This document shows, one piece after another, positions 1-64,000 of a DNA stretch of 64,000 nt. The stretch lies in assembly GCA_003999685.1 (NCBI GenBank), contig CP021224.1, positions 2,170,001 to 2,234,000 of the forward strand. The letters run 5' to 3'. Made by a program: the position numbers and the translations under genes. The notes beneath the pieces were generated by a model, which was not told where the DNA came from, searched no databases, and worked only from the letters and a program-made list of their open reading frames with translations. Origin of the DNA: Taiwanofungus camphoratus. Taxonomy: Eukaryota; Basidiomycota; Agaricomycetes; Polyporales; Taiwanofungaceae. Each line of letters begins with the position of its first letter. The stretch's first letter is position 1.

Positions 1-417
1 CGGTCCACTGCACCCTCTGAGCGCCGTGAGCACTCGCCACTCATCACCGGGGGCGTGTTGCTGCGCTGCGCTCACAGCGCCTCCGCCGATCTCCTCGCTC
101 TCAACGTTCTGGCACTGGCCGCGCCAACGCGCCAGATCCACAATACGACTCGGACTGCCCTCGGCCCCTTGCCGTTCCCATCCCCCCACTTCTCACACTC
201 GATCTCCTCTCCGTTTCGCGGAACTCACTCATCTCGCGTGCGCACTCGGGTCGTCGAGAAGCTGCCAGGCACCCAACGCGACCGGAACGAACATGCGCGC
301 AGCGCCTCGAGATGCTCGCGCACGCCCCAGGACTCGGGTGCGTATTCAGACCGTCTTCTGGAGCCTTGGGTCTGGACAACGACGCTCGCAGGGCGGCGGG
401 ATGGGCTTTACTGGTAA
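1..417 (+). CDS. 3' end of the plus-strand candidate gene from the preceding unit
   Basis: This is the last exon of the gene described at 8377-9296, cut by the window's left edge, with its stop at 415-417. Its presence shows that the array continues leftward beyond the window. Confidence 0.35.
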   Translation, partial: RSTAPSERREHSPLITGGVLLRCAHSASADLLALNVLALAAPTRQIHNTTRTALGPLPFPSPHFSHSISSPFRGTHSSRVRTRVVEKLPGTQRDRNEHARSASRCSRTPQDSGAYSDRLLEPWVWTTTLAGRRDGLYW

Positions 418-641
418 GCGTCCTCTTCCATATCGAGTGCTGACAGTGCCCCGCCCACAGACCATTTCATCCCGTCATCCACGGCTCGCGACTGGCAACC
501 ACCTCACACCGAGCACGTTCGCGAACTGCGCGCGCGCGCGCTTCGCCTCGCATCACCCTCGACTCCCGCGCGCAGACGATTTCCGGCCTCGCGCAGAGGT
601 ATCCGCCTGCGCCTTTCTGGCATGCCGATGACGAGGGGCAG
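414..641 (+). other. Intron-like element and CG run downstream of the plus-strand gene
   Basis: Positions 414-460 look like a 47-base intron: GTAAGC donor, GCTGACAG branch region, CCCACAG acceptor. It lies at the predicted stop codon, so it may be a 3'-UTR intron or a sign that the gene continues in another frame. After it comes an alternating CG run (about 525-540) of a type that can form Z-DNA. No gene is supported between 461 and 641. Confidence 0.35.
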
Positions 642-1531
642 TTGATGCGAATGCCCGGCATGACACGGCCGTGGTTGGGTGTGTGCCGCTAGGTACGTAA
701 CGTCGGTCTTGCTTTCCCTCGGCTCGCTAGGCCTCGCTCTTGGCCGATTTTGACGGTGAGGACTCGTACAGCCGTCTCCGCCGCCCGCGAGGCACTCGTA
801 CTGGCCGTACCGACGCTGCCCGCAGCTGGTCCCCGCTCGCCGTTCCACGTGCGTTTGGCCAGTTGCCTAGCAGCGGCCATCCAGCCTGCTCGCGGACTCG
901 ATTCGCTTGCGCACAGGGCAGGGTCGAGCTCGTCGCGGTTTCCCATATACAGCCATGGGGAAGCTGCATAGCCGACGCTGCGCGCTGTATGAGCGGCGAG
1001 CACCTCGGCGTGCTCGAGGATTGGGGGGCGGACGGGGATGCGTCTTTCCTCCCCGAATCTCGGCGCTGAACGCGGCGCGAGTGCCGCAACGCACCGCACC
1101 GCACCGCACCACGACCGAAAGTGTAACTACGGTACGGTACTCGGTTATTCTTAATAATACTGCCCCCGCCTCCTCCACGCTTTTGTGCCCGCCCTGCCAA
1201 CGGGGCCACTCACGCCACGAGCCCGATGTCTGGGACGTTCTGAACGGCAGTGTGAGTTTAGCGGCGGACCAACTCAAACGAACCGGTACGTACCTGTGAT
1301 GCGCGAAGGGGAGAGATATAACGCGATGAAGGGCGAGCGGTCGATGGTGCTGGTGCCCTCGCCACCGTGACGATCATGCGACGGCGAGCGCAGTCAAGCC
1401 ACTCGACCGCATCACGAACGGGGGGAGCATGGTGGAGGAGCGCTGCAGGTAGGTAGCAGGCATGTCAGTACATAGATTGGCGGAAATATAGGTACGTTCC
1501 CTACCTCATTCATCGACGGTGAACGGCGTGC
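642..1531. repeat. Internal direct repeat A
   Basis: About 890 bases that align along their length with 1546-2414. Shared blocks include ggccgtggttgg, gctggtccccgctcgccgtt, cgagcacctc, aactacggtacggta and cgacggtgaacggcgtgc. It contains a CACCG pentamer run (about 1,085-1,110). On the minus strand it holds two well-formed intron shapes, 1443-1504 (GTAGGG, CTGAC, CTGCAG; 62 bases) and 1240-1293 (GTACGT, GCTAAAC, TTCAG; 54 bases), with an open exon between (1294-1442). A G-run near 1,420 is six bases in copies 1 and 3 but seven in copies 2 and 4-8, so the frame there differs between copies. Coding status is unproven. Confidence 0.8.
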
Positions 1532-1545
1532 CTTCACGAGTGGGG

Positions 1546-2414
1546 CATTGTGAATGCCCAGCGTGACGATATGGCCGTGGTTGGATGTGCCACTGGGTAC
1601 GCAACGTCAGCCTTGCTTCCACTCGGCTCTGGCTTGCTGAGCCCTGCTCCTAGCCGATTTCCACGCACACAGCCGTCTCCAACCACTGTCTCCGACACAC
1701 TCATGCTGGCCATACCGACGCTACCCGGAGCTGGTCCCCGCTCGCCGTTGCCTAGCAGCGGCTATCCTGCCTGCTCGGCGACTCGATTCGCCTGCGAACA
1801 GCGTAGAGTCGAGCTTGTCGCGGTATCCCACTCAGCCAAGGGGAAGCTGCATAGCCGATGCGAGCACCTCAGTGCGCTCGAGGAATGGGGGATGGACGGG
1901 TTCACCATGCCCGTCTCTCCTCCCCAAATCTCAGCGCTGGGTCCCAGCTAGCCGAGAACGAACGGGCTGCGAGCGCCGCAACGCACCGCCCAGCGCACAC
2001 GACCACGTCCAAGAGCGTAACTACGGTACGGTAATCCAACATCTTTATAATACTGCCGCTGCCTCCTCCTTGTCCCTCCACGCTTTTGCGCCCGCCCTAC
2101 CAACGGCCAGCGGAGCTATGAGCGCGATGTCTGAATTCAGCGGCGGGCCAACTCAACCGAACCGGTACGTACATGTGATGCCCGAAGCAGAGAGATGAAG
2201 CGATGGAGAGCGAGGCAAAGGGTGAGCGGTCAATGGCGCTGGCACCCTCACGAATGTGCACAGATGTTCACGGACAGCGAGCGCAGTCAAACGACTTGAC
2301 CGCATCGTGAACGGGGCATGGTGAGGCACCAGAGGTAGGCAGCAGGCACGTCAGCACGTAGATCGACGGAAATCAAGGTATGTTCCCTACCTATCTTCGA
2401 CGGTGAACGGCGTG
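1546..2414. repeat. Internal direct repeat B
   Basis: The second half of the old tandem duplication, clearly diverged from A by many substitutions and small gaps. Compared with A it lacks the CACCG run. It lacks the CTGCAG acceptor (the matching position reads CTCTGG), so the first intron shape is lost. It has a TATAAAG on the minus strand where A has TATTAAG. Repeats A and B recur in every complete copy at the same offset. Confidence 0.8.
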
Positions 2415-2424
2415 CGAAGCGCAT
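2287..2424 (-). CDS. Small ORF of 45 residues downstream of the TATA promoter
   Basis: Starts at the strong-context ATG (2424) with MRFARRSPSKIG and runs to a TGA at 2287-2289. A GTAGGG donor-like site follows codon 11, and in repeat A the matching site begins a good intron, so this may be only a first exon. No family was recognised. Confidence 0.2.
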   Translation of the reverse strand: MRFARRSPSKIGREHTLISVDLRADVPAAYLWCLTMPRSRCGQVV

Positions 2425-2555
2425 GGTGGCGGAAGTGTTGGCATCATCGAGGTAAGCCTGATCGAGAAAAGAGAGGGAAACCACGGAGACTGAAAAGGTA
2501 ACGGGAGGAAGAGAGAGAACAGCAGCGAGAACACCCACCGATTTATACCCCCAAT
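2422..2555 (-). promoter_or_regulatory. Minus-strand TATA promoter with strong start context
   Basis: Reading the minus strand: ATTGG (an inverted CCAAT, plus-strand 2551-2555), TATAAA (2547-2542), a long CT-rich leader, then GCCACCATGCG with the ATG at 2424-2422. Order and spacing match a fungal RNA polymerase II promoter with a pyrimidine-rich 5' leader. It is conserved in all seven complete copies. It would drive transcription into repeats B and A. Confidence 0.45.
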
Positions 2556-2940
2556 CCTCCGCCTCGTCCCCAGTCTGCTGACCCAACCCTCCATCATCCG
2601 CGCATCAATCAGGCGAAATGAATATCCACCGAGGCTACGCGAGAACGGAGGCGAGAGACGAGAGACGAGAAACGCCGCCCGTCTCACATTCGCTTGCGCA
2701 GCGTTCCTGCATGGCTCTCGTAATCCCGCCAGAGGCTACACGGGCGGTGCCCCAGCGATGGTGAGCTGTCCATGCTTGGGTTGGCACTTGCAGGGATGAC
2801 GGGTGGAAGTGACTGCTGCATTCTGTAGCGTCAGCGTCGGAAGGGGCAACGGAGAATGGGGTGCGGGAAGGACACACGGGAGACGAGAATTTGCATGTAC
2901 GTACCCGATCAGACCAAGCGCAATCGCTAGCGAACCTTCG
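2556..2940. other. Stretch with no supported gene
   Basis: Contains a short direct repeat (gagagacgagagacgag, about 2,651-2,669) and overlapping open frames on the minus strand. None has a convincing start or splice structure. It may be the upstream region of the TATA promoter at 2542. Confidence 0.4.
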
Positions 2941-3426
2941 CTACAAGCGAAATGAGTGGAAGATGTTTCCTCCCGCTGGAATTTGTCCAATTATGGAGAA
3001 ACACACCATATCTGTGAAATGAGCACTGCGAGATGAGAGTTCACGCACCCGGAAGGAGAGATGAGTGCATCCATACTCACACAGTCGAGATTCCAAAAAG
3101 GCTGGAAGCTTCATCCAGGTCTGCAACGACAAACCTTCCGGTGCAGTACAGAGAACTGCGCCACGCCACTGGCACTGCCTGAAGGATGTTCCAGTGGTGC
3201 AGGATTCTATGAAAGGGTAAGAATAGCTGAGACACTTTGGCGAGGATACATCACGCAAAAGTAACGTACCGTTGCGAGCGCGAACCTTCGCGTACCTCAG
3301 CGGTGGCTATTACGCGTGGAAGTTTGTATTTTGAAAATACGAAATGACGCGGCTGGGTAAATTCGCCCGTATCTCGGAATCTTTGTGACAGTGATGATGA
3401 GTACACGGAGCTCACAAAGGAACAAC
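2941..3426 (-). CDS. Spliced minus-strand candidate gene, 3' part (copy 1)
   Basis: Three exons join with matching phases. Exon 3270-3426 contains HFVFSKYKLPRVIA. A 63-base intron (3207-3269, GTACGT to TTCATAG) follows. Exon 3081-3206 contains ILHHWNILQAV, YCTGRFVVADLDEASS and FGISTV. A GTGAGT intron follows, ending either at 3026 (55 bases) or at 3012 (69 bases). The last exon ends at a TAG at 2941-2943 (first choice) or 2927-2929 (second choice). Without these introns every frame is interrupted, so phase agreement is the main support. An acceptor TTGTCAG precedes the first exon, so the gene starts further upstream, but I could not link it to an ATG. The family was not recognised. Confidence 0.42.
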
Positions 3427-3540
3427 CTGACAACAATGGGTGTCATGTCAGGAATACTGCTGTCAGTAGGCACAAGGTCTCGTTGCAATTTATGTTAATG
3501 GATGGGGAGCTCTCCGTTGTAGCCTAAATGGAATAAATAT

Positions 3541-4457
3541 CTAGGCAGGAGCACGAAAAACGACAACAAACGAAAATGAACAGCACGCGCACTTACCTCA
3601 ATTGTGAAGATCTTGTCCTTCGACTTCGAATATCCGTAACAATAATAAATCACTCACCCTAAGATGGGACTTGAAGTCACGGCAAAGCCAATGAGGGACT
3701 CCCGGATGTGACGTGGATCTGGGATCGTCGCTGATTAGATTGCCCCAGAGAGTGCGAGCAAACGAGTGTCAATTCCAGTTCGTACACCAACGTTCTGCAG
3801 TTTCATGCTTGAAATTAGACCAAGGACATGCATACGGCCCCAACTCAGTCAGTAAATTGTAGCACACTGCACACGTGGGCATATGTAATTCAATAGACCG
3901 TTCCATTCCATTCACGTTGCGATTAGTATACAAAGATTTGAGACCAGAGGATCGAGCTTTGTGCGATGGAGAAGGCTCAATGAAATGCTCGAGATTGACC
4001 AATCAGCCTTGTATGCTCACAGACAATTGGATGTACGACTTGAACTTGACATCAGGTTGGTTGTGGGCTGACACTCTGGGCTGCTAGCACATTCATGAAC
4101 TCCAGGACATACATTTTTGCAGTTCTACTATGTCAATCAATTGTGTTTCGAGACAAAACCGCTCATAGATAAGATAAAAGTCAGATCAGCAGTACCACGG
4201 ACTCGGTCACACGGTGACACCACTGAAACTGCGGGAGGAATAAAATTCACACGGGAGACGATGGCGGACATAATTTGATCAGACGTAAAGGAAGAGTGAG
4301 CCGAGGCAAAGAACGATTTGCGACGGCTGTACATTAGGCAAAACATGATGGAATATTCTTGTTGATAGCAACCATCGCGCGACGGCATAATCGCAAGGTA
4401 TAAGAGCACGTTGTAGTCCGACGTGTTCGAGTCTCCCGTATGCCTCCATAATGCCAT
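3541..4457 (-). other. AT-richer segment with minus-strand exon-like pieces
   Basis: Probably upstream exons of the candidate gene at 2941-3426, or relics of them. A near-ideal 56-base intron lies at 3541-3596 (GTAAGT to CTGCCTAG), preceded by an open piece ending DKIFTIE. Position 3769-4002 encodes a stretch with CAVC, YACPWSN and ERWC, spaced as in metal-binding segments. From an ATG in good context (4457) a 106-residue frame runs to 4137 (starting MALWRHTGDS), while another frame of the same DNA (EAYGRLEHVG) looks equally protein-like. I could not join these into one gene. Functional and decayed versions are both possible. Confidence 0.3.
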
Positions 4458-4623
4458 TTTGAAATGTTATCTAAGCTCGAAAGCCAAGAAGACAACATGG
4501 GTAGGTGTATCTTTTAACGTGAAGAGCATGAGCTGATGATGATCACGTTCTCCATAGTTTGCTGAGCGCTTCATGAGTATTTCTGAGTGAAAAGCGGCCA
4601 AAACGACGATATATGTACATATC

Positions 4624-5150
4624 GCCGTCCCGTGAGCAGCCCTCTGTGTATTCTCAGCATTGGGCACACAGGAGTGTCCCTGTGAGTATGGTGAGCTTTG
4701 AGCTCCCGCCGTTCACGCAGTCACTACACGGGTCAAAAGCAGGGCCACCGTCACGATATCTGTAGATATCGACGTCCCGCGAGCAGGGGCAGGAGGCATA
4801 GCGCGGGGCAGATTTTGTGTTTCCAACTCTGAGGAGCGTGCCTGTAAGCACAGCGGTCCTCACAAGCTTCGAGCTCTCATACAGTGATCCTCGCAGTGAT
4901 CCTCGCGAGCTTCGAGCTCCCATGCAGTCATCGAGCATGCACCAGCCCTATGTCTACGACGTGGGTGAAATTAAGGCCGCCATTACAAAATCTACATATA
5001 TCGACGTCCCGCGAGCAGGGGTAGAAGACCATCTCAAAGACATATTTTTTTCGTCCCGTGAGCAGGAGCGAGAGGTCATAGCGGGCGGCATCATCCCGTT
5101 TGCTTGTGAGCATCACAGTTCTCACAAGGCTCAAGTTCTCATTGGGTGAG
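4624..5150. repeat. Degenerate tandem repeats with a cccgYgagcag core
   Basis: The core cccgtgagcag or cccgcgagcag occurs at 4629, 4776, 5008 and 5055, flanked by related blocks such as gagctcc/gagctct, cacaagcttcgagct and gatatc/atatatc gacgtcccg. Read on the minus strand two units give matching peptides, PCSRDVDIYRYRDGG (about 4,740-4,790) and PCSRDVDICRFCNGG (about 4,970-5,020), each preceded by a LVRTxxLT segment. The resemblance at protein level suggests coding ancestry. Frames are interrupted between units unless spliced. Confidence 0.6.
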
Positions 5151-6100
5151 TGGTTCGGATCTCAACCGTTGCGCAATTGTGCTCACGCAACCTCCAAAAA
5201 CGACGCTCTGTTGTTCAAAACAACAGCGCACCACCAGCAGTACTTACAAGGCCTCGAAATGGCGTATCACCGCAATAAAAAAAAAAAAGGGCTGACGTAC
5301 AAGGCCTTTCCTACCCTGTAAATGGCATCTTTCTGTGGAAAACGAGGCTGCGGTGAGGTATGAGCTAACGGAGTACCAACTTGAACCACTTCACCGGAAG
5401 GGTGAGTGATTCCGATTCTATCATTGTGCGCGAAGTGCACTAACTGTGATTTGAAGCGGCACTTACACAACCTCCAAACGAGTACATCACCGGCACAGGA
5501 CGTCGAACTGGCGTTCTGCTGCGAAAAACCGAGCCGACGAACGAGGCAGCAGGCCCTATTCCGATGCCTGTTCTGCCGTCGTATCAGCACCCACCGGTGA
5601 GTGATTGCGATCCCAACCAACCATGATTGAGGGCAGTACTTACGAGAGCGTGCCACGGGACCCTTGCTGCGAAACACGAGAGCGTGCCAACCCTGCGCTG
5701 GGGTTTCAGCCGTTGCGCGTTATCCATGCCAAGGGGGGGGCCACCTACTGACGAGAAATCCTATCGAGGACGTCTGCGGGTGAGTGATTCCGACCTCCAC
5801 CGTGATTCAGGGCAGTACTTATGTGAGAGCGCACCACAGGACCTTTGCTGCGAAAAACGAGAGCGCACTAACCCCATGCTAGGGTTTCAGCTGTCTTTTC
5901 TGCGGAGCGAATGAGGGCTTGGGCCATCGCGCTGACTTACCCGTGGGGGCACATCATCTTGTCCCTGTGAAAAGGGGAAACCACGTGAGTGAACGGAGCC
6001 AAAGACTGCTGTGGACTTACCTAGCGCTACCGGGGGCACATCGTCTTGCGTGCCCCGGAATTGATGAAAAACCGAGTGTCCCTGCGGGGAGGGGAAACCA
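5146..6100. repeat. About five degenerate tandem repeats carrying splice-site-like motifs on both strands
   Basis: GTGAGT (plus strand, mostly GTGAGTGATTCCGA) recurs at 5146, 5402, 5597, 5780 and 5985, about every 180-256 bases. On the minus strand GTAAGT, or one ATAAGT, recurs at 5247, 5466, 5643, 5823, 5940 and 6020. In the last five units it is preceded by a pyrimidine-rich CAG (AG at 5519, 5667, 5849, 5965 and 6082). These minus-strand pairs would bound exons of 52, 23, 25, 24 and 61 bases. A run of 12 As (about 5,277-5,288) lies in the first repeat. I cannot say whether it is transcribed. Confidence 0.55.
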
Positions 6101-6102
6101 TG

Positions 6103-8024
6103 TCAGTCCACATAGCCAAAAAGTGCTCTGATCTTATCTGTTTTTACCCCTAACCTCCCTGCACACCAATCCCCTTCAACGAACGTAAGCATCCCACGCC
6201 CTCGCAACATGCCCTCCTCCACCTCGGCAGGCTCGCTTGTAGACGCCATACAACCAGCGCCTCCAACCATCAGCCCCAGCCCCAGCCCCAGCCCTACACC
6301 TGCGCCCTGCCCACCAGCCAACGTGGAGACAGGCGCGCCGGCTGGGGTGGGTGGGTACAGCGAGAACGGCGATGGTGGAGCCAGCGCGGGGGATGGCAGC
6401 GCCCGCAGCGCAAGCGTGCGTGGAGGCAACGCGAACGCGACGAGCGTCGGGGACCGCGGAGACCGTGGTGAACGAGGCGAGCGCGGGGACAAGGGCGACG
6501 TGGGCGACGGGTACAACGCCGACAGAGGCGGAGTTGCGCCAGGCCCGCTGGAGATGCCGCGCGATGAGAAGTACTCGCCCACCTCGGTGCTCTCAACCAC
6601 CCTCTTGTCCTTCACCACGCCCGCCTGCGCGAAATAGCCTCCGCCGGGCGACCGCACGCGGATTTGCTCGTCCCCGGCATTGGTGAGAGCAGGCGTGTCG
6701 CTCTCGGGCTCTGACGCGACGTCCGTATCTGTCGTGTCCGTCGACATGTCCGTCTCGGTGTCTGGCTCGGGTTCTGGTTCCGTGTCACTGGGAGATGCGG
6801 AGGGGGCCGGAGAGCTGGGCGTGTGCAAGGGCGAGGACGGAGTTGTTGGAGGAGACATGGGGATGGTCGAGTGCGAGGCAGCCTCTGGCATGGTCAGCCG
6901 CTGACTCTCACACGGCTCCCCAGCACCAGGCACCAGCTCGCCAGCCTCGGGCGCGTCCATGAGCCGGACGAACATCATGTTGAGCCGCTGCTTAGGCGGG
7001 GGGGCAGGCATGGACTGCGGCTCGGGGAGGCGTGGGGGTGTCTCCTGCACTGGAAGCAGCGGCAGGAATGCGAATGTACGCGACAGGCGCGACGGCGTGA
7101 GTGTCGGCGTCGGGGGAGATGGCGGAGTGGCGTCGGTGGACGAGCCGGACGGTGTGCGGACGTGAATCTCCGGGATGGGGAGCCGAGTCGGTGATGGTGC
7201 GAGCGAAGTAGCGGCCATATCGGGCTGCAATGGCGGAGAACGCGGAGGAGACGGCTCCGGCTCCGGCTCCGGCTCAGAGGGAGTGTCAAGCAGAGGCAGG
7301 AGACGGATGGGGACGGCGTCGAGGTACGGCAGGATGGCCGGATCGACCGCTTCGGGGTCTGCCCGACGATTCTTCCAGCGCGCGGGCGTGTGCGACGGCT
7401 GTGTGGCGAAGCGCGAGTACGGGAACGACGGCGGGTGGCTGGGGGATGGGTCTGGAGGGGCCGGTGGAAGAGACGTCGTGAATGGCTGGCGTGGCGTGGG
7501 GCAGGGAGCCGTGCGGGGAAGACACAGCCGCAGCTGCTTGAGCTCGAGAACGTCCCTGTAGAGCGACAAGGCGTTAGCGTCCAGCATTAACATTAAGTAA
7601 CGGCGGAGAAACGGGGACCCTCCGCCAGTGGGATCAGGCACAACCGATGCAGCGCAGGAACACTGGCTGACAACGGTCATCCATGACGTCGTCCGAGCCC
7701 TTGCCCGATTAGGCAACTCTCCCAGTCCTGCGCGCACACGACTGCGCCCGAACGCTGCGAGACAAAAAAAAAAAGGCACACGCACTGGTAAGACAGCCTC
7801 GGCGTTACCGGCGCAGGCGAGCGATCCCACTCGTCTGCCTCGTGCACCTCCTCCAGCGCCTCCTCCTCGCAGAACGACACCCGCTTCTGCATCCCCATCC
7901 CCTCCCGTCCTGGTGGCGGTGGACTGGGCGACCCCCGCCCGCACTCGGACCCACTCGGCGTCGACGCTTCGCTCACGTCCGGCGTCAGCGGCGGGGTCGT
8001 CTTGAGGCAGCTCTTCCGCGGCAT
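6103..8024 (-). CDS. Ser/Pro-rich protein with SILK-like and RVxF PP1-docking motifs (copy 1, intact)
   Basis: Two exons: 7786-8024 and 6103-7555, joined across an intron at 7556-7785. The intron starts GTGCGT and ends CTACAG, with a GCTAACG branch site at about 7571-7577. The product is 563 residues. ATG at 8024 has a purine at -3. The N-terminus has SCLK (residues 5-8), close to the SILK motif, then KRVSF (47-51), a classic RVxF docking motif of protein phosphatase 1. HEADEWDRSP (61-70) and LSYQDVLELK (77-86) follow. The last spans the splice, so splicing restores a continuous motif. I recall similar ADEWDR/LSYQ-LLELK blocks in uncharacterised Agaricomycete proteins. The rest is low complexity: EP repeats, SPR repeats and a GL run near the C-terminus. 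A role as a phosphatase-docking protein is inferred. At 230 bases the intron is long for a basidiomycete, so a second small exon inside it cannot be excluded. Confidence 0.8.
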
Positions 8025-8376
8025 CTCGGCGTGTTCGACGCTAGCTGGCAGGTTGGTCGAGTGGAAGCGCCAGCGTGTGGTGGGTAGAGTGACGGGAGGG
8101 CAGGAGAGGGCCAGTCGTAGAGTCGCCTTGTAATGTAGAAAGCAGCTGTCTCACCGAAAGGGGCCCCGCCGGAAGCAATGCTGCCAAATTATTGGCCTGC
8201 CCAGTCACGTGACAGGCCGTCCTTTATCGCGCAGGAAGGATCCGGGATGAGAGAGCGCCCGCCCGCCACACCGCCGCCCGCTCGCCGCGCGTGACGAGCG
8301 CAGGGCCCTAAGACTCTTTGGTGCTGTGTCTACGACTCTGCTGGTGCCCTGCCGACGCTTGCACGACGAGCGCAAC
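8025..8376. promoter_or_regulatory. Divergent promoter between the two best genes
   Basis: This 352-base gap separates the ATG of the minus-strand Ser/Pro-rich gene (8024) from the first ATG of the plus-strand candidate (8377). It holds a perfect 10-base palindrome GTCACGTGAC (8204-8213) around a CACGTG E-box, the type bound by fungal bHLH factors such as Cbf1/Pho4. An inverted CCAAT box (ATTGG, 8191-8195) lies 8 bases away. No clear TATA box was seen. The arrangement recurs in every complete copy, for example the palindrome at 61,527-61,536 in copy 7. Copy 4 has one-base changes next to it. Confidence 0.55.
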
Positions 8377-9296
8377 ATGCTCAACGACTTTCCAGCTGCT
8401 GCTCGGGCGTCGATCGACTCGATCTCAATGGACGCGCGATATTCGCGGTATGACTGCCCGGCACTTCGCACGCTCAGCGCGCTCTCTGCCAGGACCCTCT
8501 CGAGGCGCAACCGCTCTCTCCTCTCGTTCGCATCTCGAGCCGCCCAGCCGCTCACTCAGTATTCCGACAGCTTGGAGTCCAGTCTGGTAGACGAGACGAG
8601 CGCCGAGACTGGGGTGGCAGGTGCGCTTTCCTCGATCCACCACCGGCATCCTGGGCTACAGTGCCCGCTGTCCGTGTCGATTTCCGCATACGCTGCGCTT
8701 GGTGCGCCCGTGCCATCTCTTCCACGCTGACGTTCGTATGCACGTGCCGTGTGTGCGCTGTTTCCGATGCCCGTACAACTCATGCTCCGAGCGTAGCATG
8801 CGCGCGGTGCGTGAGTTCCACCATGCAGGGCGCGCGCGCTTGCGCCTGTCTTCTCTCTCCCAGGCTTGTGCTGGTCGGTCGGTCCACTGCACCCTCTGAG
8901 CGCCGTGAGCACTCGCCACTCATCACCGGGGGCGTGTTGCTGCGCTGCGCTCACAGCGCCTCCGCCGATCTCCTCGCTCTCAACGTTCTGGCACTGGCCG
9001 CGCCAACGCGCCAGATCCACAATACGACTCGGACTGCCCTCGGCCCCTTGCCGTTCCCATCCCCCCACTTCTCACACTCGATCTCCTCTCCGTTTCGCGG
9101 AACTCACTCATCTCGCGTGCGCACTCGGGTCGTCGAGAAGCTGCCAGGCACCCAACGCGACCGGAACGAACATGCGCGCAGCGCCTCGAGATGCTCGCGC
9201 ACGCCCCAGGACTCGGGTGCGTATTCAGACCGTCTTCTGGAGCCTTGGGTCTGGACAACGACGCTCGCAGGGCGGCGGGATGGGCTTTACTGGTAA
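8377..9296 (+). CDS. Candidate spliced plus-strand gene, unknown function
   Basis: The ATG at 8377 opens an exon to 8620 rich in Ser, Arg and Leu, with G or C in most third codon positions. A model joining 8377-8620, 8662-8806 and 8864-9296 stays open for 273 residues. Its introns are 8621-8661 (41 bases, short) and 8807-8863 (57 bases, GTGCGT to a pyrimidine-rich CCCAG, in frame, so retention would also keep the frame). The middle exon has paired cysteines (CAWC, CTCRVC), which could bind metal. The TAA stop at 9294-9296 lies inside a GTAAGC donor, and splicing there also makes TGA. Several frames are open in this GC-rich DNA, so exon choice is uncertain. No family was recognised. Confidence 0.35.
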
Positions 9297-11821
9297 GCGT
9301 CCTCTTCCATATCGAGTGCTGACAGTGCCCCGCCCACAGACCATTTCATCCCGTCATCCACGGCTCGCGACTGGCAACCACCTCACACCGAGCACGTTCG
9401 CGAACTGCGCGCGCGCGCGCTTCGCCTCGCATCACCCTCGACTCCCGCGCGCAGACGATTTCCGGCCTCGCGCAGAGGTATCCGCCTGCGCCTTTCTGGC
9501 ATGCCGATGACGAGGGGCAGTTGATGCGAATGCCCGGCATGACACGGCCGTGGTTGGGTGTGTGCCGCTAGGTACGTAACGTCGGTCTTGCTTTCCCTCG
9601 GCTCGCTAGGCCTCGCTCTTGGCCGATTTTGACGGTGAGGACTCGTACAGCCGTCTCCGCCGCCCGCGAGGCACTCGTACTGGCCGTACCGACGCTGCCC
9701 GCAGCTGGTCCCCGCTCGCCGTTCCACGTGCGTTTGGCCAGTTGCCTAGCAGCGGCCATCCAGCCTGCTCGCGGACTCGATTCGCTTGCGCACAGGGCAG
9801 GGTCGAGCTCGTCGCGGTTTCCCATATACAGCCATGGGGAAGCTGCATAGCCGACGCTGCGCGCTGTATGAGCGGCGAGCACCTCGGCGTGCTCGAGGAT
9901 TGGGGGGGCGGACGGGGATGCGTCTTTCCTCCCGAATCTCGGCGCTGAACGCGGCGCGAGTGCCGCAACGCACCGCACCGCACCGCACCACGACCGAAAG
10001 TGTAACTACGGTACGGTACTCGGTTATTCTTAATAATACTGCCCCCGCCTCCTCCACGCTTTTGTGCCCGCCCTGCCAACGGGGCCACTCACGCCACGAG
10101 CCCGATGTCTGGGACGTTCTGAACGGCAGTGTGAGTTTAGCGGCGGACCAACTCAAACGAACCGGTACGTACCTGTGATGCGCGAAGGGGAGAGATATAA
10201 CGCGATGAAGGGCGAGCGGTCGATGGTGCTGGTGCCCTCGCCACCGTGACGATCATGCGACGGCGAGCGCAGTCAAGCCACTCGACCGCATCACGAACGG
10301 GGGGGAGCATGGTGGAGGAGCGCTGCAGGTAGGTAGCAGGCATGTCAGTACATAGATTGGCGGAAATATAGGTACGTTCCCTACCTCATTCATCGACGGT
10401 GAACGGCGTGCCTTCACGAGTGGGGCATTGTGAATGCCCAGCGTGACGATATGGCCGTGGTTGGATGTGCCACTGGGTACGCAACGTCAGCCTTGCTTCC
10501 ACTCGGCTCTGGCTTGCTGAGCCCTGCTCCTAGCCGATTTCCACGCACACAGCCGTCTCCAACCACTGTCTCCGACACACTCATGCTGGCCATACCGACG
10601 CTACCCGGAGCTGGTCCCCGCTCGCCGTTGCCTAGCAGCGGCTATCCTGCCTGCTCGGCGACTCGATTCGCCTGCGAACAGCGTAGAGTCGAGCTTGTCG
10701 CGGTATCCCACTCAGCCAAGGGGAAGCTGCATAGCCGATGCGAGCACCTCAGTGCGCTCGAGGAATGGGGGATGGACGGGTTCACCATGCCCGTCTCTCC
10801 TCCCCAAATCTCAGCGCTGGGTCCCAGCTAGCCGAGAACGAAACGGGCTGCGAGCGCCGCAACGCACCGCCCAGCGCACACGACCACGTCCAAGAGCGTA
10901 ACTACGGTACGGTAATCCAACATCTTTATAATACTGCCGCTGCCTCCTCCTTGTCCCTCCACGCTTTTGCGCCCGCCCTACCAACGGCCAGCGGAGCTAT
11001 GAGCGCGATGTCTGAATTCAGCGGCGGGCCAACTCAACCGAACCGGTACGTACATGTGATGCCCGAAGCAGAGAGATGAAGCGATGGAGAGCGAGGCAAA
11101 GGGTGAGCGGTCAATGGCGCTGGCACCCTCACGAATGTGCACAGATGTTCACGGACAGCGAGCGCAGTCAAACGACTTGACCGCATCGTGAACGGGGCAT
11201 GGTGAGGCACCAGAGGTAGGCAGCAGGCACGTCAGCACGTAGATCGACGGAAATCAAGGTATGTTCCCTACCTATCTTCGACGGTGAACGGCGTGCGAAG
11301 CGCATGGTGGCGGAAGTGTTGGCATCATCGAGGTAAGCCTGATCGAGAAAAGAGAGGGAAACCACGGAGACTGAAAAGGTAACGGGAGGAAGAGAGAGAA
11401 CAGCAGCGAGAACACCCACCGATTTATACCCCCAATCCTCCGCCTCGTCCCCAGTCTGCTGACCCAACCCTCCATCATCCGCGCATCAATCAGGCGAAAT
11501 GAATATCCACCGAGGCTACGCGAGAACGGAGGCGAGAGACGAGAGACGAGAAACGCCGCCCGTCTCACATTCGCTTGCGCAGCGTTCCTGCATGGCTCTC
11601 GTAATCCCGCCAGAGGCTACACGGGCGGTGCCCCAGCGATGGTGAGCTGTCCATGCTTGGGTTGGCACTTGCAGGGATGACGGGTGGAAGTGACTGCTGC
11701 ATTCTGTAGCGTCAGCGTCGGAAGGGGCAACGGAGAATGGGGTGCGGGAAGGACACACGGGAGACGAGAATTTGCATGTACGTACCCGATCAGACCAAGC
11801 GCAATCGCTAGCGAACCTTCG

Positions 11822-12307
11822 CTACAAGCGAAATGAGTGGAAGATGTTTCCTCCCGCTGGAATTTGTCCAATTATGGAGAAACACACCATATCTGTGAAA
11901 TGAGCACTGCGAGATGAGAGTTCACGCACCCGGAAGGAGAGATGAGTGCATCCATACTCACACAGTCGAGATTCCAAAAAGGCTGGAAGCTTCATCCAGG
12001 TCTGCAACGACAAACCTTCCGGTGCAGTACAGAGAACTGCGCCACGCCACTGGCACTGCCTGAAGGATGTTCCAGTGGTGCAGGATTCTATGAAAGGGTA
12101 AGAATAGCTGAGACACTTTGGCGAGGATACATCACGCAAAAGTAACGTACCGTTGCGAGCGCGAACCTTCGCGTACCTCAGCGGTGGCTATTACGCGTGG
12201 AAGTTTGTATTTTGAAAATACGAAATGACGCGGCTGGGTAAATTCGCCCGTATCTCGGAATCTTTGTGACAGTGATGATGAGTACACGGAGCTCACAAAG
12301 GAACAAC
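11822..12307 (-). CDS. Spliced minus-strand candidate gene, copy 2
   Basis: Same three-exon pattern as at 2941-3426, with all splice sites kept and no length change seen. Confidence 0.4.
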
Positions 12308-14983
12308 CTGACAACAATGGGTGTCATGTCAGGAATACTGCTGTCAGTAGGCACAAGGTCTCGTTGCAATTTATGTTAATGGATGGGGAGCTCTCCGTTG
12401 TAGCCTAAATGGAATAAATATCTAGGCAGGAGCACGAAAAACGACAACAAACGAAAATGAACAGCACGCGCACTTACCTCAATTGTGAAGATCTTGTCCT
12501 TCGACTTCGAATATCCGTAACAATAATAAATCACTCACCCTAAGATGGGACTTGAAGTCACGGCAAAGCCAATGAGGGACTCCCGGATGTGACGTGGATC
12601 TGGGATCGTCGCTGATTAGATTGCCCCAGAGAGTGCGAGCAAACGAGTGTCAATTCCAGTTCGTACACCAACGTTCTGCAGTTTCATGCTTGAAATTAGA
12701 CCAAGGACATGCATACGGCCCCAACTCAGTCAGTAAATTGTAGCACACTGCACACGTGGGCATATGTAATTCAATAGACCGTTCCATTCCATTCACGTTG
12801 CGATTAGTATACAAAGATTTGAGACCAGAGGATCGAGCTTTGTGCGATGGAGAAGGCTCAATGAAATGCTCGAGATTGACCAATCAGCCTTGTATGCTCA
12901 CAGACAATTGGATGTACGACTTGAACTTGACATCAGGTTGGTTGTGGGCTGACACTCTGGGCTGCTAGCACATTCATGAACTCCAGGACATACATTTTTG
13001 CAGTTCTACTATGTCAATCAATTGTGTTTCGAGACAAAACCGCTCATAGATAAGATAAAAGTCAGATCAGCAGTACCACGGACTCGGTCACACGGTGACA
13101 CCACTGAAACTGCGGGAGGAATAAAATTCACACGGGAGACGATGGCGGACATAATTTGATCAGACGTAAAGGAAGAGTGAGCCGAGGCAAAGAACGATTT
13201 GCGACGGCTGTACATTAGGCAAAACATGATGGAATATTCTTGTTGATAGCAACCATCGCGCGACGGCATAATCGCAAGGTATAAGAGCACGTTGTAGTCC
13301 GACGTGTTCGAGTCTCCCGTATGCCTCCATAATGCCATTTTGAAATGTTATCTAAGCTCGAAAGCCAAGAAGACAACATGGGTAGGTGTATCTTTTAACG
13401 TGAAGAGCATGAGCTGATGATGATCACGTTCTCCATAGTTTGCTGAGCGCTTCATGAGTATTTCTGAGTGAAAAGCGGCCAAAACGACGATATATGTACA
13501 TATCGCCGTCCCGTGAGCAGCCCTCTGTGTATTCTCAGCATTGGGCACACAGGAGTGTCCCTGTGAGTATGGTGAGCTTTGAGCTCCCGCCGTTCACGCA
13601 GTCACTACACGGGTCAAAAGCAGGGCCACCGTCACGATATCTGTAGATATCGACGTCCCGCGAGCAGGGGCAGGAGGCATAGCGCGGGGCAGATTTTGTG
13701 TTTCCAACTCTGAGGAGCGTGCCTGTAAGCACAGCGGTCCTCACAAGCTTCGAGCTCTCATACAGTGATCCTCGCAGTGATCCTCGCGAGCTTCGAGCTC
13801 CCATGCAGTCATCGAGCATGCACCAGCCCTATGTCTACGACGTGGGTGAAATTAAGGCCGCCATTACAAAATCTACATATATCGACGTCCCGCGAGCAGG
13901 GGTAGAAGACCATCTCAAAGACATATTTTTTTCGTCCCGTGAGCAGGAGCGAGAGGTCATAGCGGGCGGCATCATCCCGTTTGCTTGTGAGCATCACAGT
14001 TCTCACAAGGCTCAAGTTCTCATTGGGTGAGTGGTTCGGATCTCAACCGTTGCGCAATTGTGCTCACGCAACCTCCAAAAACGACGCTCTGTTGTTCAAA
14101 ACAACAGCGCACCACCAGCAGTACTTACAAGGCCTCGAAATGGCGTATCACCGCAATAAAAAAAAAAAAGGGCTGACGTACAAGGCCTTTCCTACCCTGT
14201 AAATGGCATCTTTCTGTGGAAAACGAGGCTGCGGTGAGGTATGAGCTAACGGAGTACCAACTTGAACCACTTCACCGGAAGGGTGAGTGATTCCGATTCT
14301 ATCATTGTGCGCGAAGTGCACTAACTGTGATTTGAAGCGGCACTTACACAACCTCCAAACGAGTACATCACCGGCACAGGACGTCGAACTGGCGTTCTGC
14401 TGCGAAAAACCGAGCCGACGAACGAGGCAGCAGGCCCTATTCCGATGCCTGTTCTGCCGTCGTATCAGCACCCACCGGTGAGTGATTGCGATCCCAACCA
14501 ACCATGATTGAGGGCAGTACTTACGAGAGCGTGCCACGGGACCCTTGCTGCGAAACACGAGAGCGTGCCAACCCTGCGCTGGGGTTTCAGCCGTTGCGCG
14601 TTATCCATGCCAAGGGGGGGGCCACCTACTGACGAGAAATCCTATCGAGGACGTCTGCGGGTGAGTGATTCCGACCTCCACCGTGATTCAGGGCAGTACT
14701 TATGTGAGAGCGCACCACAGGACCTTTGCTGCGAAAAACGAGAGCGCACTAACCCCATGCTAGGGTTTCAGCTGTCTTTTCTGCGGAGCGAATGAGGGCT
14801 TGGGCCATCGCGCTGACTTACCCGTGGGGGCACATCATCTTGTCCCTGTGAAAAGGGGAAACCACGTGAGTGAACGGAGCCAAAGACTGCTGTGGACTTA
14901 CCTAGCGCTACCGGGGGCACATCGTCTTGCGTGCCCCGGAATTGATGAAAAACCGAGTGTCCCTGCGGGGAGGGGAAACCATG

Positions 14984-16908
14984 TCAGTCCACATAGCCAA
15001 AAAGTGCTCTGATCTTATCTGTTTTTACCCCTAACCTCCCTGCACACCAATCCCCTTCAACGAACGTAAGCATCCCACGCCCTCGCAACATGCCCTCCTC
15101 CACCTCGGCAGGCTCGCTTGTAGACGCCATACAACCAGCGCCTCCAACCATCAGCCCCAGCCCCAGCCCCAGCCCTACACCTGCGCCCTGCCCACCAGCC
15201 AACGTGGAGACAGGCGCGCCGGCTGGGGTGGGTGGGTACAGCGAGAACGGCGATGGTGGAGCCAGCGCGGGGGATGGCAGCGCCCGCAGCGCAAGCGTGC
15301 GTGGAGGCAACGCGAACGCGACGAGCGTCGGGGACCGCGGAGACCGTGGTGAACGAGGCGAGCGCCGGGGACAAGGGCGACGTGGGCGACGGGTACAACG
15401 CCGACAGAGGCGGAGTTGCGCCAGGCCCGCTGGAGATGCCGCGCGATGAGAAGTACTCGCCCACCTCGGTGCTCTCAACCACCCTCTTGTCCTTCACCAC
15501 GCCCGCCTGCGCGAAATAGCCTCCGCCGGGCGACCGCACGCGGATTTGCTCGTCCCCGGCATTGGGTGAGAGCAGGCGTGTCGCTCTCGGGCTCTGACGC
15601 GACGTCCGTATCTGTCGTGTCCGTCGACATGTCCGTCTCGGTGTCTGGCTCGGGTTCTGGTTCCGTGTCACTGGGAGATGCGGAGGGGGCCGGAGAGCTG
15701 GGCGTGTGCAAGGGCGAGGACGGAGTTGTTGGAGGAGACATGGGGATGGTCGAGTGCGAGGCAGCCTCTGGCATGGTCAGCCGCTGACTCTCACACGGCT
15801 CCCCAGCACCAGGCACCAGCTCGCCAGCCTCGGGCGCGTCCATGAGCCGGACGAACATCATGTTGAGCCGCTGCTTAGGCGGGGGGGCAGGCATGGACTG
15901 CGGCTCGGGGAGGCGTGGGGGTGTCTCCTGCACTGGAAGCAGCGGCAGGAATGCGAATGTACGCGACAGGCGCGACGGCGTGAGTGTCGGCGTCGGGGGA
16001 GATGGCGGAGTGGCGTCGGTGGACGAGCCGGACGGTGTGCGGACGTGAATCTCCGGGATGGGGAGCCGAGTCGGTGATGGTGCGAGCGAAGTAGCGGCCA
16101 TATCGGGCTGCAATGGCGGAGAACGCGGAGGAGACGGCTCCGGCTCCGGCTCCGGCTCAGAGGGAGTGTCAAGCAGAGGCAGGAGACGGATGGGGACGGC
16201 GTCGAGGTACGGCAGGATGGCCGGATCGACCGCTTCGGGGTCTGCCCGACGATTCTTCCAGCGCGCGGGCGTGTGCGACGGCTGTGTGGCGAAGCGCGAG
16301 TACGGGAACGACGGCGGGTGGCTGGGGGATGGGTCTGGAGGGGCCGGTGGAAGAGACGTCGTGAATGGCTGGCGTGGCGTGGGGCAGGGAGCCGTGCGGG
16401 GAAGACACAGCCGCAGCTGCTTGAGCTCGAGAACGTCCCTGTAGAGCGACAAGGCGTTAGCGTCCAGCATTAACATTAAGTAACGGCGGAGAAACGGGGA
16501 CCCTCCGCCAGTGGGATCAGGCACAACCGATGCAGCGCAGGAACACTGGCTGACAACGGTCATCCATGACGTCGTCCGAGCCCTTGCCCGATTAGGCAAC
16601 TCTCCCAGTCCTGCGCGCACACGACTGCGCCCGAACGCTGCGAGACAAAAAAAAAAAAGGCACACGCACTGGTAAGACAGCCTCGGCGTTACCGGCGCAG
16701 GCGAGCGATCCCACTCGTCTGCCTCGTGCACCTCCTCCAGCGCCTCCTCCTCGCAGAACGACACCCGCTTCTGCATCCCCATCCCCTCCCGTCCTGGTGG
16801 CGGTGGACTGGGCGACCCCCGCCCGCACTCGGACCCACTCGGCGTCGACGCTTCGCTCACGTCCGGCGTCAGCGGCGGGGTCGTCTTGAGGCAGCTCTTC
16901 CGCGGCAT
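14984..16908 (-). CDS. Ser/Pro-rich PP1-docking-type protein, copy 2 (frameshifted in this consensus)
   Basis: Same gene and exon structure as at 6103-8024. Exon 1 and most of exon 2 are open, but two one-base insertions (near 15,365 and 15,565) break the C-terminal third. The intron poly-A run is one base longer than in copy 1. Both insertions extend short C or G runs, so consensus error is the likelier cause. Confidence 0.7.
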
Positions 16909-17260
16909 CTCGGCGTGTTCGACGCTAGCTGGCAGGTTGGTCGAGTGGAAGCGCCAGCGTGTGGTGGGTAGAGTGACGGGAGGGCAGGAGAGGGCCAGTC
17001 GTAGAGTCGCCTTGTAATGTAGAAAGCAGCTGTCTCACCGAAAGGGGCCCCGCCGGAAGCAATGCTGCCAAATTATTGGCCTGCCCAGTCACGTGACAGG
17101 CCGTCCTTTATCGCGCAGGAAGGATCCGGGATGAGAGAGCGCCCGCCCGCCACACCGCCGCCCGCTCGCCGCGCGTGACGAGCGCAGGGCCCTAAGACTC
17201 TTTGGTGCTGTGTCTACGACTCTGCTGGTGCCCTGCCGACGCTTGCACGACGAGCGCAAC

Positions 17261-18180
17261 ATGCTCAACGACTTTCCAGCTGCTGCTCGGGCGTCGATCG
17301 ACTCGATCTCAATGGACGCGCGATATTCGCGGTATGACTGCCCGGCACTTCGCACGCTCAGCGCGCTCTCTGCCAGGACCCTCTCGAGGCGCAACCGCTC
17401 TCTCCTCTCGTTCGCATCTCGAGCCGCCCAGCCGCTCACTCAGTATTCCGACAGCTTGGAGTCCAGTCTGGTAGACGAGACGAGCGCCGAGACTGGGGTG
17501 GCAGGTGCGCTTTCCTCGATCCACCACCGGCATCCTGGGCTACAGTGCCCGCTGTCCGTGTCGATTTCCGCATACGCTGCGCTTGGTGCGCCCGTGCCAT
17601 CTCTTCCACGCTGACGTTCGTATGCACGTGCCGTGTGTGCGCTGTTTCCGATGCCCGTACAACTCATGCTCCGAGCGTAGCATGCGCGCGGTGCGTGAGT
17701 TCCACCATGCAGGGCGCGCGCGCTTGCGCCTGTCTTCTCTCTCCCAGGCTTGTGCTGGTCGGTCGGTCCACTGCACCCTCTGAGCGCCGTGAGCACTCGC
17801 CACTCATCACCGGGGGCGTGTTGCTGCGCTGCGCTCACAGCGCCTCCGCCGATCTCCTCGCTCTCAACGTTCTGGCACTGGCCGCGCCAACGCGCCAGAT
17901 CCACAATACGACTCGGACTGCCCTCGGCCCCTTGCCGTTCCCATCCCCCCACTTCTCACACTCGATCTCCTCTCCGTTTCGCGGAACTCACTCATCTCGC
18001 GTGCGCACTCGGGTCGTCGAGAAGCTGCCAGGCACCCAACGCGACCGGAACGAACATGCGCGCAGCGCCTCGAGATGCTCGCGCACGCCCCAGGACTCGG
18101 GTGCGTATTCAGACCGTCTTCTGGAGCCTTGGGTCTGGACAACGACGCTCGCAGGGCGGCGGGATGGGCTTTACTGGTAA
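17261..18180 (+). CDS. Candidate plus-strand gene, copy 2/3 junction
   Basis: Repeats the exon pattern seen at 8377-9296 without visible change. It starts in copy 2 and ends in copy 3. Confidence 0.33.
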
Positions 18181-20708
18181 GCGTCCTCTTCCATATCGAG
18201 TGCTGACAGTGCCCCGCCCACAGACCATTTCATCCCGTCATCCACGGCTCGCGGACTGGCAACCACCTCACACCGAGCACGTTCGCGAACTGCGCGCGCG
18301 CGCGCTTCGCCTCGCATCACCCTCGACTCCCGCGCGCAGACGATTTCCGGCCTCGCGCAGAGGTATCCGCCTGCGCCTTTCTGGCATGCCGATGACGAGG
18401 GGCAGTTGATGCGAATGCCCGGCATGACACGGCCGTGGTTGGGTGTGTGCCGCTAGGTACGTAACGTCGGTCTTGCTTTCCCTCGGCTCGCTAGGCCTCG
18501 CTCTTGGCCGATTTTGACGGTGAGGACTCGTACAGCCGTCTCCGCCGCCCGCGAGGCACTCGTACTGGCCGTACCGACGCTGCCCGCAGCTGGTCCCCGC
18601 TCGCCGTTCCACGTGCGTTTGGCCCAGTTGCCTAGCAGCGGCCATCCAGCCTGCTCGCGGACTCGATTCGCTTGCGCACAGGGCAGGGTCGAGCTCGTCG
18701 CGGTTTCCCATATACAGCCATGGGGAAGCTGCATAGCCGACGCTGCGCGCTGTATGAGCGGCGAGCACCTCGGCGTGCTCGAGGATTGGGGGGCGGACGG
18801 GGATGCGTCTTTTCCTCCCCGAATCTCGGCGCTGAACGCGGCGCGAGTGCCGCAACGCACCGCACCGCACCGCACCACGACCGAAAGTGTAACTACGGTA
18901 CGGTACTCGGTTATTCTTAATAATACTGCCCCCGCCTCCTCCACGCTTTTGTTGCCCGCCCTGCCAACGGGGCCACTCACGCCACGAGCCCGATGTCTGG
19001 GACGTTCTGAACGGCAGTGTGAGTTTAGCGGCGGACCAACTCAAACGAACCGGTACGTACCTGTGATGCGCGAAGGGGAGAAGATATAACGCGATGAAGG
19101 GCGAGCGGTCGATGGTGCTGGTGCCCTCGCCACCGTGACGATCATGCGACGGCGAGCGCAGTCAAGCCACTCGACCGCATCACGAACGGGGGGAGCATGG
19201 TGGAGGAGCGCTGCAGGTAGGTAGCAGGCATGTCAGTACATAGATTGGCGGAAATATAGGTACGTTCCCTACCTCATTCATCGACGGTGAACGGCGTGCC
19301 TTCACGAGTGGGGCATTGTGAATGCCCAGCGTGACGATATGGCCGTGGTTGGATGTGCCACTGGGTACGCAACGTCAGCCTTGCTTCCACTCGGCTCTGG
19401 CTTGCTGAGCCCTGCTCCTAGCCGATTTCCACGCACACAGCCGTCTCCAACCACTGTCTCCGACACACTCATGCTGGCCATACCGACGCTACCCGGAGCT
19501 GGTCCCCGCTCGCCGTTGCCTAGCAGCGGCTATCCTGCCTGCTCGGCGACTCGATTCGCCTGCGAACAGCGTAGAGTCGAGCTTGTCGCGGTATCCCACT
19601 CAGCCAAGGGGAAGCTGCATAGCCGATGCGAGCACCTCAGTGCGCTCGAGGAATGGGGGATGGACGGGTTCACCATGCCCGTCTCTCCTCCCCAAATCTC
19701 AGCGCTGGGTCCCAGCTAGCCGAGAACGAACGGGCTGCGAGCGCCGCAACGCACCGCCCAGCGCACACGACCACGTCCAAGAGCGTAACTACGGTACGGT
19801 AATCCAACATCTTTATAATACTGCCGCTGCCTCCTCCTTGTCCCTCCACGCTTTTGCGCCCGCCCTACCAACGGCCAGCGGAGCTATGAGCGCGATGTCT
19901 GAATTCAGCGGCGGGCCAACTCAACCGAACCGGTACGTACATGTGATGCCCGAAGCAGAGAGATGAAGCGATGGAGAGCGAGGCAAAGGGTGAGCGGTCA
20001 ATGGCGCTGGCACCCTCACGAATGTGCACAGATGTTCACGGACAGCGAGCGCAGTCAAACGACTTGACCGCATCGTGAACGGGGCATGGTGAGGCACCAG
20101 AGGTAGGCAGCAGGCACGTCAGCACGTAGATCGACGGAAATCAAGGTATGTTCCCTACCTATCTTCGACGGTGAACGGCGTGCGAAGCGCATGGTGGCGG
20201 AAGTGTTGGCATCATCGAGGTAAGCCTGATCGAGAAAAGAGAGGGAAACCACGGAGACTGAAAAGGTAACGGGAGGAAGAGAGAGAACAGCAGCGAGAAC
20301 ACCCACCGATTTATACCCCCAATCCTCCGCCTCGTCCCCAGTCTGCTGACCCAACCCTCCATCATCCGCGCATCAATCAGGCGAAATGAATATCCACCGA
20401 GGCTACGCGAGAACGGAGGCGAGAGACGAGAGACGAGAAACGCCGCCCGTCTCACATTCGCTTGCGCAGCGTTCCTGCATGGCTCTCGTAATCCCGCCAG
20501 AGGCTACACGGGCGGTGCCCCAGCGATGGTGAGCTGTCCATGCTTGGGTTGGCACTTGCAGGGATGACGGGTGGAAGTGACTGCTGCATTCTGTAGCGTC
20601 AGCGTCGGAAGGGGCAACGGAGAATGGGGTGCGGGAAGGACACACGGGAGACGAGAATTTGCATGTACGTACCCGATCAGACCAAGCGCAATCGCTAGCG
20701 AACCTTCG

Positions 20709-21193
20709 CTACAAGCGAAATGAGTGGAAGATGTTTCCTCCCGCTGGAATTTGTCCAATTATGGAGAAACACACCATATCTGTGAAATGAGCACTGCGAG
20801 ATGAGAGTTCACGCACCCGGAAGGAGAGATGAGTGCATCCATACTCACACAGTCGAGATTCCAAAAAGGCTGGAAGCTTCATCCAGGTCTGCAACGACAA
20901 ACCTTCCGGTGCAGTACAGAGAACTGCGCCACGCCACTGGCACTGCCTGAAGGATGTTCCAGTGGTGCAGGATTCTATGAAAGGGTAAGAATAGCTGAGA
21001 CACTTTGGCGAGGATACATCACGCAAAAGTAACGTACCGTTGCGAGCGCGAACCTTCGCGTACCTCAGCGGTGGCTATTACGCGTGGAAGTTTGTATTTT
21101 GAAAATACGAAATGACGCGGCTGGGTAATTCGCCCGTATCTCGGAATCTTTGTGACAGTGATGATGAGTACACGGAGCTCACAAAGGAACAAC
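20709..21193 (-). CDS. Spliced minus-strand candidate gene, copy 3
   Basis: Same pattern as at 2941-3426. One A is missing near 21,127 (gggtaattc instead of gggtaaattc), which shifts the first exon. The splice sites are kept. Confidence 0.36.
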
Positions 21194-23875
21194 CTGACAA
21201 CAATGGGTGTCATGTCAGGAATACTGCTGTCAGTAGGCACAAGGTCTCGTTGCAATTTATGTTAATGGATGGGGAGCTCTCCGTTGTAGCCTAAATGGAA
21301 TAAATATCTAGGCAGGAGCACGAAAAACGACAACAAACGAAAATGAACAGCACGCGCACTTACCTCAATTGTGAAGATCTTGTCCTTCGACTTCGAATAT
21401 CCGTAACAATAATAAATCACTCACCCTAAGATGGGACTTGAAGTCACGGCAAAGCCAATGAGGGACTCCCGGATGTGACGTGGATCTGGGATCGTCGCTG
21501 ATTAGATTGCCCCAGAGAGTGCGAGCAAACGAGTGTCAATTCCAGTTCGTACACCAACGTTCTGCAGTTTCATGCTTGAAATTAGACCAAGGACATGCAT
21601 ACGGCCCCAACTCAGTCAGTAAATTGTAGCACACTGCCACACGTGGGCATATGTAATTCAATAGACCGTTCCATTCCATTCACGTTGCGATTAGTATACA
21701 AAGATTTGAGACCAGAGGATCGAGCTTTGTGCGATGGAGAAGGCTCAATGAAATGCTCGAGATTGACCAATCAGCCTTGTATGCTCACAGACAATTGGAT
21801 GTACGACTTGAACTTGACATCAGGTTGGTTGTGGGCTGACACTCTGGGCTGCTAGCACATTCATGAACTCCAGGACATACATTTTTGCAGTTCTACTATG
21901 TCAATCAATTGTGTTTCGAGACAAAAACCGCTCATAGATAAGATAAAAGTCAGATCAGCAGTACCACGGACTCGGTCACACGGTGACACCACTGAAACTG
22001 CGGGAGGAATAAAATTCACACGGGAGACGATGGCGGACATAATTTGATCAGACGTAAAGGAAGAGTGAGCCGAGGCAAAGAACGATTTGCGACGGCTGTA
22101 CATTAGGCAAAACATGATGGAATATTCTTGTTGATAGCAACCATCGCGCGACGGCATAATCGCAAGGTATAAGAGCACGTTGTAGTCCGACGTGTTCGAG
22201 TCTCCCGTATGCCTCCATAATGCCATTTTGAAATGTTATCTAAGCTCGAAAGCCAAGAAGACAACATGGGTAGGTGTATCTTTTAACGTGAAGAGCATGA
22301 GCTGATGATGATCACGTTCTCCATAGTTTGCTGAGCGCTTCATGAGTATTTCTGAGTGAAAAGCGGCCCAAAACGACGATATATGTACATTATCGCCGTC
22401 CCGTGAGCAGCCCTCTGTGTATTCTCAGCATTGGGCACACAGGAGTGTCCCTGTGAGTATGGTGAGCTTTGAGCTCCCGCCGTTCACGCAGTCACTACAC
22501 GGGTCAAAAGCAGGGCCACCGTCACGATATCTGTAGATATCGACGTCCCGCGAGCAGGGGCAGGAGGCATAGCGCGGGGCAGATTTTGTGTTTCCAACTC
22601 TGAGGAGCGTGCCTGTAAGCACAGCGGTCCTCACAAGCTTCGAGCTCTCATACAGTGATCCTCGCAGTGATCCTCGCGAGCTTCGAGCTCCCATGCAGTC
22701 ATCGAGCATGCACCAGCCCTATGTCTACGACGTGGGTGAAATTAAGGCCGCCATTACAAAAATCTACATATATCGACGTCCCGCGAGCAGGGGTAGAAGA
22801 CCATCTCAAAGACATATTTTTTTCGTCCCGTGAGCAGGAGCGAGAGGTCATAGCGGGCGGCATCATCCCGTTTGCTTGTGAGCATCACAGTTCTCACAAG
22901 GCTCAAGTTCTCATTGGGTGAGTGGTTCGGATCTCAACCGTTGCGCAATTGTGCTCACGCAACCTCCAAAAAACGACGCTCTGTTGTTCAAAACAACAGC
23001 GCACCACCAGCAGTACTTACAAGGCCTCGAAATGGCGTATCACCGCAATAAAAAAAAAAAAAGGGCTGACGTACAAGGCCTTTTCCTACCCTGTAAATGG
23101 CATCTTTCTGTGGAAAACGAGGCTGCGGTGAGGTATGAGCTAAACGGAGTACCAACTTGAACCACTTCACCGGAAGGGTGAGTGATCCGATTCTATCATT
23201 GTGCGCGAAGTGCACTAACTGTGATTTGAAGCGGCACTTACACAACCTCCAAACGAGTACATCACCGGCACAGGACGTCGAACTGGCGTTCTGCTGCGAA
23301 AAACCGAGCCGACGAACGAGGCAGCAGGCCCTATTCCGATGCCTGTTCTGCCGTCGTATCAGCACCCACCGGTGAGTGATTGCGATCCCAACCAACCATG
23401 ATTGAGGGCAGTACTTACGAGAGCGTGCCACGGGACCCTTGCTGCGAAACACGAGAGCGTGCCAACCCTGCGCTGGGGTTTCAGCCGTTGCGCGTTATCC
23501 ATGCCAAGGGGGGGGCCACCTACTGACGAGAAATCCTATCGAGGACGTCTGCGGGTGAGTGATTCCGACCTCCACCGTGATTCAGGGCAGTACTTATGTG
23601 AGAGCGCACCACAGGACCTTTGCTGCGAAAAACGAGAGCGCACTAACCCCATGCTAGGGTTTCAGCTGTCTTTTCTGCGGAGCGAATGAGGGCTTGGGCC
23701 ATCGCGCTGACTTACCCGTGGGGGCACATCATCTTGTCCCTGTGAAAAGGGGAAACCACGTGAGTGAACGGAGCAAAGACTGCTGTGGACTTACCTAGCG
23801 CTACCGGGGGCACATCGTCTTGCGTGCCCCGGAATTGATGAAAAACCGAGTGTCCCTGCGGGGAGGGAAACCATG

Positions 23876-25795
23876 TCAGTCCACATAGCCAAAAAGTGCT
23901 CTGATCTTATCTGTTTTTACCCCTAACCTCCCTGCACACCAATCCCCTTCAACGAACGTAAGCATCCACGCCCTCGCAACATGCCCTCCTCCACCTCGGC
24001 AGGCTCGCTTGTAGACGCCATACAACCAGCGCCTCCAACCATCAGCCCCAGCCCCAGCCCCAGCCCTACACCTGCGCCCTGCCCACCAGCCAACGTGGAG
24101 ACAGGCGCGCCGGCTGGGGTGGGTGGGTACAGCGAGAACGGCGATGGTGGAGCCAGCGCGGGGGATGGCAGCGCCCGCAGCGCAAGCGTGCGTGGAGGCA
24201 ACGCGAACGCGACGAGCGTCGGGGACCGCGGAGACCGTGGTGAACGAGGCGAGCGCGGGGACAAGGGCGACGTGGGCGACGGGTACAACGCCGACAGAGG
24301 CGGAGTTGCGCCAGGCCCGCTGGAGATGCCGCGCGATGAGAAGTACTCGCCCACCTCGGTGCTCTCAACCACCCTCTTGTCCTTCACCACGCCGCCTGCG
24401 CGAAATAGCCTCCGCCGGGCGACCGCACGCGGATTTGCTCGTCCCCGGCATTGGTGAGAGCAGGCGTGTCGCTCTCGGGCTCTGACGCGACGTCCGTATC
24501 TGTCGTGTCCGTCGACATGTCCGTCTCGGTGTCTGGCTCGGGGTTCTGGTTCCGTGTCACTGGGAGATGCGGAGGGGCCGGAGAGCTGGGCGTGTGCAAG
24601 GGCGAGGACGGAGTTGTTGGAGGAGACATGGGGATGGTCGAGTGCGAGGCAGCCCTCTGGCATGGTCAGCCGCTGACTCTCACACGGCTCCCCAGCACCA
24701 GGCACCAGCTCGCCAGCCTCGGGCGCGTCCATGAGCCGGACGAACATCATGTTGAGCCGCTGCTTAGGCGGGGGGGCAGGCATGGACTGCGGCTCGGGGA
24801 GGCGTGGGGGTGTCTCCTGCACTGGAAGCAGCGGCAGGAATGCGAATGTACGCGACAGGCGCGACGGCGTGAGTGTCGGCGTCGGGGGAGATGGCGGAGT
24901 GGCGTCGGTGGACGAGCCGGACGGTGTGCGGACGTGAATCTCCGGGATGGGAGCCGAGTCGGTGATGGTGCGAGCGAAGTAGCGGCCATATCGGGCTGCA
25001 ATGGCGGAGAACGCGGAGGAGACGGCTCCGGCTCCGGCTCCGGCTCAGAGGGAGTGTCAAGCAGAGGCAGGAGACGGATGGGGACGGCGTCGAGGTACGG
25101 CAGGATGGCCGGATCGACCGCTTCGGGGTCTGCCCGACGATTCTTCCAGCGCGCGGGCGTGTGCGACGGCTGTGTGGCGAAGCGCGAGTACGGGAACGAC
25201 GGCGGGTGGCTGGGGGATGGGTCTGGAGGGGCCGGTGGAAGAGACGTCGTGAATGGCTGGCGTGGCGTGGGGCAGGGAGCCGTGCGGGGAAGACACAGCC
25301 GCAGCTGCTTGAGCTCGAGAACGTCCCTGTAGAGCGACAAGGCGTTAGCGTCCAGCATTAACATTAAGTAACGGCGGAGAAACGGGGACCCTCCGCCAGT
25401 GGGATCAGGCACAACCGATGCAGCGCAGGAACACTGGCTGACAACGGTCATCCATGACGTCGTCCGAGCCCTTGCCCGATTAGGCAACTCTCCCAGTCCT
25501 GCGCGCACACGACTGCGCCCGAACGCTGCGAGACAAAAAAAAAAAGGCACACGCACTGGTAAGACAGCCTCGGCGTTACCGGCGCAGGCGAGCGATCCCA
25601 CTCGTCTGCCTCGTGCACCTCCTCCAGCGCCTCCTCCTCGCAGAACGACACCCGCTTCTGCATCCCCATCCCCTCCCGTCCTGGTGGCGGTGGACTGGGC
25701 GACCCCCGCCCGCACTCGGACCCACTCGGCGTCGACGCTTCGCTCACGTCCGGCGTCAGCGGCGGGGTCGTCTTGAGGCAGCTCTTCCGCGGCAT
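23876..25795 (-). CDS. Ser/Pro-rich PP1-docking-type protein, copy 3 (several frameshifts)
   Basis: Same gene. The N-terminal exon and the SCLK and KRVSF motifs are intact. At least seven one-base length changes fall in exon 2 and break the frame, for example near 23,867, 23,966, 24,392, 24,541, 24,572, 24,653 and 24,950. It is either a pseudogene or, more likely, an unpolished consensus. Confidence 0.65.
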
Positions 25796-26147
25796 CTCGG
25801 CGTGTTCGACGCTAGCTGGCAGGTTGGTCGAGTGGAAGCGCCAGCGTGTGGTGGGTAGAGTGACGGGAGGGCAGGAGAGGGCCAGTCGTAGAGTCGCCTT
25901 GTAATGTAGAAAGCAGCTGTCTCACCGAAAGGGGCCCCGCCGGAAGCAATGCTGCCAAATTATTGGCCTGCCCAGTCACGTGACAGGCCGTCCTTTATCG
26001 CGCAGGAAGGATCCGGGATGAGAGAGCGCCCGCCCGCCACACCGCCGCCCGCTCGCCGCGCGTGACGAGCGCAGGGCCCTAAGACTCTTTGGTGCTGTGT
26101 CTACGACTCTGCTGGTGCCCTGCCGACGCTTGCACGACGAGCGCAAC

Positions 26148-27067
26148 ATGCTCAACGACTTTCCAGCTGCTGCTCGGGCGTCGATCGACTCGATCTCAAT
26201 GGACGCGCGATATTCGCGGTATGACTGCCCGGCACTTCGCACGCTCAGCGCGCTCTCTGCCAGGACCCTCTCGAGGCGCAACCGCTCTCTCCTCTCGTTC
26301 GCATCTCGAGCCGCCCAGCCGCTCACTCAGTATTCCGACAGCTTGGAGTCCAGTCTGGTAGACGAGACGAGCGCCGAGACTGGGGTGGCAGGTGCGCTTT
26401 CCTCGATCCACCACCGGCATCCTGGGCTACAGTGCCCGCTGTCCGTGTCGATTTCCGCATACGCTGCGCTTGGTGCGCCCGTGCCATCTCTTCCACGCTG
26501 ACGTTCGTATGCACGTGCCGTGTGTGCGCTGTTTCCGATGCCCGTACAACTCATGCTCCGAGCGTAGCATGCGCGCGGTGCGTGAGTTCCACCATGCAGG
26601 GCGCGCGCGCTTGCGCCTGTCTTCTCTCTCCCAGGCTTGTGCTGGTCGGTCGGTCCACTGCACCCTCTGAGCGCCGTGAGCACTCGCCACTCATCACCGG
26701 GGGCGTGTTGCTGCGCTGCGCTCACAGCGCCTCCGCCGATCTCCTCGCTCTCAACGTTCTGGCACTGGCCGCGCCAACGCGCCAGATCCACAATACGACT
26801 CGGACTGCCCTCGGCCCCTTGCCGTTCCCATCCCCCCACTTCTCACACTCGATCTCCTCTCCGTTTCGCGGAACTCACTCATCTCGCGTGCGCACTCGGG
26901 TCGTCGAGAAGCTGCCAGGCACCCAACGCGACCGGAACGAACATGCGCGCAGCGCCTCGAGATGCTCGCGCACGCCCCAGGACTCGGGTGCGTATTCAGA
27001 CCGTCTTCTGGAGCCTTGGGTCTGGACAACGACGCTCGCAGGGCGGCGGGATGGGCTTTACTGGTAA
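26148..27067 (+). CDS. Candidate plus-strand gene, copy 3/4 junction
   Basis: Repeats the exon pattern seen at 8377-9296 without visible change. It lies in a clean stretch even though most of copy 3 is disturbed. Confidence 0.33.
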
Positions 27068-29589
27068 GCGTCCTCTTCCATATCGAGTGCTGACAGTGCC
27101 CCGCCCACAGACCATTTCATCCCGTCATCCACGGCTCGCGACTGGCAACCACCTCACACCGAGCACGTTCGCGAACTGCGCGCGCGCGCGCTTCGCCTCG
27201 CATCACCCTCGACTCCCGCGCGCAGACGATTTCCGGCCTCGCGCAGAGGTATCCGCCTGCGCCTTTCTGGCATGCCGATGACGAGGGGCAGTTGATGCGA
27301 ATGCCCGGCATGACACGGCCGTGGTTGGGTGTGTGCCGCTAGGTACGTAACGTCGGTCTTGCTTTCCCTCGGCTCGCTAGGCCTCGCTCTTGGCCGATTT
27401 TGACGGTGAGGACTCGTACAGCCGTCTCCGCCGCCCGCGAGGCACTCGTACTGGCCGTACCGACGCTGCCCGCAGCTGGTCCCCGCTCGCCGTTCCACGT
27501 GCGTTTGGCCAGTTGCCTAGCAGCGGCCATCCAGCCTGCTCGCGGACTCGATTCGCTTGCGCACAGGGCAGGGTCGAGCTCGTCGCGGTTTCCCATATAC
27601 AGCCATGGGGAAGCTGCATAGCCGACGCTGCGCGCTGTATGAGCGGCGAGCACCTCGGCGTGCTCGAGGATTGGGGGGCGGACGGGGATGCGTCTTTCCT
27701 CCCCGAATCTCGGCGCTGAACGCGGCGCGAGTGCCGCAACGCACCGCACCGCACCGCACCACGACCGAAAGTGTAACTACGGTACGGTACTCGGTTATTC
27801 TTAATAATACTGCCCCCGCCTCCTCCACGCTTTTGTGCCCGCCCTGCCAACGGGGCCACTCACGCCACGAGCCCGATGTCTGGGACGTTCTGAACGGCAG
27901 TGTGAGTTTAGCGGCGGACCAACTCAAACGAACCGGTACGTACCTGTGATGCGCGAAGGGGAGAGATATAACGCGATGAAGGGCGAGCGGTCGATGGTGC
28001 TGGTGCCCTCGCCACCGTGACGATCATGCGACGGCGAGCGCAGTCAAGCCACTCGACCGCATCACGAACGGGGGGGAGCATGGTGGAGGAGCGCTGCAGG
28101 TAGGTAGCAGGCATGTCAGTACATAGATTGGCGGAAATATAGGTACGTTCCCTACCTCATTCATCGACGGTGAACGGCGTGCCTTCACGAGTGGGGCATT
28201 GTGAATGCCCAGCGTGACGATATGGCCGTGGTTGGATGTGCCACTGGGTACGCAACGTCAGCCTTGCTTCCACTCGGCTCTGGCTTGCTGAGCCCTGCTC
28301 CTAGCCGATTTCCACGCACACAGCCGTCTCCAACCACTGTCTCCGACACACTCATGCTGGCCATACCGACGCTACCGGAGCTGGTCCCCGCTCGCCGTTG
28401 CCTAGCAGCGGCTATCCTGCCTGCTCGGCGACTCGATTCGCCTGCGAAACAGCGTAGAGTCGAGCTTGTCGCGGTATCCCACTCAGCCAAGGGGAAGCTG
28501 CATAGCCGATGCGAGCACCTCAGTGCGCTCGAGGAATGGGGATGGACGGGTTCACCATGCCCGTCTCTCCTCCCCAAATCTCAGCGCTGGGTCCCAGCTA
28601 GCCGAGAACGAACGGGCTGCGAGCGCCGCAACGCACCGCCAGCGCACACGACCACGTCCAAGAGCGTAACTACGGTACGGTAATCCAACATCTTTATAAT
28701 ACTGCCGCTGCCTCCTCCTTGTCCCTCCACGCTTTTGCGCCCGCCCTACCAACGGCCAGCGGAGCTATGAGCGCGATGTCTGAATTCAGCGGCGGGCCAA
28801 CTCAACCGAACCGGTACGTACATGTGATGCCCGAAGCAGAGAGATGAAGCGATGGAGAGCGAGGCAAAGGGTGAGCGGTCAATGGCGCTGGCACCCTCAC
28901 GAATGTGCACAGATGTTCACGGACAGCGAGCGCAGTCAAACGACTTGACCGCATCGTGAACGGGGCATGGTGAGGCACCAGAGGTAGGCAGCAGGCACGT
29001 CAGCACGTAGATCGACGGAAATCAAGGTATGTTCCCTACCTATCTTCGACGGTGAACGGCGTGCGAAGCGCATGGTGGCGGAAGTGTTGGCATCATCGAG
29101 GTAAGCCTGATCGAGAAAAGAGAGGGAAACCACGGAGACTGAAAAGGTAACGGGAGGAAGAGAGAGAACAGCAGCGAGAACACCCACCGATTTATACCCC
29201 CAATCCTCCGCCTCGTCCCCAGTCTGCTGACCCAACCCTCCATCATCCGCGCATCAATCAGGCGAAATGAATATCCACCGAGGCTACGCGAGAACGGAGG
29301 CGAGAGACGAGAGACGAGAAACGCCGCCCGTCTCACATTCGCTTGCGCAGCGTTCCTGCATGGCTCTCGTAATCCCGCCAGAGGCTACACGGGCGGTGCC
29401 CCAGCGATGGTGAGCTGTCCATGCTTGGGTTGGCACTTGCAGGGATGACGGGTGGAAGTGACTGCTGCATTCTGTAGCGTCAGCGTCGGAAGGGGCAACG
29501 GAGAATGGGGTGCGGGAAGGACACACGGGAGACGAGAATTTGCATGTACGTACCCGATCAGACCAAGCGCAATCGCTAGCGAACCTTCG

Positions 29590-30074
29590 CTACAAGCGAA
29601 ATGAGTGGAAGATGTTTCCTCCCGCTGGAATTTGTCCAATTATGGAGAAACACACCATATCTGTGAAATGAGCACTGCGAGATGAGAGTTCACGCACCCG
29701 GAAGGAGAGATGAGTGCATCCATACTCACACAGTCGAGATTCCAAAAAGGCTGGAAGCTTCATCCAGGTCTGCAACGACAAACCTTCCGGTGCAGTACAG
29801 AGAACTGCGCCACGCCACTGGCACTGCCTGAAGGATGTTCCAGTGGTGCAGGATCTATGAAAGGGTAAGAATAGCTGAACACTTTGGCGAGGATACATCA
29901 CGCAAAAGTAACGTACCGTTGCGAGCGCGAACCTTCGCGTACCTCAGCGGTGGCTATTACGGCGTGGAAGTTTGTATTTTGAAAATACGAAATGACGCGG
30001 CTGGGTAAATTCGCCCGTATCTCGGAATCTTTGTGACAGTGATGATGAGTACACGGAGCTCACAAAGGAACAAC
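29590..30074 (-). CDS. Spliced minus-strand candidate gene, copy 4
   Basis: Same locus as at 2941-3426, with one-base changes near 29,854, 29,878 and 29,962 that disturb the middle and first exons. Confidence 0.34.
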
Positions 30075-32753
30075 CTGACAACAATGGGTGTCATGTCAGG
30101 AATACTGCTGTCAGTAGGCACAAGGTCTCGTTGCAATTTATGTTAATGGATGGGGAGCTCTCCGTTGTAGCCTAAATGGAATAAATATCTAGGCAGGAGC
30201 ACGAAAAACGACAACAAACGAAAATGAACAGCACGCGCACTTACCTCAATTGTGAAGATCTTGTCCTTCGACTTCGAATATCCGTAACAATAATAAATCA
30301 CTCACCCTAAGATGGGACTTGAAGTCACGGCAAAGCCAATGAGGGACTCCCGGATGTGACGTGGATCTGGGATCGTCGCTGATTAGATTGCCCCAGAGAG
30401 TGCGAGCAAACGAGTGTCAATTCCAGTTCGTACACCAACGTTCTGCAGTTTCATGCTTGAAATTAGACCAAGGACATGCATACGGCCCCAACTCAGTCAG
30501 TAAATTGTAGCACACTGCACACGTGGGCATATGTAATCAATAGACCGTTCCATTCCATTCACGTTGCGATTAGTATACAAAGATTTGAGACCAGAGGATC
30601 GAGCTTTGTGCGATGGAGAAGGCTCAATGAAATGCTCGAGATTGACCAATCAGCCTTGTATGCTCACAGACAATTGGATGTACGACTTGAACTTGACATC
30701 AGGTTGGTTGTGGGCTGACACTCTGGGCTGCTAGCACATTCATGAACTCCAGGACATACATTTTTGCAGTTCTACTATGTCAATCAATTGTGTTTCGAGA
30801 CAAAAACCGCTCATAGATAAGATAAAAGTCAGATCAGCAGTACCACGGACTCGGTCACACGGTGACACCACTGAAACTGCGGGAGGAATAAAATTCACAC
30901 GGGAGACGATGGCGGACATAATTTGATCAGACGTAAAGGAAGAGTGAGCCGAGGCAAAGAACGATTTGCGACGGCTGTACATTAGGCAAAACATGATGGA
31001 TATTCTTGTTGATAGCAACCATCGCGCGACGGCATAATCGCAAGGTATAAGAGCACGTTGTAGTCCGACGTGTTCGAGTCTCCCGTATGCTCCATAATGC
31101 CATTTTTGAAATGTTATCTAAGCTCGAAAGCCAAGAAGACAACATGGGTAGGTGTATCTTTTAACGTGAAGAGCATGAGCTGATGATGATCACGTTCTCC
31201 ATAGTTTGCTGAGCGCTTCATGAGTATTTCTGAGTGAAAAGCGGCCAAAACGACGATATATGTACATATCGCCGTCCCGTGAGCAGCCCTCTGTGTATTC
31301 TCAGCATTGGGCACACAGGAGTGTCCCTGTGAGTATGGTGAGCTTTGAGCTCCCGCCGGTTCACGCAGTCACTACACGGGTCAAAAGCAGGGCCACCGTC
31401 ACGATATCTGTAGATATCGACGTCCGCGAGCAGGGGCAGGAGGCATAGCGCGGGGCAGATTTTGTGTTTCCAACTCTGAGGAGCGTGCCTGTAAGCACAG
31501 CGGTCCTCACAAGCTTCGAGCTCTCATACAGTGATCCTCGCAGTGATCCTCGCGAGCTTCGAGCTCCCATGCAGTCATCGAGCATGCACCAGCCCTATGT
31601 CTACGACGTGGGTGAAATTAAGGCCGCCATTACAAAATCTACATATATCGACGTCCCGCGAGCAGGGGTAGAAGACCATCTCAAAGACATATTTTTTTCG
31701 TCCCGTGAGCAGGAGCGAGAGGTCATAGCGGGCGGCATCATCCCGTTTGCTTGTGAGCATACACAGTTCTCACAAGGCTCAAGTTCTCATTGGGTGAGTG
31801 GTTCGGGATCTCAACCGTTGCGCAATTGTGCTCACGCAACCTCCAAAAACGACGCTCTGTTGTTCAAAACAACAGCGCACCACCAGCAGTACTTACAAGG
31901 CCTCGAAATGGCGTATCACCGCAATAAAAAAAAAAAGGGCTGACGTACAAGGCCTTTCCTACCCTGTAAATGGCATCTTTCTGTGGAAAACGAGGCTGCG
32001 GTGAGGTATGAGCTAACGGAGTACCAACTTGAACCACTTCACCGGAAGGGTGAGTGATTCCGATTCTATCATTGTGCGCGAAGTGCACTAACTGTGATTT
32101 GAAGCGGCACTTACACAACCTCCAAACGAGTACATCACCGGCACAGGACGTCGAACTGGCGTTCTGCTGCGAAAAAACCGAGCCGACGAACGAGGCAGCA
32201 GGCCCTATTCCGATGCCTGTTCTGCCGTCGTATCAGCACCCCACCGGTGAGTGATTGCGATCCCAACCAACCATGATTGAGGGCAGTACTTACGAGAGCG
32301 TGCCACGGGACCCTTGCTGCGAAACACGAGAGCGTGCCAACCCTGCGCTGGGGTTTCAGCCGTTGCGCGTTATCCATGCCAAGGGGGGGGCCACCTACTG
32401 ACGAGAAATCCTATCGAGGACGTCTGCGGGTGAGTGATTCCGACCTCCACCGTGATTTCAGGGCAGTACTTATGTGAGAGCGCACCACAGGACCTTTGCT
32501 GCGAAAAACGAGAGCGCACTAACCCCATGCTAGGGTTTCAGCTGTCTTTTCTGCGGAGCGAATGAGGGCTTGGGCCATCGCGCTGACTTACCCGTGGGGG
32601 CACATCATCTTGTCCCTGTGAAAAGGGGAAACCACGTGAGTGAACGGAGCCAAAGACTGCTGTGGACTTACCTAGCGCTACCGGGGGCACATCGTCTTGC
32701 GTGCCCCGGAATTGATGAAAAACCGAGTGTCCCTGCGGGGAGGGGAAACCATG

Positions 32754-34682
32754 TCAGTCCACATAGCCAAAAAGTTGCTCTGATCTTATCTGTTTTTACC
32801 CCTAACCTCCCTGCACACCAATCCCCTTCAACGAACGTAAGCATCCCACGCCCTCGCAACATGCCCTCCTCCACCTCGGCAGGCTCGCTTGTAGACGCCA
32901 TACAACCAGCGCCTCCAACCATCAGCCCCCAGCCCCAGCCCCAGCCCTACACCTGCGCCCTGCCCACCAGCCAACGTGGAGACAGGCGCGCCGGCTGGGG
33001 TGGGTGGGTACAGCGAGAACGGCGATGGTGGAGCCAGCGCGGGGGATGGCAGCGCCCGCAGCGCAAGCGTGCGTGGAGGCAACGCGAACGCGACGAGCGT
33101 CGGGGACCGCGGAGAACCGTGGTGAACGAGGCGAGCGCGGGGGACAAGGGCGACGTGGGCGACGGGTACAACGCCGACAGAGGCGGAGTTGCGCCAGGCC
33201 CGCTGGAGATGCCGCGCGATGAGAAGTACTCGCCCACCTCGGTGCTCTCAACCACCCTCTTGTCCTTCACCACGCCCGCCTGCGCGAAATAGCCTCCGCC
33301 GGGCGACCGCACGCGGATTTGCTCGTCCCCGGCATTGGTGAGAGCAGGCGTGTCGCTCTCGGGCTCTGACGCGACGTCCGTATCTGTCGTGTCCGTCGAC
33401 ATGTCCGTCTCGGTGTCTGGCTCGGGTTCTGGTTCCGTGTCACTGGGAGATGCGGAGGGGGCCGGAGAGCTGGGCGTGTGCAAGGGCGAGGACGGAGTTG
33501 TTGGAGGAGACATGGGGATGGTCGAGTGCGAGGCAGCCTCTGGCATGGTCAGCCGCTGACTCTCACACGGCTCCCCAGCACCAGGCACCAGCTCGCCAGC
33601 CTCGGGCGCGTCCATGAGCCGGACGAACATCATGTTGAGCCGCTGCTTAGGCGGGGGGGCAGGCATGGACTGCGGCTCGGGGAGGCGTGGGGGTGTCTCC
33701 TGCACTGGAAGCAGCGGCAGGAATGCGAATGTACGCGACAGGCGCGACGGGCGTGAGTGTCGGCGTCGGGGGAGATGGCGGAGTGGCGTCGGTGGACGAG
33801 CCGGACGGTGTGCGGACGTGAATCTCCGGGATGGGGAGCCGAGTCGGTGATGGTGCGAGCGAAGTAGCGGCCATATCGGGGCTGCAATGGCGGAGAACGC
33901 GGAGGAGACGGCTCCGGCTCCGGCTCCGGCTCAGAGGGAGTGTCAAGCAGAGGCAGGAGACGGATGGGGACGGCGTCGAGGTACGGCAGGATGGCCGGAT
34001 CGACCGCTTCGGGTCTGCCCGACGATTCTTCCAGCGCGCGGGCGTGTGCGACGGCTGTGTGGCGAAGCGCGAGTACGGGAACGACGGCGGGTGGCTGGGG
34101 GATGGGTCTGGAGGGCCGGTGGAAGAGACGTCGTGAATGGCTGGCGTGGCGTGGGGCAGGGAGCCGTGCGGGGAAGACACAGCCGCAGCTGCTTGAGCTC
34201 GAGAACGTCCCTGTAGAGCGGACAAGGCGTTAGCGGTCCAGCATTAACATTAAGTAACGGCGGAGAAACGGGGACCCTCCGCCAGTGGGATCAGGCACAA
34301 CCGATGCAGCGCAGGAACACTGGCTGACAACGGTCATCCCATGACGTCGTCCGAGCCCTTGCCCGATTAGGCAACTCTCCCAGTCCTGCGCGCACACGAC
34401 TGCGCCCGAACGCTGCGAGACAAAAAAAAAAAGGCACACGCACTGGTAAGACAGCCTCGGCGTTACCGGCGCAGGCGAGCGATCCCACTCGTCTGCCTCG
34501 TGCACCTCCTCCAGCGCCTCCTCCTCGCAGAACGACACCCGCTTCTGCATCCCCATCCCCTCCCGTCCTGGGGCGGTGGACTGGGCGACCCCCGCCCGCC
34601 ACTCGGACCCACTCGGCGTCGACGCTTCGCTCACGTCCGGCGTCAGCGGCGGGGTCGTCTTGAGGCAGCTCTTCCGCGGCAT
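32754..34682 (-). CDS. Ser/Pro-rich PP1-docking-type protein, copy 4 (many frameshifts)
   Basis: Same gene, in the most disturbed part of the array. One-base gains and losses also hit exon 1 near 34,572 and 34,600, so even the part between the SCLK and KRVSF motifs changes frame. The splice sites and the branch site are still recognisable. Confidence 0.6.
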
Positions 34683-35041
34683 CTCGGCGTGTTCGACGCT
34701 AGCTGGCAGGTTGGTCGAGTGGAAGCGCCAGCGTGTGGTGGGTAGAGTGACGGGGAGGGCAGGAGAGGGCCAGTCGTAGAGTCGCCTTGTAATGTAGAAA
34801 GCAGCTGTCTCACCGAAAGGGGCCCCGCCGGAAGCAATGCTGCCCAAATTATTGGGCCTGCCAGTCACGTGACAGGCCGTCCTTTATCGCGCAGGAAGGA
34901 TCCGGGATGAGAGAGGCGCCCGCCCGCCACACCGCCGCCCCGCTCGCCGCGCGTGACGAGCGCAGGGCCCTAAGACTCTTTGGTGCTGTGTCTACGACTC
35001 TGCTGGTGCCCTGCCGGACGCTTGCACGACGAGCGGCAAAC

Positions 35042-35963
35042 ATGCTCAACGACTTTCCAGCTGCTGCCGGGCGTCGATCGACTCGATCTCAATGGACGCG
35101 CGATATTCGCGGTATGACTGCCCGGCACTTCGCAACGCTCAGCGCGCTCTCTGCCAGGACCCCTCTCGAGGCGCAACCGCTCTCTCCTCTCGTTCGCATC
35201 TCGAGCCGCCAGCCGCTCACTCAGTATTCCGACAGCTTGGAGTCCAGTTCTGGTAGACGAGACGAGCGCCGAGACTGGGGTGGCAGGTGCGCTTTCCTCG
35301 ATCCACCACCGGCATCCTGGGCTACAGTGCCCGCTGTCCGTGTCGATTTCCGCATACGCTGCGCTTGGTGCGCCCGTGCCATCTCTTCCACGCTGACGTT
35401 CGTATGCACGTGCCGTGTGTGCGCTGTTTCCGATGCCCGTACAACTCATGCTCCGAGCGTAGCATGCGCGCGGTGCGTGAGTTCCACCATGCAGGGCGCG
35501 CGCGCTTGCGCCTGTCTTCTCTCTCCCAGGCTTGTGCTGGTCGGTCGGTCCACTGCACCTCTGAGCGCCGTGAGCACTCGCCACTCATCACCGGGGGGCG
35601 TGTTGCTGCGCTGCGCTCACAGCGCCTCCGCCGATCTCCTCGCTCTCAAACGTTCTGGCACTGGCCGCGCCAACGCGCCAGATCCACAATACGACTCGGA
35701 CTGCCCTCGGCCCCTTGCCGTTCCCATCCCCCCACTTCTCACACTCGATCTCCTCTCCGTTTCGCGGAACTCACTCATCTCGCGTGCGCACTCGGGTCGT
35801 CGAGAAGCTGCCAGGCACCCAACGCGACCGGAACGAACATGCGCGCAGCGCCTCGAGATGCTCGCGCACGCCCCAGGACTCGGGTGCGTATTCAGACCGT
35901 CTTCTGGAGCCTTGGGTCTGGACAACGACGCTCGCAGGGCGGCGGGATGGGCTTTACTGGTAA
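35042..35963 (+). CDS. Candidate plus-strand gene, copy 4/5 junction (frameshifted)
   Basis: Same locus, but with several one-base gains and losses between about 35,035 and 35,650, so the exons no longer join in frame. A long fused open frame (34,907-35,989) seen here is a by-product of these shifts. Confidence 0.25.
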
Positions 35964-38488
35964 GCGTCCTCTTCCATATCGAGTGCTGACAGTGCCCCGC
36001 CCACAGACCATTTCATCCCGTCATCCACGGCTCGCGACTGGCAACCACCTCACACCGAGCACGTTCGCGAACTGCGCGCGCGCGCGCTTCGCCTCGCATC
36101 ACCCTCGACTCCCGCGCGCAGACGATTTCCGGCCTCGCGCAGAGGTATCCGCCTGCGCCTTTCTGGCATGCCGATGACGAGGGGCAGTTGATGCGAATGC
36201 CCGGCATGACACGGCCGTGGTTGGGTGTGTGCCGCTAGGTACGTAACGTCGGTCTTGCTTTCCCTCGGCTCGCTAGGCCTCGCTCTTGGCCGATTTTGAC
36301 GGTGAGGACTCGTACAGCCGTCTCCGCCGCCCGCGAGGCACTCGTACTGGCCGTACCGACGCTGCCCGCAGCTGGTCCCCGCTCGCCGTTCCACGTGCGT
36401 TTGGCCAGTTGCCTAGCAGCGGCCATCCAGCCTGCTCGCGGACTCGATTCGCTTGCGCACAGGGCAGGGTCGAGCTCGTCGCGGTTTCCCATATACAGCC
36501 ATGGGGAAGCTGCATAGCCGACGCTGCGCGCTGTATGAGCGGCGAGCACCTCGGCGTGCTCGAGGATTGGGGGGCGGACGGGGATGCGTCTTTCCTCCCC
36601 GAATCTCGGCGCTGAACGCGGCGCGAGTGCCGCAACGCACCGCACCGCACCGCACCACGACCGAAAGTGTAACTACGGTACGGTACTCGGTTATTCTTAA
36701 TAATACTGCCCCCGCCTCCTCCACGCTTTTGTGCCCGCCCTGCCAACGGGGCCACTCACGCCACGAGCCCGATGTCTGGGACGTTCTGAACGGCAGTGTG
36801 AGTTTAGCGGCGGACCAACTCAAACGAACCGGTACGTACCTGTGATGCGCGAAGGGGAGAGATATAACGCGATGAAGGGCGAGCGGTCGATGGTGCTGGT
36901 GCCCTCGCCACCGTGACGATCATGCGACGGCGAGCGCAGTCAAGCCACTCGACCGCATCACGAACGGGGGGGAGCATGGTGGAGGAGCGCTGCAGGTAGG
37001 TAGCAGGCATGTCAGTACATAGATTGGCGGAAATATAGGTACGTTCCCTACCTCATTCATCGACGGTGAACGGCGTGCCTTCACGAGTGGGGCATTGTGA
37101 ATGCCCAGCGTGACGATATGGCCGTGGTTGGATGTGCCACTGGGTACGCAACGTCAGCCTTGCTTCCACTCGGCTCTGGCTTGCTGAGCCCTGCTCCTAG
37201 CCGATTTCCACGCACACAGCCGTCTCCAACCACTGTCTCCGACACACTCATGCTGGCCATACCGACGCTACCCGGAGCTGGTCCCCGCTCGCCGTTGCCT
37301 AGCAGCGGCTATCCTGCCTGCTCGGCGACTCGATTCGCCTGCGAACAGCGTAGAGTCGAGCTTGTCGCGGTATCCCACTCAGCCAAGGGGAAGCTGCATA
37401 GCCGATGCGAGCACCTCAGTGCGCTCGAGGAATGGGGGATGGACGGGTTCACCATGCCCGTCTCTCCTCCCCAAATCTCAGCGCTGGGTCCCAGCTAGCC
37501 GAGAACGAACGGGCTGCGAGCGCCGCAACGCACCGCCCAGCGCACACGACCACGTCCAAGAGCGTAACTACGGTACGGTAATCCAACATCTTTATAATAC
37601 TGCCGCTGCCTCCTCCTTGTCCCTCCACGCTTTTGCGCCCGCCCTACCAACGGCCAGCGGAGCTATGAGCGCGATGTCTGAATTCAGCGGCGGGCCAACT
37701 CAACCGAACCGGTACGTACATGTGATGCCCGAAGCAGAGAGATGAAGCGATGGAGAGCGAGGCAAAGGGTGAGCGGTCAATGGCGCTGGCACCCTCACGA
37801 ATGTGCACAGATGTTCACGGACAGCGAGCGCAGTCAAACGACTTGACCGCATCGTGAACGGGGCATGGTGAGGCACCAGAGGTAGGCAGCAGGCACGTCA
37901 GCACGTAGATCGACGGAAATCAAGGTATGTTCCCTACCTATCTTCGACGGTGAACGGCGTGCGAAGCGCATGGTGGCGGAAGTGTTGGCATCATCGAGGT
38001 AAGCCTGATCGAGAAAAGAGAGGGAAACCACGGAGACTGAAAAGGTAACGGGAGGAAGAGAGAGAACAGCAGCGAGAACACCCACCGATTTATACCCCCA
38101 ATCCTCCGCCTCGTCCCCAGTCTGCTGACCCAACCCTCCATCATCCGCGCATCAATCAGGCGAAATGAATATCCACCGAGGCTACGCGAGAACGGAGGCG
38201 AGAGACGAGAGACGAGAAACGCCGCCCGTCTCACATTCGCTTGCGCAGCGTTCCTGCATGGCTCTCGTAATCCCGCCAGAGGCTACACGGGCGGTGCCCC
38301 AGCGATGGTGAGCTGTCCATGCTTGGGTTGGCACTTGCAGGGATGACGGGTGGAAGTGACTGCTGCATTCTGTAGCGTCAGCGTCGGAAGGGGGCAACGG
38401 AGAATGGGGTGCGGAAGGACACACGGGAGACGAGAATTTGCATGTACGTACCCGATCAGACCAAGCGCAATCGCTAGCGAAACCTTCG

Positions 38489-38975
38489 CTACAAGCGAAA
38501 TGAGTGGAAGATGTTTCCTCCCGCTGGAATTTGTCCAATTATGGAGAAACACACCATATCTGTGAAATGAGCACTGCGAGATGAGAGTTCACGCACCCGG
38601 AAGGAGAGATGAGTGCATCCCATACTCACACAGTCGAGATTCCAAAAAGGCTGGAAGCTTCATCCAGGTCTGCAACGACAAACCTTCCGGTGCAGTACAG
38701 AGAACTGCGCCACGCCACTGGCACTGCCTGAAGGATGTTCCAGTGGTGCAGGATTCTATGAAAGGGTAAGAATAGCTGAGACACTTTGGCGAGGATACAT
38801 CACGCAAAAGTAACGTACCGTTGCGAGCGCGAACCTTCGCGTACCTCAGCGGTGGCTATTACGCGTGGAAGTTTGTATTTTGAAAATACGAAATGACGCG
38901 GCTGGGTAAATTCGCCCGTATCTCGGAATCTTTGTGACAGTGATGATGAGTACACGGAGCTCACAAAGGAACAAC
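38489..38975 (-). CDS. Spliced minus-strand candidate gene, copy 5
   Basis: Same locus as at 2941-3426, with an extra C near 38,621 at the boundary between the middle exon and its GTGAGT donor. Confidence 0.36.
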
Positions 38976-41650
38976 CTGACAACAATGGGTGTCATGTCAG
39001 GAATACTGCTGTCAGTAGGCACAAGGTCTCGTTGCAATTTATGTTAATGGATGGGGAGCTCTCCGTTGTAGCCTAAATGGAATAAATATCTAGGCAGGAG
39101 CACGAAAAACGACAACAAACGAAAATGAACAGCACGCGCACTTACCTCAATTGTGAAGATCTTGTCCTTCGACTTCGAATATCCGTAACAATAATAAATC
39201 ACTCACCCTAAGATGGGACTTGAAGTCACGGCAAAGCCAATGAGGGACTCCCGGATGTGACGTGGATCTGGGATCGTCGCTGATTAGATTGCCCCAGAGA
39301 GTGCGAGCAAACGAGTGTCAATTCCAGTTCGTACACCAACGTTCTGCAGTTTCATGCTTGAAATTAGACCAAGGACATGCATACGGCCCCAACTCAGTCA
39401 GTAAATTGTAGCACACTGCACACGTGGGCATATGTAATTCAATAGACCGTTCCATTCCATTCACGTTGCGATTAGTATACAAAGATTTGAGACCAGAGGA
39501 TCGAGCTTTGTGCGATGGAGAAGGCTCAATGAAATGCTCGAGATTGACCAATCAGCCTTGTATGCTCACAGACAATTGGATGTACGACTTGAACTTGACA
39601 TCAGGTTGGTTGTGGGCTGACACTCTGGGCTGCTAGCACATTCATGAACTCCAGGACATACATTTTTGCAGTTCTACTATGTCAATCAATTGTGTTTCGA
39701 GACAAAACCGCTCATAGATAAGATAAAAGTCAGATCAGCAGTACCACGGACTCGGTCACACGGTGACACCACTGAAACTGCGGGAGGAATAAAATTCACA
39801 CGGGAGACGATGGCGGACATAATTTGATCAGACGTAAAGGAAGAGTGAGCCGAGGCAAAGAACGATTTGCGACGGCTGTACATTAGGCAAAACATGATGG
39901 AATATTCTTGTTGATAGCAACCATCGCGCGACGGCATAATCGCAAGTATAAGAGCACGTTGTAGTCCGACGTGTTCGAGTCTCCCGTATGCCTCCATAAT
40001 GCCATTTTGAAATGTTATCTAAGCTCGAAAGCCAAGAAGACAACATGGGTAGGTGTATCTTTTAACGTGAAGAGCATGAGCTGATGATGATCACGTTCTC
40101 CATAGTTTGCTGAGCGCTTCATGAGTATTTCTGAGTGAAAAGCGGCCAAAACGACGATATATGTACATATCGCCGTCCCGTGAGCAGCCCTCTGTGTATT
40201 CTCAGCATTGGGCACACAGGAGTGTCCCTGTGAGTATGGTGAGCTTTGAGCTCCCGCCGTTCACGCAGTCACTACACGGGTCAAAAGCAGGGCCACCGTC
40301 ACGATATCTGTAGATATCGACGTCCCGCGAGCAGGGGCAGGAGGCATAGCGCGGGGCAGATTTTGTGTTTCCAACTCTGAGGAGCGTGCCTGTAAGCACA
40401 GCGGTCCTCACAAGCTTCGAGCTCTCATACAGTGATCCTCGCAGTGATCCCTCGCGAGCTTCGAGCTCCCATGCAGTCATCGAGCATGCACCAGCCCTAT
40501 GTCTACGACGTGGGTGAAATTAAGGCCGCCATTACAAAATCTACATATATCGACGTCCCGCGAGCAGGGGTAGAAGACCATCTCAAAGACATATTTTTTT
40601 CGTCCCGTGAGCAGGAGCGAGAGGTCATAGCGGGCGGCATCATCCCGTTTGCTTGTGAGCATCACAGTTCTCACAAGGCTCAAGTTCTCATTGGGTGAGT
40701 GGTTCGGATCTCAACCGTTGCGCAATTGTGCTCACGCAACCTCCAAAAACGACGCTCTGTTGTTCAAAACAACAGCGCACCACCAGCAGTACTTACAAGG
40801 CCTCGAAATGGCGTATCACCGCAATAAAAAAAAAAAAGGGCTGACGTACAAGGCCTTTCCTACCCTGTAAATGGCATCTTTCTGTGGAAAACGAGGCTGC
40901 GGTGAGGTATGAGCTAACGGAGTACCAACTTGAACCACTTCACCGGAAGGGTGAGTGATTCCGATTCTATCATTGTGCGCGAAGTGCACTAACTGTGATT
41001 TGAAGCGGCACTTACACAACCTCCAAACGAGTACATCACCGGCACAGGACGTCGAACTGGCGTTCTGCTGCGAAAAACCGAGCCGACGAACGAGGCAGCA
41101 GGCCCTATTCCGATGCCTGTTCTGCCGTCGTATCAGCACCCACCGGTGAGTGATTGCGATCCCAACCAACCATGATTGAGGGCAGTACTTACGAGAGCGT
41201 GCCACGGGACCCTTGCTGCGAAACACGAGAGCGTGCCAACCCTGCGCTGGGTTTCAGCCGTTGCGCGTTATCCATGCCAAGGGGGGGCCACCTACTGACG
41301 AGAAATCCTATCGAGGACGTCTGCGGGTGAGTGATTCCGACCTCCACCGTGATTCAGGGCAGTACTTATGTGAGAGCGCACCACAGGACCTTTGCTGCGA
41401 AAAACGAGAGCGCACTAACCCCATGCTAGGGTTTCAGCTGTCTTTTCTGCGGAGCGAATGAGGGCTTGGGCCATCGCGCTGACTTACCCGTGGGGGCACA
41501 TCATCTTGTCCCCTGTGAAAAGGGGAAACCACGTGAGTGAACGGAGCCAAAGACTGCTGTGGACTTACCTAGCGCTACCGGGGGCACATCGTCTTGCGTG
41601 CCCCGGAATTGATGAAAAACCGAGTGTCCCTGCGGGGAGGGGAAACCATG

Positions 41651-43573
41651 TCAGTCCACATAGCCAAAAAGTGCTCTGATCTTATCTGTTTTTACCCCTA
41701 ACCTCCCTGCACACCAATCCCCTTCAACGAACGTAAGCATCCCACGCCCTCGCAAACATGCCCTCCTCCACCTCGGCAGGCTCGCTTGTAGACGCCATAC
41801 AACCAGCGCCTCCAACCATCAGCCCCAGCCCCAGCCCCAGCCCTACACCTGCGCCCTGCCCACCAGCCAACGTGGAGACAGGCGCGCCGGCTGGGGTGGG
41901 TGGGTACAGCGAGAACGGCGATGGTGGAGCCAGCGCGGGGGATGGCAGCGCCCGCAGCGCAAGCGTGCGTGGAGGCAACGCGAACGCGACGAGCGTCGGG
42001 GACCGCGGAGACCGTGGTGAACGAGGCGAGCGCGGGGACAAGGGCGACGTGGGCGACGGGTACAACGCCGACAGAGGCGGAGTTGCGCCAGGCCCGCTGG
42101 AGATGCCGCGCGATGAGAAGTACTCGCCCACCTCGGTGCTCTCAACCACCCTCTTGTCCTTCACCACGCCCGCCTGCGCGAAATAGCCTCCGCCGGGCGA
42201 CCGCACGCGGATTTGCTCGTCCCCGGCATTGGTGAGAGCAGGCGTGTCGCTCTCGGGCTCTGACGCGACGTCCGTATCTGTCGTGTCCGTCGACATGTCC
42301 GTCTCGGTGTCTGGCTCGGGTTCTGGTTCCGTGTCACTGGGAGATGCGGAGGGGGCCGGAGAGCTGGGCGTGTGCAAGGGCGAGGACGGAGTTGTTGGAG
42401 GAGACATGGGGATGGTCGAGTGCGAGGCAGCCTCTGGCATGGTCAGCCGCTGACTCTCACACGGCTCCCCAGCACCAGGCACCAGCTCGCCAGCCTCGGG
42501 CGCGTCCATGAGCCGGACGAACATCATGTTGAGCCGCTGCTTAGGCGGGGGGGCAGGCATGGACTGCGGCTCGGGGAGGCGTGGGGGTGTCTCCTGCACT
42601 GGAAGCAGCGGCAGGAATGCGAATGTACGCGACAGGCGCGACGGCGTGAGTGTCGGCGTCGGGGGAGATGGCGGAGTGGCGTCGGTGGACGAGCCGGACG
42701 GTGTGCGGACGTGAATCTCCGGGATGGGGAGCCGAGTCGGTGATGGTGCGAGCGAAGTAGCGGCCATATCGGGCTGCAATGGCGGAGAACGCGGAGGAGA
42801 CGGCTCCGGCTCCGGCTCCGGCTCAGAGGGAGTGTCAAGCAGAGGCAGGAGACGGATGGGGACGGCGTCGAGGTACGGCAGGATGGCCGGATCGACCGCT
42901 TCGGGGTCTGCCCGACGATTCTTCCAGCGCGCGGGCGTGTGCGACGGCTGTGTGGCGAAGCGCGAGTACGGGAACGACGGCGGGTGGCTGGGGGATGGGT
43001 CTGGAGGGGCCGGTGGAAGAGACGTCGTGAATGGCTGGCGTGGCGTGGGGCAGGGAGCCGTGCGGGGAAGACACAGCCGCAGCTGCTTGAGCTCGAGAAC
43101 GTCCCTGTAGAGCGACAAGGCGTTAGCGTCCAGCATTAACATTAAGTAACGGCGGAGAAACGGGGACCCTCCGCCAGTGGGATCAGGCACAACCGATGCA
43201 GCGCAGGAACACTGGCTGACAACGGTCATCCATGACGTCGTCCGAGCCCTTGCCCGATTAGGCAACTCTCCCAGTCCTGCGCGCACACGACTGCGCCCGA
43301 ACGCTGCGAGACAAAAAAAAAAAGGCACACGCACTGGTAAGACAGCCTCGGCGTTACCGGCGCAGGCGAGCGATCCCACTCGTCTGCCTCGTGCACCTCC
43401 TCCAGCGCCTCCTCCTCGCAGAACGACACCCGCTTCTGCATCCCCATCCCCTCCCGTCCTGGTGGCGGTGGACTGGGCGACCCCCGCCCGCACTCGGACC
43501 CACTCGGCGTCGACGCTTCGCTCACGTCCGGCGTCAGCGGCGGGGTCGTCTTGAGGCAGCTCTTCCGCGGCAT
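41651..43573 (-). CDS. Ser/Pro-rich PP1-docking-type protein, copy 5 (altered C-terminus)
   Basis: Same gene. It is open from the ATG through almost all of exon 2. One extra A near 41,756 changes the last residues, so the frame ends early, at 41,724. All recognisable motifs are kept, so the protein could still be functional even if the change is real. Confidence 0.72.
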
Positions 43574-43925
43574 CTCGGCGTGTTCGACGCTAGCTGGCAG
43601 GTTGGTCGAGTGGAAGCGCCAGCGTGTGGTGGGTAGAGTGACGGGAGGGCAGGAGAGGGCCAGTCGTAGAGTCGCCTTGTAATGTAGAAAGCAGCTGTCT
43701 CACCGAAAGGGGCCCCGCCGGAAGCAATGCTGCCAAATTATTGGCCTGCCCAGTCACGTGACAGGCCGTCCTTTATCGCGCAGGAAGGATCCGGGATGAG
43801 AGAGCGCCCGCCCGCCACACCGCCGCCCGCTCGCCGCGCGTGACGAGCGCAGGGCCCTAAGACTCTTTGGTGCTGTGTCTACGACTCTGCTGGTGCCCTG
43901 CCGACGCTTGCACGACGAGCGCAAC

Positions 43926-44845
43926 ATGCTCAACGACTTTCCAGCTGCTGCTCGGGCGTCGATCGACTCGATCTCAATGGACGCGCGATATTCGCGGTAT
44001 GACTGCCCGGCACTTCGCACGCTCAGCGCGCTCTCTGCCAGGACCCTCTCGAGGCGCAACCGCTCTCTCCTCTCGTTCGCATCTCGAGCCGCCCAGCCGC
44101 TCACTCAGTATTCCGACAGCTTGGAGTCCAGTCTGGTAGACGAGACGAGCGCCGAGACTGGGGTGGCAGGTGCGCTTTCCTCGATCCACCACCGGCATCC
44201 TGGGCTACAGTGCCCGCTGTCCGTGTCGATTTCCGCATACGCTGCGCTTGGTGCGCCCGTGCCATCTCTTCCACGCTGACGTTCGTATGCACGTGCCGTG
44301 TGTGCGCTGTTTCCGATGCCCGTACAACTCATGCTCCGAGCGTAGCATGCGCGCGGTGCGTGAGTTCCACCATGCAGGGCGCGCGCGCTTGCGCCTGTCT
44401 TCTCTCTCCCAGGCTTGTGCTGGTCGGTCGGTCCACTGCACCCTCTGAGCGCCGTGAGCACTCGCCACTCATCACCGGGGGCGTGTTGCTGCGCTGCGCT
44501 CACAGCGCCTCCGCCGATCTCCTCGCTCTCAACGTTCTGGCACTGGCCGCGCCAACGCGCCAGATCCACAATACGACTCGGACTGCCCTCGGCCCCTTGC
44601 CGTTCCCATCCCCCCACTTCTCACACTCGATCTCCTCTCCGTTTCGCGGAACTCACTCATCTCGCGTGCGCACTCGGGTCGTCGAGAAGCTGCCAGGCAC
44701 CCAACGCGACCGGAACGAACATGCGCGCAGCGCCTCGAGATGCTCGCGCACGCCCCAGGACTCGGGTGCGTATTCAGACCGTCTTCTGGAGCCTTGGGTC
44801 TGGACAACGACGCTCGCAGGGCGGCGGGATGGGCTTTACTGGTAA
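43926..44845 (+). CDS. Candidate plus-strand gene, copy 5/6 junction
   Basis: Repeats the exon pattern seen at 8377-9296 without visible change. Confidence 0.33.
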
Positions 44846-47369
44846 GCGTCCTCTTCCATATCGAGTGCTGACAGTGCCCCGCCCACAGACCATTTCATCC
44901 CGTCATCCACGGCTCGCGACTGGCAACCACCTCACACCGAGCACGTTCGCGAACTGCGCGCGCGCGCGCTTCGCCTCGCATCACCCTCGACTCCCGCGCG
45001 CAGACGATTTCCGGCCTCGCGCAGAGGTATCCGCCTGCGCCTTTCTGGCATGCCGATGACGAGGGGCAGTTGATGCGAATGCCCGGCATGACACGGCCGT
45101 GGTTGGGTGTGTGCCGCTAGGTACGTAACGTCGGTCTTGCTTTCCCTCGGCTCGCTAGGCCTCGCTCTTGGCCGATTTTGACGGTGAGGACTCGTACAGC
45201 CGTCTCCGCCGCCCGCGAGGCACTCGTACTGGCCGTACCGACGCTGCCCGCAGCTGGTCCCCGCTCGCCGTTCCACGTGCGTTTGGCCAGTTGCCTAGCA
45301 GCGGCCATCCAGCCTGCTCGCGGACTCGATTCGCTTGCGCACAGGGCAGGGTCGAGCTCGTCGCGGTTTCCCATATACAGCCATGGGGAAGCTGCATAGC
45401 CGACGCTGCGCGCTGTATGAGCGGCGAGCACCTCGGCGTGCTCGAGGATTGGGGGGCGGACGGGGATGCGTCTTTCCTCCCCGAATCTCGGCGCTGAACG
45501 CGGCGCGAGTGCCGCAACGCACCGCACCGCACCGCACCACGACCGAAAGTGTAACTACGGTACGGTACTCGGTTATTCTTAATAATACTGCCCCCGCCTC
45601 CTCCACGCTTTTGTGCCCGCCCTGCCAACGGGGCCACTCACGCCACGAGCCCGATGTCTGGGACGTTCTGAACGGCAGTGTGAGTTTAGCGGCGGACCAA
45701 CTCAAACGAACCGGTACGTACCTGTGATGCGCGAAGGGGAGAGATATAACGCGATGAAGGGCGAGCGGTCGATGGTGCTGGTGCCCTCGCCACCGTGACG
45801 ATCATGCGACGGCGAGCGCAGTCAAGCCACTCGACCGCATCACGAACGGGGGGGAGCATGGTGGAGGAGCGCTGCAGGTAGGTAGCAGGCATGTCAGTAC
45901 ATAGATTGGCGGAAATATAGGTACGTTCCCTACCTCATTCATCGACGGTGAACGGCGTGCCTTCACGAGTGGGGCATTGTGAATGCCCAGCGTGACGATA
46001 TGGCCGTGGTTGGATGTGCCACTGGGTACGCAACGTCAGCCTTGCTTCCACTCGGCTCTGGCTTGCTGAGCCCTGCTCCTAGCCGATTTCCACGCACACA
46101 GCCGTCTCCAACCACTGTCTCCGACACACTCATGCTGGCCATACCGACGCTACCCGGAGCTGGTCCCCGCTCGCCGTTGCCTAGCAGCGGCTATCCTGCC
46201 TGCTCGGCGACTCGATTCGCCTGCGAACAGCGTAGAGTCGAGCTTGTCGCGGTATCCCACTCAGCCAAGGGGAAGCTGCATAGCCGATGCGAGCACCTCA
46301 GTGCGCTCGAGGAATGGGGGATGGACGGGTTCACCATGCCCGTCTCTCCTCCCCAAATCTCAGCGCTGGGTCCCAGCTAGCCGAGAACGAACGGGCTGCG
46401 AGCGCCGCAACGCACCGCCCAGCGCACACGACCACGTCCAAGAGCGTAACTACGGTACGGTAATCCAACATCTTTATAATACTGCCGCTGCCTCCTCCTT
46501 GTCCCTCCACGCTTTTGCGCCCGCCCTACCAACGGCCAGCGGAGCTATGAGCGCGATGTCTGAATTCAGCGGCGGGCCAACTCAACCGAACCGGTACGTA
46601 CATGTGATGCCCGAAGCAGAGAGATGAAGCGATGGAGAGCGAGGCAAAGGGTGAGCGGTCAATGGCGCTGGCACCCTCACGAATGTGCACAGATGTTCAC
46701 GGACAGCGAGCGCAGTCAAACGACTTGACCGCATCGTGAACGGGGCATGGTGAGGCACCAGAGGTAGGCAGCAGGCACGTCAGCACGTAGATCGACGGAA
46801 ATCAAGGTATGTTCCCTACCTATCTTCGACGGTGAACGGCGTGCGAAGCGCATGGTGGCGGAAGTGTTGGCATCATCGAGGTAAGCCTGATCGAGAAAAG
46901 AGAGGGAAACCACGGAGACTGAAAAGGTAACGGGAGGAAGAGAGAGAACAGCAGCGAGAACACCCACCGATTTATACCCCCAATCCTCCGCCTCGTCCCC
47001 AGTCTGCTGACCCAACCCTCCATCATCCGCGCATCAATCAGGCGAAATGAATATCCACCGAGGCTACGCGAGAACGGAGGCGAGAGACGAGAGACGAGAA
47101 ACGCCGCCCGTCTCACATTCGCTTGCGCAGCGTTCCTGCATGGCTCTCGTAATCCCGCCAGAGGCTACACGGGCGGTGCCCCAGCGATGGTGAGCTGTCC
47201 ATGCTTGGGTTGGCACTTGCAGGGATGACGGGTGGAAGTGACTGCTGCATTCTGTAGCGTCAGCGTCGGAAGGGGCAACGGAGAATGGGGTGCGGGAAGG
47301 ACACACGGGAGACGAGAATTTGCATGTACGTACCCGATCAGACCAAGCGCAATCGCTAGCGAACCTTCG

Positions 47370-47855
47370 CTACAAGCGAAATGAGTGGAAGATGTTTCCT
47401 CCCGCTGGAATTTGTCCAATTATGGAGAAACACACCATATCTGTGAAATGAGCACTGCGAGATGAGAGTTCACGCACCCGGAAGGAGAGATGAGTGCATC
47501 CATACTCACACAGTCGAGATTCCAAAAAGGCTGGAAGCTTCATCCAGGTCTGCAACGACAAACCTTCCGGTGCAGTACAGAGAACTGCGCCACGCCACTG
47601 GCACTGCCTGAAGGATGTTCCAGTGGTGCAGGATTCTATGAAAGGGTAAGAATAGCTGAGACACTTTGGCGAGGATACATCACGCAAAAGTAACGTACCG
47701 TTGCGAGCGCGAACCTTCGCGTACCTCAGCGGTGGCTATTACGCGTGGAAGTTTGTATTTTGAAAATACGAAATGACGCGGCTGGGTAAATTCGCCCGTA
47801 TCTCGGAATCTTTGTGACAGTGATGATGAGTACACGGAGCTCACAAAGGAACAAC
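47370..47855 (-). CDS. Spliced minus-strand candidate gene, copy 6
   Basis: Same as at 2941-3426, with no change seen. Confidence 0.4.
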
Positions 47856-50531
47856 CTGACAACAATGGGTGTCATGTCAGGAATACTGCTGTCAGTAGGC
47901 ACAAGGTCTCGTTGCAATTTATGTTAATGGATGGGGAGCTCTCCGTTGTAGCCTAAATGGAATAAATATCTAGGCAGGAGCACGAAAAACGACAACAAAC
48001 GAAAATGAACAGCACGCGCACTTACCTCAATTGTGAAGATCTTGTCCTTCGACTTCGAATATCCGTAACAATAATAAATCACTCACCCTAAGATGGGACT
48101 TGAAGTCACGGCAAAGCCAATGAGGGACTCCCGGATGTGACGTGGATCTGGGATCGTCGCTGATTAGATTGCCCCAGAGAGTGCGAGCAAACGAGTGTCA
48201 ATTCCAGTTCGTACACCAACGTTCTGCAGTTTCATGCTTGAAATTAGACCAAGGACATGCATACGGCCCCAACTCAGTCAGTAAATTGTAGCACACTGCA
48301 CACGTGGGCATATGTAATTCAATAGACCGTTCCATTCCATTCACGTTGCGATTAGTATACAAAGATTTGAGACCAGAGGATCGAGCTTTGTGCGATGGAG
48401 AAGGCTCAATGAAATGCTCGAGATTGACCAATCAGCCTTGTATGCTCACAGACAATTGGATGTACGACTTGAACTTGACATCAGGTTGGTTGTGGGCTGA
48501 CACTCTGGGCTGCTAGCACATTCATGAACTCCAGGACATACATTTTTGCAGTTCTACTATGTCAATCAATTGTGTTTCGAGACAAAACCGCTCATAGATA
48601 AGATAAAAGTCAGATCAGCAGTACCACGGACTCGGTCACACGGTGACACCACTGAAACTGCGGGAGGAATAAAATTCACACGGGAGACGATGGCGGACAT
48701 AATTTGATCAGACGTAAAGGAAGAGTGAGCCGAGGCAAAGAACGATTTGCGACGGCTGTACATTAGGCAAAACATGATGGAATATTCTTGTTGATAGCAA
48801 CCATCGCGCGACGGCATAATCGCAAGGTATAAGAGCACGTTGTAGTCCGACGTGTTCGAGTCTCCCGTATGCCTCCATAATGCCATTTTGAAATGTTATC
48901 TAAGCTCGAAAGCCAAGAAGACAACATGGGTAGGTGTATCTTTTAACGTGAAGAGCATGAGCTGATGATGATCACGTTCTCCATAGTTTGCTGAGCGCTT
49001 CATGAGTATTTCTGAGTGAAAAGCGGCCAAAACGACGATATATGTACATATCGCCGTCCCGTGAGCAGCCCTCTGTGTATTCTCAGCATTGGGCACACAG
49101 GAGTGTCCCTGTGAGTATGGTGAGCTTTGAGCTCCCGCCGTTCACGCAGTCACTACACGGGTCAAAAGCAGGGCCACCGTCACGATATCTGTAGATATCG
49201 ACGTCCCGCGAGCAGGGGCAGGAGGCATAGCGCGGGGCAGATTTTGTGTTTCCAACTCTGAGGAGCGTGCCTGTAAGCACAGCGGTCCTCACAAGCTTCG
49301 AGCTCTCATACAGTGATCCTCGCAGTGATCCTCGCGAGCTTCGAGCTCCCATGCAGTCATCGAGCATGCACCAGCCCTATGTCTACGACGTGGGTGAAAT
49401 TAAGGCCGCCATTACAAAATCTACATATATCGACGTCCCGCGAGCAGGGGTAGAAGACCATCTCAAAGACATATTTTTTTCGTCCCGTGAGCAGGAGCGA
49501 GAGGTCATAGCGGGCGGCATCATCCCGTTTGCTTGTGAGCATCACAGTTCTCACAAGGCTCAAGTTCTCATTGGGTGAGTGGTTCGGATCTCAACCGTTG
49601 CGCAATTGTGCTCACGCAACCTCCAAAAACGACGCTCTGTTGTTCAAAACAACAGCGCACCACCAGCAGTACTTACAAGGCCTCGAAATGGCGTATCACC
49701 GCAATAAAAAAAAAAAAGGGCTGACGTACAAGGCCTTTCCTACCCTGTAAATGGCATCTTTCTGTGGAAAACGAGGCTGCGGTGAGGTATGAGCTAACGG
49801 AGTACCAACTTGAACCACTTCACCGGAAGGGTGAGTGATTCCGATTCTATCATTGTGCGCGAAGTGCACTAACTGTGATTTGAAGCGGCACTTACACAAC
49901 CTCCAAACGAGTACATCACCGGCACAGGACGTCGAACTGGCGTTCTGCTGCGAAAAACCGAGCCGACGAACGAGGCAGCAGGCCCTATTCCGATGCCTGT
50001 TCTGCCGTCGTATCAGCACCCACCGGTGAGTGATTGCGATCCCAACCAACCATGATTGAGGGCAGTACTTACGAGAGCGTGCCACGGGACCCTTGCTGCG
50101 AAACACGAGAGCGTGCCAACCCTGCGCTGGGGTTTCAGCCGTTGCGCGTTATCCATGCCAAGGGGGGGGCCACCTACTGACGAGAAATCCTATCGAGGAC
50201 GTCTGCGGGTGAGTGATTCCGACCTCCACCGTGATTCAGGGCAGTACTTATGTGAGAGCGCACCACAGGACCTTTGCTGCGAAAAACGAGAGCGCACTAA
50301 CCCCATGCTAGGGTTTCAGCTGTCTTTTCTGCGGAGCGAATGAGGGCTTGGGCCATCGCGCTGACTTACCCGTGGGGGCACATCATCTTGTCCCTGTGAA
50401 AAGGGGAAACCACGTGAGTGAACGGAGCCAAAGACTGCTGTGGACTTACCTAGCGCTACCGGGGGCACATCGTCTTGCGTGCCCCGGAATTGATGAAAAA
50501 CCGAGTGTCCCTGCGGGGAGGGGAAACCATG

Positions 50532-52452
50532 TCAGTCCACATAGCCAAAAAGTGCTCTGATCTTATCTGTTTTTACCCCTAACCTCCCTGCACACCAATC
50601 CCCTTCAACGAACGTAAGCATCCCACGCCCTCGCAACATGCCCTCCTCCACCTCGGCAGGCTCGCTTGTAGACGCCATACAACCAGCGCCTCCAACCATC
50701 AGCCCCAGCCCCAGCCCAGCCCTACACCTGCGCCCTGCCCACCAGCCAACGTGGAGACAGGCGCGCCGGCTGGGGTGGGTGGGTACAGCGAGAACGGCGA
50801 TGGTGGAGCCAGCGCGGGGGATGGCAGCGCCCGCAGCGCAAGCGTGCGTGGAGGCAACGCGAACGCGACGAGCGTCGGGGACCGCGGAGACCGTGGTGAA
50901 CGAGGCGAGCGCGGGGACAAGGGCGACGTGGGCGACGGGTACAACGCCGACAGAGGCGGAGTTGCGCCAGGCCCGCTGGAGATGCCGCGCGATGAGAAGT
51001 ACTCGCCCACCTCGGTGCTCTCAACCACCCTCTTGTCCTTCACCACGCCCGCCTGCGCGAAATAGCCTCCGCCGGGCGACCGCACGCGGATTTGCTCGTC
51101 CCCGGCATTGGTGAGAGCAGGCGTGTCGCTCTCGGGCTCTGACGCGACGTCCGTATCTGTCGTGTCCGTCGACATGTCCGTCTCGGTGTCTGGCTCGGGT
51201 TCTGGTTCCGTGTCACTGGGAGATGCGGAGGGGGCCGGAGAGCTGGGCGTGTGCAAGGGCGAGGACGGAGTTGTTGGAGGAGACATGGGGATGGTCGAGT
51301 GCGAGGCAGCCTCTGGCATGGTCAGCCGCTGACTCTCACACGGCTCCCCAGCACCAGGCACCAGCTCGCCAGCCTCGGGCGCGTCCATGAGCCGGACGAA
51401 CATCATGTTGAGCCGCTGCTTAGGCGGGGGGGCAGGCATGGACTGCGGCTCGGGGAGGCGTGGGGGTGTCTCCTGCACTGGAAGCAGCGGCAGGAATGCG
51501 AATGTACGCGACAGGCGCGACGGCGTGAGTGTCGGCGTCGGGGGAGATGGCGGAGTGGCGTCGGTGGACGAGCCGGACGGTGTGCGGACGTGAATCTCCG
51601 GGATGGGGAGCCGAGTCGGTGATGGTGCGAGCGAAGTAGCGGCCATATCGGGCTGCAATGGCGGAGAACGCGGAGGAGACGGCTCCGGCTCCGGCTCCGG
51701 CTCAGAGGGAGTGTCAAGCAGAGGCAGGAGACGGATGGGGACGGCGTCGAGGTACGGCAGGATGGCCGGATCGACCGCTTCGGGGTCTGCCCGACGATTC
51801 TTCCAGCGCGCGGGCGTGTGCGACGGCTGTGTGGCGAAGCGCGAGTACGGGAACGACGGCGGGTGGCTGGGGGATGGGTCTGGAGGGGCCGGTGGAAGAG
51901 ACGTCGTGAATGGCTGGCGTGGCGTGGGGCAGGGAGCCGTGCGGGGAAGACACAGCCGCAGCTGCTTGAGCTCGAGAACGTCCCTGTAGAGCGACAAGGC
52001 GTTAGCGTCCAGCATTAACATTAAGTAACGGCGGAGAAACGGGGACCCTCCGCCAGTGGGATCAGGCACAACCGATGCAGCGCAGGAACACTGGCTGACA
52101 ACGGTCATCCATGACGTCGTCCGAGCCCTTGCCCGATTAGGCAACTCTCCCAGTCCTGCGCGCACACGACTGCGCCCGAACGCTGCGAGACAAAAAAAAA
52201 AAGGCACACGCACTGGTAAGACAGCCTCGGCGTTACCGGCGCAGGCGAGCGATCCCACTCGTCTGCCTCGTGCACCTCCTCCAGCGCCTCCTCCTCGCAG
52301 AACGACACCCGCTTCTGCATCCCCATCCCCTCCCGTCCTGGTGGCGGTGGACTGGGCGACCCCCGCCCGCACTCGGACCCACTCGGCGTCGACGCTTCGC
52401 TCACGTCCGGCGTCAGCGGCGGGGTCGTCTTGAGGCAGCTCTTCCGCGGCAT
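50532..52452 (-). CDS. Ser/Pro-rich PP1-docking-type protein, copy 6 (truncated in GL repeat)
   Basis: Same gene. It is intact except for one base lost in the CCCCAG hexamer repeat encoding the Gly-Leu run near 50,715. The frame then ends at 50,699. This run is prone both to slippage and to sequencing error. Confidence 0.72.
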
Positions 52453-52804
52453 CTCGGCGTGTTCGACGCTAGCTGGCAGGTTGGTCGAGTGGAAGCGCCA
52501 GCGTGTGGTGGGTAGAGTGACGGGAGGGCAGGAGAGGGCCAGTCGTAGAGTCGCCTTGTAATGTAGAAAGCAGCTGTCTCACCGAAAGGGGCCCCGCCGG
52601 AAGCAATGCTGCCAAATTATTGGCCTGCCCAGTCACGTGACAGGCCGTCCTTTATCGCGCAGGAAGGATCCGGGATGAGAGAGCGCCCGCCCGCCACACC
52701 GCCGCCCGCTCGCCGCGCGTGACGAGCGCAGGGCCCTAAGACTCTTTGGTGCTGTGTCTACGACTCTGCTGGTGCCCTGCCGACGCTTGCACGACGAGCG
52801 CAAC

Positions 52805-53724
52805 ATGCTCAACGACTTTCCAGCTGCTGCTCGGGCGTCGATCGACTCGATCTCAATGGACGCGCGATATTCGCGGTATGACTGCCCGGCACTTCGCACG
52901 CTCAGCGCGCTCTCTGCCAGGACCCTCTCGAGGCGCAACCGCTCTCTCCTCTCGTTCGCATCTCGAGCCGCCCAGCCGCTCACTCAGTATTCCGACAGCT
53001 TGGAGTCCAGTCTGGTAGACGAGACGAGCGCCGAGACTGGGGTGGCAGGTGCGCTTTCCTCGATCCACCACCGGCATCCTGGGCTACAGTGCCCGCTGTC
53101 CGTGTCGATTTCCGCATACGCTGCGCTTGGTGCGCCCGTGCCATCTCTTCCACGCTGACGTTCGTATGCACGTGCCGTGTGTGCGCTGTTTCCGATGCCC
53201 GTACAACTCATGCTCCGAGCGTAGCATGCGCGCGGTGCGTGAGTTCCACCATGCAGGGCGCGCGCGCTTGCGCCTGTCTTCTCTCTCCCAGGCTTGTGCT
53301 GGTCGGTCGGTCCACTGCACCCTCTGAGCGCCGTGAGCACTCGCCACTCATCACCGGGGGCGTGTTGCTGCGCTGCGCTCACAGCGCCTCCGCCGATCTC
53401 CTCGCTCTCAACGTTCTGGCACTGGCCGCGCCAACGCGCCAGATCCACAATACGACTCGGACTGCCCTCGGCCCCTTGCCGTTCCCATCCCCCCACTTCT
53501 CACACTCGATCTCCTCTCCGTTTCGCGGAACTCACTCATCTCGCGTGCGCACTCGGGTCGTCGAGAAGCTGCCAGGCACCCAACGCGACCGGAACGAACA
53601 TGCGCGCAGCGCCTCGAGATGCTCGCGCACGCCCCAGGACTCGGGTGCGTATTCAGACCGTCTTCTGGAGCCTTGGGTCTGGACAACGACGCTCGCAGGG
53701 CGGCGGGATGGGCTTTACTGGTAA
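52805..53724 (+). CDS. Candidate plus-strand gene, copy 6/7 junction
   Basis: Repeats the exon pattern seen at 8377-9296 without visible change. Confidence 0.33.
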
Positions 53725-56248
53725 GCGTCCTCTTCCATATCGAGTGCTGACAGTGCCCCGCCCACAGACCATTTCATCCCGTCATCCACGGCTCGCGACT
53801 GGCAACCACCTCACACCGAGCACGTTCGCGAACTGCGCGCGCGCGCGCTTCGCCTCGCATCACCCTCGACTCCCGCGCGCAGACGATTTCCGGCCTCGCG
53901 CAGAGGTATCCGCCTGCGCCTTTCTGGCATGCCGATGACGAGGGGCAGTTGATGCGAATGCCCGGCATGACACGGCCGTGGTTGGGTGTGTGCCGCTAGG
54001 TACGTAACGTCGGTCTTGCTTTCCCTCGGCTCGCTAGGCCTCGCTCTTGGCCGATTTTGACGGTGAGGACTCGTACAGCCGTCTCCGCCGCCCGCGAGGC
54101 ACTCGTACTGGCCGTACCGACGCTGCCCGCAGCTGGTCCCCGCTCGCCGTTCCACGTGCGTTTGGCCAGTTGCCTAGCAGCGGCCATCCAGCCTGCTCGC
54201 GGACTCGATTCGCTTGCGCACAGGGCAGGGTCGAGCTCGTCGCGGTTTCCCATATACAGCCATGGGGAAGCTGCATAGCCGACGCTGCGCGCTGTATGAG
54301 CGGCGAGCACCTCGGCGTGCTCGAGGATTGGGGGGCGGACGGGGATGCGTCTTTCCTCCCCGAATCTCGGCGCTGAACGCGGCGCGAGTGCCGCAACGCA
54401 CCGCACCGCACCGCACCACGACCGAAAGTGTAACTACGGTACGGTACTCGGTTATTCTTAATAATACTGCCCCCGCCTCCTCCACGCTTTTGTGCCCGCC
54501 CTGCCAACGGGGCCACTCACGCCACGAGCCCGATGTCTGGGACGTTCTGAACGGCAGTGTGAGTTTAGCGGCGGACCAACTCAAACGAACCGGTACGTAC
54601 CTGTGATGCGCGAAGGGGAGAGATATAACGCGATGAAGGGCGAGCGGTCGATGGTGCTGGTGCCCTCGCCACCGTGACGATCATGCGACGGCGAGCGCAG
54701 TCAAGCCACTCGACCGCATCACGAACGGGGGGGAGCATGGTGGAGGAGCGCTGCAGGTAGGTAGCAGGCATGTCAGTACATAGATTGGCGGAAATATAGG
54801 TACGTTCCCTACCTCATTCATCGACGGTGAACGGCGTGCCTTCACGAGTGGGGCATTGTGAATGCCCAGCGTGACGATATGGCCGTGGTTGGATGTGCCA
54901 CTGGGTACGCAACGTCAGCCTTGCTTCCACTCGGCTCTGGCTTGCTGAGCCCTGCTCCTAGCCGATTTCCACGCACACAGCCGTCTCCAACCACTGTCTC
55001 CGACACACTCATGCTGGCCATACCGACGCTACCCGGAGCTGGTCCCCGCTCGCCGTTGCCTAGCAGCGGCTATCCTGCCTGCTCGGCGACTCGATTCGCC
55101 TGCGAACAGCGTAGAGTCGAGCTTGTCGCGGTATCCCACTCAGCCAAGGGGAAGCTGCATAGCCGATGCGAGCACCTCAGTGCGCTCGAGGAATGGGGGA
55201 TGGACGGGTTCACCATGCCCGTCTCTCCTCCCCAAATCTCAGCGCTGGGTCCCAGCTAGCCGAGAACGAACGGGCTGCGAGCGCCGCAACGCACCGCCCA
55301 GCGCACACGACCACGTCCAAGAGCGTAACTACGGTACGGTAATCCAACATCTTTATAATACTGCCGCTGCCTCCTCCTTGTCCCTCCACGCTTTTGCGCC
55401 CGCCCTACCAACGGCCAGCGGAGCTATGAGCGCGATGTCTGAATTCAGCGGCGGGCCAACTCAACCGAACCGGTACGTACATGTGATGCCCGAAGCAGAG
55501 AGATGAAGCGATGGAGAGCGAGGCAAAGGGTGAGCGGTCAATGGCGCTGGCACCCTCACGAATGTGCACAGATGTTCACGGACAGCGAGCGCAGTCAAAC
55601 GACTTGACCGCATCGTGAACGGGGCATGGTGAGGCACCAGAGGTAGGCAGCAGGCACGTCAGCACGTAGATCGACGGAAATCAAGGTATGTTCCCTACCT
55701 ATCTTCGACGGTGAACGGCGTGCGAAGCGCATGGTGGCGGAAGTGTTGGCATCATCGAGGTAAGCCTGATCGAGAAAAGAGAGGGAAACCACGGAGACTG
55801 AAAAGGTAACGGGAGGAAGAGAGAGAACAGCAGCGAGAACACCCACCGATTTATACCCCCAATCCTCCGCCTCGTCCCCAGTCTGCTGACCCAACCCTCC
55901 ATCATCCGCGCATCAATCAGGCGAAATGAATATCCACCGAGGCTACGCGAGAACGGAGGCGAGAGACGAGAGACGAGAAACGCCGCCCGTCTCACATTCG
56001 CTTGCGCAGCGTTCCTGCATGGCTCTCGTAATCCCGCCAGAGGCTACACGGGCGGTGCCCCAGCGATGGTGAGCTGTCCATGCTTGGGTTGGCACTTGCA
56101 GGGATGACGGGTGGAAGTGACTGCTGCATTCTGTAGCGTCAGCGTCGGAAGGGGCAACGGAGAATGGGGTGCGGGAAGGACACACGGGAGACGAGAATTT
56201 GCATGTACGTACCCGATCAGACCAAGCGCAATCGCTAGCGAACCTTCG

Positions 56249-56734
56249 CTACAAGCGAAATGAGTGGAAGATGTTTCCTCCCGCTGGAATTTGTCCAATT
56301 ATGGAGAAACACACCATATCTGTGAAATGAGCACTGCGAGATGAGAGTTCACGCACCCGGAAGGAGAGATGAGTGCATCCATACTCACACAGTCGAGATT
56401 CCAAAAAGGCTGGAAGCTTCATCCAGGTCTGCAACGACAAACCTTCCGGTGCAGTACAGAGAACTGCGCCACGCCACTGGCACTGCCTGAAGGATGTTCC
56501 AGTGGTGCAGGATTCTATGAAAGGGTAAGAATAGCTGAGACACTTTGGCGAGGATACATCACGCAAAAGTAACGTACCGTTGCGAGCGCGAACCTTCGCG
56601 TACCTCAGCGGTGGCTATTACGCGTGGAAGTTTGTATTTTGAAAATACGAAATGACGCGGCTGGGTAAATTCGCCCGTATCTCGGAATCTTTGTGACAGT
56701 GATGATGAGTACACGGAGCTCACAAAGGAACAAC
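56249..56734 (-). CDS. Spliced minus-strand candidate gene, copy 7
   Basis: Same as at 2941-3426, with no change seen. Confidence 0.4.
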
Positions 56735-59410
56735 CTGACAACAATGGGTGTCATGTCAGGAATACTGCTGTCAGTAGGCACAAGGTCTCGTTGCAATTTA
56801 TGTTAATGGATGGGGAGCTCTCCGTTGTAGCCTAAATGGAATAAATATCTAGGCAGGAGCACGAAAAACGACAACAAACGAAAATGAACAGCACGCGCAC
56901 TTACCTCAATTGTGAAGATCTTGTCCTTCGACTTCGAATATCCGTAACAATAATAAATCACTCACCCTAAGATGGGACTTGAAGTCACGGCAAAGCCAAT
57001 GAGGGACTCCCGGATGTGACGTGGATCTGGGATCGTCGCTGATTAGATTGCCCCAGAGAGTGCGAGCAAACGAGTGTCAATTCCAGTTCGTACACCAACG
57101 TTCTGCAGTTTCATGCTTGAAATTAGACCAAGGACATGCATACGGCCCCAACTCAGTCAGTAAATTGTAGCACACTGCACACGTGGGCATATGTAATTCA
57201 ATAGACCGTTCCATTCCATTCACGTTGCGATTAGTATACAAAGATTTGAGACCAGAGGATCGAGCTTTGTGCGATGGAGAAGGCTCAATGAAATGCTCGA
57301 GATTGACCAATCAGCCTTGTATGCTCACAGACAATTGGATGTACGACTTGAACTTGACATCAGGTTGGTTGTGGGCTGACACTCTGGGCTGCTAGCACAT
57401 TCATGAACTCCAGGACATACATTTTTGCAGTTCTACTATGTCAATCAATTGTGTTTCGAGACAAAACCGCTCATAGATAAGATAAAAGTCAGATCAGCAG
57501 TACCACGGACTCGGTCACACGGTGACACCACTGAAACTGCGGGAGGAATAAAATTCACACGGGAGACGATGGCGGACATAATTTGATCAGACGTAAAGGA
57601 AGAGTGAGCCGAGGCAAAGAACGATTTGCGACGGCTGTACATTAGGCAAAACATGATGGAATATTCTTGTTGATAGCAACCATCGCGCGACGGCATAATC
57701 GCAAGGTATAAGAGCACGTTGTAGTCCGACGTGTTCGAGTCTCCCGTATGCCTCCATAATGCCATTTTGAAATGTTATCTAAGCTCGAAAGCCAAGAAGA
57801 CAACATGGGTAGGTGTATCTTTTAACGTGAAGAGCATGAGCTGATGATGATCACGTTCTCCATAGTTTGCTGAGCGCTTCATGAGTATTTCTGAGTGAAA
57901 AGCGGCCAAAACGACGATATATGTACATATCGCCGTCCCGTGAGCAGCCCTCTGTGTATTCTCAGCATTGGGCACACAGGAGTGTCCCTGTGAGTATGGT
58001 GAGCTTTGAGCTCCCGCCGTTCACGCAGTCACTACACGGGTCAAAAGCAGGGCCACCGTCACGATATCTGTAGATATCGACGTCCCGCGAGCAGGGGCAG
58101 GAGGCATAGCGCGGGGCAGATTTTGTGTTTCCAACTCTGAGGAGCGTGCCTGTAAGCACAGCGGTCCTCACAAGCTTCGAGCTCTCATACAGTGATCCTC
58201 GCAGTGATCCTCGCGAGCTTCGAGCTCCCATGCAGTCATCGAGCATGCACCAGCCCTATGTCTACGACGTGGGTGAAATTAAGGCCGCCATTACAAAATC
58301 TACATATATCGACGTCCCGCGAGCAGGGGTAGAAGACCATCTCAAAGACATATTTTTTTCGTCCCGTGAGCAGGAGCGAGAGGTCATAGCGGGCGGCATC
58401 ATCCCGTTTGCTTGTGAGCATCACAGTTCTCACAAGGCTCAAGTTCTCATTGGGTGAGTGGTTCGGATCTCAACCGTTGCGCAATTGTGCTCACGCAACC
58501 TCCAAAAACGACGCTCTGTTGTTCAAAACAACAGCGCACCACCAGCAGTACTTACAAGGCCTCGAAATGGCGTATCACCGCAATAAAAAAAAAAAAGGGC
58601 TGACGTACAAGGCCTTTCCTACCCTGTAAATGGCATCTTTCTGTGGAAAACGAGGCTGCGGTGAGGTATGAGCTAACGGAGTACCAACTTGAACCACTTC
58701 ACCGGAAGGGTGAGTGATTCCGATTCTATCATTGTGCGCGAAGTGCACTAACTGTGATTTGAAGCGGCACTTACACAACCTCCAAACGAGTACATCACCG
58801 GCACAGGACGTCGAACTGGCGTTCTGCTGCGAAAAACCGAGCCGACGAACGAGGCAGCAGGCCCTATTCCGATGCCTGTTCTGCCGTCGTATCAGCACCC
58901 ACCGGTGAGTGATTGCGATCCCAACCAACCATGATTGAGGGCAGTACTTACGAGAGCGTGCCACGGGACCCTTGCTGCGAAACACGAGAGCGTGCCAACC
59001 CTGCGCTGGGGTTTCAGCCGTTGCGCGTTATCCATGCCAAGGGGGGGGCCACCTACTGACGAGAAATCCTATCGAGGACGTCTGCGGGTGAGTGATTCCG
59101 ACCTCCACCGTGATTCAGGGCAGTACTTATGTGAGAGCGCACCACAGGACCTTTGCTGCGAAAAACGAGAGCGCACTAACCCCATGCTAGGGTTTCAGCT
59201 GTCTTTTCTGCGGAGCGAATGAGGGCTTGGGCCATCGCGCTGACTTACCCGTGGGGGCACATCATCTTGTCCCTGTGAAAAGGGGAAACCACGTGAGTGA
59301 ACGGAGCCAAAGACTGCTGTGGACTTACCTAGCGCTACCGGGGGCACATCGTCTTGCGTGCCCCGGAATTGATGAAAAACCGAGTGTCCCTGCGGGGAGG
59401 GGAAACCATG

Positions 59411-61347
59411 TCAGTCCACATAGCCAAAAAGTGCTCTGATCTTATCTGTTTTTACCCCTAACCTCCCTGCACACCAATCCCCTTCAACGAACGTAAGCAT
59501 CCCACGCCCCCACCCCAGACTTGGTCGCAACATGCCCTCCTCCACCTCGGCAGGCTCGCTTGTAGACGCCATACAACCAGCGCCTCCAATCCTCAGCCCC
59601 AGCCCCAAACCGAGCCCCACACCTGCGCTCTGCCCACCAGCCAACGTGGAGACAGGCGCGCCGGCTGGGGTGGGTGGGTACAGCGAGAAAGGCGACGGAG
59701 GGACCAGCGCGGGGGATGGCAGCGCCCGCAGCGCAAGCGTGCGTGGAGGCAACGCGAACGCGACGAGCGTCGGGGACCGCGGAGACCGTGGTGAACGAGG
59801 CGAGCGCGGGGACAAGGGCGACGTGGGCGACGGGTACAACGCCGACAGAGGCGGAGTTGCGCCAGGCCCGCTGGAGATGCCGCGCGATGAGAAGTACTCG
59901 CCCACCTCGGTGCTCTCAACCACCCTCTTGTCCTTCACCACGCCCGCCTGCGCGAAATAGCCTCCGCCGGGCGACCGCACGCGGATTTGCTCGTCCCCGG
60001 CATTGGTGAGAGCAGGCGTGTCGCTCTCGGGCTCTGACGCGACGTCCGTATCTGTCGTGTCCGTCGACATGTCCGTCTCGGTGTCTGGCTCGGGTTCTGG
60101 TTCCGTGTCACTGGGAGATGCGGAGGGGGCCGGAGAGCTGGGCGTGTGCAAGGGCGAGGACGGAGTTGTTGGAGGAGACATGGGGATGGTCGAGTGCGAG
60201 GCAGCCTCTGGCATGGTCAGCCGCTGACTCTCACACGGCTCCCCAGCACCAGGCACCAGCTCGCCAGCCTCGGGCGCGTCCATGAGCCGGACGAACATCA
60301 TGTTGAGCCGCTGCTTAGGCGGGGGGGCAGGCATGGACTGCGGCTCGGGGAGGCGTGGGGGTGTCTCCTGCACTGGAAGCAGCGGCAGGAATGCGAATGT
60401 ACGCGACAGGCGCGACGGCGTGAGTGTCGGCGTCGGGGGAGATGGCGGAGTGGCGTCGGTGGACGAGCCGGACGGTGTGCGGACGTGAATCTCCGGGATG
60501 GGGAGCCGAGTCGGTGATGGTGCGAGCGAAGTAGCGGCCATATCGGGCTGCAATGGCGGAGAACGCGGAGGAGACGGCTCCGGCTCCGGCTCCGGCTCAG
60601 AGGGAGTGTCAAGCAGAGGCAGGAGACGGATGGGGACGGCGTCGAGGTACGGCAGGATGGCCGGATCGACCGCTTCGGGGTCTGCCCGACGATTCTTCCA
60701 GCGCGCGGGCGTGTGCGACGGCTGTGTGGCGAAGCGCGAGTACGGGAACGACGGCGGGTGGCTGGGGGATGGGTCTGGAGGGGCCGGTGGAAGAGACGTC
60801 GTGAATGGCTGGCGTGGCGTGGGGCAGGGAGCCGTGCGGGGAAGACACAGCCGCAGCTGCTTGAGCTCGAGAACGTCCCTGTAGAGCGACAAGGCGTTAG
60901 CGTCCAGCATTAACATTAAGTAACGGCGGAGAAACGGGGACCCTCCGCCAGTGGGATCAGGCACAACCGATGCAGCGCAGGAACACTGGCTGACAACGGT
61001 CATCCATGACGTCGTCCGAGCCCTTGCCCGATTAGGCAACTCTCCCAGTCCTGCGCGCACACGACTGCGCCCGAACGCTGCGAGACAAAAAAAAAAAGGC
61101 ACACGCACTGGTAAGACAGCCTCGGCGTTACCGGCGCAGGCGAGCGATCCCACTCGTCTGCCTCGTGCACCTCCTCCAGCGCCTCCTCCTCGCAGAACGA
61201 CACCCGCTTCTGCATCCCCATCCCCTCCCGTCCTGGTGGCGGTGGACTGGGCGACCCCCGCCCGCACTCGGACCCACTCGGCGTCGACGCTTCGCTCACG
61301 TCCGGCGTCAGCGGCGGGGTCGTCTTGAGGCAGCTCTTCCGCGGCAT
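59411..61347 (-). CDS. Ser/Pro-rich PP1-docking-type protein, copy 7 (intact, variant C-terminus)
   Basis: Exons 61109-61347 and 59411-60878, fully open, 568 residues. It differs from copy 1 by a 15-base in-frame insertion (PSLGW in the protein, about 59,510-59,525) and about ten substitutions just upstream in the protein. The Gly-Leu run becomes GLGLGLGLRIGG, and several changes alter residues. The frame survives every change, which argues that this gene has been under coding constraint. Confidence 0.8.
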
Positions 61348-61699
61348 CTCGGCGTGTTCGACGCTAGCTGGCAGGTTGGTCGAGTGGAAGCGCCAGCGTG
61401 TGGTGGGTAGAGTGACGGGAGGGCAGGAGAGGGCCAGTCGTAGAGTCGCCTTGTAATGTAGAAAGCAGCTGTCTCACCGAAAGGGGCCCCGCCGGAAGCA
61501 ATGCTGCCAAATTATTGGCCTGCCCAGTCACGTGACAGGCCGTCCTTTATCGCGCAGGAAGGATCCGGGATGAGAGAGCGCCCGCCCGCCACACCGCCGC
61601 CCGCTCGCCGCGCGTGACGAGCGCAGGGCCCTAAGACTCTTTGGTGCTGTGTCTACGACTCTGCTGGTGCCCTGCCGACGCTTGCACGACGAGCGCAAC

Positions 61700-62619
61700 A
61701 TGCTCAACGACTTTCCAGCTGCTGCTCGGGCGTCGATCGACTCGATCTCAATGGACGCGCGATATTCGCGGTATGACTGCCCGGCACTTCGCACGCTCAG
61801 CGCGCTCTCTGCCAGGACCCTCTCGAGGCGCAACCGCTCTCTCCTCTCGTTCGCATCTCGAGCCGCCCAGCCGCTCACTCAGTATTCCGACAGCTTGGAG
61901 TCCAGTCTGGTAGACGAGACGAGCGCCGAGACTGGGGTGGCAGGTGCGCTTTCCTCGATCCACCACCGGCATCCTGGGCTACAGTGCCCGCTGTCCGTGT
62001 CGATTTCCGCATACGCTGCGCTTGGTGCGCCCGTGCCATCTCTTCCACGCTGACGTTCGTATGCACGTGCCGTGTGTGCGCTGTTTCCGATGCCCGTACA
62101 ACTCATGCTCCGAGCGTAGCATGCGCGCGGTGCGTGAGTTCCACCATGCAGGGCGCGCGCGCTTGCGCCTGTCTTCTCTCTCCCAGGCTTGTGCTGGTCG
62201 GTCGGTCCACTGCACCCTCTGAGCGCCGTGAGCACTCGCCACTCATCACCGGGGGCGTGTTGCTGCGCTGCGCTCACAGCGCCTCCGCCGATCTCCTCGC
62301 TCTCAACGTTCTGGCACTGGCCGCGCCAACGCGCCAGATCCACAATACGACTCGGACTGCCCTCGGCCCCTTGCCGTTCCCATCCCCCCACTTCTCACAC
62401 TCGATCTCCTCTCCGTTTCGCGGAACTCACTCATCTCGCGTGCGCACTCGGGTCGTCGAGAAGCTGCCAGGCACCCAACGCGACCGGAACGAACATGCGC
62501 GCAGCGCCTCGAGATGCTCGCGCACGCCCCAGGACTCGGGTGCGTATTCAGACCGTCTTCTGGAGCCTTGGGTCTGGACAACGACGCTCGCAGGGCGGCG
62601 GGATGGGCTTTACTGGTAA
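61700..62619 (+). CDS. Candidate plus-strand gene, copy 7/8 junction
   Basis: Repeats the exon pattern seen at 8377-9296 without visible change. It is the last complete instance before the array starts to diverge. Confidence 0.33.
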
Positions 62620-62843
62620 GCGTCCTCTTCCATATCGAGTGCTGACAGTGCCCCGCCCACAGACCATTTCATCCCGTCATCCACGGCTCGCGACTGGCAA
62701 CCACCTCACACCGAGCACGTTCGCGAACTGCGCGCGCGCGCGCTTCGCCTCGCATCACCCTCGACTCCCGCGCGCAGACGATTTCCGGCCTCGCGCAGAG
62801 GTATCCGCCTGCGCCTTTCTGGCATGCCGATGACGAGGGGCAG

Positions 62844-63747
62844 TTGATGCGAATGCCCGGCATGACACGGCCGTGGTTGGGTGTGTGCCGCTAGGTACGT
62901 AACGTCGGTCTTGCTTTCCCTCGGCTCGCTAGGCCTCGCTCTTGGCCGATTTTGACGGTGAGGACTCGTACAGCCGTCTCCGCCGCCCGCGAGGCACTCG
63001 TACTGGCCGTACCGACGCTGCCCGCAGCTGGTCCCCGCTCGCCGTTCCACGTGCGTTTGGCCAGTTGCCTAGCAGCGGCCATCCAGCCTGCTCGCGGACT
63101 CGATTCGCTTGCGCACAGGGCAGGGTCGAGCTCGTCGCGGTTTCCCATATACAGCCATGGGGAAGCTGCATAGCCGACGCTGCGCGCTGTATGAGCGGCG
63201 AGCACCTCGGCGTGCTCGAGGATTGGGGGGCGGACGGGGATGCGTCTTTCCTCCCCGAATCTCGGCGCTGAACGCGGCGCGAGTGCCGCAACGCACCGCA
63301 CCGCACCGCACCACGACCGAAAGTGTAACTACGGTACGGTACTCGGTTATTCTTAATAATACTGCCCCCGCCTCCTCCACGCTTTTGTGCCCGCCCTGCC
63401 AACGGGGCCACTCACGCCACGAGCCCGATGTCTGGGACGTTCTGAACGGCAGTGTGAGTTTAGCGGCGGACCAACTCAAACGAACCGGTACGTACCTGTG
63501 ATGCGCGAAGGGGAGAGATATAACGCGATGAAGAGCGAGGTGAAGGGGCGAGCGGTCGATGGCGCTGGTGCCCTCGCCACCGTGACGATCATGCGACGGC
63601 GAGCGCAGTCAAGCCACTCGACCGCATCACGAACGGGGGGGAGCATGGTGGAGGAGCGCTGCAGGTAGGTAGCAGGCATGTCAGTACATAGGTTGGCGGA
63701 AATATAGGTATGTTCCCTACCTCATTCATCGACGGTGAACGGCGTGC
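62844..63747. repeat. Internal repeat A of copy 8, older form
   Basis: Matches A until about 63,528, then carries about 13 extra bases (agcgaggtgaag plus G) that repeat B also has in related form (agcgaggcaaag). Copies 1-7 lack them in A. It also has gatggcgctgg as in B where A of copies 1-7 has gatggtgctgg. Confidence 0.75.
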
Positions 63748-63759
63748 CTTCTCTGGTGG

Positions 63760-64000
63760 GCCGGCCTTGTAAATGCCCAGCGTGACGACATCGCCGTGGT
63801 TGGATGTGCCACTGGGTATGCAACGTCAGCCTTGCTTCCAACCGACTCTGGAGCTCGCTGAGCCCTGCTCCTAGCCGATTTCAACAACATTGAGGATCCA
63901 CACTCACACAGCCGTCTCCGACACACTCATGCTGGCCATACCGACGCTACCCGGAGCTGGTCCCCGCTCCCCGTTGCCCTAGCAGCGGCTGTCCTGCCTG
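63760..64000. repeat. Internal repeat B of copy 8, partial and diverged
   Basis: Homologous to the start of B, but with substitutions throughout and a replaced block near 63,883-63,905 (aacaacattgaggatccaca). It is cut by the window end. Confidence 0.7.

What the first reader, a model, noticed from the sequence alone, without database searches (positions are those of the whole stretch)
1..64000. Array of an 8.88-kb unit holding a complete divergent gene pair, not rDNA
Seven full units and part of an eighth lie head to tail with almost no substitutions between them. In fungi arrays of this size and uniformity are normally rDNA, yet no rRNA-like sequence is present. Instead each unit carries a protein gene, a divergent partner and the shared promoter. 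That fits a recent amplification under selection for dosage, a subtelomeric or other unstable locus, or an array kept uniform by unequal exchange. The total copy number is unknown because the left end is outside the window.
Basis: partly seen in the sequence, partly recalled or inferred. Interest (0 to 1): 0.85.

Follow-up and report, generated by a model that had tools for sequence, protein, structure and literature searches.

The report
Tandem array of one gene
A stretch of probably fungal DNA repeats one 8.9-kilobase block, holding one convincing protein gene, at least seven times in a row with almost no real differences, which looks like a gene amplification of a known kind rather than ribosomal DNA.

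Summary
The array is real at sequence level: seven full head-to-tail units (8,879-8,896 bp) and parts of two more fill the window. No rRNA or tRNA is found, and no Pfam match above cut-off. (1) The gene pair is half supported. Each unit has one convincing spliced minus-strand gene (549 codons in unit 1). The divergent partner is not distinguishable from chance by ORF length and has only weak codon-position hints. (2) Outside one patch in unit 7, the differences between units are one-base indels, mostly beside the same base, with no true substitution; 89 of 97 deviating columns lie at 18-42 kb. That looks like long-read consensus error, so seven is an assembly estimate. Substitutions appear only at the right edge: a 194-bp patch in unit 7 (12 substitutions, 15-nt in-frame insertion) and unit 8 from base 63,533. 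This fits a chromosomal array homogenised by unequal exchange or break-induced replication, with a mosaic edge. I file it with CUP1-type gene-bearing tandem arrays: new member of a known kind. Dosage selection is untested; no homologue or whole genome was available.

The parts
1..200 (.). end part of a further unit; the window starts inside the array
   Evidence: median 24-mer multiplicity is 8 here
201..9079 (.). unit 1, 8,879 bp (unit start chosen at an arbitrary anchor)
   Evidence: one 1-base deviation from the majority
9080..17963 (.). unit 2, 8,884 bp
   Evidence: 6 one-base indels
17964..26850 (.). unit 3, 8,887 bp
   Evidence: 25 one-base indel columns
26851..35746 (.). unit 4, 8,896 bp
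   Evidence: 48 indel columns; its 6 'substitution' columns re-read by eye as misaligned one-base indels
35747..44628 (.). unit 5, 8,882 bp
   Evidence: 10 one-base indels
44629..53507 (.). unit 6, 8,879 bp
   Evidence: 1 one-base indel
53508..62402 (.). unit 7, 8,895 bp, differing from the majority only in a diverged patch
   Evidence: all 27 deviating columns lie in the patch
59510..59703 (.). diverged patch in unit 7: 15-nt in-frame insertion and 12 substitutions in the gene's 3' coding part
62403..63532 (.). start of unit 8, identical to unit 6
63533..64000 (.). diverged part of unit 8 up to the end of the window: 26, 29 or 34 mismatches by three alignments, and 24 gap bases
   Evidence: 26 mismatches; 747 of 800 identical with 24 gaps (29 mismatches); 34 mismatches and 24 gap columns
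6148..8024 (-). gene of unit 1: exon 7786-8024, 230-nt intron 7556-7785 (GTGCGT ... GCTAACG ... CAG), exon 6148-7555; 549 codons, then a probable intron 6082-6147 and a short last exon
   Evidence: ORF length test
15029..16908 (-). gene of unit 2 (same model; frame broken by 1-base indels)
23921..25795 (-). gene of unit 3 (frame broken by 1-base indels)
32800..34682 (-). gene of unit 4 (frame broken by 1-base indels)
41696..43573 (-). gene of unit 5 (frame broken near the 3' end by a 1-base indel)
50577..52452 (-). gene of unit 6 (frame broken in the 3' part by a 1-base indel)
59456..61347 (-). gene of unit 7, open, 554 codons, variant 3' coding part
8377..8730 (+).
45047..46844 (.). internal tandem pair of about 0.9 kb each, 70% identical (unit 6 coordinates; the other units align throughout)
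   Evidence: self-comparison: unit positions 419-1332 and 1326-2216

Best explanation
This is a chromosomal tandem array, probably recently expanded, of an 8.88-kb segment that carries one spliced protein gene and about 7 kb of mostly unassigned DNA. Shown: near-perfect identity of the units, one gene per unit, no rRNA, and substitution-level divergence seen only at the right edge. Inferred: an initial duplication was expanded by out-of-register recombination (unequal sister-chromatid exchange or ectopic break-induced replication), and the same process keeps the inner units identical while the edge unit holds tracts from a relative about 6-7% diverged. Inferred: the indels in units 2-5 are residual long-read consensus errors, so all copies may encode the same protein. 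The protein is rich in proline and serine, likely largely disordered, with one PP1-docking-like KRVSF motif. Whether its dosage was selected is unknown.
For: Unit structure. No true substitution among units 1-6. Outside the patch 87 of 91 indel columns lie next to the same base (the 4 exceptions are in unit 4), and indels fall in the coding part at about the average rate (19 of 91, 16.9 expected). Of all 97 deviating columns outside the patch, 89 lie in the 3-kb bins from 18 to 42 kb and 90% at 15.5-40.6 kb. Edge divergence. Coding frame: 525-aa ORF, reached by 0 of 300 shuffles, maximum 359; GC3 excess reached by 0 of 1000 shuffles. The unit-7 patch changes 7 codons synonymously and 4 not; four or fewer non-synonymous codons in 0.8-3.7% of simulations.
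Against: No reads, no genome and no second strain were available, so a circular-molecule concatemer or a miscounted assembly is not excluded. The left end is unseen. As assembled, only 2 of 7 gene copies are open; I attribute the other five frameshifts to consensus error, but real pseudogenes are possible. The 525-aa ORF used in the shuffle test begins inside the inferred intron and runs past the second exon, so it is not the same as the 549-codon model. The polarity of the right-edge differences is mixed: against the internal paralogous repeat, the tail matches it at 2 and 5 sites in the two stretches, the unit at 1 and 10, neither at 0 and 10.
Confidence: 0.72

Rival explanations
1. Assembly concatemer: an 8.9-kb circular molecule (extrachromosomal circle), or a short array looped by the assembler, written out as seven units.
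For: Units 1-6 are identical apart from consensus-error-like indels, and these peak in the middle of the window.
Against: Unit 7 has a distinct sequence patch, and unit 8 runs into diverged sequence at 63,533. A pure circle would not give such edge variants.
Confidence: 0.13
2. A long-lived macrosatellite-like array, held uniform by concerted evolution as rDNA is, rather than a recent event; the diverged edge is its older, unhomogenised rim. (Overlaps with the best explanation; differs in age.)
For: Inner units identical and edge unit mosaic, as expected of homogenised arrays.
Against: Age cannot be told from one window; a single recent burst gives the same inner identity.
Confidence: 0.3
3. 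The right-edge divergence is a switch between two haplotypes of a dikaryon or diploid in the assembly, not an array edge. (Compatible with a real array.)
For: The patch and the tail have similar divergence, about 6-7% by substitutions.
Against: Does not remove the array itself; cannot be tested without reads.
Confidence: 0.2
4. An rDNA array or rDNA variant.
Against: 0 Rfam matches in 64 kb at gathering thresholds, and 0 at E up to 1 over one unit.
Confidence: 0.01

Closest known systems
CUP1 array of Saccharomyces cerevisiae (passages of PMC12008805 seen)
   Same: Head-to-tail array of a unit with one protein gene; copy number differs among strains and can be changed by recombination or induced break-induced replication
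   Different: That unit is about 2.0 kb, has a replication origin and a metallothionein gene; here the unit is 8.88 kb, the gene product is unknown, and no origin, strain variation or selecting agent is shown
High-order yeast amplifications, 'macrotene' chromosomes (passages of PMC4317496 seen)
   Same: Large direct tandem repeats embedding genes
   Different: Those units are 30-50 kb in 12-22 copies and arose in genetically disabled laboratory strains
Fungal nuclear rDNA
   Same: Similar unit length (recalled), head-to-tail, uniform
   Different: No rRNA match in the unit

Membership tests
Gene-bearing tandem array (CUP1-type) | Several head-to-tail copies of a unit that contains a protein gene | tested here: met
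   (as assembled; not checked against reads)
Gene-bearing tandem array (CUP1-type) | Near-identical copies | tested here: met
   no true substitution among units 1-6
Gene-bearing tandem array (CUP1-type) | Copy number varies among strains and acts by dosage | not testable with these tools
   no reads, strains or expression data; no genome held
Fungal rDNA array | 18S-5.8S-28S genes in each unit | tested here: not met
Tandem array of a transposable element | Transposase, reverse transcriptase or other element domain in the unit | tested here: not met
   0 families in six frames of unit 6; 10 ORFs, two matches at E 0.09-0.11 far below cut-off. A non-autonomous element is not excluded
Divergent gene pair | Second coding gene on the opposite strand sharing the promoter | tested here: inconclusive
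   ORF length within the shuffle range (280-codon open frame reached by 31 of 300); GC3 excess P 0.08 and 0.04; no domain; no simple one-intron model
PP1-regulatory protein | [RK]x(0,1)[VI]{not P}[FW] docking motif (pattern recalled) | tested here: inconclusive
   one match, KRVSF; so short a motif can occur by chance

The most novel reading that the evidence does not exclude
A stable, rDNA-like macro-array of a non-ribosomal protein gene, kept uniform by concerted evolution and maintained for dosage of an uncharacterised, mostly disordered, PP1-docking-like fungal protein.
Probability: 0.15. Interest if true: 0.65.

Novelty: new member of a known kind. Interest (0 to 1): 0.4.

Why it matters
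If reads confirm it, it is a natural gene amplification with a large unit, outside the few well-studied yeast loci, and its mosaic edge could show how such arrays are homogenised. It also warns that units in the middle of a long-read array can carry many false frameshifts, which an annotation would read as pseudogenes.

Tried and rejected
Homologue searches led nowhere: Pfam, viral contigs with the first 177 residues (11 pattern matches, none confirmed), genome contigs with the same (393 pattern matches, none confirmed), PDB sequences with the same (0). None of the contig collections is a set of eukaryote genomes, so this says little about conservation.

No transposon-like terminal inverted repeat stood out: one search shows 25 of 33 short pairs, 70-89% complementary. 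tRNA: none, with ARAGORN in bacterial mode, which may miss some eukaryotic tRNAs. CpG depletion, as repeat-directed mutation or methylation could leave, is not seen: observed/expected 0.77-1.26 in 18 bins. The polarity test of the right edge was mixed. A simple one-intron search for the partner gene gave no candidate.

Paper searches for such an array (listings of 1 of 1, 8 of 8, 20 of 61, 12 of 90 and 9 of 9 papers) showed no title or abstract start that describes it; the organism is unknown and most subscription papers are not held, so this is weak. Searches were listings too; passages of three papers were seen.

Structure prediction was not run: no homologues, and the protein is rich in proline and serine.

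My slips: the codon-position rows are shifted by a base. One search gives right rows for the ORFs but joined the gene's exons one base out, so its gene row and codon comparison are wrong; one search corrects both.

Full report
Observation. The period is real. The commonest distances between successive identical 24-mers are 8,875-8,902. One anchor recurs at eight places and gives seven full units of 8,879, 8,884, 8,887, 8,896, 8,882, 8,879 and 8,895 bp, with 200 bp before and 1,598 bp after. The window begins inside a unit, so the left end is unseen. Rfam finds nothing in 64 kb at gathering thresholds and nothing with E up to 1 in 44,000-54,000. ARAGORN, in bacterial mode, finds no tRNA. The array is not rDNA.

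What differs between units. I aligned the seven units and counted deviations from the majority by alignment column: unit 1 has 1, unit 2 has 6, unit 3 has 25, unit 4 has 48 indel and 6 substitution columns, unit 5 has 10, unit 6 has 1, and unit 7 has 27, all in one patch. Read in context, the six substitution columns of unit 4 are misaligned one-base indels. So there is no true substitution among units 1-6. Outside the patch, 87 of 91 indel columns lie beside the same base. The 97 deviating columns outside the patch run from 1,419 to 50,714, with quartiles at 23.8 and 34.9 kb, and 89 of them lie in the bins from 18 to 42 kb. Indels fall in the gene at about the average rate, 19 of 91 with 16.9 expected. 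Biological drift would give mostly substitutions and no such gradient. I infer residual long-read consensus error in the part of the array that reads anchored in the flanks could not reach. No reads were available to test this. If it is so, the left end of the array may lie not far left of the window, but that is a guess.

Real variation. Unit 7 carries a patch at 59,510-59,703 with a 15-nt insertion and 12 substitutions. In the gene it is an in-frame insertion (PSLGW) and 11 changed codons, 7 synonymous and 4 not. Random substitutions give four or fewer non-synonymous codons in 0.8-3.7% of simulations, depending on region and transition bias: modest support for coding constraint. Unit 8 is identical to unit 6 up to 63,532 and then diverges, with 26, 29 or 34 mismatches and 24 gap bases in the last 468 bp of the window. 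Both diverged stretches differ by about 6-7% in substitutions, which fits one related donor or neighbouring copy. With the internal paralogous repeat as outgroup the polarity is mixed, so I do not say which side is ancestral.

Genes. The minus strand holds a spliced gene. In unit 1 the first exon is 7786-8024, a 230-nt intron with GTGCGT, a GCTAACG branch-like site and CAG is 7556-7785, and the second exon is 6148-7555: 549 codons. A second intron at 6082-6147 with a short last exon is probable. The 525-aa ORF of this region, which starts inside the inferred intron and runs past the second exon, is reached by 0 of 300 dinucleotide shuffles (maximum 359). GC by codon position is 0.67, 0.63, 0.75, an excess reached by 0 of 1000 shuffles. 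The protein has 107 prolines and 62 serines in 549 residues and one KRVSF motif. I recall similar N-termini in mushroom-forming fungi, but no call shows this, and the organism is not identified. As assembled the frame is open in 2 of 7 units, 1 and 7. The other five are broken by one-base indels, which I take to be false.

The partner. The longest plus-strand ATG ORF in 8200-9400 is 157 aa, reached by 65 of 300 shuffles; for 8200-10600 the figure is 108 of 300. A stop-to-stop frame of 280 codons is reached by 31 of 300. Against my reading, the ORFs 8377-8730 and 8823-9296 have a third-position GC excess like the gene's, but with P of only 0.08 and 0.04 in shuffles. No one-intron model with simple consensus signals was found from the 8377 ATG. 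No Pfam family reaches its cut-off. The partner is neither shown nor excluded.

Mechanism. The best reading is a chromosomal tandem amplification by out-of-register recombination, with inner units identical and a mosaic edge. CUP1 in budding yeast is the closest system: a unit of about 2.0 kb with one gene and a replication origin, 14 units in one laboratory strain, and experimental expansion by break-induced replication (passages of PMC12008805). PMC4317496 (passages) describes tandem units of 30-50 kb in 12-22 copies and calls amplification above about tenfold much rarer in eukaryotes. Passages of PMC10817607 report that the rDNA array of a mushroom could not be completed precisely even with long accurate reads. 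Dosage selection, age, location and total copy number remain open.

Verdict. It is a new member of a known kind, of moderate interest.

Noticed in passing
45047-46844 (unit 6): A tandem pair of about 0.9-kb segments at 70% identity inside the unit, more diverged than the units are from each other; the right-edge divergence begins within its first copy.
   Followed up: partly
about 4400-6150 in unit 1: Short imperfect direct repeats (74-79% over 55-120 bp) with splice-like motifs on the minus strand, read by eye; possibly duplicated small exons or a decayed gene tail.
   Followed up: no
about 3000-5000 in unit 1: GC falls to 45-49%, against 54-57% beside it and 62-67% in the rest of the unit; no ORF longer than shuffles give in 2200-6100 (106 aa, reached by 241 of 300). 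Nature unknown.
   Followed up: partly
18000-42000: Concentration of one-base indels (89 of 97 deviating columns outside the patch) that would make false pseudogenes in an automatic annotation.
   Followed up: yes
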